From Sinonovacula constricta (lineage: Eukaryota; Mollusca; Bivalvia; Cardiida; Solecurtidae), in the NCBI GenBank assembly GCA_007844125.1, contig CM017556.1, positions 23,653,454 through 23,717,453 on the forward strand: a stretch of DNA of 64,000 nt. The letters run 5' to 3'. The translations under genes were made by a program, and so were the position numbers. Shown piece by piece: positions 1-64,000 of the stretch (its first letter is position 1; every line of letters begins with the position of its first letter). The notes below the pieces were generated by a model. The model was not told where the DNA came from, searched no databases, and worked only from the letters and a program-made list of their open reading frames with translations.

Positions 1-1420
1 ATCACACAGCATAGTGTCATATTTGAGTTAGGTTGGGGCTCTAAATAAGTTTATTTTCACTGCCTTTTAACTTACGGTTCCACACATTGTCTGCCCGTTC
101 ACTCACATCACTTTCCTTCGTGGTGACCGTGGGATGATCGGCTGGCGAATGTCCGTTCTCGTCAATAATTATCTGCCAAGAGTCCAAGGAAAATGCGAGT
201 GACATATTTTATACCATATTTTATATAAAGTAAAGAAAGAATTCGAAATGTTCAAAGTTTCTGTTAATATGCCGTGCGTAGAAGTATTGTTTACACATTT
301 TAAACAAACGTTGTTAAGGCGCCCGCACGTTCAATTTTAGTATTACTGAAAATAATAGAAGAAACTTAATTCTAATGTAATTCAAGACGTCGATTGAAAA
401 AAATATCTCTTGTTCTAAAGTGTCTGTTTTCCTTGCTATTTATGTTTAATGACACAAAACAGATTTGCTATTGCTTTTACATTTGGTTTGCATGTGAATA
501 CCTTGGCCCTGTATCTTTTTCAAATTTTGGTATAGGTTGCAATGCTCATGGAATTTTTGTTCAATACCAAAGAACGGTGCAATAATTTAAGAAACGATTT
601 AACAATTTACTTGCGACATGATCTAGATATAAAAATAGAGAAAGAGGATGGAGATGACATTTATGATTGAATTTATTCTTTTTAATTGGAGTAATGCTAT
701 TGTTTGTTGTATTAGAATTCTATATGAAATTAGAAACTTTGAAGAAAGCTATAATTTTCAAGCTTCGGCTGCTGAACATGATCAAACTATAGGGCTACCT
801 ATAATAAATGTGCATTAGTGTGTTACAACAAAAAAATGTCGCCATGAAAAGTTAAGTACATGAACTCCATTATGATTTACAAAGGCAATAATTGTAGTGC
901 GTGACAATTATAGTTTAGCACTTTTATTTCATCACTGATTTAAGTCACAATTCAAGAGCCACATTTTATTAGTGGTGTCAATCATGTCGGAATAAATTGC
1001 AGTTTTAATTGTAATGTACTTCACTTACGATAAGCAATTATGTAATACAAGGTGCTTTATTGTTTAAACTGTGGGTTCTCTGTGTACGACATTTTCATTA
1101 AAAAGTCCAAACGCCAAATTACCAATACATCAAGCATGTGCCATACTGAATTTGTTGTGTATTACTACAAGTTACCGACTCTTAGCCTATAATAACAACA
1201 CCAACGTATATCAGAAACAATTAGAGAGATAGGTATTACAATCAAATATTTGTTTTGTTAAAATAAATACACGTTTTCGATTTTGATTTTTAAGTAGTTG
1301 TATTTGGTAAACAATTATTATATTACGATTATTTTTCAAACATGTGTCATTAATGTGATACTATACATGCTGATGCGTGTTTTCTATACTGTACTATGTT
1401 TTGGTGTTTATATGTTGCTT
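1..1420. other. non-coding stretch, no gene seen
   Basis: AT-rich sequence with stops in all frames. The only ORF of note (63 codons near 400-585) has no recognisable domain and the base composition of its surroundings. I see no repeat or RNA gene here. Confidence 0.5.
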
Positions 1421-1582
1421 TGCTTGGTTGATTTATCGCCCCACTAACTATTTATCTTGCGGTGGTGTTCACCTGAAGCAGATACTGATCTACCTTCACT
1501 GTGTATAGTATGCCGAGAACACCTGTCATGATACCACACCCAGTAACATTATCCTGACACCGCGAGGATTAGTCGTGTATAT
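1421..1582 (-). mobile_element. tRNA-SINE, 5'-truncated 3' fragment
   Basis: On the minus strand this matches the body and tail of the better preserved SINEs at 15.9, 28.0 and 36.3 kb. It runs from the CGACT..T..CCCGGTGTCAG-like segment through GTGTGGTAT, the ACACAGTGAAGGCAGTA-like block and the CACC block to the tail GGGGCGATAAA. The tRNA-like head with A and B boxes is missing and the copy is visibly more diverged than the others, so it is an old, immobile insertion. No target-site duplication was found. Confidence 0.6.
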
Positions 1583-3816
1583 CATATCTATTTACGATTA
1601 GCAATAGCACGAAAAGGAAACTGTCATATATAACGTTAAAAATAATTAAGAAGAATAATTTAATTTTAGTGTATCTTATACTGTAAATATCTTTATATAA
1701 TATATCGTTAAAAAGTATATTTTAAAGCGCTTTAAACGTTATGCGCATGTCACTTAGCTGTAAGAACAATCTTGGTGGGAACCCAAAAGTTACAGCCATG
1801 AAAAGGTTAGTTATGTGTTGTCACAGGATTCATGTTGGGTAGTTAAAGAAACTTTAAGTTCATACTAAAGTATATTTTTCTACTTAAAATTAAATTGTTT
1901 AATTTTGTACAAGTATTCCTCTCAAGAGTCAATGTCACATATTGCGATTCAATTGTGATATGAACTTTTAAAAAGAGCATGTAGTTCTCACGCAATGCCT
2001 TGATTTTCTGGAATAATACAAAAGGTGAATCCGTAGAAACAATTTGTTAAAACCCTTATTGGTTAATACCATTCTGAAAATAGATTAAGTGCATTAAGGA
2101 ACGGTTTACTTCGCTTAAGATTAGATGTTACGAGATTTTGAGGGGAATGGTGGGTTACATTGTCTAGGTGTTATTGTCCATCGGAGTAAGGTATTACATT
2201 GGGACGAAGCTATGTATATCTGCATATCCAAATTAGTCTCAGTATTCGTTTGTTGAAATCTGAATTAACGGTAAAGGTTTTATTATCAAGGTTTAGCACT
2301 CTATGTTAAAGTTATATATGACGGTATATGACGATTCACTTAAAGAACAGGCAAATGGGATCCCATGTAAATAATTTATTCATAAATTAAATTAATCAAT
2401 CAATGAGAAGAGCAAAATAAAGAGACGTTCAGCCTCAAAAAATACTTATTTTGATAATATTCAAATTAAACTTTATCCAAAATACTGCCATTGCATATAT
2501 TATTAAATACAATGATCTAACTATGAGAAAACTAATCTTCAATCCTACAATCAACTCTGACATTAGATGTATGTAGAGCCCAGTGTAATGAACCTTCCTT
2601 GCACATCAAACCGAACTACCTTTGAAATGTATAAAATTCATGCCGCACTTTGAGGAACACACGTCGTCAAATCGTTTAAAATTAAGACTTGAAAGGACAC
2701 AACCCCTGGGGTCAAAACACCACAGTTAAGAATGGATTAAATCTCTTTGATTTTTTATAAAATTCACATGACTACATATGTGGTAACAAATTTCTTTGAC
2801 ACATCATTTAATAAACACGGCTTAGAAAATACATATTTTTGTGTTATATTAAAAATTTAAAAAAAATGATGTTCAACTGGGATGTAAAATAGTGTGATTA
2901 TATATACAATTACTGTTGTTGCTTTTTCATTGACAAGTAAAAAAATGAGACTCGATCAAATGGCCAGGTAAAACTTAAATCTATTGACTCTCTATCCCAC
3001 CCATTTGTGGTTAAGTTTGAGTATGTTAATACGGTGAGGTAACTTCTATGTAGTTTTAGTGACTGGCTACAAGTAAGTTAATTTTATTCACATTTGTTTT
3101 TTTATGAATGATAAGTATTTTTTGCATTTTTGTCAAGCACTAATAGAAACATAGGGCACACTCGAACGGGATTTTCATTTATAGAAAACAAAAACAAAAT
3201 ATGTAAATATCAAAAACATATTTTTTTTTATTAAACAGATAGTAGGATCAATAAAATGCTTGTTTTGGTGTTTAATTCAGAATACATCATGTCACAAAGC
3301 ACAAAAATCGAAAGTTTAAATTGCTGGGATTAACGAATTTGAATTGAAATATTTTCTAAGATCGGATTTCTGTTTAAGAGTATAAATCACATAATGCATT
3401 GGTCACATTGCGATCAAAAGACTTTGTAAATATGGTGTTGTCTTTAGCTACGGAAGATACTACATTTGTATCTTATATTTATCTTTAAATGAAGATAGTC
3501 ATCTACATAGCTTACTGTCTCAACAGACAATGACAAACTGATATGGGTATTTACTAAAATGCCATTTGCTATATGACTAGCTATTTACCTTCCATTTACG
3601 AGTTGTTATCTATATAAGTACCACCGTTTTCGCAAAGACCATTACACACATAGCCTCCGTTTTATTAACGGTCTTAGATAGGGTATTATCTTAAGTCGGG
3701 CGTATCTCCACCAAAGTTAAGATCGGCCGTTTTATGAAAGAAGTCGCAGCCAAAAAGTCGTAAGTTTTGGTCGTAACTTTAAGACTGCTCAGTAGCAGAC
3801 GTGTGTAGGAAACAAG
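1583..3816. other. non-coding stretch, no gene seen
   Basis: AT-rich, no ORF worth calling. A short AAAGCGCTTT palindrome near 1724-1735 resembles a motif seen again near 17.4 kb. The last 150 bases before 3817 (TTAAGTCGGGCG, AAAGTTAAGATCGGCCG, GTCGTAAGTTTTGGTCGTAA) are GC-richer and contain short related inverted words. They may be the terminal region of the transposon whose first exon follows, but I could not define a terminal inverted repeat. Confidence 0.4.
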
Positions 3817-4023
3817 ATGGCTGCTGTTGGTGGAATCAATATTGTGAGGCGGCGTTCAGAAAGAAAATTTAGGGAAAGGAAAGAGTTCGAAAATCTGTCG
3901 GACGAAGAGATCGTCCGACGATACAGGTTGAATCGGGCCGCAATAACGGACCTTCTGTCGCGTGTGAATTCGAAGCTAGAAAGACCCACAGCCCGATCAG
4001 CGTCTATATCGCCCCTCACGTAG
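3817..4023 (+). pseudogene. HARBI1-like (PIF/Harbinger) transposase, N-terminal exon fragment
   Basis: A 68-codon frame reads through residues such as NIVRRRSERKFRERKEFENL, then LSDEEIVRRYRLNRAAITDLL, then LERPTARSASISPLT. This is the typical N-terminal helix region of PIF/Harbinger nucleases and HARBI1-like host genes: a D/E-E-x-x-x-R-Y-R-L motif, then a D-L-L helix and a PT.RS..ISPL.Q-type stretch. It precedes the DDE nuclease domain. The frame stops exactly where family members continue with SPLTQ. The sequence there is CTCACGTAGGTAAGC, so splicing before GTAGGT would keep the Thr codon, while splicing before GTAAGC would retain the TAG stop. No DDE-domain exon is found in the following 2 kb. 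I therefore read it as an orphan first exon or truncated element, probably non-functional. Family assignment comes from remembered motif pattern, not a search. Confidence 0.6.
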
Positions 4024-5927
4024 GTAAGCTTATTTTTGGTGTCTGTGCTGGTATACGTTTTTTTAGATATATGTTCACCAATATATAAATAAAAATGCGA
4101 TAATCCGTTTCCATAGCAGTGTTGTTGCATAATGCGGACAAAACCGGGTACCTGCTATTCAAGGGGGGCTACTAAGAATGGATAAAGAAATGGATCAAAA
4201 CAAACAAACGCTAAGTTTATTTTATCCAAACTTTTGACCCGCAGCATTATTTTTTAAAATATTATACGCGTAACCATTTAAAATCTCCCTTACTATTATC
4301 GTTATTTAAGTTAATGTGATTTAAAAATGTGCAGGTTGCAAGTTTTTGTCCTAAGACGGGGAATATTGATAAAACGTGCTCTAATAGTTGATTCTCAGTT
4401 TGTCGATAACCTGTTAAATTTTTTACAATATCTGCGTTCGCTCTAATTATTTTGTAAAGACAGAAAACTTCATATGTTTAAGGAATGAACCTTTGATTTT
4501 CGACATTCATCGGTTGCTTATCCCTGTTTGGCTCATTATGTATCGTGGAGTTCGAAGGACTGAAATCAAATGTCATGAAATGTTTATTACAGAAATACAT
4601 TTTTATATCATATATCGTATATTGTAACGCAATAAAATTTTATATTGATGAGTCCACCAAATTTGTGGCACAAATTTATGCTACCAGATTATTTCGAACG
4701 CATTTCCTACATTTAATGCAACTTACATTTGGCTTCCTGGAAACAACTTGATTCTGAACTTTAACAGTTTTATTATATTTTATTATAAAAACATACATTA
4801 CGGCGCCACTACATGAATTATATCTTAAATAAGATGTTAGTGCAAAGAACAGTCTCAATATGTAATAGTCAGGAATGTAAAAACAATGTTACAATACGGC
4901 ATGTTATTTTTGTGTAGTGACTGCATGTAAATTGTGACCATTTTGATTTGATATAGTATTGTTGATATTGTTGTTGTTCAGAATGTTCTGGCATATATAA
5001 AGACAGAGAAGAAAAAATCCAAATTAAAACATGACTTATTAAGTGAATAAATACATGGTTAAAATAGCATGGATCTGTCTAATACAAAATAATTTTCAAT
5101 TAAATTTGGTAATATGCTCCCAGGCTGTATGACATTGTTTTTGCAAAACAAAAAACCGTTCTTTTTACAACATAAACTTAGCCACATCTAAAGAATAACC
5201 CCATCTATGTGTTTAAGAATCAAGTCATTCATATTAAAATCTATAACAAATCATCACGGTAATTTTAATGATGTTAAAAAGATCGCATAAATCATGGCGA
5301 TTCATCTTTATTATTTGATAATTTAATATTTATTTCTTTCGCAAAATATTCTCTTCTATACTATAGGTAAACCCAATCATTTAGCTTTATAAATACTCAA
5401 AACGTTTACGTTCATACACGTTTATGTTTAAATAAACACGTAATCAGTATGCCGCTATGTGGACTAACAAAACCAACATACACAATAACTATTGATCCGA
5501 CCTTTGACATATTTGCTTTAAAGCGTACATTAACCACACCTCAAATTCAAATCGGATGTACGAGACACACTATTAAAGTGTCGGTGTGCCGTAAACCCCA
5601 AAATACAAAATGGATCTATGTTCTATAAGTGGTGCCTTTTTAGTGGAAGCAAAGAAGGATAAGTGTAGACTTCTCATTTATTTTTATAAGTAAGACATGG
5701 AATACCTGTGATAGTTGACCTTTGTTAAATGTATTGTTGTATTAACAACTTATTACTCGGGAATATTAAATACAACTTGTATATTTTTAGAGTTTAAATC
5801 TAATTCTATACACACATTACAATTTGCTAAGCAAATGAAATTATTAGATTAGTTCCTTACACTGGGTTATGCTGGATACCATGACGATGTTTTGAAACAT
5901 AGTCCAGCTATTCTGCTATTGACAATC
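4024..5927. other. non-coding stretch between transposase fragment and first family gene
   Basis: AT-rich. The two 60-70-codon ORFs near 4545-4858 overlap on opposite strands and look random. I do not see the upstream element shared by the minus-strand family copies in the last 600 bp before the 5.9-kb gene. Confidence 0.4.
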
Positions 5928-6197
5928 ATGGGCAACGACTGTTCCAATGCGGCAGACGATGACGACTACATTTACTACGAGCACCCACGTCCTGTGAGCG
6001 CCGGTTATTACCGTCGACCAGTGATTGTTGAGCGGAGAGGTATGCCGGTGAGGCTGCCGTACCCTGGCCCTAGGATGACGGCACGTGTTGCACCAGTTAT
6101 CATCCAGACCAGGTATCCTGGCTACTATTACCGTCCTGACTATTTGGGTGATAGAATGGCAAGGGGGAGGTACACGTACAATACTTACTTGACATGA
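5928..6197 (+). CDS. MGNxCS-family Tyr/Arg-rich small protein, copy 1 (89 aa)
   Basis: Function unknown; a family member defined within this window. I start at the internal ATG at 5928, giving MGNDCSNAADDDD, because every paralogue begins at the same residue. The frame is open 12 codons further upstream, but those residues are not conserved. Gly2, Cys5 and Ser6 fit dual N-myristoylation/palmitoylation, so membrane anchoring is inferred. Asp7-14-type acid cluster and YIYY follow, then GYYRRPVIVERR (about 28-39), LPYPGPRM, TRYPGYYYRPDYLGDRM and the conserved end RGRYTYNTYLT. It lacks the RS-repeat linker. It is the only intact plus-strand copy and the most diverged: Asp replaces Gly at position 4, and RRGMPVRL replaces the RRVVPxxM segment. 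An AATAAA lies 15 bases after the stop. Confidence 0.8.
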   Translation: MGNDCSNAADDDDYIYYEHPRPVSAGYYRRPVIVERRGMPVRLPYPGPRMTARVAPVIIQTRYPGYYYRPDYLGDRMARGRYTYNTYLT

Positions 6198-6211
6198 TTA
6201 TACATGTTTGT

Positions 6212-6217
6212 AATAAA
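6212..6217 (+). other. AATAAA polyadenylation signal candidate
   Basis: Canonical hexamer 15 bases downstream of the TGA of the copy-1 gene, on the same strand. That is unusually close to the stop, and would give a very short 3' UTR if used. Confidence 0.45.
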
Positions 6218-6584
6218 GCGGAGTTATTTGGTTTTGAAAATAATTTAAAAGTTGTGTTTGTCAGATTGCGAACTGTGTAACAATGGAAGACATGTAACTT
6301 CATGTACCATCTTGCCATACAGATACTGTAATAGAATATATGAAGTGGCATATGTATCGATGTGGGCAAATAGTTGCTGGAAAACGGGCAAGGTATAGCA
6401 ACTTTATAAGAAAATCCCATTGTGTATGTATAAGTTTTAGTTATATAAGTTATAGATTTAGATATAACGAGATATTTATTAAGATCTGTATTGAGGTAAT
6501 CATGTCCGCATAAAAAACAACTTTTATCTACTGTACATACTGTACATATGTTGTTTTATTTCTAGTTATCATGTATGTACATAA

Positions 6585-6915
6585 GTTCATTATATCTGTT
6601 TTAACTCCCGATGCAGGTGCTTACTGTTAGTTGTTTCACTTTGACGGGATATTTTTATTTACACTGTTTGTTTGATAGAAAAACCTTCAGGAAGTGCGAG
6701 GTTGGAGCGCTCCACAAACCAGGTTTAAGCACCCAAGTTGGCCCTTTTGCCGACTGACCGTTCCAAGGCGGTAACTGATGGTTTTTCTTTTTGTGTGTTA
6801 TGTCTCGTCTCTGTGTTTTTTGTCACATTTACATTTACCTTGTTTGCCTTGGTCTGCAGGTAGATAAAATTTAAATATCTGTGAAAATTTTGATAGGACC
6901 TTTTCTTATTTACCT
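6585..6915 (+). repeat. dispersed repeat family R, copy A (about 330 bp)
   Basis: Shares near-continuous similarity with 62198-62532 (inverted) and partial similarity with 39590-39858, 47881-47995 and 48768-48925. Blocks in order: TTTTAACTCCCGATGCAGG, a Tyr-codon-free AT block, GCGAGGTTGGAGCGCTCC, GGTTTAAGCACCC (B-box-like), a GTCGG..CCGAC hairpin, GTTACCGCC on the opposite strand, CACATTTACATTTACC and GGTAGATAAAATTTAAATATC. It encodes nothing. A SINE-like or MITE-like element is most likely; no clean target-site duplication was seen. Confidence 0.7.
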
Positions 6916-7086
6916 ACTTATATACCAATAGTTAAATGCATCAGTAGACTTGTATGAAGAAATGATTTGAATGTGACTCTGACTGATTGAAGTATGCTGT
7001 ATAAATATTTAGACGTTTTATTGTGACAATAATTCAATATTTTGTTTATCATAATGTCCCATATATAAGCTTATTTATATGTTTTT

Positions 7087-7485
<399 letters not shown>

Positions 7486-9426
7486 ATTAATTAATTCAAT
7501 TGTTATGTTTAAGTGAACTAATACCGACTTATCAGTGTTTTTTGGCTTAAGACTTGCATTGTATTGCGAGGTTGCGTCAACAACTTTTTCAACAATCTCA
7601 GTTTTCTTTATAGTCATTTTCGCCGAAAATCGATTCTTTCATGTATTTTAACCAAACCGCCTGCGTGTATGCTTATCGACAATTCCCCCTTCGTTAAGTA
7701 AACATACTGTACTGTGCAATAAATACATACCATTTCTTGGGTCGTTTCTTTGTTAGACATTCACCGTCATATGTCCTTTTAAATAAATAAATATGAAATA
7801 ACAGTTCACTTTTGAAGCACTTTTGCAAAAGTAAATATGGACTTAAAGCAAAACACCAATCCTCAGACAAAAAAGGGGTGATTATTGAATACATTTTTGT
7901 AAATCAACATCAGAAGTTTGTGTATTCATCGAGTCGAGACATTTAGAGTTAACAAGGCTGTTTCAATTGAAATTTCACTAATCTTCGCTTACCAACACGC
8001 CAATGTTAAAATACATTGTCTGGCATGAAACAAAGCAATTTAGTTACTACAAAGTTATATTTTTGATGAGCTGTGATAAATATTATATAATAAATAAATG
8101 CTGGCATGTGGTATTAATTTATGCAGCTGCTGTACTATTTCTTTTTTAAATCTGAATTAACGTTTATGTTACTGATTTAAACTATATATGCATGCATTTT
8201 GTAAGTAGCAAACACTTAAAGTTGAGCTTATCATAGATAAAGTTTACTTGATAGTATGTTGTTGATGGATAACACGTAGATCACTGTCTTATTTCTCTAA
8301 AATTGTTCAAAACAAAATTAATTAGGTTTTTGTTGGCAGCATATAGTGTATATTTCATACACAAATTTCGCCATATCAATGTACTTTTTGAAATTTTGTA
8401 ATTCGCACGAAGAAAGCAAATATAACCGAGATATAAGAGAAATTTTTGTTGTATTTTTTTACTTATACAAATATTGAACAAACATTAATTTTCTCCTAAT
8501 ATGTAAAATTTTATTACTATGAGTTTTATTCATGAACATTTTCGTTGGATTGATGTATAGTTTGTTTAGTTGTTGTTGTTTTCTAACATTTAAATGGACA
8601 CATTAAACATAATAACGTTTACAGCTTGCGAACACTTGTTAGTAACATACCAAATTTGCTAATGAAATTTGTTTACACACACGTTAATGCATGCATCAAT
8701 GGAGTACTTGCTGTTCAGTAGATGACAAGAGAATGCCGGTATGAAAACATTGGAGTTTTAATTTCATAACCTGAAAAAGGTAAACAATTTGACCGCGATC
8801 GGTTTATATCAATTTTATTGTAATAAACGTAATGCTTTCACTGCAAGATTTTATTATAGTGCAACAATACAAAAGAAAAGAAGATTTTTAAAGACTTTCA
8901 AAAGGTGTATACCTTTCAAGTAATTGATAGCAATGAAATTTAAAACAAAACTTGCTGCAAATCTGATACAAACAAATGATTACATTTTAATATATTTTTC
9001 GTGTTAAGTAACTTCTCAATATACTGTTGTGTTTATTTTTAGCCTTAATTGTGTGACATTTGCAGAAAGTGCACTTAAACTTTTTAAGCACTTTTATCAT
9101 AAGTCATCGGCATGTACCGAAAACAAACTAAAACATGAAAGTACAGTAAAATGTTCATATGTTACGTGTAAACGATCAATAATTCAAAGTTTACTGTTTG
9201 TTTATTTTAAATTTTAAAATAGATTTATGAGAAATTTTAGCAGCGCCCTATATCAAATGTGGGATTATTAAACAGTTGGTTCCAGAACGTTTATATTGGA
9301 CCACAAAACTTCTACGTCTCATATGAAAGGAATAAAAATGTTTTAGAGGATGGCAACCTTATATTTTTATTTCGTTAAAGACAAATGTTACGGTACCAGA
9401 ATGTAATGAATATATACGTATAAAGT

Positions 9427-9428
<2 letters not shown>
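7486..9428. other. non-coding stretch, no gene seen
   Basis: AT-rich. ORFs of 62-66 codons (7694-7894, 8281-8481, 9029-9217) have no recognisable motif and no coding-like composition. No repeat family identified. Confidence 0.45.
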
Positions 9429-9482
<54 letters not shown>

Positions 9483-9485
9483 GAC

Positions 9486-9550
<65 letters not shown>

Positions 9551-9662
9551 GAGAGACAGACAGAGAGAGACAGAGACACAGAGACACAGAAAAAAGACAG
9601 AGAGACAGGGACACAGAGAGAGACAGACAAACAGGCAGGCAGACAGTTAAAGACAGAGACAG
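9429..9662 (+). repeat. compound GA / GACA microsatellite
   Basis: About 40 bp of (GA)n, then mixed GAGA/GACA, then (GACA)n near 9517-9550, then increasingly imperfect CAGAGA, GACACA and CAGGCAGG. Several overlapping long frames (Arg-Glu on plus, Ser-Leu on minus) are produced by the repeat and are not genes. Confidence 0.95.
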
Positions 9663-12600
9663 GGAGATTATTTATGTATATATATAAGAGCGTTATTGAT
9701 TTGACAGTCTGGGGTTCATATTATATTAGAAATTGAGGAAAAGAGCGCTTGCAGTAGGAGCCGTTATTAAAATATCACACTTTAACTGTAGGTGTCAAGC
9801 TATTGACTGTCAAAGTATTTGGAGTATTCGGGTAGTGGGTTACATTCGCTATACTTGTTAATAATCTTTGTTCAAATTGTAAATGCGTGCTTGTATCATA
9901 TACACATAAATAAATAAACATGAAAACGATCTTCAAATATTTGAACAAATTCTTTCAAAGTTGTACATGCCGTGTATCTAAAGTTAGCATGAACTGGATG
10001 GAAATGGGCTTGGTGTAGCAAAAGTCAATAACACCTGACCGCTTTATACCCGATCCCTAATATAATTCAACAATTGCACCTATGTATTGTAGCTTTTATG
10101 TATGTGTGCGACAAATCCTTATTAAAAATGTGTTAATGCACCAATTATTAAAGATTGGATTTATTGTTTTCTTTTGGTTCGAATTGTTTATATTCTTCTA
10201 GAAACGCCTTACTTCAAATTCTATACATGATAGGGGTAATAATATGGTTAAATTATAATAAAAGAAATTGGATTTTAGAGGCCATGTGGTTGCTCAAGTA
10301 GTCATAGATCGTTTGTTTACTTTTGATTTATCAAGTTCATAGATCTTAGGTTATGTAAATAAGCGTCATTCATGAGAGTTCATCATATGAGGACATAAAT
10401 TGCTAAAATAATTTTCTATTGTGTGAACGGTTTAACTTAATATCTGAAAAAAAAACATTTCAATGGAGTTTCGTTAGATTAAATAATAAGGAGTTGAATG
10501 GTTTACGTCAGTAGCATAATAAACGTTACAATTTCAAATTATTTTAAAGGTACTTTTATACGTCTTACGAAAAGGCTCCAATATTATTGTAGCGTATTGT
10601 TTAGAACAGTGACATACGGGTCCAACCTGGGATATTTGACCAAAAACACTTATGTGATCGCGCATATTCATCACATGATTCACCTTGTTTTACATTCAAT
10701 ACACCTTTTACAAATTTGTTTTTATATTACACCAGTGTAATTCAGCTTTTTCATCAATGCCATTATAATGCAGAGCGTCTCATACATATTTTTCACCAAG
10801 TATTTTTTTATTTTCAATAAAATGTTATATTGGAGACTAACGTTATGTGTTAAAAAGAATCTAATACTCGTAGTTATGTAATACAAACATCTTTAAAACT
10901 CGTCCATTAAAAATGATAATAAGCTCGCCATAGGCTCGCTTACTAATACTTTTACTGAACTCATTTAATTAATGTTTGTTTTATGTGACAAATCTTGTCA
11001 CATCTTTCTATATTTGTTTTCTCAAGTCATTGAAATACAAGACATGTTGAAGTTCTGGAGAATGGCTCGATTTTTTAGGCGAATTGTCCATCTGACCACC
11101 TAGAAATTTAAGGGAATGTCACCCCATGACATACTTACTTGTTCTTTTAATTATGTAAATTATGTACAGCCTTTGTATTGTGTGTGCTTCAAGATTAATT
11201 GGAAGAGTTGTTCGTCTTTTTATTATACCAGGGCTAAGTATGAATATGTTAGACATTTTCCAGTTGCTCTGAACGCCGGTAATTTTGAGCTTCTTGTGCA
11301 TGTAGTATTTATGTGGGAATGTTTAAAATGTATGTAAAACTTGTGTTTTGGATGTTAGTGTGTTTTTTTGCCTTATTCAGATTAAGCTGATGTTTTAAAC
11401 AATATGCTCTTATAGAATTATGTTAATAGGTATATGTGTTCGTGCATGCTAGACGGGAACAATGACACTATTATTCAATCAACTAAAAATATCACATCAA
11501 AAGTGATATTTCGGTTTAGATACACGCCGGTTTGTGAAAGAGAGATCTTTGTTGTTTTAAATAGCATTGTTATAAAAATAATAGTGTTCATTAGAACATG
11601 GTGAACTAAAAATGCAGGAAATAGTTCGTGGTGGTACATAGAATAGCATAATAATAGCATACATAATGGTATGCTTAAAATAACAATTACTTAAAGTTTA
11701 CGTGCTTTTGTGCAAAATTTTTACACTCGAATTGTCCATGGGCCGTTTTAAAGTTAGTGTCTTCTGAGTGTTGTTGTTTTGACAGTCTGGGGTGACTATC
11801 ATAAATCAAGATAATTGTTTTGTTCTTTTAGTCTTTCTTTAAAATGAAATAATACGTCGCCAGGACTTCGCATAATCTGTGTTTGGTACAACATAAAATA
11901 ATACACAGAAACATACAAAGAAAATGTCAATTATCATGCGGTTTTGGCTTTTTGTATATGAATTACTGTTTTCGAATGACGACAAAAATGTTAGTGTATG
12001 CGTATACCTTGTTGTTATTGTGCTTATGTTACCTGTAAACATTCATCAACTGTGTTTCATACATACATACATAAAGTTCGTCATTTTAGCTTAAATGCTG
12101 TCATTCAGTAAGTGTTTTAAAGGACAGGTTTCGTCCGTATTGTCGTTCTCTTAACATACTGTTCTTGTGCCGTATTTTCCATTACATCAAAGTAATGTTC
12201 CTGTGCTAAAAGTAAACACAGAACAGTATGATCCCGATGTGTACCAAAGTTTATGACACATGTCAGAAGTGATACTTTTTTATTTACTTAAAACGTTCAA
12301 CTCACAGTCGGCAAATATGTGTGCATGGGTGTACCTTAAAATATCTTCAGGTTGATATATACCGGCAATCAAGAATTTTGGGTAATTGTATGTGTCGACA
12401 GAGATGATTACATTTTGTAATGCATCGAGGACCAATATAATCGTCAGTAGCTGTTAACTGCTTTAAAGATGAAAACAATTAAAACATGTGTCGCTTTATG
12501 TCAGTTCTCTATTTCTTCGGATTTAATTTTACGGTTGGCATAGATTTTGTGACTTAAAATAAGCCTTCAATAAAACAATAATAAACTCATTCACCACTAA

Positions 12601-13499
12601 TCGACGGATAAAATGTGTAGTACGTGAAGTGCAATTAACTAGAAGATACCTTAAAACTTGATAAAGTCATTTGTTTAACTGTATCCTTCAAGTCCAAGTC
12701 TGCCATTTGGGCCTACATATTAGGACATATAAACAGGCACACATGTCTGTGTGTTTAAAAGGCAAAGTTAATATACAAGTAAAATCTTTTTTTTCATTTC
12801 AGACCCTATTTTTGCTAACGGTTTAAAGGCAAATAAAGCCGGTGATCTCTTTTTGACACACCCGCTTACATTATTTATTCCTTGCTAGACAAAAGGTTCG
12901 TTAAAGAATGTCCTTAACCATGCATACATCGTTATTTGTTATGATTCATATACACCAGACGACAAATCCAAATAAACATGAATGGGGGAAGCGTCCTTAC
13001 TACCACTTCAAAGGAATAACGTTAAATGCACACGATTGTTTATACACATATAGATGGCACGCATTTATGCTTATGACGTCATTCAGATGCCACGGCGTCA
13101 TTAGAGTTTTAAAAAAGTGGACTTTTTTCTTTCTCCTTAATCGTTAAGAAAGATGTAAACTTTGTAACGTGGAATAAAAATGTGTGATAGTGTAGTTTTT
13201 CTTGCATATTTAAATGTGGCGTCTGGCACTTGAACTATATAAAAAACAATTATCAAACTCTCACCGCTGTTTGGGGGAATTTGGGGCATTATTTAATCAC
13301 AGACTTATACGAAAGTCTAAATTAAGGCTATTTTGAACACTACTGTAATTATCAGACAGACCAGACTGTGAACTACAACACTTTAATGTTCATTCGTTCA
13401 AAATCGATAAATACTTTCAATGGGGGAATTCTGCTATAAGTAGATATCGATCTCAGTACGAAATATCTTAAAAGTAAGTGGTCAGGTGTTTTCTTCGTT
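9663..13499. other. non-coding stretch, no gene seen
   Basis: AT-rich with scattered ORFs of at most 80 codons (10498-10740, 11116-11337 and its overlapping antisense frame 11119-11301, 11839-12042, 12908-13147). None shows a domain, signal peptide or sustained compositional shift. A short (CATA)n lies near 12059-12072. Confidence 0.45.
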
Positions 13500-13511
13500 T
13501 ATAAATAGTTG

Positions 13512-13700
13512 ATTGAGCAGGTGGCTCAGATAGAAAATACATGTTCATGTTTAACTGTTCTAGCAGGTCTAAGGCGTCAATGAACAGCGTTTAGGTCCTT
13601 TTTAGGTCGACTCCTCAGTCTCTACCAGCGTGGGTTCGAGTCCCGGTAAGGTCGAAAACTTTCTTGAGCACCGGTGGTTCTACCCAGGCAGCAGTATGGG
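13512..13700 (+). repeat. degenerate tRNA-like (SINE-head) sequence
   Basis: Contains GGTGGCTCAGATAG, an A-box-like word, and about 110 bases later GGGTTCGAGTCCCGG, a very good B box of a pol III internal promoter. The spacing is too long for a tRNA gene and the arms do not close into a cloverleaf. I therefore read it as an old tRNA-derived SINE head with an insertion. A related B box (GGGTTCGAGTCC) is seen near 57369. Confidence 0.4.
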
Positions 13701-15906
13701 ATCTTGCTCCACCAACAATAAGCCGGACGTCGATAATGTGACTATATTTTGTATTGGGCGATTTGACAAAAAACAGACATTAACCAAACCTGGTATATTT
13801 GTAAATAGTAGATCCTTCAGATTGTCTTGTGTAAGCTCTCATTTTTTATGTTTACATATAGAGATCTAAACGCCAATTCAACATTTAGGCCAAATATCAG
13901 ACAACGAATGTGGCATGAAGAATAGTGTTTTTAAGACCAATCCAATCATTTGAACAAATCTATGTAAATCTAGAACCTGAGATCTCTTAACAGTAAGACA
14001 GTGTGGACTAGATGAAAACATGCCTAGTTTAGCAAAAGTACAAAGACATCGGACCACTTTGTCCACAACTTTGATACGATTAAATAATTTGGCCTTGGTA
14101 TTGTTACAGGCATAGTTGAGAGATCTCCAAATGCCAAACATTATATTGTGTACATTGATACTCTGATACTGCACAGACAGACGTTTATTCAAATACTGAT
14201 CCTATGTTAATCATATTTTATGTCACTTACATAGGTCCTATAAAGTACAGGTAAAAAGATTTAGAAGAAGGCAACGTATTTACTAGAAACTGTCTTTGTT
14301 GCATTGAACTTTAAGACAAAGTGTACTTGTTCTGTATCTTCTAGATCAACGTGGGTGAAGAGAAAATACATCAATAATTATGTTTATGTCACATAAGAAG
14401 TGGCTTCTTTTGAACAACTGGAAACTTTAAAAGTCAAAGCTAGCGAAAATCAGGACGTTTGTGTGTACTTTAAAATAGAGCATGTTTATATATGACTTTG
14501 TAGGTGTGTTGACAGGTTTTACACATATTCATATTATAAGCTCGTGTACTTGTATGCATAATAACTTTATATATATAAATAAATTCCTCTCGACTCAACA
14601 AACTCACTTTTAATGTTAGTTATATTTTGATAAAATCAAGAGATGGTGTTAATGGGATCTCTTGAATAGACAAGTAAATAATTTAGTAATTCAATAATAG
14701 CTTTGCATGTGACCACAATTAAGTAATTCATTAAAATCAATTTAAAAAAAATAAATTAAATTTACTTTGCAATCGATCAAAAGTATGCGGTTTAATGATA
14801 GAAATGAAAATCTTTATAATTGTCAAATAAGTGTCAAGAGGGTCGATATTTCAGTGAAAAGCATTGAAATCTCGTGTTTATCATTTATAACAATTCAGAA
14901 CACGTTTGCAAAATGTAAATAACCACCACGCCGCGGTTTCTGTCAGCTCAAAAAGGAAAAGGAACGCTTAACGCGAGTATCTTGTATTTTATATGTGTAC
15001 TTATATGTGTCTACATGTATTTTCTATAAAAAGGTATTAATATATCATTAAAACATTGGGCTGTCACTCATAAGTTTTCGACAATGTAATCGTCAAGCCT
15101 CAGAGACTTTACGGACCTGTATGAAAAACGCACGGTAATCGGGGACTTGAAACGGTTATTGGACCAGTTTGTAAACCATTAACAGTTTACGAGAGCATTT
15201 TAATACATATTCCCTGGGGTTTTTTTAACTTTCGAATGAATGTCAACGATATGTACATGTTTTCAGTTTAAAATATTTGTAATTATTTATTTCAGATTTT
15301 TAAGTGGTTTTAATGTTTAATTTATCCAAGAATCCTTAAAATCTTATGCTTGAAAGGGAACATATTCTGTTCAAATACGATATAATAATTATTTCCAAAA
15401 TAATGGGTCTATTCGTTTGACTCATACATGTGAAAGTAAAACTTACTAATTAATGAAAGAAACGAAAATCTAAAAAAGAAAATCATACTTTAAGCCAAGT
15501 AGATCACTTTCAACTAGTCAAAGAAAAATAAAATGATAGTATATTATCTTCGTTTGTGTCTAGAAAGCAGATTGGAATGATTTTTTTTCTGCTTAAATTC
15601 TATTTAACCCATGACAGGAAATAGGCGCATCGTCTGGAGCTCTCTTTGAATTATAAGTTTTCGTGGAAAATTCTGAGGAGGACACCTAATGCGAAATAAA
15701 GTGGAAAGTTTATTGGCTATTCTCACTCCGTATGTAGATTGCTTTAATTCTAAAACATTCCACGTCGCTAGACATTTGATGAAATAAGATTTCCAAGAAA
15801 TAATCTAGGAGTTGTTGACATTCGGAAAACTTTAGTAGATTGTGATGATGCCACGTTAATATGCTTTTCCAATTTATTGTCAGAAAGCACGTAGTACGTT
15901 ATAAAT
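13701..15906. other. non-coding stretch with one 35-bp dispersed word
   Basis: No gene recognised. A 104-codon minus-strand frame (13878-14192) has no motif I know. Bases 15683-15717 (starting CACCTAATGCGAAATAAAG) recur inverted at 32533-32567 with one mismatch in 35. Confidence 0.45.
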
Positions 15907-16306
15907 CAGATATTATAAGCGGACCTGGTAGCGCAATCGGTAAAGCGTCGGCTCCAGGTACGGGAGGCCCCGCGAGCGATCCCAGACCGCGACATACCAA
16001 AGTTGTTAAAATGCTAGGTACGGGAGGCTCCGGGTTCGATCCCGGGCCCCAACATACCAAAGTCGTTAAAATGGTAGTGGTATAGCTCCCTTGCCAACGC
16101 TCAAGCAAATATAAAGGTAAATTCACGACTGGTTATCCCGGTATCAGGATAATGTGACTGGGTGTGGTATAATGCCAGGTGTTCCCGGCATGCTCTACAC
16201 AGTGAAGGCAGTACTCTATCTGCCTCAAGTGGACACCGTCTCCAAATAACGAAATGCTTGATGTTGGTGGCACGATAAACCCAATAAACATAAACAGATA
16301 TTAAAG
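15907..16306 (+). mobile_element. tRNA-derived SINE, full length, with duplicated B-box unit
   Basis: Head GGACCTGGTAGCGCAATCGG (A box) starts at 15921. A 60-bp segment including the B box occurs twice in tandem (15956-16015 and 16016-16075). The second carries an intact GGGTTCGATCCC; the first is damaged (GCGAGCGATCCC). The body continues through GTAGTGGTATAGCTCCCTTG, TGTGACTGGGTGTGGTAT, ACAGTGAAGGCAGTACT and GTGGACACCGTCTCC to the tail GATAAACCCAATAAACA. The flanks CAGATATTATAAG (left) and CAGATATTAAAG (right) look like a slightly decayed target-site duplication. The family resembles the tRNA-headed SINEs with a shared central domain known from bivalves; that comparison is from memory. Confidence 0.85.
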
Positions 16307-17356
16307 TTTTATGGCATTGATTACTTCTTTAATTTTCACAGAACATGTTATTTTACCTTTCTACGTCTTAACAAAAGGAGTAATAATTTTATTTTAAAGT
16401 AATTGAATCAATTTTGTAAAAAAAAAAAAAAAGGAAGATAAGAAAGCGCTTTATAATTACTGATCTCCAAGCAGGTTCAGTCTGATTCAGGCGCGCATCT
16501 GGAACGTTTTTGAAGTTACGCACAATTACAAGGGAAATAACCTTTGTAGTAATACTTTTGAATATATTTGGGTCTTTTCTAATGAAAAGAGGTCAAATGC
16601 GGATACGTGAAGAACTTAACGCAAAATATGAACGACTTAACTCCTGACGTGTAGAAGTTTAATAGTGTTAAACCTTTTCAATTTGATTGGTGGTAATAAG
16701 ATTTTATAACATAGAAACTACGGAAATAAAATATATCATTCCTAACCCGGGTTAGGCATCGACTTTCTCAGTGTTTTTGTCACTTTTAGATTTGAGATTT
16801 TTCGAACGGTGGTTACGCACGTGCGTAAAGTGCGCAATGGTAGAAACGCGCCTGGTCTGATTATCCCGTCGAGTCAATAAATCCACGTATAATTTATTAT
16901 CTTTAATCATTAGTCTTAAAATGTTGTCAACTCAATAGTGCCCTTATAAAGGTCCATAAAAAACGAAAGCATTTCAATGTAACTATACCTTTACATCGAA
17001 CTTTATGCATTCTTGTGCTTTGTTTTGTTGAACGCCTATTTAAAAACATATGAAGTTACTCTGATACTGAATATATAAAATATAAAAAGTTCATACGCGC
17101 AAACTAAAATAATATAGCTTTTATATGAACGTGTAATGTTATTTTATCAACATTAAAAATAAGACCTACTAAAAATATTAAAATTGTAATAAGGTCAGTT
17201 AAAGTGATATACAATAGAGGAACTCGACATCATAGTTCAGATCAATTTTTAGTCTTTTAATACTAGTAATTGAGAAATACTATTTCAAGTTAAAACTCTG
17301 TCCAAAAGGCATTAAAGTTATAATATGTATACTAGAATTATAATAATAAATAGATA
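16307..17356. other. non-coding stretch
   Basis: Holds a 13-base poly-A run at about 16420 and a weak inverted similarity between 16481-16530 and 16811-16866 (core CAGGCGCG), possibly a decayed MITE. No gene. Confidence 0.4.
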
Positions 17357-17800
17357 ATACCTCATTTATATAGCGCTTTTATCACAAAATATACCTTTAA
17401 AAGCGCTTGAAAGAAGACCACCCTTCTCCAGCAGAAAATAGGTGTACAAATACTTACAGCACAGCTAGCTCATCAAAGTCAGGGCAACAGGAGGAGCAAA
17501 GATTTGCCCCGATACCAATGCGACAGTCAGGTCCTTTGACCTCTTACGCCCTTGTGATTTGAATCTTAAAATCCCAATTGCGAGTGCATTCCTCTCTGAT
17601 CGCGAGCGGTAGGTATAGACTGAGATGCTGAAATTCTACGATTGATCTGTGTTATAACATACCCTGGTTCAGAACTGCAGAAGGCTCCGCACCGGATATC
17701 GCAAATATCTCGGCCAAGTAGATAATGCAAAGTCAGTGGAACACTCATTCTACTAAGCAGTTAGCTCCCCATTTCTTCCATTTTGCCAAGTCAATGAATG
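17357..17800. repeat. GC-richer anonymous segment, possible old repeat
   Basis: Starts with TTTATATAGCGCTTTTATC and AAAAGCGCTTG, an inverted pair of GCGCTT words of the sort often seen at ends of invertebrate repeats. It continues as about 350 bp clearly richer in G+C than its surroundings. A 60-codon minus frame inside it has no known motif. There is no second copy in this window to confirm repeat status. Confidence 0.25.
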
Positions 17801-20691
17801 ATATATGGACGCGGCATTGTTCAGTCATACATCTGCATTTTGTCTATATCTGAATTACACAATTCAATGAACTTCCATTTTAAACAGGTAACAATATTTA
17901 TGTTAAGATTTGAAGCGTATTGTCTCCTTTGACATAAATATTTGTTCTGTACACGCACTACTTCTCACGAATGAATAACTGACCGCGAGTAGTCAAGGTC
18001 ATGCAGGGTCAATCCTGTGTGCTTCTAAAATCCAGCACTCTTAACTCTGGATGCAACCAACACCGACCAAAAACGGTGGGGGGGAAGAGATATTGGTCGA
18101 ATTCTGTTATTTGTACAAAAGAAGTAAGCATGCCGACAATTTTGCCCGAGGCACATCCTTACGGTTTAGCGGAATGGTTGTTCTGATGTCTTCATGTATT
18201 TAACATTGGTTCTAAGAATCAACTGAATAATAAAAATGCCTGAATGGTATGTATGCGTATTATAGGTTTAGACAATGCGATATTTTATAAAGATCTGTAT
18301 TGAGGTTCAAATGGAAGCGAGCAAAACTGAAACTAGATGGAAATTTAACAAAACAACTTTTTCCCCATTCCCAAACGTTTGATTTGACTGTAAAATTATA
18401 AAAGGGATACAAATGTCTCGATTCTTTTTTATTTCGCTTTATTTACTTTTTTGTATTCATAACGTCATAACGATAGATCGCGTCGTTTGTTGTAATTGTT
18501 ATTTGTTTATTATGTAAACAGAATGATGTCAATAGAAAAAACAAACGGAGACGACCAATACTAAATAACGACTTTATTAAAGTATTTTATAGACAACGTG
18601 CCCACTGCGTCTCAGAGGAAAATGTCGCTTGTATGCATGAGAAAGGGTTAAGAAATAGTAAATAATTCTATGTCTAGTATAAGAAGATTTATTGGGTTTC
18701 TTGAAAAAAAAAACAGTTTAATATTATAATCTAGAAATAGTATCATGAATAAATAAATAAATTATTTATAAAACACAGAAGTCATAAAAAATATACTAAA
18801 AGGAAATTACACAGATAATAATAAACAACAATTGTTACAGACTTGCCATTAATTATTTTATTGTATAATTATTACTCACTAGCTAATTTTGACATGTTTT
18901 TAGCTAAATTTATTTACTTCAGTTAGTTTAATATCTGGCACATTGTCTTATTGACCATTACCTCTATGCATACAATATATCAATAAGATTGCTTAAGTCG
19001 TTTAGACAATTTCAATTGTCTGCCATATTATTAAGTCAATGGGAGCTTTTATAGCAAATTTTAGCTAGAGTCGCTTTGTACTTTACAACGAATTGCGACG
19101 AGGGCACAAAGTGAGAGACGAATTTTTCTTTCTTGCTTTTAATACGGTGAATCATGTACTGCATCATATTTGTTAACAAAGAGTCAAGACCTTCAAAAAA
19201 GTATATAAAACAGCTAAAGAGAATGTTTACGAATACATTGGTGAATTCTGCCAAAAAATAACGTTCACGGAGAAAGCAATGCTGATAAGTTCATTTTGAA
19301 GCCCTTACTCATCGAACACATAAACCAGTTGATAATTTACTTGTCAAAAGGATAAAAATTTAGTAATTCACCTCGATTAATGTTGGGCTGTGCTCAATCG
19401 ACAAGTTATACTGGTATATTGCGTGTTATTATCAGGGCTGTACTAGATTATTGTTGTTCCGTTTTACTTTAATCTCTTTAATATCAATTAAAATCTTTAT
19501 ACGTTTAAGGATTAAGTGTTATGTGTTTACTTGGCAAAAACTTTAAAAAGACAATTAAGCTTACATGTAGTTTATTGTATACATTTAAATTTGTTTGTTG
19601 AATCTCAAATTATAGTGTATTGATAACTTTTTTTTATTAAGTCAGATTTTATTAAATATAATTTTTGTTAACCCAAAGACCTTGGCATAATTATGTCCCA
19701 TACTTGAATAAATGTCGCTTCGTATTTTTCTTTTACCTTTTTATCTTTACTAGTTTGTAAAAACAAAGCCCCTTAAACATTTCATGCCAAATATATCTAA
19801 TTAGTTATATAATGGATTAAATGGTTTGTTTCTATAATAGATATCTTGAAACGGGTGGACAATTGTATCATTTGGTGATAGTAAATAGACATTGGAATAC
19901 TCGGTTCATGACTCCACATAATTATTTAGCCTCTTCATTGTTGATTTTATAACTACATTCAAGTACCACTGGTAGAGTAGATAATGGTACTTAAAGGACA
20001 CATGGTTACTCATGTCATCGTGGATCTTCTGTTTACTAGACGTCTATGTGAACTCATGTTCAAAGATCATATTATACCATTACGGAGGGATCAGCTGACC
20101 CAGATGTTAAATTGATAAAAAAGATATCCTACTTTTATCTCTTGTGTCGTGTTCTATTTAATGTATACAGGTTTAGTGTTTTTTTATACTTCTCTTTGAA
20201 TCTCATTAGAAGCAGATAACAGATTTACGTCAAAGACAAATTGACAGTTATTAAAAGGTATTTCCCTCGTCTCATATCAAAAATACTTATCTAAAATATT
20301 GTACAAAACACTGCAGTCATGAAATGAAAGACGAACAGCAGCAGAAAATAATGTGGCCAAAGGTATAGCAAACGACAGGAAAAATATCATTGAATATATC
20401 GGATATGATAGGATGAGGAAGTGGCGTTTAATAAAGGCAAAACAGAGAAATGTTTGCCTTAACCTTAAAAAGTTACTTGTCGAATATCTTTGAGTCGAAC
20501 GACATTGATTTATTGGTGGTATTTAAACCTACGAGTATTGGACATTATATACTTTCACGATCACAGCGCTTAGAGCGCCTGTGAAATGGATATTTACGAT
20601 TTTTCCAGAAAGCTATGGCGAATCTTGTAAAATTGTATATGATTCATCGGTATATACGCTATTTTTCGTTTAAAAAGAAGTACGATGTTTA
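17801..20691. other. non-coding stretch, no gene seen
   Basis: AT-rich. ORFs at 18001-18186 and 19036-19254 have no recognisable product. No repeat family identified. Confidence 0.45.
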
Positions 20692-21426
20692 TCATGGGCA
20701 CGCAACGGTTTTTTTTTTGCATCTTCAAAGAGTACACCGACGATGACGATAATTATTCATGGGCACTTGTTGTTCCAACTTCAAAGAGTACAGCAACGAT
20801 GACGTTTATTAATCATGGGTACTGGTTGTTCCACCTTCAGTGAGTACACCGACGATGACGACGATTATCAATCATGGGCAATGGTTGCTCCAACGTTTGA
20901 GTACACCGACGATGACGGTGATTATTAACACGGGAAATGGTTGCTCCAACGTTTGAGTACACCGACGATGACGACGATTATTGATCATGGGCACTGATTG
21001 TACCACCTTCAGTGAGTACACCGACGATGACGACGATTATCAATCATGGGCAATGGTTGCTCCAACGTTTGAGTACACCGACGATGACGACGATTATTGA
21101 TCATGGGCACTGATTGTTCCAACATTTGAGTACACCGACGATTAAGACGATTATTAATCAAGGGCAAGAGTTGTTCTGTCTATGACGTCGGACGACCGAC
21201 GAGATAGCTACTCCAAGTGACCCAGGGAGCCCAAGTACCGCTCGATGACAACTGGCTCTGACCAACGACCTTTGGTTGTAGAGCGGATAGTTGTTCCGAC
21301 GATGATGGGGCAGCCGGGAACAAAGATGATGGCAGGTGTAGATCACCCCAATGTCACGGTATCACGACGGTCGCACTTAGGATGGTGAAGGGATGATGCG
21401 AAGAGGGTAGTATCTATTTACATTTA
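20692..21426 (+). pseudogene. MGNxCS-family pseudogene with amplified N-terminal segment
   Basis: The 5' two thirds (20692-21158) are about nine tandem copies of a 56-64-bp unit. The unit corresponds to the family N-terminus: ATGGGCAATGGTTGCTCC followed by GAGTACACCGACGATGACGACG, that is MGNGCS then EYTDDDDDY. The copy starting near 20816 keeps an open MGTGCSTFSEYTDDDDDY reading; most others are frameshifted or hit TGA/TAA. The gene body follows (about 21177-21426): SDDRRDSYSK, stop, PREPKYRSMTTG, RPLVVERIVVPTMM, QPGTKMMAGV, then a frameshift into RYHDGRT-stop-DGEGMMRRG-stop, which aligns with RYPGFYDGPDYFDDRMIRGR of the intact genes. At least three stops plus frameshifts make it non-functional. 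It shares strand with copy 1. Confidence 0.85.
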
Positions 21427-23060
21427 TAAATAATCGTGCTTAAACAGTACGATGACTAGTGGTAACTTTGTATGACGTTAAAAGGTGTCGTCATACGTTT
21501 TATTTTAACTATGACCAAAAGGAAATGTGTCTACAATCGTGAATCTTTCATGAATACCGATAATGATTATATCTATATAAAATAATATTTAGTTTGATAT
21601 TTTTTGGCATTTGTGCGACAAAAAATGGTTCTAAAACTCAATCATTCATATACATTTACTTCTTTGATAGTATGTCTGAGTTTATACAACTGATTTTTTT
21701 TAATTTTCCGTGTCTGAAGATCTTAATTCTTTGATCGTAACCAGATGTGTTAATATAAATGTACTGGTCATAATGGGAACCAAGTATCTATTCAGTGGTA
21801 TTATCTGTTATCGCATATGACGTGTATAAATAATGTAACAAATAAACAACTTTACTTATGGTTTTACAATTTTTTGTATAAGAGTCCAAACATATGTTCT
21901 GTAAGACCAAACCTACAATGATATGTCTTTGAAATTATAATAATTTATATTTTAAATCTAGGTAAAATCTAATTGATGTTCAAAGCTGTAGTTTTATGTT
22001 AATAAGCTTTAGTTTTCTCTGATAAGAAAAAATTATATTTTCATTTTATCAGTCTTCAACTATCTGTGATAAGGGTGATTTATTCTTATCAGTTAAAAGT
22101 TTATTCATTTATCTGCGATTATTGTATCATGTGTTCTTGTTTCTTGGTATGTGATTGTGTAATATTGTATGGCATGTATATTTACGAATGCATCTGTATA
22201 TATATGGTTCCATATTTATATATGTGTTACAGGCACATAAAACAAAAGTATATTCCCAATAAATAAAAAATGTCAATTGTATGTTATATGCAGATCCATT
22301 GTTTGCTGAATGTTGTCGTTTTGGTTCAACTAAAAAGACGTTGCGCTTCTTTGACAACTTTTTCTCATTTTTTGTGCTAGGTCAAGTAATTATCAAAACA
22401 TTTATCATGTGTTTTATGTGTTTCTATTAATACGTCCCTGAATTGTTTTGTAATATATATTTGCTTTAGCTTTTGTAGCTGTCTTTCAATTCGACATTTC
22501 TAAAATTGAATTGATTCGCATAGTTATTTCAGTGTTTGCGTCCATTAAACTTGCTATATGATCCTAAAGAGATACCAGTGCTTTTGTTCACTCGAAAAAG
22601 ATTATTTGTTAACACATAGGCGTACTTGTTATAATTTAATGCGTAAAAAAAAAGATTTACTTATGCATAATTCATATTTATTAAACAGTCGTTCCATTTT
22701 GAACATACTTCATCCATTTCCCTAAATGTTTATTTTTAGATCCGACGTTTCACAATAATAATTCTAGAGTTTCTGTCCAACGTGTTAACCTTTCTAATAT
22801 GCCAAAATATCGACGCATCTGCTGGTTAAATAACGACCCTTGTTTGGTAGCATTTCCTTATTATCTTGACAGGCATCTTATATAAATCAAAGTGCAAAAT
22901 ATGGACATCTTTATTTACTATTTCGCTCCGCAGACAGATGTATTTCATTAATCACAATTATGGTCACTTTGCGACGCCCAGCTGGAGAGAGATGTGGATA
23001 GCAACGCCAGACAAATGTTACGTAGAACAACCGGTGCATCGAAAGCCAATTGGAGGGTAT
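21427..23060. other. non-coding stretch, no gene seen
   Basis: AT-rich. Frames at 22066-22357 overlap on both strands and lack motifs. No repeat identified. Confidence 0.45.
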
Positions 23061-23082
23061 CCCCCTTTCCCTCCCCGCTTCT

Positions 23083-23110
23083 CCCCCCCCCCCCCCCCCC
23101 CCCCCCCCCC
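23083..23110 (+). repeat. poly-C tract
   Basis: About 28 consecutive C at the end of a C/T-rich run. The Pro-rich and Gly-rich frames across it (22866-23296) arise from the homopolymer. Confidence 0.95.
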
Positions 23111-23683
23111 TCTCCACCATCACATTACATTTTTTTAATTGTTTACTGGCTAGGATATTGTTGGCTCCTGAAAAGACAAATGATATTTCTTATATCTGTA
23201 AACGGCAGACAGTATCAAGCTGCTTTGGAGATAAGTAAATTTTGCGCTAAGCAGAGCTTTTTGTTTGTTTTTAACGGTAAACTGGAGTGGCATTAACCAA
23301 AATTAAAGCGTACCTTCCAAATAATTACTGAACAGAAAGCAATAAACAGTAATTACCATAGAATGTGCATTTTGCACGCGAAAACGACAACAAAGCGAGA
23401 CATATTTATTCCCATTAGAGAAATAAATGGTCTTATTTTGCAATTGTGTTAAACACAACAAAATAAACGGTTTCCAGAAAGCAATATTCTTCCAAGCCAA
23501 ATACCAAAATAATATTTTGGAATTGTCGCTGCTATCAAATGTACAGCATAAATTTCTTCATTCGGCTATAGAAAAACAGAATGAATTCTTATCAAAGAAA
23601 GTCGTAATAAAAACAATACAATCTGAAGACAATAAACTGTTTCAATGATAAATAAAATAGTTAATAATTTAATGAAACCTAAT

Positions 23684-23935
23684 TGACCGTCATGGCGAAA
23701 TGGTTAAAGCAATGACATACGCTCTGCTTACTAAGTTTATTATTATTTCGGTTCATCAACTATGTACCTGGATTCCCAGGGTGTAGTGGCAGGATCGCCG
23801 ACATGTAACTCGTCTGACCGCTTAGCATCCCACCGCTTGGGTTGGACCCTTCGGGGCGAAGGACTTAATGTAGGAAGGACTTCCAGCTGGTGCGCCGGTA
23901 TTTCAACCTAGACATTTGACTTAGGCTTTTCCTCC
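23684..23935 (+). repeat. possible tRNA-like repeat remnant
   Basis: A 250-bp GC-richer island starting TGGCGAAATGGTTAAAGC, which is A-box-like (cf. TGGCNNAGTGG), followed after 60 bases by a weak GGTTCATCAAC. It ends in CCTCCGAAATAATAG. The island stands out from its AT-rich surroundings and looks like an aged SINE, but I find no second copy here and no duplication at its ends. Confidence 0.3.
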
Positions 23936-26900
23936 GAAATAATAGTTAGATAGAGCTGTCCTTATTGCCATGCTTTAAAAAAAACTATGCACCGTCCCAC
24001 GTCCTTAGCTACTGTTACAATCTGATCCACAATGGAGTCGCCTACTTGACAATTAAAAAATATGCCACCGCCGGGTACAGCAGATGTTGTTTTGTTGTTG
24101 TTGTTTTTCAAAATAATAACCAGTTTTGTGCTCATATTAATCCTTGTGTAGAACTGTTTCTTCATTTTTCATTGAAAATTTTGTTTGCTGTACAAACGTT
24201 TGAATTTAGGATATTCCTTACTCGGTTGTGATCACTTTCCATTTTAATGGGGTTTATGAATGGCAACACTCTGATTGGTTAAAATAAACTTGTTTTGAAT
24301 GGTTCATTAGTAACAGGGGGGCAATATAAAGTCATCGCGACTGCAGCAATACATTCGTAGAACATCGTGTAAATGCCGGTAAAATTATGACAGCAAATAG
24401 TACGACCTTGATTGTTTCTATAGCTGATCGCACTCCTGCCCAAGTAAATATAAAAAAGCAAATAAATTTCTTGAAAACGAGTATGCCATAGCTATATATT
24501 ATTTTTGTATATATTAGTATATATAAGTATGTTTAGAATTCATTGCACATTGCCGTGACCAAACACATACATTTAAAGGGGGAACTAACAGAATCTATTT
24601 ATAATCTAAGTTTGTAACGACAAAATTGCTTTGCTAATATCTAAATAAAAAGCCGTGTGTCAGTAGAAAATGGCCGTAAACGCATACGTTTGATTTATTC
24701 CCATTTTAGATTTAAACAAACTCAATGACTGTGATTAATGTGAACAAATATGCAATCCAGTAATGTATTTAAACATGTTAATGTTGTTTCTTGTCTTCTA
24801 AATTTGGCATTCGATGGAGAATTGTACGGCTAATTCAGGCAAGACAAAATAAAATATTTACACAATCTTGTCTTGTATTTTAAAATGACCCATACATAGG
24901 CAACCGGCATAGATTTAGATCTGTCAGCTCGCGCAATCATATTAATTTTGTATTTTCGTATTGATTTTTATGATTTGTCTATTTAAATGAAAACGCTTTT
25001 ATAAATATGTCAGTCTTACTAAGCATATAAAAGGATTGAGGCGTTGTAGTCGTGTTATTTCCATAAGTTCAAAGTTGGTTAATTTGTCAACTGATTTTAA
25101 TAAAGAATTGTTTAGTTACTTATTTCTATTTGAGATAATCATCAATGATAATATTTCTATTCAAAATAATTGGTGTTTTAAACGTGTGACACAAGTTTCA
25201 TGTAAAAATAGTTAAAATGGTTCACGGCCCATAGTTCTCGCATTAATGTGGTTTTGATTTTGATTTCACTACATTACATTTTTGCTATAAACATGTATAT
25301 GTTCTATGCAAAAACAATGTTGTATAAAATATTGCATTTCATTTTTTATCGAAGTCAGTTATTTATTTTTATATGTTCTATAAAGGATCACATCTAACTA
25401 AATGTTTACTAGTTGATTTAATAAATATATTTATAAAAGATTATTGCCGTTGAAAATTGTGTGATATATTTTACTTACTTCAATCCAACTTACAAGGAAA
25501 GAAACCAGAAGAATAAACAACTTAGTTACGCAATTTTCAATTAGAATGTTTTCCTATATGTTGTAGTTCTAGCAAATTTATTTGGCATTGAGAAATTATG
25601 TGAATTATCACCTATTTCAGATGTTTGAATAGCGAAATATAATAGTGAAGATTTTCTAAAGTTGAAGAAGTAACCTTACTGTCTGCAGTAAAATGAGAAA
25701 ATCGGTTTAAATGCTACAAGCAAAAACCACGGCAGTTATTGTAAAAGGAAACAGAGAGACAGTAGCGTATTAGTCATAACTTTATATGTACGTACAAAAG
25801 AGCGCTAATGCAAAGCATCAAAGATCGCCGTTGAGGTCCTGTTCAAGAATGGAACATCTATGCCTAACATACACATATGCAACATTAACAATTTCAAGAG
25901 ACATGTAATGATGTAGCAACATTTAAACTACAATATAATTTAATTCTGATAATACCTTAAGTTGGAAAATAGCCGAAATTCAATGCACCAACACGCCGCA
26001 CTTCACGTTTTTACAGAACAACATTTTGGCGCATTTTGGCGCCATCCATAAGCCTTTTCTAGGAACGATTACATATACGCGCACAACAAAACTTGTTTTT
26101 ATTTACCGGCATGTGGATAGCACTTTTACCATACAGGAAAGTGAGGTGATGTTGGAGTCCATTTGTGACTGAGCTTTAAAAAATTGTTTTTATTTTTTCC
26201 GAGCAGACATACGAGGGTTCAATCTTCGATGTGGGGTATGTAAAGAGGAATTAAATAGTGAAAATATATTCATTCCAGAGATCACTTGTAGAATAGCAGT
26301 TCCTTTTTATCCTTTTAATGATACCGAGAAAAATCCACGTGTTCAATGGTTCGGCCAAGGTAAATTTTAAGGGAACTCGTGTTTTGTTGTAAAGTGTGCA
26401 GTGAATAGAAAAAACATACTATTTGGTTATCAAACATTTAGATAAAATGTCAACATACAAATATTGAAATATAACAATTTGTGCAAGTGCCAAACCATTT
26501 TGCAATTAACAAGGTGGCTTTCGCTTTTGAGAGAAGAAGCTTTTAAAGTGGCGGTTGTTATAAATATTTGGAAATATTTTGAAAGCACGTCAGTTCAGCA
26601 TGGCCTGTAGGTCTTACCTAAGCACAGTAAATCTTTGAAAAACAGTCTGAATCTTGCTGGCTAATGAATCCATGTATCATTCGCAGCAAGCATGACAAGT
26701 ACTGATAGTGGACTTCAGATCTTAACTGTTTCACAACAGAACAAATAGAATAGAAAAAGCAAGTTAATGGTGATGGGAAGCAAATGTATCTCTTTTAGCT
26801 TTTGTAAAGCGAATGATTCGCGTAAGTTGGCTTTATTTTTTAGTTCCTTTAGTTGTTTTAAATTAGTGAACATTCTTTTAGGCAATTTACCTTGTTGAGC

Positions 26901-27000
26901 GTTAATTATTTCACTATTATGCAATATAGTAGCGCCTTAAACCAAAACTTTCTAAAACATTCTAAATACGTGTTTCCTATTTGTTGTTGGGTTTGTTTTT
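23936..27000. other. non-coding stretch, no gene seen
   Basis: AT-rich; no ORF with a recognisable product and no repeat family member detected. Short frames on both strands are uninformative. Confidence 0.45.
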
Positions 27001-27007
27001 ATGGTCG

Positions 27008-27100
27008 TTTTTGTTGTTGTTGTTGTTGTTGTTTTTTATTAATTTATTTTGTTGTTTTTTGTGGTTGTTGTTTTTTGTTGTTGTTGTTGATGATGATGTT
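27008..27100 (+). repeat. (TTG)n-rich tract
   Basis: GTTGTTGTTGTTGTTGTTG followed by interrupted TTG/TTT and GATGATG triplets. The Leu/Cys/Val frames through it are low-complexity artefacts. Confidence 0.85.
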
Positions 27101-28031
27101 GTTTTGCGAGGGGGTGGATTCGACAATTTGATGTCACTCAGCTGCGTGTTGGTTACCGTACTTATTACTAGAGATGGTCTAATCTGAAACAGGAATTAAG
27201 ACCTACGAATCACTGTGCCAGTATATAGTACAGAAACATTAATTATTCAGGGATAATAAACTGTGAACCAAGCTTGTACACACGAAATTGAATCGGCTCG
27301 ATTCCTCGCAGGCAGCGTATGGAGGGGGCGATGATTTGAAATCACAAACAGTGCTGAAATTACTGGGACAATTTTTTTTTACTTTGAAATAGTACAGCAA
27401 TGTGTACTTGCAGTTATTTGTAATGTTTACTTAATATGATATTATTAAAAAACTAAAATGGCAACATTTTAACAACATTTCATAATTTAGAATAAATCTA
27501 CTGATTATTGGTAAAGGTGGAGACAATATTTACAAGGACAGGAACGAAATAATGTACACATTTTAATTCTGATGAATGTATACTAGCATTAACTCTTACA
27601 ATATCCCAATGTACCAGGACTGACAAGAGACTACTGCACTTTAGCGGGCGCCAAAAAATACGGTAAACTGCAGATGCTACTTTGTTGTATACAATAGTGC
27701 GTGCAATTCGTTAAAAGGTCATAAAAGCAAAAAAGTCGAAAATGGAATCCTCGTTAAAAGGTTTAGCTTAGTTTACAGACCACGCCAGGTTCTGTTTCAC
27801 CACTTTTTCAACTTCCATTCTGTAAATACACATAGTACATGTTCATATCTTGTTTCACTTACCAATTGACAGCGACTTATATCGTAGATTTATATGTGAG
27901 TAATCTACCGAAGCTGATAAGTAAGAGTTTACAAAAATAGAATAAATATGTTTCAGTCCTTGGTAGTATTTTTGAAAATTCGGAATATATAGTTTACTGT
28001 ATTGTCCTTATTTGTAACCTTGTACATGTTT
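27101..28031. other. non-coding stretch
   Basis: No gene, repeat or RNA recognised. Confidence 0.4.
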
Positions 28032-28373
28032 ACATTCGAGCACCACCGGACCTGGTAGCGCAATCGGTAGAGCTTCGGCTTCAGGTACGGGAGGCCCCAA
28101 GTTCGATCCCGGGCCGCGACATACCAAAGTCGTTAAAAATGGTAGTGGTATAGCTCCCTTGCTAACGCTCAAGCAAATATAAGGGTAGTTCCACGACTGG
28201 TTGGCCCGGTGTCAGACTAATGTGACTGGGTGTGGTATCTTGCCAGGTGTTCACGGCATCCTATACACAGTGAAGGCAGTACTATATCTGCTTCAAGTGG
28301 ACACCGTCTCCAGATAACTAGAATACTGTTGGTGGGACGATAAACCCAATAAACAAACAAACATTCGAGCACC
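28032..28373 (+). mobile_element. tRNA-derived SINE, full length, with 13-bp target-site duplication
   Basis: Flanked by perfect ACATTCGAGCACC direct repeats (28032-28044 and 28361-28373). Inside, the tRNA-like head begins GGACCTGGTAGCGCAATCGG with A box, then B box GTTCGATCCC about 45 bases on. The conserved body and tail match the elements at 15.9 and 36.3 kb, ending GGGACGATAAACCCAATAAA(CAAA)n. The intact TSD and perfect B box indicate a fairly young insertion. Non-coding; mobilised in trans by a LINE not present in this window. Confidence 0.92.
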
Positions 28374-28481
28374 GAATAAAACACCGAATAAAAATGTATT
28401 TATTGTCATATAACTAGTCCCTTAGTTAGAATAAAAGTCCATTTTTGAAAATGAATTAGATGTTGGATATAATTTGTAGTA

Positions 28482-28744
28482 ATGGTAGTAACAGTTGTAG
28501 TAGTAGAAGTAGTAGAAGTTATAGTAGTAGTAGTGGTTGTTGTTGTTGCTGAAGCTGTAGCAGTAGTAGTAGTGGTGGTGGGGGTAGTAGTAGTTATATT
28601 AGTAGTAGTAGTAGTAGTGATAGTGGTAGTAGTAGTAGTTGAAATTATAGTAGTGGTAGTAGTAGTAATAGAAGCAGTGGTAGTTGTTATAGTAGTAGTA
28701 GTAGTAGTAGAAGTAGTAGTAGTAGTAGTGGTGGTGATGGTAGG

Positions 28745-28787
<43 letters not shown>

Positions 28788-28893
28788 AAGTAGTAGACGT
28801 AGTAGTAGTAGTAGTGGTGGTTGTGGTAGTGGTGGTGGTGGTGATGGTGTAGGTAGTGGTAGTGTAGTAGTAGTAGTAGTAGTAGTGGTAGTA

Positions 28894-28930
<37 letters not shown>

Positions 28931-28975
28931 TGGTAGTGGTAGTGGTAGTGGTAGTGGTAGTGGTAGTGGTAGTAA
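28482..28975 (+). repeat. TAG/TGG trinucleotide microsatellite, about 490 bp
   Basis: Long imperfect (GTA)n mixed with GTG and GAA triplets, ending in (GTAGTG)n near 28922-28970. Frames up to 234 codons on the minus strand (poly-Thr, poly-Tyr, poly-Leu in different frames) are entirely repeat-derived and are not called as genes. Confidence 0.95.
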
Positions 28976-29075
28976 AAACAAACAAAAACGTTCTGTGAAC
29001 GAAAGAGTCGATAATTGGTTGCCGTCTCCACAATACAGCAACGTAAAGAAAATTTTTGAGACGCGTGGTTGGTGG

Positions 29076-29076
29076 C

Positions 29077-29105
<29 letters not shown>
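29076..29105 (+). repeat. (GTT)n microsatellite
   Basis: About ten GTT triplets, separated from the TAG tract by about 100 bp of ordinary sequence. Confidence 0.9.
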
Positions 29106-29107
<2 letters not shown>

Positions 29108-32100
29108 CAAAATGAAGCTTAAGAATTGAAAACATTGTAAGGCATATACTTATAAAACTGAATTAAATGGAATTATAATCGAATAAAGCAGTTTCTTAAG
29201 ATCGAAAATGTTGACCACAAAACGCCTGATTGGCTATTTAGTTACGTCTAGATCAAACCCTAAAATGCTTTAGATCATACAGGTTATATGTGTTCTTAGA
29301 GTGGGGCATGTGACATTTGTGGCATTTTCCATTTACTGTTGATCTGTAACAACGTATAAGATAAGAGTTCCATAATGTATTCACAACTTTTGGACCTTTG
29401 GCTCTGCTGATTCGATTACTAGCACGTCTACTTTGAAAAAGAACATTAAGACATGCAAGGCTTTGTGACATGTTTGACAAGTGCTCCTTGAAATGAAAAA
29501 CACTACTATTTGGCTCTGCTTCCGCAATAACAAACCGATCTACTTTTAAACAGAAAATTAAGTTTACATAGCAAATGGCTTCTTGACATCAAGTTTCATG
29601 AAATTAAATTGACGCTTTTTAAATTTTAAAAAACATACAACTTTATAACCATTTAAAATCGTATCCAATGTTGCAGGCTTACAAGGAATTTGCATGACAT
29701 GACAATATATACCCTTCAATCTGATGTAGTTAAAATGTTAAGATTAGTATGATATATGCGAGAAAATAAACGACTTTCTGATAAATAGCATTGGAAAAGT
29801 GTTATATTGTATAGAATCAGGTTTTGATACATACGAACCCATGTCAAATATCATTATATAAGGATATGACTTATAAAAAAACGTCACCGACAATTATGTA
29901 GTAGACTCAAGACTCCACTTTATGTAGTTATTTGTACCATTTGAAACGGTCAAGACTAGCTATTCTGGATAAGTGTGCATATTCAAGGATTTTGCATATA
30001 AAGCTCCCCAAACACGACTGTTATCTATAAATAAATATTTAGTTTGGATTTGTATTACAAAATATAAAGAAAAGTTGAAAATGCACATATTGACTCTTTT
30101 CGTCATTGCTAGCCGGTCTTTGTCGGACAATTAAGATGAACAAGAAATTGAAAATTAATGAGCTTAGTTACTATACATACTCAGCAAAAATACTTGCTTT
30201 GGGCTGACTGCATGTATAACAGTACGTTGAACACTATAAATCATTGAAGTATTGACACACTGTTATTAAGTTTGGAGTTAATCTTCGCGTTCAATAATTA
30301 CAAACATACATCTAAAAGTTTCTTTCACTGTACAAGATCAACCTGCAGATTAAAATTGAATTAAATACCTTATTGAATGTTTTTGTCAGTTTACAGGCAC
30401 AAAGTGTTTTAATCCGAATTTAGTCTTTTCACCCATTAATCCCATGAGCAGATTGTAAAAATGTTTCAAATCTGATGAAGTGCCTTTACTGTCACTTTCA
30501 TCTCAAACCATTGTGTCTAATCTCGCCATGGAAATCTAACTAAATTAAAATACTAGTCACGTGAAATTTAATCTGTTTAAATCTGATTCGCTAAATAGAA
30601 ATGACCCACCAATGCAACTAGACTCCATATTACATGTCGTTTTAACTTTTTTTTCTAGATTTTTTAAGGTTACGGTAGTTAATACGAAAATATCTATTAC
30701 TATGCGTAACAGCGATCAAATTAAACAAAAGGAGCAAAATATAATTGTTCATTCTTCTGATCGATAACACGATCATTATTATGAAGGAAGGACTATAAGG
30801 ACATTTGAACTTCAGCATAAAATTGACATCGTTTTGCTTAAAAAAATAAAACTGTTTAGTTTTGCTTGTGTTTAATATAAAAGCTGTTATGTTTTATTGT
30901 TGTTTTTCTTTTGTTTTATTCTATAGTATTTAAAGCTTTTCAACTTTGCCAATCACATATTACTATAATCAGTACTTTTAATTGGAATGTGGTTACAAAT
31001 ATATTACATAAAAACTCTCCTATCGGAAATTTTTGTAGCTGTAAGTATGCCAGGAAGTGGAAGGGGGGGGGGGGGATTTCGAAAATCTAATGTCAACCAC
31101 AAGAGAATAGTTATTTATAATTTGAACCCGGTGCCGTTTGTATTTGCAAATGCCATTCCTAAGTATACGTGCATGCATGTTATTGTAACCTATTTTGCAT
31201 TGCAAGTGGCAAAATGTTGACATACAGCTTTTAACATGATTGGGAAGTTTTTGGACGGCGCTTATCAGGTTTTGTTTTCTGATGTTTTTTATTTAAATCG
31301 GACCCAAAATGGGGGCAATCGTTACTGTCTGGGCAAGTCTTCTGTGTCTTGTACATGTTGAGTTAACATAAGCTGTTTGTCCAGACAGTGCATGTGTATG
31401 TGTAAGCCACGTGGATGACCTACTTAAAAGAAAAGGAACGTGCAGTGTTTGTTCGAAATACTATTTGTGATCACTTCATCTATGTATGAATAGAAACTGG
31501 TAAACTTTCAAAAGGGGGCGAGATAAATTTGAGTAGCGGAGTGGTCTACTGAGTTTTTAAATCGCGAATCTATGCTGGAAAGAAAAAAAAATTACTATTA
31601 GTAAATTTTATTGTTTAATGGTTACTTTAAACATGTTATTTAAAATTTGATTTTCCTAAAACATTACATTTACACGTGAATTTACTTAATACATTTAAGA
31701 AAACCTCTACTGTTTAAGTCTACATGCTATATCCTGAGTAGTTAAATTCTAAAAATTAATTCATAGGTTAACACAATAATTATAACATTGAATATGACAC
31801 AAATGACCTACTTCACATAAATGAACACGCGCTTTGTGTTTGTTACATTGCACGGGTTCTACGTACGGAAACTTATCAAAAAGGGGATAAATGACATAAA
31901 CTTTTTGCTGCTTGTTTATTTTGTTAATGTGGTGGAAGTAAAGAAGATGGCATACAACGATTCGGCTAAATATTACAATACTTTTACATGCAACTACAGC
32001 AAACCATTGTCTTTTGATTTTTCTTAAACATATCATGGGCACTGTCTTGATTTTAACATATATTATCATAAAGCGTGTCATAAAGCATTTTTAAACCGAA

Positions 32101-33801
32101 TCTTCAAGTTCATGTTATATTATTTACTATTGTTTCGTGTTCTTTATTATGGAAATAAGTAATTTATTAAATCGAATGTATTTATTTCAAATAATTTAAA
32201 CATTATGTCTAGTTTTGTAAAGGCATACAGGTGAGGGTGAATTAAACTTAACATTAGTCATCATACTAAGAGATAAACTTATGTATAGCGTAAGTTTCAA
32301 ATTGAGCAACTTTTAATTAAGGCAACATTTCCTAAGATTTTACGATTGGCTATCTGAGGCTGAAAAGAATGCGCTCAATTACGTGATGTTCACACTTTCT
32401 AATAAAGTGTCCCCATTGACAATAACCCCTAGACATATTTGTTCTAGACTTCCCTGGAATGCGTATTAAACCCAAATCCCAGCAACGTGCAATGTCTTAG
32501 AATGAAATTAATCTGTCTATGGAGCGGAAACTGCCAGTAAACTTTCCACTTTATTTCGCATTAGGTGCTGGCTTAGCTTATTTTACGAGAACTTGAGCTT
32601 TAACGAGAACTGCATACGAGCCGTTGATTTCTTGTCTTGTGTTCAATAAAAATGCAGTAGGTATATAAAGTTGCCCGTCTGTTTTCGGGTCACGAAGAGA
32701 CTATATTTTTGTATTATTAATGTATCTTAATACAAGTATTGAAATCTTCTTGATCCAACGTTTGGTTTAATCTAGTATCGTGGAAATTAACCCTGAATTG
32801 TATTTACACTGTTTTTGCTATTCGTGTTTCAATGTGTAATCTTGGATAACTAGACGTTTTTATTCTTAAGGTGGGGAGGAAAGCTTAAAAACTACTGCAA
32901 AACATCAAAACTAAACAATAAAAGAAATCTTTACTTAAAAAGTGGCTAATTCTTATATTGATTCAAGCGTTCAAACGAAGAAAACACACATCGTTAAAAT
33001 TGAATTTAATAGACACAAAAAAACATTTACACTATGCCAAATAGCCAAAATATGATTGACTTTGTACAATCGAATCCTCACGATCTTATAATAATATCTG
33101 GAGGAATTATATTATCTCAATAATAAATTAATTGACAATAACAAAGAAAGTTATTTAAAATCAACGACACCATATTGCAAATATCTTACAAAATATGACA
33201 TATATTTTAAATATACTTTATTATGCATATGCACACTCACATACATATAAAGAGAAACTTGGTCCATTATAAACTATGCATAAACAAAAATATTACACAC
33301 ACACGCACGCACACTTACGCCCACTTCATTACACAATTTCTGGTATTCTGTGGCCTCTATGTCAAATCTTTTTAATATAAAAAAGTTAGATTCATCATAT
33401 ATTCTGATACCTTGTGGAACTATTTTGCAGTGTCTTATCTCGCATGTAATCACATGTGCACCTTACGAGCCTGTACGTTACTTTAATACGGCACATAGGA
33501 ACGCTACGACAGTTGTTACAATCAAATCCATTCTGTAATAAAGAATCAAATGTAGCAATTATCTGCTTGATGTGGTAATAAGTATACGTAATAAGTATCA
33601 CTCTCTGTTTTTATTCAACATTAAAGCTTATCGAACTTCAAGTTAACGAATATGCACTACTCTTGAATGAAGAAAACATAATTCACTTTTAGTGATACTT
33701 TTAGATGCTGCTTTTATTGTCAAACTACCCTTCTAACAAGCATACTTACATCTACACTTCATCATAAGTACATACAGAGTCTATTACCGATATTCCGAGG
33801 A
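29106..33801. other. non-coding stretch, no gene seen
   Basis: AT-rich. The 75-codon minus frame at 29253-29480 contains GKCHKCHMPHSKNT, a suggestive C-x2-C pattern but too little to assign. Poly-G of ten bases near 31066-31076; (CA)n near 33296-33312. The 35-bp word shared with 15.7 kb lies at 32533-32567. Confidence 0.4.
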
Positions 33802-33813
33802 GGCAAGATTGTA
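33802..33813 (-). promoter_or_regulatory. conserved downstream motif, copy 2 (gene sense TACAATCTTGCC)
   Basis: Lies 85 bases beyond the stop codon. The same 12-mer occurs at comparable distance downstream of the 58-kb and 62-kb genes, and with one change downstream of the 43-kb gene. A GTGCCAAA word sits just before it in copies 2 and 5. It is probably a 3' UTR or cleavage-region element. Confidence 0.45.
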
Positions 33814-33897
33814 TACATATTCATAATTTGGCACTTTCAAAGTAACACGACGCACACGACTTTCCAATGACCACGAATGGCAACGAATTTAACAAAA

Positions 33898-34422
33898 TCA
33901 AGTCAAGTATGTATTATACGAGTATCGTCGTATCATACTGTCACCAAAATATTCCGGAACGCCTTGGTAGCCGGGATATCTGGCCCGGGGGATCACTGGA
34001 GCGACACCTGCATTTATTCGGGGGCCTGGGTACCGCATACTCGGCGGAACAACTATCCGCTTCACAAAAACTGGTTGTTGTTCATAATAGGTTGTCTCCA
34101 GGTGGTTGTTTTGTGTCCTGGGTGTCCGGAAGTAACTCTTTCGTCGGTCATCCGATTTCGAAGACCGAGATTGAGCGGAGTAGCTGTCCTGTCTGTCACT
34201 TGAAGTCGAAGACCAAGACCATTGGGAGTCAATGTCTCTTCGGTCATCCGACGTCGTAGACCAAGACCGTCCGGAGTAGCTATCTCGTCGGTCTCGCGAC
34301 GTCCTATGCCGGGATCGCTGGGAATAACTGTCCCGTCGGTCATCCAGCCGCCTAGAGCGAGACCGTCGGGGGTAATAATAGTCGTCGTCAACATCGTTGA
34401 TGTTGGTACAACCATTGCCCAT
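33898..34422 (-). CDS. MGNxCS-family Tyr/Arg-rich protein with RS repeats, copy 2 (174 aa)
   Basis: Function unknown. The ATG gives MGNGCTN, a myristoylation/palmitoylation-type start shared by all paralogues. Then come VDDDYYYPRR and about five tandem 16-residue units of the form RSRSRTSDDRRDSYSQ (residues about 19-98). Later units are degenerate: WSWSSTSSDRQDSYSA and QSRSSKSDDRRKSYFR. The conserved half follows: RTPRTQNNHLETTYYEQQP, VKRIVVPPSMRYPGPR, AGVAPVIPRARYPGY and RRYSYNTYLT at the end. The RS units resemble SRPK/CLK-type phosphorylation targets; that is inference. It is the longest paralogue, and its extra length is wholly the repeat. Antisense frames over it are shadows. Its 5' flank contains the shared upstream element twice because of a 265-bp tandem duplication. 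Confidence 0.82.
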   Translation of the reverse strand: MGNGCTNINDVDDDYYYPRRSRSRRLDDRRDSYSQRSRHRTSRDRRDSYSGRSWSTTSDDRRDIDSQWSWSSTSSDRQDSYSAQSRSSKSDDRRKSYFRTPRTQNNHLETTYYEQQPVFVKRIVVPPSMRYPGPRINAGVAPVIPRARYPGYQGVPEYFGDSMIRRYSYNTYLT

Positions 34423-34778
34423 GATTAAGATATGATTTTTTTAAGATGAAGAAAATTGTAAATTCCTGTGCATAATGTAAAATCTGTACATACTATCCAT
34501 CATATCTTTCTCGAAGGGAAGGTAATGTCGACTGAAGCGTTTTCTATGCACGTTGCAATGCAATCCACAATGACACGTATTTGTTTCAACGAAAGTAAAA
34601 AAACAAGATATTTAAATTTATGGACACGATTGCGTTCTTCCTCCTCTCCAGATCCTACACATTATTGTTATTATGCATGGTATCGATTGGTAAACATTTC
34701 ACTATAGTCTTTTCAATCCCTGTTCGTAGAGCAGGTGTTTGATGGTCAAATGTTTTATATATCCTGCACACCTAACGG

Positions 34779-34805
34779 CGCTATAATTATCGACTTGTTT
34801 TGTAA
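34779..34805 (-). promoter_or_regulatory. conserved upstream element, copy 2 proximal
   Basis: Gene-sense core AAAACAAGTCGATAATTATA, starting 357 bp 5' of the ATG. The same core with small changes occurs upstream of copies 3, 4, 5, 6 and the 50.9-kb pseudogene at 443-495 bp. Confidence 0.5.
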
Positions 34806-35043
34806 CCCGCAAGAATTGATACAGGTTTGAAATTGTTTATTGTACACATTTATCTCAACTATTTAACTATTTTAATGAAATCCAATGAAAGTTGTTTTAA
34901 ATACTCTTCACACAATGAAGTACACATTATTGTCATTATGCATGGTATCGATTGGTTAACATATCACTATAGTCTTTTCAATCACTGTTCGTAGAGCAGG
35001 TGTTTGATGGTCAAATGTTTTAAATATCCTGCACACCTAACGG

Positions 35044-35070
35044 CGCTATAATTATCGACTTGTTTTGTAA
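35044..35070 (-). promoter_or_regulatory. conserved upstream element, copy 2 distal duplicate
   Basis: Second copy of the same element produced by the 265-bp tandem duplication, identical in its core, starting 622 bp 5' of the ATG. Confidence 0.45.
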
Positions 35071-35185
35071 CCCGCAAGAATTGATACAGGTTTGAAACTG
35101 TTTATTGTACACATTTATCTCAACTATTTAACTATTTTAATGAAATCCAATGAAAGTTGTTTTAAACACTCTTCACACAATGAAG

Positions 35186-36332
35186 TAAACGGAACATGCT
35201 ACACGAGATTAGAGTATCAACCTTTTCCGCAAATTAATTCGTAATAGTTTCGCTGCACTATCCGGAGTGTCGGTTACCTGTAAGAAGTATAATCCTTGAA
35301 CATGAGATAGCTTCTCATAAAATACGACCCATGGCTATTGGTGTAAACGCCTCTTGTAAGAATCAATTCACACAACATAATGATAGGTATTTGAACGTGT
35401 GTCGCCAGTTTCGGAGACGGACAATACCCAGCTGAATTTTTGAATTATGAAAGGGATTTGTACAATGCAGTCAGTTGTTTGTTTACTTTCAAAGTATGCA
35501 TGTTTCATATTCATGTTGAGTATACTGCAAACACATTTCAAACATCTAATGCATGTGCTTAATTACATAGTTGACCTTACTTGTAAGATGGCTTACATTG
35601 CCCTTTGATAAAGGAAAATTAAACGCTGATTAATGGTAAACTTAGTAAAAGTAGTTAAAGAAGCGCAGTAAAACTGATACGAAGCGACATTAAGCAACGT
35701 TTTGCGCTTTCAAACGTGTGTTGTTCTTCGATTGCAGAATGGATGGCGTATCAATATATGTGACTTACCTTGTAGATGTAAGTCGTAGTATTTCAACACA
35801 ATGAACAAAGATGGTATATAGGTAATGTGTCAGTTGTCAAAGTATAGTCATGTACATCGGGAAAAGCGTTGGAGTTATTGATCCGCTTAAAGAGATGTAA
35901 AGAAATGTATGATCTCAAAATAAAATTTGTATGATAAAGCACCACTGAAAACGAAATTCATTATTACATGTCATTCTAATTCATTTTATTAAGTCTTAAT
36001 TGTTAAATCATTTTTGATAAGGAAATAAATAGTATTTGAAATATTTCACCCTAAGAATGTGTAGTCACTAAGTATAACTAATCTCACATTTAATTGACAG
36101 TGTTATACTGAGAAAAATACGCCTATGACAAAAGACAATAATAATACCAACCTTCTTGGATACATTTGTGGAAAAAAACATGTAAATGTGTAGCAGATGT
36201 TTATGCGCCCTTCTATGAACATGCTTATAACAAACATGCACAGTAATCACTGAAAATTATACACTGATCTTATAGCAAAATCATATGAGAACGTCAACAA
36301 CTTCAATTTAACGTATGGTTTCAACTATATCC
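35186..36332. other. 5' flank of copy 2, homologous to 5' flank of copy 3
   Basis: ACATGCTACACGAGATTA (about 35193) matches ACATGCTACACAAGATTA (about 44588). Similarity continues intermittently (TTTCGCTGCA, ACACAACATAATGA). The duplicated unit therefore extends nearly 1 kb upstream of these genes. No further gene. Confidence 0.5.
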
Positions 36333-36657
36333 TTCTAGTTTGTTTGTTTGGTTTATCGTCCAACCAACAGTTTTTCAGTTATCAGGTGACGGTGTCCAAT
36401 TAAAGCGAATATAGTGCGCCTTCGCTGTGTATAGCATGCCGTGAACACCTTGCATAATACCGCACCCAGTCACATTATCCTGACACCGGGCCAACCAGTC
36501 GTGGAACTACCCTTACATTTGCTTGAGCGTTTGCAAGGGAACTTTACCACTACCATTTTTTACGACATTGGTATGTCGCGGCCCGCGATCGAACTTGGGG
36601 CTTCCCATCCCCTGGAGCCCATTGCGGTACCAGGTCCGGTCGTTCTAGTTTGTTTGT
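36333..36657 (-). mobile_element. tRNA-derived SINE, full length, with 15-bp target-site duplication
   Basis: Flanked by TTCTAGTTTGTTTGT at 36333-36347 and 36643-36657. Minus-strand order: GGACCTGGTACCGCAATGGG (degraded A box), GTTCGATCGCGG (B box with one change), the conserved body, and the tail GGACGATAAACCAAACAAA. The 90-codon region that opens on the plus strand across it is fortuitous. Confidence 0.9.
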
Positions 36658-36944
36658 GCTAAATGTTATGCGAATTGCACCAGTAAATAAATCCATCATT
36701 GTTTTAGAGCAAGCTTAGTAATGTCAGACCAATAAAGGTAGTAATTAGAACACTACATTATTCTTTTGACATTATTCTTTTGACATTAATGACAACTGAT
36801 TATTTTTCAATTCAAAGGGTCTCATAAAATATCACCATACACTATACTGTAAGGACCGCAGAGGTAGAGATAGTAACACTTCAAACCAGCCTCGCTGTTG
36901 GATTAACTCTAAGCCAGTGTATGCACGCACGAACGCACACATTT

Positions 36945-36975
<31 letters not shown>

Positions 36976-39589
36976 ACCATTTTATTTATTTTTGTTAATT
37001 TATCTATATATATAATATAGAACTTATTGGTTGTTTGTATGGAAGATAAGTTAAATTGATCGCTTGTCAATAGGCCTATTTATATAAGGATTTCTTTCCT
37101 GTTCTTATTTACATATCTATCAAAACAACAAAACGGGCTCTTTTTTCGCATTCTTATTGGTTCCAGTTTACAAAAGTTGACTTTCATGAATAAACATAGA
37201 TGGTAATTACAGTTAGATGCACTGATTTCAACATTTTAGTTTGTTCAAATATTAAAGCATTTTAATGATCAATATAAAGGCCATTCAAAGTAAGGTTTAA
37301 TTGAGAGTCAATTTATATCATTATTAACCTCTGGTCGTCTTTACAGACGGCGAAATTTCCCTCGATATCGTTTGTGTACGTATAAAAAGATTATAAAGAA
37401 ACTAATTAATATTTACACAGTCAATTTATATTCGTTGTTAACAGACATCGGCAAACTGTTATTTCTGCTTCACCACGTTTTCAAATTGTATTTACATGAA
37501 TGCAGGCCATTAAGATAGTTCCATTTACGAATATACTTTTATAAAGCAGTTTAAGTCCTTAAACATATATACATGTAGGCATTTAGAAATCTTCTAATGT
37601 TTTGTTTCCTATCTTTTGCCCCGTTTAAACTTTTTACAAATATTTACAAATAACGACAGAATTTTTTAATTAAAAAGTGTCATGATGTCAAAAACGTATT
37701 CAATCCTTTTGTCGTTTATCAGCCAACGGCAATATCCCACTGTGTAGAATTTATGTTAAATATGTTTACATTTTAACCAGGCACAAAATTGTGCATATGT
37801 TCTTGGCAAAAAGTAAGTCCTTGACTGATGATTTTAAAATTAGTTTGACTTTGCAATAAATACATGTAATCGAAAGCATTTGATATACTTATTACTCGTA
37901 TATCTACTCATCATTAAACAGCAATTGAAATTGTCAGTAAGTCTAATTATTTCCCTTTTATGAATAATTCATTACTGAAATAGATTTATTAGTTACATAA
38001 TTGCTTCTATTGCTATTGTCATAAAATAAACTAGTGTTTTACTTGGAGCGTTGACCTTCAGTTCAAGGACATATAAACGTACCTTGTGCTTGCTGGGTGA
38101 GGCTGAAGTAAATATTTACGGGGTTTTATCATAATCTTATATAGTTTTTTCGATTGACAACAAAATTATAATAAATTAATCCTATACTTTCCTTGAAGAG
38201 TTAAAATGAATTGTTAGTTTTAGTGTGAAATCGATCTTGCTTTGGTACATATATACCAAATTAAGATTCCAAAATATTTGCATTATTTACATGCTGACTT
38301 AGCTAATTCTATAAGAAGTGATAATTCCACAAGAACTGATTTGTTAATGTCATATTGCGTTTCTTATAAGAAATATCGGAGTTTTTTTTTTACATTTTTC
38401 TAGCAACAACGATCGTTTTGATCTTAGCCAACAGTGAAGTCGTAGTATCTTCCAAATAAATTCGACAAGGCACAAAGCAGGCATTAGAGGAAAAAATTCC
38501 AAACAATTAATTAATCTTTTAATATGACTACAATTAAACTATCATTTACACAAATTATATATAATTTAATAATATAGGTTGCGTTATTCCAACTTAATAA
38601 AGTATTCCAAGTAAACATAGGACTTATACCATCAGCCTATATTTTTCGGTTATGGTATTAAGCAGAGTTCTTGAGATTTGAAATGTTTAAAATGAAAAAG
38701 ATCTATCTGTGAAGCGGAATAAGCCAATACGCTGTCCAATAGAGTTCGCCTTAGATACTTGGTTATTTAATGCAATAACGACTCGTTCTTGAAAGAGAAC
38801 TGCTGACTATCGTCGATATCTTGTCAAACAGAATATCGGAATAAAAAACACTTAACCCGTCGGCATTCCTGTCAATAACAATGACAATTTTAATTTATGT
38901 TCCTCGCTAAAACAAAGTTAAAGTACTCATCAAGATTCAATGTTTGTTTTTATATCTTATTTTCCATGTTTTCTTTTCTTTTATGTATTTATCAGTTTTC
39001 ACAGCAATTAAATTACAGATGCATTGAGCGTCAGATTGAAAGAGTCGTGTTGGTCATATTCATCTCTTACACAAAAAACATATTTGAACCGTTTGTTAAA
39101 AAGTGTTTTATTATAACTAAATACAATTCCAGAATAATTTCTATTGTTTCTTTTTTTTTTGTCTACCACCGATTTCTTCATGTTTCGGCTTTTACTTCTT
39201 ATTCAGAATCGCGCGCCTCTTGCCAGATAGACATTTTCGCCCTTAAAATTCTAATCAACCATTTGTTTTCCATTTAACCACTTGATTTTTATCAAATCTA
39301 AAGATTTCCAGTGATAAGTATTAATTGTGCAGTTCAGCATCATTTGGCTAACAGGTTTTCATCAATAAATTATGTCCTTGGCGTTTCCTAGCAAAATGAT
39401 TTGTTTTGATGTCTTCGTGGTTGTAAACATCTTAATACTTAACTTATTAAACCGGAAATGAGGCTGACCGCCAACGATGATTGATATATACGACGTTGGT
39501 AAAAGGTTTCTTTGGGGCAATCATTTTCCAATTTTTTACTGTTATTTTATAAACTGATAAAGAACTATTACTCATGTCAACCAATGATA
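36658..39589. other. non-coding stretch, no gene seen
   Basis: AT-rich. A (TTTA)n run lies at 36943-36976. The 126-codon frame at 38897-39277 is Phe/Ile/Tyr-rich from base composition and shows no domain. No gene called. Confidence 0.45.
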
Positions 39590-39858
39590 AAGAAATAAGA
39601 AAATGTCCTGAAAGAATTACCACATATATATAAAACTGAAATACGTCTTGACAAAGGAAAACAGGGTAAATGTAAAAGTGATAAAAACACAAAGACGAAA
39701 CATAACACATAAAAAGAAAATAATATGCAGTTACCGCATTAGAACGATCAGTCGGCAAAAGGACCGACTGGGGTGCTTAAATCTGGTTTGTGGAACACTC
39801 TAACCTCTCAGTTCCTGACCGTTTTTTCTAACAAACAAATAGTGTAAATATACATATA
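39590..39858 (-). repeat. dispersed repeat family R, copy B
   Basis: Inverted relative to the 6.6-kb copy. Shares AATAAGAAAA, GGTAAATGTAAA, CATAACACA, GTTACCGC, the GTCGGCAAAAGGACCGAC hairpin, GGGGTGCTTAAA, GGTTTGTGGA and TTTTTCTAACAAACA in the same order. More diverged than copies at 6.6 and 62.2 kb. A 103-codon minus frame overlapping it is not credible. Confidence 0.7.
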
Positions 39859-41104
39859 CCAAAAGTTCCAAACGAGTGAGTGGTTTGAAATAAAACAGAG
39901 CTGTGAGGTCATATGTCAGCGTTAACTATCAGGTATTTGCTTTATTAAGGGTAGGTGCTGCAGAGTTAATCAGTTAGATCATTTAAGCAAAGAAAGGATT
40001 ATCTATAGTAAGAATATCGTCAAAATAGCGTGACGTTGAAAAAAGAGCCTCTATAATATGGACTAACTTGACCAATAAGACTCATTCATTGTTCAGAGCT
40101 AATAGATGTTCATGAATGTTACATGATCTGTTGTTTTTATTTTATAATGAATGTGACACTCCTTTGGAAATTATTACGGAATTAAGTTTAAAAAAACAAG
40201 TATAATTATAATTCTGATGCAAAATATGAGATCTAATTATTTGTTATACAAAGAATTACATAAAATGAAAACATGGAAAGCTTAAGATTAAGATATTCCG
40301 GTCAATGTAAAAGTAAAAAAGTGTTGATACATTACATAAAAATAGAGCAAACCCTACAGCATTGGAACCTGCAGAACCAAAGAAAACATCACGTCCTCTC
40401 GCCAAATATAAGAATGTTTCATGCAAAAGGCATCATTAGCATCGGTTAGACTTTAATCGTGTTAACATAATATATTATGCAGACAAAGTAAGAGACTATC
40501 TCTTTCAAAATTATGCATAGTTAGTAAAATACCGGAATCTCACTTCATTCACTCATAAACATGCCCTATTTAAAAGTATTCACCCATGCTCTGGCATTTT
40601 TGTAAATTTTCAGCTGAAAGTTCAAAGAAATTAAAAGTCTATCTGTCCGTTTCATTCATTACAAACTTCAAAGCAAATGATAGTCATTGTTATATAATAC
40701 TCTTTTGTAAATTGTTCAATGTGCACTTTAAGAGCGGAAAGGTTACTTTGATCTTATAGAAAACAGCGCGCATGAGCACCTTAGCTTTAAATACAATGCG
40801 AATCAAATAGGTGTTTACAATCATCAATTGAATGCTAGCTGAGATAGCTAGTATATGTCTCCTCATTGTATTTTATCCCACCATCTCTGTAAATATCGGT
40901 TGATATAACCCGTGTGATAAAGATGAGCTTTATTAACCGATATTCGCGCACCTGCTCTAAGCCAGACTACTTTTTTGACGAAACTATCAGGAATGTTTAC
41001 GAGAATGAAACTCATCTATCCCGTAATTATGCTTGTGGTCACCCCAAAAATGTCCATAATATAAAGATTGGTTAAATAGAGCAAAAGAGGCTATTAAAAA
41101 AAAG
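39859..41104. other. non-coding stretch, no gene seen
   Basis: No gene or repeat recognised. Confidence 0.4.
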
Positions 41105-41192
41105 GATGAGAGCGGTATCGATCTCTGTCCTGCAGGATTGAAAACTTAAGTAGCAACTTCTTAACCGATTGAGCTAACCGGACAGCTGATCG
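41104..41192 (-). repeat. tRNA-like sequence or SINE head
   Basis: On the minus strand CTGTCCGGTTAGCTCAATCGGTTAAG carries a good A box (TTAGCTCAATCGG). About 45 bases later GAGATCGATACCGC is a B-box-like word. Overall length (about 88 bp) is near that of a long-variable-arm tRNA, but the acceptor ends do not pair convincingly, so I call it a tRNA pseudogene or SINE head rather than a tRNA gene. Confidence 0.4.
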
Positions 41193-41980
41193 CTACATTT
41201 TGAAGTTTTATTTAACAATGATATAGAAAAATTGAAAACAAAACAAAATATCAGAAAAATGAAACTCAGAAAAATGAAACAGCATGTATTACAGGAACAT
41301 GATTAAACTTGTTTAGTAATAGTAATAAAATCAATAAAAATACGAATTTGTAGTCTGCAAACATAAAAACAACTGTCGAAATGTCAAATCATGCGAGTCA
41401 CCGTTGTTTTGGTTTTATTTATTGTGAATTGAAAGAATGCGATGAAGAATCGTGTAAAAACCTACGCAGTGTTGAAGAGATGAGCTACGAGGATTTCGAG
41501 GCAAAATCTGGCTTTAATTTTTGAGAAGGAAATTGATCTTAAAGCTGTGGTGACTGTCTCAGATTGCATCATCTGCCTAATCTTAGGACAGACCCTGATG
41601 ATCAAATGTCGTTACATGATGAACATTAAAATGGTTTAGATAGATCTTGATCTTTAGTCGAACCAAATACAGCTGACGGCACAGATCTGGACAAATGTGC
41701 TAAATATCACAGTTTCTAGACGTACACATGAACACCAACCCACGACCTCCAATCCCAACATTTCTCCAAATTTCGCAAGTCACCCTGTCAAAAACACAAC
41801 TATCTTCGATATTTCAAAGCGCTATATTCAATGTTCATAATTTCAATGTCATCAACAATTAAAATCCATGAGCTACTGTTTGTTACATCCACAAACACAC
41901 ACAAACCTTGAATGTAATTCGCGTTTCTTAATGCCAAGTGCGTAGCAACTTAAATGTTACACGGCCTTGACATTACACAC
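41193..41980. other. non-coding stretch
   Basis: A short GC-richer patch near 41450-41680 reads like decayed coding sequence (EEMSYEDFEAKSGFNF before a stop), but it is too short and broken to assign. Confidence 0.3.
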
Positions 41981-42392
41981 AAAAAGAACAACAAAAATCA
42001 CACCCTCGTGTAAAGTTATACATGTATCATTCTCTCACCAGAGGGCGTGCTACACAAGTTTCGCTTACACCTCTGTCAACGCCCGGTGTACAAGATTCTT
42101 GTACAAAATATAAATAATGAATAAAATGCTCGTGAGATTATTTTGATCTCTGTATATTTTACTTAAAATGAAAATGGGTATTTTTATTTTTTTAGAACAA
42201 TGTTTAAGATATATTTTAACCCAAATTTTCGGGGAACTATTTTGCGTCATGTGACGATAGAATATCACGTGTATGAGAACTACTTTTCCCGGCGTTGACA
42301 GAGGTGTAAGCAAAACTTGGGTAGCACGCCCTCTGGTGAGATAATGTACATGTATAACTTTACACGAGGGTGTGATTTTTGTTGTTCTTTTT
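41981..42392. mobile_element. MITE with about 105-bp terminal inverted repeats
   Basis: Left arm 41981-42086 and right arm 42288-42392 are inverted copies with only a handful of differences. The arms begin AAAAAGAACAACAAAAATCA, pass through CACCCTCGTGTAAAG, CTCACCAGAGGGCGTGCTAC and CTTACACCTCTGTCAACG, and enclose about 200 bp of AT-rich filler with no coding capacity. This is a classic non-autonomous foldback element. Precise target duplication not resolved because the ends abut A/T runs. Confidence 0.88.
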
Positions 42393-42650
42393 TTCTAACC
42401 ATTATTTTTAGTTATTGTAATCAATAAAATTACAACCTTATGTATAGCGCAAATAAAATAAAAGAAATAACATGTTTATTGTCTTATTTTTCTATTGTAA
42501 AATAGAACTATTTCTTATAGCCGAATTACTCTATTGCTCGCGCATGAATTTCGTGTATTGCATCAGAATGTCAGATCATATAAGGGAGGAGCAGTAGCGG
42601 TAAATTTAAATGTTTCCCTTTGAAAAGCTGTTGATGGTGGGATAAAAAGA

Positions 42651-42787
42651 ATACCAGGTTAGTGTTGATATAGATAAATGTTATCATGCGAGGCTAAGAA
42701 AATCAGAAAGCACGAGGCTTGCCGAATGCTTTCTGATTTTCGGGCCGAGCATGATAACATTTATCTATATCAACACTAACCTGGTAT
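42651..42787. mobile_element. 137-bp near-perfect foldback (hairpin) element
   Basis: The outer arms ATACCAGGTTAGTGTTGATA... and ...TATCAACACTAACCTGGTAT are perfect inverted repeats of about 43 bp, continuing through TAGATAAATGTTATCATGC. An inner stem AAAATCAGAAAGCA / TGCTTTCTGATTTT closes on a loop of about 16 bases. Flanks AAAGA / TTTCTTT extend the symmetry. Likely a palindromic MITE; it could also generate a long hairpin RNA if transcribed. Confidence 0.85.
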
Positions 42788-43502
42788 TTTCTTTATATAA
42801 TGTCAGGGCATATGAATATATAAGATATTTGATGAACGTCTAATGATAAATATTTGTACTAGTAATGATGTGTCAAAATACATCATTGATTTGTCGAATA
42901 AACACGTGATGGCTTTTAATTATGTGGTTTAATTTTTACCCTTTTTTAACCTTTCTTTCTTTTAACATTTTTATTACATTGTATTTTTAAGTAAGATATA
43001 ACCCTAAGGGTGTTCACTTTCATTGACCATAACATATTTTCATATTTAAGGAAAATAAAAAAATTAAAATCGTCGAAATAATTGTTTACTAAAGGTTTTT
43101 ATTCAAACGAATTTAATGCTATTTGTTTGCATTGACATATATCAACAGTAAATAGATAATTGACGATTTGCAAAACAACACAAATGAATATATTTTACAC
43201 AAGGAGCATTTATATTTTAAAAAAGAGTAAATGACCTCACTTAATCAAACTTCACTTTAAATTTTCTTCATACATTTGGTTCTTAAAATTTAATAATTAT
43301 CATTTTAATTGACATTTTGATATGTTACTAAACTTCTGATTCAGCAAACATAACATTCAAAGGTATATATCCTGTAACGATACTGATATGATTTTAAGTA
43401 AAAGATTTTTATTTCAAGTTTTGGGCAAACACAATTGCAAAAACACATTAACATGAATATTAAAAATACAAATATATATTCTTTTTAACGACAATTCGAA
43501 AA
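42788..43502. other. non-coding stretch downstream of copy 3
   Basis: AT-rich, no gene or repeat recognised. Confidence 0.4.
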
Positions 43503-43514
43503 GGCAAGATTATA
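43503..43514 (-). promoter_or_regulatory. conserved downstream motif, copy 3 (gene sense TATAATCTTGCC)
   Basis: 102 bases beyond the stop; one base different from the TACAATCTTGCC seen after copies 2, 5 and 6. Confidence 0.4.
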
Positions 43515-43615
43515 GACATATCTATATTTTGGCAATGGTCTGGTGACAAAATGACGCACACAACTTTTAAGTGAACAACAAAACGTGTAACTGCGAACCT
43601 AATATCCACATAAGA

Positions 43616-43999
43616 TCAAGTTAAATATGTATTGTACGAGTATCTCCCGCGTATCATTCCGTCATCAAGATAGCCGGGACCGTCGTAGAAGCCGGGATAC
43701 CTAGCCTGGGGTAGGATTGGGGCGATACTTGTTGCCATTCTAGGGCCTGGGTACCGCATTCCCGTGGGGACGACTATCCTCTCCACTACCATCGGCTGTT
43801 GCTTATAACCGGTTTTCACCGGCAGGTATTTTGGAGTCCTATGCCGCCGGTAGTACCTTTCCCGTCGGTCATCCGACATCCTTGACCGGGATCGCCGGGA
43901 ATAGCTATCCCGTCGGTTATCCGACGTTCTAGACCGAGACCTTTGGGAGTTATAATAGTCGTAGTCATCTTCGGTTAAGTTAGTACAACCATTGCCCAT
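43616..43999 (-). CDS. MGNxCS-family Tyr/Arg-rich protein with RS repeats, copy 3 (127 aa)
   Basis: Function unknown. Starts MGNGCTNLTEDDYDYYNSQ, with Gly2, Cys5 and Thr6 fitting the dual-acylation context. Two 16-residue RS units follow (RSRSRTSDNRRDSYSR and RSRSRMSDDRRERYYR, about residues 20-51), then RHRTPKYLPVKTGYKQQP, MVVERIVVPTGMRYPGPR, IAPILPQARYPGFYDGPGYL, and MIRGRYSYNTYLT. Intermediate in length between the repeat-free copies and copy 2, which has about five units, so it captures a step in repeat growth. It lies in the same orientation as copies 2, 4, 5 and 6. The upstream element lies 443 bp 5' and the downstream motif 102 bp 3'. Confidence 0.84.
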   Translation of the reverse strand: MGNGCTNLTEDDYDYYNSQRSRSRTSDNRRDSYSRRSRSRMSDDRRERYYRRHRTPKYLPVKTGYKQQPMVVERIVVPTGMRYPGPRMATSIAPILPQARYPGFYDGPGYLDDGMIRGRYSYNTYLT

Positions 44000-44441
44000 G
44001 ATGAATGTTGATCTTCTTTTTAGTTTTAGGAAACTTCAATTTCTATACAGCATTTACCTTAATACAATCCGTCATAGCTTTCTGAAATGTCCATTTTAAA
44101 TCAACCTTCAACCTTTTTTTTGTTCGAAGCATACAAATTCATTCATGAAACTTTTTTTTTTCAAAAATCAAGAACGTTTAACTACATTTTTGCAATTCGA
44201 AGTTTTTTTTCTTAATTTTAACGACACATCAGAAGTATATATTCCAGTTTTTAAAAGCTCGTATACGTTCTTGCCTTTATCTTAACGCCATCCCTTTTAT
44301 CCAATTTAGACACAACAGCACTGCTTACCATCGTTTAATATACATGCCACTAGTTTCATTAACTGTTTGATGCACAGGTGTCGATGGTCCATTGAGTTGT
44401 AAATCTCTCATTGGTTTATTGCCATGTTTTGTAAACATAGT

Positions 44442-44470
44442 GGCACAATAATTATCGACGTTTTCCGTAA
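44442..44470 (-). promoter_or_regulatory. conserved upstream element, copy 3
   Basis: Gene-sense core CGTCGATAATTATTGTGCC, 443 bp 5' of the ATG. It is the best-matching version of the shared element. Confidence 0.5.
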
Positions 44471-47400
44471 CGACGTAAGAGTCTCTTTGAGTCTTGAATA
44501 GTTCATTGCATTATGTCATTTTCTTAACCACTCCAATCTTTCTAATGAGCTTTAATGAAGAGCATTTTAAATACTTGTCACTCATAAAGTGAACATGCTA
44601 CACAAGATTAAAAGAACGTGTTTTAGTAATTAATCGCGTAATGATTTCGCTGCATTACCCTGCTTACCGATACGGTACATGAACTTGATGTTGCATGTGA
44701 ATATACGATCCATTACTACTGGAAAAAACATCTCCCTTACAAGTATCAATGTATGCAACATAATGACTGGTATTGAAGTGGTAAATTTGTGCATGAAGTG
44801 GTCAAGTGTCTAATTGCTTTGATTTTACTTTGCAATTCCTCTCCAGTTATTGCTGGCAATATTGTAAATACACTGCATTTACTCGATTAACGTGATTTTA
44901 TCTTGGTGCATTAATTGGTCAAAATATATTTAATTTTTCAGTTAACCGTATCATATGCTTACATAGATAGTTTAATGTGTAAATGTTACTGTGTACAGAG
45001 AATTTCTGTCCTGGTTTGTATTAGTAAACATACAATCTAATTTTGCTAAATGACATTGTACAAATGAAACATAAACATGAACATTAATTTAGGGTACGTA
45101 TTAAGGGTTTCCATACATGGCGATATGAGACTCATGTTGTTGTTTTTTGGCCAATGTCAACTTAACAAAGATTTTGGTACGTTTAAATATCCACTATTTA
45201 ATGACATGGGAGCTATATGCGGACCACTCTATGTTTATTAATACGAAGTTTTTCTGAACTTGCATTAAAAATGGTGTGTAAAACAACTTTTTATAGAAAG
45301 GCGTATAATATATTCTGTAAATTGTATTCCTTTTTATTTATTTTTTCCTAGATTTAAGTCAAATATTTAAGTTCCAGTATTTTCCTTCACCTCATGAAAT
45401 ATGAAAATTGTGCGATATAATCACAACCATGTGGAGCTACTGACGCTTTTATGAAACATAGTTGCCACCATATGCGCACTTGCAGTCTTAATGCGTATTT
45501 ATTTATGACGACACTTGATTGCATTTAAGTGAACGGAAAAGTGTTTTATTACGACAAGACATAAATGTGTTAAAATATAGCACGGTAACTTTTTAAAGCC
45601 TATATTGTGCACATTCTGAGACTCAATATAGCCATTTAAAACACAAACGGAACGAAAATACATACAACAAACAAACAAACAGTAACGTTAACGAATCAAA
45701 CCCGCGGCAAATGTATACCCGCAGGATGGCTAAGTCCTACAAAATGAAGTTTATGCAATTTGTTCCTGGCTTGGAAAAAAGCGGTAATTGTAAGGCAGAA
45801 TTTAAAACATAAGGCCAGTGTTGATTGAAATTGGCCATTTCAAAATATGGAAAAATGTGTGTAATGATATTCTTTGACTGTAAACAGAAGGTCTATACAA
45901 ACAATGTTTAAGGATTTCATATGACTTTGACATATTTTCCTATTGATATACGTTAGATAGAAATATGAACACAACGACCATCAACAATCATTCAATTAAT
46001 CAGATTTATTAAATATTTCAATAAGCGTCATAAAAACTTTCTGCTAGGAAAAATGCACTACAATCATTGATACTTTAATGTACATTTAAAATACGAGTAC
46101 ATGGAGTAAACGAACTGTCATAGAAATACCACCTGATTGCGGAATATAGAGGTTTCCGATTGTAGAAGATTACTTTACATACGATAGAGAAGAAACAAAT
46201 GAGGACATTTAGGTACAAACCCGACAGTAAAAGAGTCCGGTATTTAGAAGATCCTGTTAGCGGAGTTTCTACTGTATTTCAAGAAATACCACAAGCTTGA
46301 AAGTCATGGTGTAACAACATGCCAAACAGCAGAGAAAAAACTTTAACAAAGACTAACATTAATCTTAGTTTGTAATTATTTAAATATTATGCTTAATTGT
46401 TGAGAAGGTAGTATTTTACATTCTAACACAACATTTTTACATCTATAAACAAAGAAGCATTCTGGCATAATAAAATAAACGATATAGCACGGCATTTATC
46501 GGGACTATTTAAGAGCAATAGAATAGCTGTTTCTTCTACTTTCGCTACCCATTTTCGTATTGTTGACCAAGCTGACATTGTGGTAAGTTGTTCTTTTTAT
46601 TCACATTGCCTTCGCCTGAAACTTTACCCTATCTAGGAGACTAACGATTTTGTTTTACTTATAACATATGTATTAAGTTACGATAATAAATAAATAAATA
46701 AAATATGCAATTTCGGTCGGTTGGTGATATTCTTTAAAAAGTAATAACCAAAAGCTACGCGGGGTTGAAACAGAACAGCCAAACCAGGGAAATAACCTAT
46801 CAAAGTTGTGTAAATTGTAGCTCACGTTGTAATTCGAATTTGCGTCCCTTATAATCCAAAATTTCTTGTAGAACGTGTTAAAATGGAAATAAATGTACAC
46901 TTAAATTTTCCGTGATCTAACTCAGGCCTTCGGCCTTCGTGCTAAAATTAATACGAATCTGAACTCGAAACTGTGATATATTGGGCGTTAGATCAAGCAA
47001 ACTTAAAATCGATTTCCTAAATAAACCTACAAACTTCATTCATTGAATCGCCCATACATTTACTAAGATAATAAATGACAAGTTTACTTATTACGACATG
47101 CTTCTATTAAATTGACACAAAAAAGAAGAAAAATTAATTTTAATTCATTACTTTTATTAGAACATAATTATGTTATGATACTGACTGGTGTAGACATGTG
47201 AGTGTATTTCTGCAAATATGTCAATGACCAAAAGTTGTTTCTATAGTGTAATATGACGTTAGTAAACAAAGCATAAGGTTCTTGAAAAAAAATTGTTAGT
47301 AAACAATTTATCTAATTATTCAGTACTGTAATTGATCTGTGTGATTAAAGAAAATTATCAAAAAAAAATAATGGAGGTTAGTCTCTTATTATTTATTTGC

Positions 47401-47880
47401 CATCTTATTATATTCTTTGCCTACACGAGCTGTACTGCCTGTTTACCTGCAGTTATTAGTTACACGAGTCGTATGCTGGAGGTAAATAACCGTCTGTTTG
47501 ATATTTAAATGCCCTTAAATCCATCAGAAACGGATTCATCATCAGTTACCAGTACAAAAGCAAGAAATGTATAGTCTAGTTAGAGTCTTTTAAAACTTTT
47601 TAACATTGAGTGTTATCTCGTATAATCGCATAAAAATTCTCCCTGAACATCTAATGAACTAAATTCCCAGCCAGGTGAACGACCTGATTAACTTAATCTG
47701 ATCTGACATTTCGCTGTGATGTATTTGAAAAGCAAAAAGTAAACACAACATGCAAGTAAGCGGCAATACATTTACTGATTGTGTGTCTCGTAAAATAAAG
47801 CTATTCCACTTCAGAAAAAAAGGCATGATCATTTTATCACGTTTGAATGACAAATCACATGTTTTAAATATTGAACATAG
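44471..47880. other. 5' flank of copy 3, then non-coding stretch
   Basis: The first 350 bp or so are homologous to the copy-2 flank. Beyond about 44.8 kb I see no gene and no repeat. The 75-codon minus frame at 46673-46900 is uninformative. A CAAACAAACAAACAG run lies near 45668. Confidence 0.4.
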
Positions 47881-47995
47881 TTCTCGTCACTGTGTTTTTG
47901 TCACATTTACATTTACTATGTTTGCCTTTGTCTACAGGTAGATAAAATTTAAATATCTGTGAAAATTTTGAAAGGACCTTTTCTTATTTACCTTT
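47881..47995 (+). repeat. dispersed repeat family R, copy E (terminal part only)
   Basis: Closely matches the last 110 bases of the 6.6-kb copy: CTGTGTTTTTGTCACATTTA, TTTGCCTTTGTCTACAGG, TAGATAAAATTTAAATATCT and CCTTTTCTTATTTACC. The rest of the element is absent. Confidence 0.75.
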
Positions 47996-48767
47996 TCATT
48001 GTTGTGTTGCGTACTTTTTACTTACAACTGGGTTATAAGTTCTTCAATTAAAAAGATGATGTGTTAAGACATTTTTAAACGCTGAAATACATTGACATGA
48101 AATAACGAAGCATATAGCGTAAGTTTTCTATTGAAAATATCCTATTTACAAACCAAGAATATTGACATAGCTTATTTTTTTTGCAAGAATTTTGGTGAAC
48201 ACAACAAGTTATTTAAATAACTGAATAAAATCCTGAATATGGCTGAGAAGTCGAGGATTTGGGGTTTGTATTAAATATGTATCAAACTCGTATCCAACGA
48301 AGTTTTGCATCGATTAACGAAAAAAGCAGACGATAGATTAAATAATTACATTCACATCATTTCGTTTTCTCTGTATAGACACAATAACGCCTTTGAATAT
48401 ATGTGTTAATAAAGACCTATTTGACATATGATAACTCAATTCAATCTCTCTGTTTACAGAAAATCAGCAGTTTATTTATGCTGTTGTACTACGGATCTTA
48501 ACGGACCCAAATTAGATGTTTACACGAGTACTTAGCTTGTATAGCTCCTTTATTGAATAAAATGCTTGTTTTTCTGTTTACCTATCAAGTGATTTTTGTA
48601 TTTATTTACTCAAGATTTTGCATATGCCAGATTAATAAAATCAAATTATATGTTATTGTGATAAGTTAATAACTTCGCTGGTTGGTGGGTTTTTCATTGC
48701 TTGGTCGTTTGGTTGTTGGTAAGCTAAGCTTAGGCTTTAGCTAAAATAATGGTATACACTTGCATGT
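47996..48767. other. non-coding stretch
   Basis: No gene or repeat recognised between the two R-family fragments. Confidence 0.35.
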
Positions 48768-48925
48768 AAGCAAATGTAAAAGTAAGAACAAATCTGTGGC
48801 GAATTGATAAACAAATAGTGCCAACCCAACAGTTACCGCTTGGAACGGTCAGTCGGCAAAAGGGTCCGACTGGGGTGTTTAAACCAGTTTTAAAGGGCTC
48901 AGACCTCGCACGTTTTATTAACAAT
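48768..48925 (-). repeat. dispersed repeat family R, copy C (partial)
   Basis: Contains AACAGTTACCGCTTGGAACG, the GTCGGCAAAAGGGTCCGAC hairpin, GGGGTGTTTAAACCAG and GACCTCGCACG in the family order; ends truncated. The 64-codon minus frame over it is a shadow of the repeat. Confidence 0.7.
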
Positions 48926-49797
48926 AAACTAAAATCGAAAAATCATTGAAACGTAAATAGACATTTCTTAATCTGAACTCCACACTGCAACCAACGGCCG
49001 GCAATAATAACCGGCTGACATGGCGCTACAGCCCAGAAAATGATGTATACCGGACCAATATGGTGCTGAATATCGGTCCAATATCGGATTTCAATATCGG
49101 ACCGACAACGGTTTTGCAAAGTATATGTCATGTCTTTCCAATGTCAAAGGTAAACATTGAGTCGATACCGATATAGGACAGATGTCAATTTGCCAAAATG
49201 TGACGGATGGCTATTTACATGTATCTGACCTAAATCCGTGATAATATAGAGGTATACAAATATTCCTGCAGAAAATAAATTAGAGCTGTGGTTCGAAACA
49301 TTGGCAATGGCAACAAGCATAATATATAACACTTATTTACTAACATCATTTTCCTGGTAATCAATTTAGCATAAAGCAGGTCATATAACATTAACAAGGA
49401 AGAAATAAATAAAAAGGCAAATATGAACATAAAATATATAATAATATAATAATATGTTTAATTAGAAATGGTGGCAGTAGCATAGAAAAAAATATACTTG
49501 CGATTGTATATATCAAATTAAATTACATTAAAAACTATTAATTGAATGACTGCACGATGAGCCCTTGCAATCTAGTGGTTGATCGAGAAAATAAACTACA
49601 TGCGTATTCATCAGTAAACAACAAAATAAAATGTAATTACAACTAACGTGAAAAGTGTCCTTACGTGATTGCTAGACTAAACAAAATAATTCACGTGTGC
49701 TCTTTAATTAACTGAACTAATTGAATTTAAACTTTAATCATGTCAAATAAAACATAAATTGCAGTTGGCACACACCAGCAAAACACTAAGCTTACAT
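48926..49797. other. non-coding stretch with ATATCGG-type words
   Basis: Bases 49040-49110 hold repeated ATATCGGTCCAATATCGG words; an inverted copy occurs near 50549-50568. The intervening 1.4 kb may be a degraded transposon. GGCCGGCAATAATAACCGGC near 48998 is a short palindrome. Confidence 0.3.
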
Positions 49798-49956
49798 TCA
49801 TTCCCTACATTTATCTGTCACATCACTACATCTATAATGATAAACATCTGCAGCATTTGGTCTTCCGGGAACTGCTTCATCATCTTCTTCTGGGCTAGAA
49901 AAGTCTTGGATATTCTCAGCGATCAGGTTTAAAAATATAAGAAGGTAAGTTTCATT
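49798..49956 (-). CDS. exon-like open frame, unknown product (fragment)
   Basis: Without a Met start, a minus-strand frame reads NLIAENIQDFSSPEEDDEA, then VPGRPNAADVYHYRCSDVTD, then KCRE and stop. The acidic run, the PGRPNA turn and the C-x7-C spacing look like genuine protein and not AT-rich noise, and the segment is locally richer in G+C than its surroundings. An acceptor-like AAAAAAAGCAG lies just 5' (near 49953). I do not recognise the family. It could be the last exon of a transposase carried between the ATATCGG-type inverted words at 49.05 and 50.55 kb, or a fragment of a cellular gene. Confidence 0.3.
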   Translation of the reverse strand, partial: NETYLLIFLNLIAENIQDFSSPEEDDEAVPGRPNAADVYHYRCSDVTDKCRE

Positions 49957-50939
49957 CTGCTTTTTTTAAACACCGCATTATGAGTAAGTAAAATTCTGAA
50001 TACTAGTAGTTAACTTAAAAGTTGCAGTTTTCAATTAGATCGTCCTATTTAATGTCACATGAAATTAAACACTACGTAATGGTACGTTTCGCATTGGGAT
50101 CTTATGAAAGAAAATAAATTAACAAAGTAAAATAAATAACTAGGCAGAAAAGAAAGAAAGAAGCCGAAAAGTAAAAGATGTTAAACAAGGTTTGCATAAC
50201 ATTTCCTTATTTATCGTATTAAGAATTTATATTGTGTGCAGTAAAATGTTATTAAAGACTGATAAAGTTAGAAAAACCCAAACACATTCATTTGACACTC
50301 AGCTTGACCTTACCTTTTGTTAACCTGCATACACATTGTTGTCCACAACACATGTGCTAGATGTAAGATTCCATCGCTTCGTCTACTCTGGAAATACTTT
50401 ACACGCAAGTTTTCATTTAATCACTTGTATGGGTTTTTTCCATTATGATTTTGAATTTGTAAAGAGAATCACCGCAACCAATGTACAAGGTTGATAGTTT
50501 CAATTAATTCTCTGGGAAGTGTTACATCGTGCACAACTTTTGATATCTACCCGATATTGGACCGATATATAGAAATAGTTTTACTTTTATATGGACAAAA
50601 CCTTGAATATTTCCTCAACTGGGCTAATGGTCGACGACACATTTATATAAATTGATTATATTAAGACCCTAGTTAATTAGCCATTCATTCTTTAGTAGGA
50701 ATGGATCAAATTATAGTTTTCAGTTGTTAGCAATACCTATTATAAAGCTATTAAACTACAATGTTAAGCCCCACTGTGTTGGCAGGGAAATGGTATCTTA
50801 AGTTCAAGTCATGACTTCAAATTGGGCTGAATACTGGTTGGCTTACCTTAAACATACAAGTATATGTATTAAACAATTGATATTATGGTGATGCAGATAC
50901 AGTGGCTGTATGTTGGACCAATGCCATAAAGTGATATTA
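49957..50939. other. non-coding stretch
   Basis: Includes the inverted CCGATATTGGACCGATAT word at 50549-50568. No gene. Confidence 0.35.
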
Positions 50940-51095
50940 TTTTACCGACATGGGTTCTATATACCAATGCTTGCTGGGTGTTTCGTCGGAGACCGTCGAG
51001 AGTTTCTCTTAGTTCAGTAACCCTACGTCACGGACCAAGACCGTCAGTCATAGTTGTCATAATCGCCACCAGTGACATCAGAACAATTTTGTCAT
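50940..51095 (-). pseudogene. MGNxCS-family pseudogene, 5' remnant only
   Basis: Reading from 51095 on the minus strand, ATGACAAAATTGTTCTGATG aligns with the family ATGGGCAATGGTTGTTCC after one frameshift. It gives CSDVTGGDYDNYD, stop, RSWSVT, stop, then an RRSP.KHP-like tail where functional copies have RSRSRTS and RRTPKY. The C-terminal half is gone. The 5' flank still holds the shared upstream element (51546-51574), which confirms that it is a decayed paralogue in line with copies 3 and 4. A 70-codon plus-strand frame here is a shadow. Confidence 0.7.
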
Positions 51096-51545
51096 TTATT
51101 TTTGTTTTACTACTTTCTTTCTATATGTTTTATGTCCAAACAATGGTGTATCACCCAATGTTTATACTTACCCACATAGTTTTTGTTTAAAGAACTGTAT
51201 ACAACAATCTTCTAACGATAATCAATGTTTGTATTATTTATCAATAGTGAACCACATTGAGTGGATTCATTTAAAAAATCAGACATTATTTGCCGTTATT
51301 CATGACAGCAGCATAAATATATTTTCTTAAAGAGACATGCTATGTTACTTGCTGCTATAAACGGTACGACTACATTTTGAATCTGACACTCATATTCATC
51401 AGCTTTTGCCGCACACTACCGTTCGATGCACAACTTTCATTTTTATACATTCAACATTTGTATCATGGTAGTCCACGATCGAATCAATTATCAATATTTC
51501 AATGGGAGACAATAATGCCTGTAATGTGACGCGTTGTTTATTATT
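51096..51545. other. 5' flank of the 50.9-kb pseudogene
   Basis: No gene. The overlapping minus-strand 95-codon frame (51399-51686) runs through the conserved upstream element and is not credible as a gene. Confidence 0.4.
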
Positions 51546-51574
51546 GTGGCATAATGATTTTCGACGCATTTTAC
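51546..51574 (-). promoter_or_regulatory. conserved upstream element of the pseudogene
   Basis: Gene-sense core TGCGTCGAAAATCATTATGCC, 451 bp 5' of the pseudogene start. It is more diverged than in intact copies, as expected for a decaying locus. Confidence 0.4.
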
Positions 51575-54275
51575 ACATTAATACAAGATTATACTCGTAA
51601 AGTAAATAACAAGTCATAGAAATATACCATTCAACATACGATAGACTCTGCACATATAGAGTACACTGAATAGTGACATAATACATTTAAGAAAGATGTT
51701 TTGTCGTATTTTATCTATCAATATCTCTTACATTTCTTCAATGCCATAAACGATTTACGAGCTTGGGATAACAGTAAGTAAATATATAATCAATAGATAC
51801 AATTTGAGGGTTCAGTTTACACAATAAAATATTGGTTTAAATGTTCGAATCAAATACATCTTAATCAGGTAATTTATTTACCAAACAGCCAGTGTGTTTG
51901 TAAGTTTTATATTTTACGTGTTTTTGTACTTTGTTTGTGAAACTTTCATTATGGTAATAAACAGACCTTTTACTTGACGTTAGTAAAGTGTAATGTAACA
52001 AAGTAATGTGGTCTTATTTTTACAATAATCTGTAAGCTATCATTATCTTCTGGGTATTATTTCGTGGTTAGGCGAGGGAGCCTCTTCAGTATCTAATGAT
52101 ATGTGTCAACACGAGACACAATAACATTTTTTTGGCATTAAGACTAGGCAAATTGGATGGCTATGTACGCCTTTATAACATAAATAAACATTGAAATGAA
52201 TAATGTAAGAATACCAAATCCTTGAATCCTTCTTCTAAAAACACATTTCCTCTTAACTACACACGGTATTTATACAACCAATTATTAACTTGGTTTGTCT
52301 CTGCTGCAGTTGCTTTCAAGGGTTTAAGAATTATTAAATAGTAACAAATACAAACAAACTAGACTTTCATATACAATGTATTAACAACGTATCAAATGGA
52401 TGCAACACGACGGTGTGCGTATTATCACTAGGAGCATACAAATTAGATTTTAGTTAACAGTGCCATAAAATTTTATATAAATATTTATTTTTTATCTGAA
52501 CACAGTCAACTGTCATGATATACGCATTTTATTGTTTAGTTGTTTACTAATTATTATTTGATATTTGATATTAAATATAAGAAGACATTTACTTATGATA
52601 TTTGTTTTATTGAAGCTTTCGTGTGTACGATGTGCAGTACCTTGATAAATACATCGTTTGACTCAAAAGTTCTTATTCTAACATAAACATAGACTATAGA
52701 CTATAGATGAAGTTGTATTCTAAGTTTTATCGGGTGGGAACTGGACTTTCATCATGATCAAGTTAGTTCTATGTTTGCGACGTTGCAGACGTCAATATGC
52801 AAAGCTTTATCATTGTTGTTTATTTTTCTTCTTATTTTTTAATTCATCAAACCTATTATATTTGGTGGTAAGGAGACATGTCATGATAAAAGGAATATAC
52901 CCATACACGTATTTACTGTTGTACAGTGTTTTTGTAACAAACGTGAATACTTGTGTTAAATTATTTTTTATTAAAATATCGTTAAATAGAAATCGATTTA
53001 TTCTTTCACATTACATTAGTTTTTCAGACGTTAAAAGTGTCAGGTTTTCAAAGAATCCGAATACAATTGTGTATGAACTTCTAGACTAAATTGACAAAAC
53101 TGTAAAAATTATATGATTATTAAATTATTATATATTATTAAAGCAATAACGGATTTGTAAAGCATTTTCAGACAATATTCTTCAGAATGAAACTTGCATT
53201 CCTACAAAATTGCAAAAACACAATGGAATAAAAATACAATTAACATATTCAATATAAAGTGAATATTTCTAATCTAGTACATGTAGACCTTCGTATATTA
53301 ATACAAATAATCCTTTCAAAAAACACTTTTGCAGCACATATAAACATTAGTTTACTAAAAACCTGTACGACACTAGTTGGCATATCGTACACATCTGATT
53401 TAGTATATATATAACGCTTACACAATACTTTTGGATACATCAAATACTTTATTTTAAAAAAAGGAAATGCAATTTTAAGTAATTTTAAACAAATGTTTAT
53501 ATTTTCCATTGCTCGATACTGTCCAATGGTCCTAAATATTGAAATTGGATTCAATTTACTTCTATAAATCTCGAACAAAGGTTTACCAAAAACACGCAGA
53601 TGACAATTTGTCATGATTGTATTGCCTATGAAAGTCCTCTTTTTTCTATTTATGGATTTTATTTACTTAACCTGACATGACAAGATTACTTTAATTAGTA
53701 GAAAAATGATTTACTATAACTTACACGAACTCCGAATTAATTGATTATAAAATTTACGCAATAAATATGGAATGCATTCAACACGTAAATCAAACGAGGA
53801 TGCATGAAGTTCACATATCATTAAAACATTGGAGAATCTTAATTCAGCTATAGTTACACGTAAAATACGGTTATAAAAACACATTTATTAAAATTACGTT
53901 CGCCCTCTATAAACAGTTAATATTTCAAGTTGAATTTCTTATTTATCTTTTGCTATTTTGATTCAGACATGTGCAAATGCAATATGTTCAGAAATACTTA
54001 TTAAATCGTCATCATATCTCTATGCTTGTTGTTTATATTTTCAAATTTCTGTATTGTTAAAATCACCCATGCATAATTTAGGACATTTAGAAGTTTCATA
54101 AGCAAAGAGCGCGGTGAGTGCTGATGAGTATATTTTTTCCTTGCCAATATATATTTATCATAAATACATGCTCATCATCCCAGTGTACCAGTATAGATAA
54201 CACATGAATGATTTTACTTTAGTACTGTTTTATAATCCGACTAATAAGAAAACAGTGTGTATGGGTCGTAAAGCA
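51575..54275. other. non-coding stretch, no gene seen
   Basis: AT-rich. Frames of 111 codons (52754-53089, plus) and 121 codons (53249-53614, minus) are the longest here. They are rich in Phe, Ile, Tyr and Lys as random AT-rich DNA would be, and show no domain or paralogue. Not called. Confidence 0.45.
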
Positions 54276-54605
54276 TCAAGTCAAATAAGTATTGTAGGAA
54301 TATCTCCCGCGAATTGTTCTATTATCAAAATAGTCTGGACCTTTGTAGAAGCCAGGATACCTGGCATTGGAGTACATTGGTGCGAAACCTGTCGTCATAA
54401 TAGGGCCGGGGTATCTCATCGTCGCCGGAACAACTCTCCTCTCCACAATCACCGGCCTTCGGTAATAACCACCGGTCACCGAATGGTAATTGGGCGTCTT
54501 GGGCCGTCGTTTTTTGCTCTCCGGTCGGTATTCTGGCGTCCTTGACCGCCGGGAGTAATAATAATAGTCGTCATCTTCAGTGTAACTGGAACAACCATTG
54601 CCCAT
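54276..54605 (-). CDS. MGNxCS-family Tyr/Arg-rich small protein, copy 4 (109 aa)
   Basis: Function unknown. MGNGCSSYTEDDDYYYYSRRS gives the acylation-type start, acid run and Tyr run. The linker is RTPEYRPESKKRRPKTPNYH, with two TP(E/N)Y words suggesting a partial duplication of a different unit from that in copies 2 and 3. The conserved half follows: GGYYRRPVIVERRVVPATMR, YPGPIM, APMYSNARYPGFYKGPDYFD and IRGRYSYNTYLT. No RS 16-mers. The upstream element is 466 bp 5'. The downstream TACAATCTTGCC motif found after copies 2, 5 and 6 is not recognisable. The plus-strand frame of similar length is a shadow. Confidence 0.84.
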   Translation of the reverse strand: MGNGCSSYTEDDDYYYYSRRSRTPEYRPESKKRRPKTPNYHSVTGGYYRRPVIVERRVVPATMRYPGPIMTTGFAPMYSNARYPGFYKGPDYFDNRTIRGRYSYNTYLT

Positions 54606-55070
54606 ATTTTATGGATGACGTTCCTCAACATGTAGCAAAAGATTATATCAGGCTATTTTTGTAATATCCTACATAATTTTGTGACAATCCGTTGCATTTC
54701 CTCTTATGACATCACTTTTTTCTAAAGATATAGTGTGTATATCCATTAAAAGCAAAATCTATGTGCAATAGCACTAATTAACACACTATAGTTTTAAACA
54801 AATAGGTAAAATATCCCTCATTAAACCTTCCCTATCATCACAACATACAGAAATACTTAGACTACGTTTTCCTAATCATATCTTCACCACACTCCTTAAG
54901 CTGCTGAATCCGACGCTGTTAATCGTAAGATAATGTTTCCCACTGACAGTTAAAGTACATTTGAATATAGTTTTCAATCCTATACCAAACATATCAAAGA
55001 TATGATCAAGGGCGAATCAATTATTCGCCTTCTTTTGAAGACAGGTTAGAAATGTGTGTGTTATACATTG
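54606..55070. other. 5' flank of copy 4
   Basis: AT-rich; no separate gene. Lies between the ATG and the conserved upstream element. Confidence 0.4.
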
Positions 55071-55097
55071 TTGCACACTAGTTATCGACGCGTATCA
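55071..55097 (-). promoter_or_regulatory. conserved upstream element, copy 4
   Basis: Gene-sense core GCGTCGATAACTAGTGTGCAA, 466 bp 5' of the ATG. Confidence 0.45.
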
Positions 55098-56839
55098 TAA
55101 CAGGTGTAAAATTTACCATTTAGTAAGCTGTCATATCCTGTGGGTAGACCAATGAACGTTTTAAGTAACGGTAGAGTCTCCGCGTAAACAACAGAATGAA
55201 TAGCGACATAATGCAATAAAGAACGCCTTTTATGATTTACGTCTCTCGTGAATTCGCTTTATCCTCGTGACTGTCATTTCCATAGACGCTCTATGATCTA
55301 TGAACTTGACATATAATAAACATATGATTAAATGGCTACTTTTGAAGTATCAATTTACACAACAACATAATTGGTTTTAAGGTCACGCATCAATTTCTAC
55401 ATAGAGTATTGAAAGTGTACTATGCTGATATATCTTTGGCAGGAGATGCGAACAAAACGGCCAGATGATTAAGTCAGACTTTATGTATAATAAGAATTAT
55501 CAGAAATTATTAAGTTGACATGACCATATGGTTTAAACTTGCAATAAGCAGTTGGTCCTTGCAATTATGAAAAGAGCATTATTACAAGAAAAACTGCACT
55601 TTTCTACTCAAAACGGTTGTTTTTTATCATAAACTGTTTGTTTCTTTACTACATTGTAAGGCCGTTTTCGATATGAATTGTTTTCCGTTTTGTCTCAATC
55701 TTTTGGGCGATTTCCTCAATACATGGACATTGAATCTAATCTAAACTATTGTTCTTTTGACAGGTTTCAGTGGCTTTTTCTTTATTATTAAACAATGTAT
55801 GCTACTGAATATGACTGCTTCAAATAGCATTGTATCTATGCGTTACGAACCTTGTGTTGCTTAGCGAGTCATAATAGATTCTACGGACTTTTTATCGCGT
55901 ATACACTATAACTCTCGTTGTAGTTTAAATTGATTAAATTGCAATTCTTCGATGTCTGAGCAGATGAGTTTTTTAAGACATTATTTTATATTTACTTACC
56001 CAATTGTTCTATCTGCTCATGGGTCGTCAGACCTCAATCCATATTTGCACGAATTCTGTACATAATTCTCTTAACGTTTACAAATAGCCCCTGAGCAGGA
56101 TGGTTAATGCTGACTTAACTGGCTATATTTGCATTTGTTTCTGCAAAATTCTCTCTCTTTTTATTTATTGTTGATTATACCCGGCTGTCCCATTATCACG
56201 GATTTAATAAATATGCATAGAGAAAAGCCACTGGAGTTCCCTTTGGAATGTTCAAATATCACATTCATAAGCAATGTTTTCTTGTGTAATACAATAGTGT
56301 TTACTTTTTCCAATAACATGTACATTTACATACAAAAATAACTTCTTCAATTTTCTTCTGTAACTAACCATACATTGTAAAATAATTCGAGACTCTTTAT
56401 GGAAATAAATTGTCCCTGTCCCTGTCCCGAAATTGAACAATAACGACAATAGTATAGCTGTCACGTGACGTAGTTAAAATACATTCGTACTCTAGTTGGA
56501 CATTGCGCTGTAATACAACATGGATTCTTATATAAAAAAACAAAATTACATATCACGTATAATGTCAACACCAATAAGCTAACGTATATACACACATAAG
56601 CAATACCTTCTGGTGTATACAGGTATTAAACGTCATGTCTGGTTTTATCCGGCGAGTAAACATGGATTTGCGAAACGTCATTCTTTGCCTATACATAATA
56701 AGCAATGCTAGTTTAAAGATATAATTATTTCAATTTATATTGTAGATTTTGTCCCACCTAAATCTCTTAAACCAGGTGAACAGTTTTAAAAAATTAACTA
56801 TTATATTGAAAAAATAAGTCAGATGCCTAGGCTGTGTGT
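55098..56839. other. non-coding stretch
   Basis: No gene or repeat recognised. Antiparallel 70-codon frames at 56129-56464 lack motifs. Confidence 0.4.
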
Positions 56840-56845
56840 TGTGTT

Positions 56846-56930
56846 GTTTTTTTTTTTTTGTTGTTTTGTTGTTGCTGCTGTTGTTGTTGTTTCTTAGTTA
56901 TTGTTTGTTTATTTTTATTGTTTTGTGTTG
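56846..56930 (+). repeat. poly-T / (GTT)n low-complexity tract
   Basis: A T-run of about 13 followed by TTGTTGCTGCTGTTGTTGTTG and imperfect GTT triplets. Confidence 0.85.
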
Positions 56931-56978
56931 TTGTGTCGGGTTTTTTTCGAGCTTAAAATGCATGTAGTTATTCATTAC

Positions 56979-57252
56979 CAACCGGTTTTGCTAGTATGAC
57001 AAGCTTATAGCTCCAACCGGTTTTGCTAGTATGACAAGCTTATAGCTCCAACCGGTTTTGCTAGTATGACAAGCTTATAGCTCCAACCGGTTTTGCTAGT
57101 ATGACAAGCTTATAGCTCCAACCGGTTTTGCTAGTATGACAAGCTTATAGCTCCAACCGGTTTTGCTAGTATGACAAGCTTATAGCTCCAACCGGTTTTG
57201 CTAGTATGACAAGCTTATAGCTCCAACCGGTTTTGCTAGTATGACAAGCTTA
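56979..57252. repeat. 35-bp minisatellite, about 7.8 identical copies
   Basis: Unit starts ACCGGTTTTGCTAGTATGAC and ends GCTTATAGCTCCA; copies begin at 56981, 57016, 57051, 57086, 57121, 57156, 57191 and 57226. The seven full units appear identical, and the eighth ends after AAGCTTA. Lack of divergence indicates recent expansion or ongoing homogenisation. Each unit contains the palindromes AACCGGTT and AAGCTT. Confidence 0.97.
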
Positions 57253-58091
57253 CAACTTAAGATATGACTGGTATTTAGTAAACAATGTGATTGAACAGAG
57301 TTCACACATGTAGCAAACGAAATTTAAAGGGATACATCCCTTAGTAGAATTCCCGACCTCCTCAAGCCACGTGGGTTCGAGTCCTAGTCAAGAAGACAAA
57401 GTCTGCTGAGAGGTATTTTAGTTGACCTGCGCAGATCCAATGGTTCTACACGTATATTTGTCTGGAGTCTTCTTCTTAAAATGATTATTTTTGTATCACT
57501 GCGATGTACTTACATAACTTGAACAAATACGCATCACTTAGCATAAGAAAAAATATATTATACAAACTAAATAAACAAGATGTATACAGTTAACATTTAA
57601 CTCAAACGGTTTACACAACAAATATGTTTGTAATGATGTTCTATTTTCGTTTTCTAAGATATTTAAAAATGGATGAAATAATAAAATGATAAAAAGGTAA
57701 TAAAGTAAATAAATATAACTTAAAGTTAATAGCGAAATATATCAGGACAGTGAGCAATATATAGTTTTGAATACATTTATATGAAAATATGAAAATGACT
57801 CGAGATGCATAACAAAGCTAGCATTTAAACATGTCTTGAAAGTTAATATGTGCATTTTCATTGTCTATCATAATCCGTAATACAACATTCATTTTATTAC
57901 CGTGTTCTTTATAACATTAAAGTAATTCAATTTACCTTTGGCATTTACTGAAACACAAAAGAGACCCATACATACACATAGACTATTGTTATTAAAATAT
58001 TTAGTTGTGTCCATTAACTGTGGCTGTTTATTCCAAATGCATACACAGCATTATGCTTACACTAGTATTGGTAACTCATGGTGACATTCCC
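57253..58091. other. non-coding stretch with a B-box-like word
   Basis: GTGGGTTCGAGTCCTAGTC near 57369 is B-box-like and may be the remnant of a tRNA-derived repeat related to that at 13.5 kb; no A box is convincing. Otherwise nothing identified. Confidence 0.35.
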
Positions 58092-58103
58092 GGCAAGATT
58101 GTA
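58092..58103 (-). promoter_or_regulatory. conserved downstream motif, copy 5 (gene sense TACAATCTTGCC)
   Basis: 73 bases after the stop, preceded by AAAAAGTGCCAAAGTAGG, which parallels the GTGCCAAA word of copy 2. Confidence 0.45.
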
Positions 58104-58175
58104 GTCCTACTTTGGCACTTTTTCATAATCCGAGCAACAACACTTTTGAACGACGTATGTATACGATAAATAACA

Positions 58176-58460
58176 TCAAGTCAAGTAAGTATTGTACGAG
58201 TATCTTCCCCTGGCCATTCTGTCATCATAATAGTCGGGACCGTCGTAAAAGCCGGGATATCTGGCCCTGGTAATGATCGGAGCAGCACCAGCTGTCATCA
58301 TACGACCTGGATACGGCATCATCGTCGGGGCAACTCTCCGTTCTACAAGGACTGGCCGTCGATAATAGCCGGTACTCACCGGGCGGTACTGGGGCGTCCT
58401 GGGCCGTCGGGAGTAGTAATAGTAGTCGTCGTCGGAGACGTTGGAGCAACCATTGCCCAT
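58176..58460 (-). CDS. MGNxCS-family Tyr/Arg-rich small protein, copy 5 (94 aa)
   Basis: Function unknown. This is the simplest and most regular member. MGNGCSNVSDDDYYYY (1-16) combines the acylation context with an Asp/Tyr cluster. Then come SRRPRTPQYRPVSTGYYRRP, VLVERRVAPTMMPYPGRMM, AGAAPIITRARYPGFYDGPD and YYDDRMARGRYSYNTYLT. About 15 Tyr and 14 Arg in 94 residues give a basic, aromatic-rich, probably disordered protein with no membrane span or secretion signal. Any membrane association would rest on the lipidated N-terminus. The sequence 5' of the ATG, GGCTTTCTAACACAG, is a plausible splice acceptor, so a non-coding first exon is possible. Its 5' flank is closely related to that of copy 6. 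Confidence 0.86.
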   Translation of the reverse strand: MGNGCSNVSDDDYYYYSRRPRTPQYRPVSTGYYRRPVLVERRVAPTMMPYPGRMMTAGAAPIITRARYPGFYDGPDYYDDRMARGRYSYNTYLT

Positions 58461-58942
58461 GACTGTACTTGGGGCTGTGTTAGAAAGCCTATCAGATAAT
58501 AATTCGACACGTTTTGAAGTATCCGACTAGTTCCATTATGTGAGATAAAGAAATGTTAAATCCATTTTGCTTCACCACCCCATAACTTTACAAGTGTGTT
58601 CAGAAATATCTGTTTAAAAGATGATAATAAACTGAAACCATGAACTTATGTAACGAATATTATAATTTTGTCAATTCTTTTAATAATTATAAACAGGTAA
58701 TTAAATGACGCAATTATCCTTTCCACTTTTTTCCTAGTAACAGTAATAAACACGAATCCATCAAAAGTGACAGTTGTCTGAAATACATCAGTTGTATAAC
58801 TTTAAATCATAAAGTTCATATTGTATGTTACACTCGGATGGGCATTTGAAGGTTGATTTCTTCAACTGTTAAAAATCATTGACAAATACCGGATCAATAA
58901 GTTAAGAAGCTAAGGTGTAAGACGGGGTTGTGGTAATAAACA
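58461..58942. other. 5' flank of copy 5
   Basis: No separate gene. Similar to 63072-63565 upstream of copy 6, for example ACATCAGTTGTATAACTT against GCATCAGTTGTATTACTT. Confidence 0.5.
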
Positions 58943-58970
58943 TTGCAGCACAAACATTATTGATTTGTTT
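58943..58970 (-). promoter_or_regulatory. conserved upstream element, copy 5
   Basis: Gene-sense core AAACAAATCAATAATGTTTG, 483 bp 5' of the ATG. Confidence 0.45.
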
Positions 58971-60099
58971 ACTAGGGGATAAACTGTCTATTTTAGTATT
59001 GGGTATAAGATATAAACATTGACGTTAAATATTCAACTTCTTTAAATTCAATCAAAATATATGTTATTGATATTATTTAAATACGTTAAGTGTGAAACGC
59101 GTCTACTCGAATCAATCAATGTAATTGACAGATCTTCAATATAGTGTAGGATGTATGACGACAGAAGAAACATAATTAACATATAAATACTTGTGGTTTA
59201 ATGCCTTTGCTTTCTCTGCATTATCCTGGATGTCACTTTCCTTTACGTTCAGTGATTAAGTCTATCAGGTTTATAAAGTCGGGTTTTTTAAAGGTGGTAA
59301 AGTTTGCCTATATCAAATACATGTATCTTACCACTGCTTTGTGGAATATGGACATAATGTTTGCATAAAGTCTCAGTTTATACTAAGTAAAGACGGTTTT
59401 TGACCACTACCTATATTGTTACACAGTAAAACTCGCGAAAATAAACACTCTTAATGTACATTATTTCCAAATCTATAAATAAGCACGATAGTCATCTTTG
59501 CTAAATATGTACATGTATATTGACGTCAGAGCGGATTAACCGAATGTATATATAACATGGTCCAGAAAGTAAGTTGTCACGTGGTTTTCTTAGTTTAAAA
59601 ATAGATATCTCTGCAGCGTGACTAAGATAGGAAATACCTGTTTGTAATGACAAATTGGGATTTATGCCTCTCTGTTCATATAGATCTAGTGCATTAGTCA
59701 ACAGCAGTTTGCAAAACCTTTTTAGGTAACAATTGCTTAATTGGTTTCTTGAGAAAAAATTGTCAATACCACCTTTAAAGGGTATATGAAAACAAACACT
59801 GGCAAAATTTGCTGCTTTGTCTGCTTCAACAATGACCTGCCACTTATTTATCTAAAAATTTTGTGATTTAACATTCAATGGATGTTCAGCAACCGAGCAA
59901 TGTAAAATACAAAATGAAACACAAGTCAAATTGTTCTTGTCTAAAAATTATATTTCAAAAGGAAAGCATGTGTGTTCATAGTAATGCCTGTTTTACATGG
60001 TTTAACATTTTGACAAACTTATTGTTTGGTTATAATTACATGACTATTTATGACAGTTTTGTATTATTTTGTTCTTTAAGCATGTTAATAGCCTACTTA
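58971..60099. other. non-coding stretch
   Basis: The first 250 bp continue the similarity to the copy-6 flank (AATTAACATATAAATAC is shared at 59174 and 63819). No gene called; the frames at 59501-59701 and 59878-60102 have no motif. Confidence 0.4.
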
Positions 60100-60230
60100 T
60101 AAACTATCAACTGGATCTCAGCCTGTTAAAAAGTGATCAAGTTTTGGAAACTAGAGAATATCACGACCAGGCAGCTCAGCTCAAGATCAAACAGTTCCGA
60201 GAGAAACTGTACGATCAGATGTTGTTTTAA
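60100..60230 (+). CDS. terminal-exon-like open frame, unknown product
   Basis: A plus-strand frame without its own start reads NYQLDLSLLKSDQVLETREY, then HDQAAQLKIKQFREKLYDQM, then LF and a TAA stop at 60228-60230. The last 30 residues look like an amphipathic helix or coiled coil (Leu, Lys, Glu, Gln rich). The DNA there is nearer 45-50% G+C, unlike its AT-rich neighbours. An AATAAA follows only six bases after the stop (60236-60241). This fits a final exon of a spliced gene or a retained exon fragment. The upstream splice acceptor is not obvious (candidates ATCTCAG at about 60121 and TTCTTTAAG at about 60080). Family not recognised. Confidence 0.35.
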
Positions 60231-62197
60231 ATATAAATAAAGTAACAGTTTATTATAAAAATGGTTATATATGTACCATGATAAGAGTTTAATGGTATTC
60301 TGTTTTAATAGCCGTTTATGTTATAATGTCTTCAGTTTGTATTTATGTACTAAGAATAGCATCAAGAGCATGCATTCATTTCAAGTATGTCGACAATATC
60401 TGCACGCTAGTTACATGTAAATCATAATGAAAATTAAACACGATAAATCTATGGTGTTAAATTGTAACCGCTAAATGATTTTGCTAATTATTTTTAATAA
60501 ACTGTCTCGAATTTAAATGACAAGATTCGCGGATTTGTAGTTACTGGCTTTATAGTTCATTCATGAACATATATTTGTATGCGTGTCCGACAATAAATAC
60601 ACGGTTTACAATATCACATTCAATACTCACTATCTCTCAATTCATTCTCACGATTAATAAATTCTCTGCATATGTGACTGTCATACATACTGACGCTCGC
60701 ATTTAACTTGCACTTTTAGTGTACTGTTACAGTTGTTTTTAAAATGGCTGGTGATTAGGAATATCCATCAATAAAGACATTTCAGTTGGGACACTTGATA
60801 AAGTGTGTGTTAAATGACCCGATGGTAGTGTAGGCACCCCTGATTCACGTGAAAAAAATAACAGTCCTCGGTTGATAGAAATTTCTTTGGCGGTACGTTA
60901 AACGCTAATCAACCATCAAAAATGGGATGACTAAGCAAGGGTCCAATGTCCAGACTAGTTCTTTGGTTAGGTTGGCGTCATTTCCAAATTAACATAGGTA
61001 ACTTTATGTTTCTCGATTTAGACACGTCAAGTTGGAAAGGGTGTCTGACTGCAAAACCTGAAATAGCTTCTAGTTCTATAGAGCGTATCCATGTGAGATC
61101 TATTCATGTGAAAGTTGAATTGAAAAAAGACTTCTTCGGGTGGGCAAGAAGAGATAACTGGAATGCAAATGAGAAGGGGCTTTTCTAACAGAATCATACA
61201 GAAATTTGCATATGCTGTTTGCGATTGGCTGTATGCGTAAAAAACAGGTAAGTACAAGAAATCTCATACTAGAACTCTTATCCCAAAGTATGTTTAAATG
61301 AGTAACGACTGTTCTCAAACGGACCCTTACAGGGAAGCATTAGATTCTAGCAATTTATTATAAAAAGGAAGATTTACTTTTTTTCTTAAATATCAGTGAG
61401 ATGAACTTTTAATTGAATGTTCATGCTGTTGTTGTACAGAGTCAAAACATAACAGAAACATGTTTTGAAGAACTACCACGTGACTTTTCACAGCCTAATA
61501 GGCAAAAACATCTTAATAAATTACGCAATGCCGATCTGTTTTATTGAAATCCCGGCATTTTAAAAAGTTTTGTAATGAACGAACCATGATCTGCTCCTTA
61601 TGAATATTTAAAAATCATTTCTTTAAAATATACTAGCTTAAAGTGTAGGATGAAACTTTAAAACAAAAGCATTATTAATTTTAAATAATATAACTACAAC
61701 CACATATAAAGTACTACGATAACTGTCAAAAACGTGTTAAGTGAAGTTTAAAATAAGCTAAAACGTTGTATACACAAAATTAAACATAGATTTCTTTGAC
61801 ACGAGTATACAAATATATTTGAATATTCAGTACATGTATATTGGTTACACAATAAGTTTATTTCTTTGTTATTGACTTGTACATGTCAGTCGAGTGGGAC
61901 TTTGAAAGCTTGATTTCTTTCTGAGATCTTTGAATGAACACAAGACGGATACAAGATTATTGGAATGTTTAAGTATTAAAATGATCGTTTTGATGTCCTG
62001 ACAACAATATTTTAATTTTCATAATGAATCTAAAGTGCATGGTTTTTAATCTTTGTTCGCGGCTATCTATTCTTTTGGCCAAATTCTAAGCATGAGCATC
62101 TGGTATCGTTATTAATATCAAGTTGTGTTTCCATTTTAGCGGGCAGGGGAAATTATAACACAGCATTTACATATGACTTACTCCACAGCTATATAAT
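60231..62197. other. non-coding stretch
   Basis: No gene recognised; the frames at 60946-61318 overlap on both strands. GTGGGACTTTGAAAGCTTGA near 61896 resembles a word in the copy-5 5' flank (near 58840), hinting at the remains of a further, deleted family unit. Confidence 0.35.
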
Positions 62198-62532
62198 AGG
62201 TAAATAAGATAGGGTCATATCAAAATTTCCACAGATATTTTAATTTTATCTACCAGTAGACAGAGGCAAACAAGGTAAATGTAAATGTAACAAAAACACA
62301 GAGACGAGACGTAACACACATGAAGAAAAACCATCAGTTACCGCCTTGGAGCGGTCAATCGACAAAAGGGCCGACTGTGGTGCTTAAACCTGGTTTGTGC
62401 AGCGCTCCAACCTCGCACCTCCTGAAGGTTTTTCTATCAAACAAACAGCGTAAATAGAAATATCCCGTCAAATTGAAACAACTAACAGTAAGCACCTGCA
62501 TCGGGAGTTAAAACTGATACAATGATCTGTTT
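62198..62532 (-). repeat. dispersed repeat family R, copy D (about 335 bp)
   Basis: Inverted relative to, and collinear over its full length with, the 6.6-kb copy: GGTAAATAAGATAGGGTC, AGGCAAACAAGGTAAATG, CAGTTACCGCCTTGGAGC, the GTCG/CGAC hairpin, GGTGCTTAAACCTGGTTTGT, GCACCTCCTGAAGGTTTTTC and GCACCTGCATCGGGAGTTAA. It lies about 250 bp downstream of family gene copy 6, in the same relative orientation as copy A downstream of gene copy 1. Confidence 0.8.
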
Positions 62533-62672
62533 ATAAGTCAGAAGCAAAATGTTTCATAGAATGATTTACACAGAGAATATAGACATCAATAACATGTGGA
62601 AATAACAGCATTTATAAACAAAGTGATGACTTGCAGTGCAAAATGGTTTATTTTACACGCATTAGTTTGCCT

Positions 62673-62684
62673 GGCAAGATTGTA
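62673..62684 (-). promoter_or_regulatory. conserved downstream motif, copy 6 (gene sense TACAATCTTGCC)
   Basis: 97 bases after the stop; an exact match to the motif after copies 2 and 5. Confidence 0.45.
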
Positions 62685-62780
62685 TTAATATTTTAAACTT
62701 TTGCACTTTAACTTAAATCCGAAGAAACAATAAGCTTCAATTATTTCGAAAACATCGAACTTTGTATTTGGCATGTAAGA

Positions 62781-63071
62781 TTAAGTCAAGTAAGTATTGT
62801 ACGAGTATCTTCCTCGCGTCATTCTGTCATCAAAATATTCGGGGCCGCCGTAGATACCTGGATACCTGGCCCGGGCGACAACTGGCGCAACACCTGGTAC
62901 CATCCTATGACCAGGGTGCCGCATCATCGTCGGAGCAACTCTGCGCTCCGCAATCATTGGCCGTTGGTAAACGTCGGTGGTCATCGAGCGGTGCTGCGGA
63001 TCGCGATGCCGCTGGGAATAATAATTGTAGTCGTCGTCGACATCAGTACCGTTGGAACAACCATTGCCCAT
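62781..63071 (-). CDS. MGNxCS-family Tyr/Arg-rich small protein, copy 6 (96 aa)
   Basis: Function unknown. I start at the ATG giving MGNGCSNGTDVDDDYNYYSQ, although the frame is open seven codons upstream (MKNTITI), because the Gly2/Cys5/Ser6 start is shared by all paralogues. The rest reads RHRDPQHRSMTTDVYQRP, MIAERRVAPTMMRHPGHRMV, GVAPVVARARYPGIYGGPEY and FDDRMTRGRYSYNTYLT. The central YPGPR becomes HPGHR and the GYYRRP word becomes DVYQRP. This copy is thus somewhat diverged in the middle but invariant at both ends. A CTAACAG acceptor-like word ends 21 bases 5' of the ATG. The plus-strand frames over it are shadows. Confidence 0.84.
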   Translation of the reverse strand: MGNGCSNGTDVDDDYNYYSQRHRDPQHRSMTTDVYQRPMIAERRVAPTMMRHPGHRMVPGVAPVVARARYPGIYGGPEYFDDRMTRGRYSYNTYLT

Positions 63072-63565
63072 AATTGTGATAGTATTTTTCAACTGTTAGA
63101 CGTTCTTGTAAATGTGTAACAAACACATTTTACATTATCCGACATCAATGATTTTGGTTATTAATAATTTGGAATATCGTAATGATTCTCTTAACACTTT
63201 ATCACATACACGGCGTTTAAACGGCGACCATTTCTTTAATTTGTAAAGGAATCACTAATAACATTGTGTTTATAAATTAACAGTAGTAATCCATATCGAT
63301 CATTAAATCTGTTTTAATGAATTATTCACAATAAAAATGACACATTACTCAGCTTCTCTCCTTTCTAAGCAACCTTAGTCCAAAATGAATTCATCAAAGA
63401 TGTTTTCTGAATTGCATCAGTTGTATTACTTAAAATCAGTACGAGTATTCTGTAAAAATTTGAAACGCATTTGAGATTTTATTTCCTCACCATTCGGAAA
63501 AACATTCGTCAATGACCGAATCTATAAGCTTATATGTATTGTGGAAGAAGGTTGTGTAGATAAAC
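63072..63565. other. 5' flank of copy 6
   Basis: Homologous to the flank of copy 5; no separate gene. Confidence 0.45.
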
Positions 63566-63592
63566 ATTGCTGCACAAACATATTATCGACTT
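63566..63592 (-). promoter_or_regulatory. conserved upstream element, copy 6
   Basis: Gene-sense core AAGTCGATAATATGTTTGTG, 495 bp 5' of the ATG. It is immediately followed (further 5') by a 33-bp triplication. Confidence 0.45.
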
Positions 63593-63594
63593 AG

Positions 63595-63693
63595 ATCTAC
63601 ATTTATTTGCAAGGGAGAAAACTGTATATCTACATTTATTTGCAAGGGAGAAAACTGTATATCTACATTTATTTGCAAGGGCGTAAACTGTCT
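63595..63693. repeat. 33-bp tandem triplication in the 5' flank of copy 6
   Basis: Unit ATCTACATTTATTTGCAAGG plus 13 bases occurs at 63595, 63628 and 63661; the first two are identical and the third has a few changes. Copy 5 has the single ancestral segment (GGGGATAAACTGTCTA) at the matching place. Confidence 0.95.
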
Positions 63694-64000
63694 AATTTAA
63701 ATGAGAGGGTAATATAAAGCATATTATCGCATTGAAGTTACTTTTTCATCTATATGCAATCAATGTAACTGACAATTTATCAATAAAGTGTAAAGGTTAT
63801 GTGGCGGTGAGAATAAATTAACATATAAATACGTTTGGTTTACTCTGTTCTTTTGTATGACACTTACATAAGCATACAGTGATGCGTGTTGCTTAATATC
63901 AACAACTTGACACAAGATAACCGCCTGCTAAGCAGGAATCGACCGGTCTAAAATAAAATGTGCATATCTTGATCATCTAGTTCCTAATGAGAGCTGTCTT
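63694..64000. other. non-coding end of window
   Basis: Continues the copy-5/copy-6 flank similarity (ATCAATGTAACTGACA, AACATATAAATACG), then unrelated AT-rich sequence. No gene. Confidence 0.4.

What the first reader, a model, noticed from the sequence alone, without database searches (positions are those of the whole stretch)
5928..63071. Undescribed local gene family of putatively dual-acylated, Tyr/Arg-rich small proteins
Six intact single-exon paralogues (89-174 aa) and two pseudogenes occupy 57 kb. All begin MGN(G/D)C(S/T) and end (R)RY(S/T)YNTYLT, and both ends are far more constrained than the middle. Gly2 with Ser/Thr6 and Cys5 is the established N-myristoylation plus palmitoylation context. 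The rest has no signal peptide, membrane span or domain I recognise. A lineage-restricted family that sits on the inner face of membranes and presents a Tyr/Arg-rich, probably disordered chain is a plausible new system.
Basis: partly seen in the sequence, partly recalled or inferred. Interest (0 to 1): 0.85.

Follow-up and report, generated by a model that had tools for sequence, protein, structure and literature searches.

The report
Orphan cluster of lipid-anchored disordered proteins
Six neighbouring genes in an animal genome encode a family of small proteins with no recognised relatives; selection preserves them, they look built to be lipid-anchored to the inside of a membrane, and most carry a possible microRNA switch.

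Summary
Six ORFs without introns in the coding part (89-174 aa) share MGN(G/D)C(S/T) starts and RY(S/T)YNTYLT ends. Purifying selection acts on them: omega is 0.31, and omega = 1 fits far worse, so these are genes. The 'two pseudogenes' are one broken locus whose 5' end is repeated in tandem. Two protein searches of the 1.22 Gb host assembly found the family only here. Pfam, PDB and viral contigs show no relative; one NCBIfam match, to a splicing factor, looks compositional; the large protein collection returned only g3 itself. New here: 5 of 6 3' flanks share ATCTTGCC, which contains a miR-31 seed site, and the genome has a miR-31-clan precursor. AlphaFold gives no structure (mean pLDDT 48). 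Best reading: N-myristoylated and palmitoylated, disordered peripheral membrane proteins, perhaps under microRNA control. The design resembles Leishmania HASPs, without evidence of homology. Acylation, expression and clade restriction are inferred or untested. An orphan gene family of moderate interest; not shown to be a new system.

The parts
5928..6197 (+). g1, intact ORF, 89 aa, MGNDCS...RYTYNTYLT
33898..34422 (-). g2, intact ORF, 174 aa, with an expanded RS/DRRDSYS-type repeat centre
43616..43999 (-). g3, intact ORF, 127 aa; identical over the ORF to P0001 from a 1045-nt public contig
54276..54605 (-). g4, intact ORF, 109 aa; lacks the 3' ATCTTGCC element
58176..58460 (-). g5, intact ORF, 94 aa
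62781..63071 (-). g6, intact ORF, 96 aa
20700..21545 (+). Limits approximate
6309..6316 (+). 3' element ATCTTGCC downstream of g1 (contains miR-31 seed site)
33802..33809 (-). 3' element ATCTTGCC downstream of g2
43503..43510 (-). 3' element ATCTTGCC downstream of g3
58092..58099 (-). 3' element ATCTTGCC downstream of g5
62673..62680 (-). 3' element ATCTTGCC downstream of g6
5869..5886 (+). Weakly supported conserved 5' block (ATGnnGGATA...) of g1
34486..34503 (-). Weakly supported conserved 5' block of g2
44058..44075 (-). Weakly supported conserved 5' block of g3
54657..54674 (-). Weakly supported conserved 5' block of g4
58512..58529 (-). Weakly supported conserved 5' block of g5
63128..63145 (-). 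Weakly supported conserved 5' block of g6

Best explanation
A genuine, locally duplicated family of small protein-coding genes. Shown: intact ORFs under purifying selection, duplication as DNA together with flanking sequence, a conserved 8-mer in the 3' flank of five genes that contains a miR-31 seed site, and no other copy found in the host assembly. Inferred: Met is removed, N-myristoyltransferase acylates Gly2, Cys5 is then palmitoylated, and the protein stays on the cytoplasmic face of a membrane. The chain (acidic Tyr patch, then a basic Arg/Tyr/Pro stretch, then an invariant tail) remains disordered and acts as a scaffold: Tyr and Arg give multivalent contacts, and the fixed tail RY(S/T)YNTYLT docks one partner. 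Copies differ in length mainly through the central repeat spacer. miR-31 may lower the level of at least some of the mRNAs; g4 would escape.
For: Conserved ORFs and termini. Omega 0.31 with 2*delta lnL 74.9 over all columns, 66.0 over shared columns and 47.6 over the last 78 columns. 15 of 15 pairs with dN/dS below 1, 0.21-0.51 over all columns. GC3 0.51-0.61 in a 33% GC window. Flank homology, e.g. g5/g6 alignable over 1222 nt at 63%. ATCTTGCC is the only 8-mer present in at least 5 of 6 3' flanks; 0 of 2000 random sets of six 200-nt pieces share any 8-mer that widely. A miR-31/mir-72 precursor in the genome with an AGGCAAGAUG arm. NMT C-terminal-domain exons in the genome. No predicted structure, mean pLDDT 48. 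In Leishmania oHASPs Gly2 and Cys5 are predicted acylation sites (passages of PMC2946902), and in HASPB the two acylations are needed for normal plasma-membrane delivery (passages of PMC3491706).
Against: No acylation predictor or experiment was run. No transcript evidence: P0001 comes from a contig of unknown kind, DNA or RNA. With only six rows AlphaFold often gives a poor model, so disorder is suggested, not shown. The miR-31 match was noticed after the fact; I estimate a few per cent for a chance match to some conserved miRNA seed (my arithmetic, no call). In g1 the only AATAAA within 400 nt lies at +15, before the site at +113, so that site may lie outside the mRNA. g4 has no site, and the duplex energy for g6 is unremarkable (19 of 200 shuffled miRNAs as good). 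One NCBIfam hit to the U2AF large subunit (1 of 6 members, E 0.00087) is probably RS composition, but it is a hit.
Confidence: 0.55

Rival explanations
1. The ORFs are exons of a larger spliced gene, so the MGN start is internal or follows an upstream coding exon, and acylation is irrelevant.
For: In-frame open stretches precede the ATG in some copies (g1 25 codons, g5 22 codons). 5' introns cannot be excluded.
Against: The in-frame peptides upstream differ between copies, while conservation begins at the ATG with a G2/C5/S-T6 pattern in 6 of 6. The upstream frame of g4 closes 1 codon before the ATG and that of g2 6 codons before it.
Confidence: 0.08
2. RS/Arg-Tyr-rich nuclear or RNA-binding proteins rather than membrane proteins; the MGN start is only a conserved N-terminus.
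For: g2 and g3 carry SRSR...DDRRDSYS repeats; one member hits U2AF_lg in NCBIfam at E 0.00087; net charge +3 to +11.
Against: RS repeats are absent or very short in four of six copies. No RRM or other Pfam domain up to E 1 in any of six. Fixed Gly2, Cys5 and Ser/Thr6 would have no obvious reason in a nuclear protein (inference).
Confidence: 0.15
3. A sperm, ciliary or flagellar membrane protein family: the acyl start targets the flagellar membrane, and local duplication reflects reproductive evolution.
For: [quoted passage not shown] Small, fast-evolving clustered genes are common among sperm proteins (recalled).
Against: No expression data at all. Tail conservation and omega 0.31 do not suggest rapid adaptive change.
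Confidence: 0.12
4. Non-functional or repeat-derived ORFs kept by chance.
For: Repeat-rich surroundings in which I saw no host gene by eye (no domain scan of the flanks was run); one copy is decayed.
Against: omega = 1 rejected (2*delta lnL 74.9). Found at only one locus in 1.22 Gb, unlike a mobile repeat. Upstream and downstream homology between copies, unlike retrocopies.
Confidence: 0.02

Closest known systems
Leishmania HASP/oHASP proteins (hydrophilic acylated surface proteins, LmcDNA16 and OHL loci)
   Same: Gly2 and Cys5 at the start (oHASP), conserved N- and C-termini, divergent repeat-bearing hydrophilic centre that varies in length, multicopy locus, taxonomically restricted (passages of PMC2946902 and PMC3491706).
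   Different: Different organism and no homology claimed. Composition is Tyr/Arg/Pro-rich, with an invariant aromatic tail. Surface exposure is known for HASPB, not expected here.
SH4-type dual-acylated start (Src-family kinases, Vac8)
   Same: An acylated N-terminal segment that holds a protein on the cytoplasmic face (passages of PMC3491706).
   Different: No kinase, armadillo or other Pfam domain follows.
MARCKS-type myristoylated disordered proteins (recalled)
   Same: Disordered, basic, myristoyl-anchored (recalled).
   Different: Tyr/Arg-rich instead of a Lys/Phe effector region (recalled); no Pfam match.

Membership tests
Dual-acylated (N-myristoyl + S-palmitoyl) proteins | Gly at position 2, Ser/Thr at 6, nearby Cys | tested here: met
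   6 of 6 have M1 G2 N3 x C5 (S/T)6; the consensus itself is recalled
Dual-acylated (N-myristoyl + S-palmitoyl) proteins | N-myristoyltransferase in the genome | tested here: met
   NMT_C exons on contig C13, 3 of 3 matches over cut-off
Dual-acylated (N-myristoyl + S-palmitoyl) proteins | Acyl groups demonstrated, membrane location lost on G2A | not testable with these tools
   needs metabolic labelling or imaging
HASP/oHASP family | Conserved termini with variable repeat centre in a multicopy locus | tested here: met
   architecture only
HASP/oHASP family | Sequence homology to HASP proteins | tested here: inconclusive
   No direct comparison with a HASP was made; no Pfam match, and the protein collection returned only g3 itself. 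Not filed as a HASP.
U2AF large subunit (TIGR01642) | RNA-recognition motifs beyond the RS region (recalled) | tested here: not met
   1 of 6 members hits at E 0.00087, but no Pfam domain in any of the six up to E 1
miR-31 targets | Seed site conserved and cognate miRNA present | tested here: met
   TCTTGCC in 5 of 6 3' flanks; precursor found; conservation is between paralogues only
miR-31 targets | Site lies in a transcribed 3' UTR and represses | not testable with these tools
   needs RNA-seq and a reporter assay

The most novel reading that the evidence does not exclude
A lineage-specific set of membrane-tethered Tyr/Arg 'sticker' chains that condense on the inner face of a membrane, sharing one docking tail (RY(S/T)YNTYLT) for a common partner, with central repeat length tuning reach and miR-31 setting dosage: a HASP-like architecture arrived at independently in an animal.
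Probability: 0.15. Interest if true: 0.7.

Novelty: new variant of a known kind. Interest (0 to 1): 0.45.

Why it matters
Orphan gene families are common, but few offer so compact a set of testable parts: an acyl anchor, a repeat spacer of variable length, a nearly invariant nine-residue tail and a predicted microRNA switch, in six natural variants. If the acylation is real, it would be an animal example of the acylated-start, variable-middle design known from kinetoplastids, and the tail would be a ready bait for finding an unknown partner.

Tried and rejected
Second pseudogene: only one degenerate locus found; the weak match at 40938-41021 was taken as chance. Members elsewhere in the genome: the g2 search gave 21 matches, 8 in the window and 13 outside, all 13 at E 0.147 or weaker on C18, C16, C13, C12 and C8; these were taken as compositional and not pursued, except that I read 600 bases of the L017 flank. 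These searches score only the best candidates, so small remote relatives could be missed. Viral origin: viral contigs gave 17 pattern matches, 0 confirmed. Known family: Pfam 0 of 6; PDB best E 0.66 by profile and 0.9 by one sequence, judged chance; NCBIfam U2AF_lg and aprA (0.065), one member each, judged compositional. PHROGs and PADLOC were not searched. Retrogene copies: disfavoured, since upstream and downstream DNA is shared between copies. Splice sites next to the ATG: looked for by eye; none conserved in all copies. The 5' block as a functional element: kept as weak (18-mer score 113.1 against a maximum of 105.5 in 20 shuffles, but 12-mer 86.5 against a maximum of 87.5). Read-through of the g3 stop suggested by P0001 (TGA as W): taken as an effect of the code used by the gene caller; g6 ends in TAA. 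Literature: searches found no paper on such a family in the library held (4, 0, 0 and 1 papers listed, none on the subject by title and abstract; 'MGNGCS' and 'MGNGCT' in 0 papers). Passages of PMC7678851 matched miR-315 and miR-317, not miR-31. Searches were read as listings only, apart from the papers named with passages.
Full report
What is there. Six open reading frames lie at 5928-6197 (+), 33898-34422, 43616-43999, 54276-54605, 58176-58460 and 62781-63071 (all -), 89 to 174 codons. All six start MGN(G/D)C(S/T) and end RY(S/T)YNTYLT. Thirty columns are invariant in the six-way alignment. Identity over all pairs is 77/90 in the first six residues, 103/172 in columns 7-19, 33/59 in columns 20-100 (mostly gaps), 466/870 in columns 101-160, 196/250 in the last 17 columns and 130/135 in the last nine. 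The difference in length comes from a central repeat of the type SRSR..DDRRDSYS, long in g2, shorter in g3 and nearly absent in the others. The proteins are basic (pI 9.2-10.0), 9-16% Tyr and 14-17% Arg, with no hydrophobic stretch of membrane-span type.

A seventh copy at about 20.7-21.5 kb is broken: a roughly 57-nt piece of its 5' end is repeated in tandem, the frame has stops, and downstream it reads TACAATCGTGAA where five of the intact copies have the ATCTTGCC element.

Are these genes. Pairwise Nei-Gojobori dN/dS over all columns is 0.21-0.51, below 1 in 15 of 15 pairs. A codon model gives omega 0.309 for all columns, 0.307 for columns shared by all six and 0.349 for the last 78 columns; fixing omega at 1 costs 37.5, 33.0 and 23.8 log-likelihood units. 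The best topology differed between the free and fixed fits. G+C at third positions is 0.51-0.61 in a window of 33% G+C. The frames are therefore maintained as protein. g5 and g6 align over 1222 nt at 63%, including about 750 nt upstream, and g2 and g3 share upstream stretches, so the copies arose by DNA duplication rather than retroposition.

How far the family extends. In the host assembly (1.22 Gb, 177 contigs) the g5 protein finds the six ORFs and the broken copy and nothing else (8 matches, all in the window). The g2 protein gives 21 matches, 8 in the window; the best of the 13 outside has E 0.147. A third search with the g3 C-terminal part did not complete. A motif scan of 60 kb on either side adds nothing. 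Pfam 0 of 6. NCBIfam: U2AF_lg in 1 of 6 members at E 0.00087 and aprA in 1 of 6 at 0.065, both probably compositional. PDB best E 0.66 by profile and 0.9 by single sequence. In about 5.8 billion proteins one hit, P0001, which equals g3 over the whole ORF and differs at one residue upstream of its start, from a 1045-nt contig of unknown kind; only the 7989 candidates sharing most words were scored there. Two further searches with the C-terminal part gave none (1 and 1922 candidates), but they did not recover P0001 either, whose length lies outside their limits, so they count for little. Viral contigs: none confirmed. None of these collections is a eukaryote reference set, so clade restriction is untested.

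A regulatory element. Within 200 nt after the stop, ATCTTGCC is the only 8-mer shared by at least five of six copies (g1, g2, g3, g5, g6; not g4). Of 2000 random sets of six 200-nt window pieces, 0 share any 8-mer in at least five; 27 share some 7-mer, 3 of them one with three or more kinds of letter. A motif of width 12 scores 108.2 against a maximum of 87.1 in 20 shuffles. TCTTGCC is the complement of miR-31 positions 2-8 (seed and family recalled; arm sequence). The genome has one mir-31 match just above the gathering score (51.2 against 51 bits), better matched by the mir-72 family of the same clan (63.6 bits), with the arm AGGCAAGAUGUUGGCAUAGCUGA. The best duplex in the 3' flank covers the site in 5 of the 5 copies that have it; as good an energy is reached by 2, 1, 0, 5 and 19 of 200 shuffled miRNAs for g1, g2, g3, g5 and g6, and by 62 of 200 for g4, which has no site. 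An AATAAA follows the site in g2, g3, g5 and g6, but in g1 the only one within 400 nt lies before it. The link was noticed after the fact and is a prediction; conservation is between paralogues, not species. In a mussel haemocyte study mir-31 and mir-72 are listed in a table of responses to immune challenge (one passage of PMC7773633); nothing is inferred from that. A 5' block (ATGnnGGATA) lies 59-81 nt before the start in six copies, but its support is weak.

How it most likely works. The start fits the Gly2 / Ser-Thr6 context of N-myristoylation (recalled) with Cys5 for palmitoylation. In Leishmania oHASPs a Gly2 and a Cys5 are predicted as the two sites (passage of PMC2946902); in L. major HASPB loss of myristoylation leaves a reporter in the cytosol and loss of palmitoylation leaves it near the Golgi (passages of PMC3491706; that paper names the palmitoylation mutant C3S, although its own S3, S4 and T6 numbering puts the cysteine at 5). 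The host genome encodes an NMT. AlphaFold on the six-row alignment gave mean pLDDT 48.1, pTM 0.11 and no secondary structure, in keeping with disorder, though a shallow alignment alone could do this. I therefore infer a lipid-anchored, disordered chain whose invariant tail is a docking peptide and whose Tyr/Arg content allows multivalent contacts (sticker behaviour of Tyr and Arg recalled; one search was read as a listing only). Shown: genes, selection, shared element, no other copy found in the genome. Inferred: acylation, membrane, disorder, docking, condensation, miR-31 control.

Comparison. The architecture is that of Leishmania HASP/oHASP proteins: conserved ends, variable hydrophilic repeats, dual acylation, multicopy locus, narrow distribution. 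It is a likeness of design; homology was not tested directly, and membership is not claimed.

Verdict. A new orphan family of a recognisable kind, well supported as genes and weakly supported as to function. Interest 0.45.

Noticed in passing
About 15-25 kb beyond the right end of the window (window coordinates about 78900-89350; loci L036-L037): A Maverick/Polinton/adintovirus-like element: ORFs resembling polymerase B, an adenovirus-type protease and capsid proteins, judged by eye; partly masked. Observed only.
   Followed up: no
window 6587-6924, 62190-62525, 39578-39857, 47880-48004: A dispersed repeat (matches of 113-338 nt, 77-94% identical) lies about 390 nt downstream of g1 and about 250 nt downstream of g6.
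   Followed up: no
window 56978-57252: A perfect tandem repeat with a 35-nt period about 900 nt downstream of g5.
   Followed up: no
window 28409-29149 and 7170-7439: Long simple repeats give spurious ORFs made of runs of V, T, L, Y or YI.
   Followed up: no
upstream of g1-g6: Short upstream ORFs precede the start in several copies (e.g. from the ATGnnGGAT block), with no conserved peptide seen; possible translational control (read by eye).
   Followed up: partly
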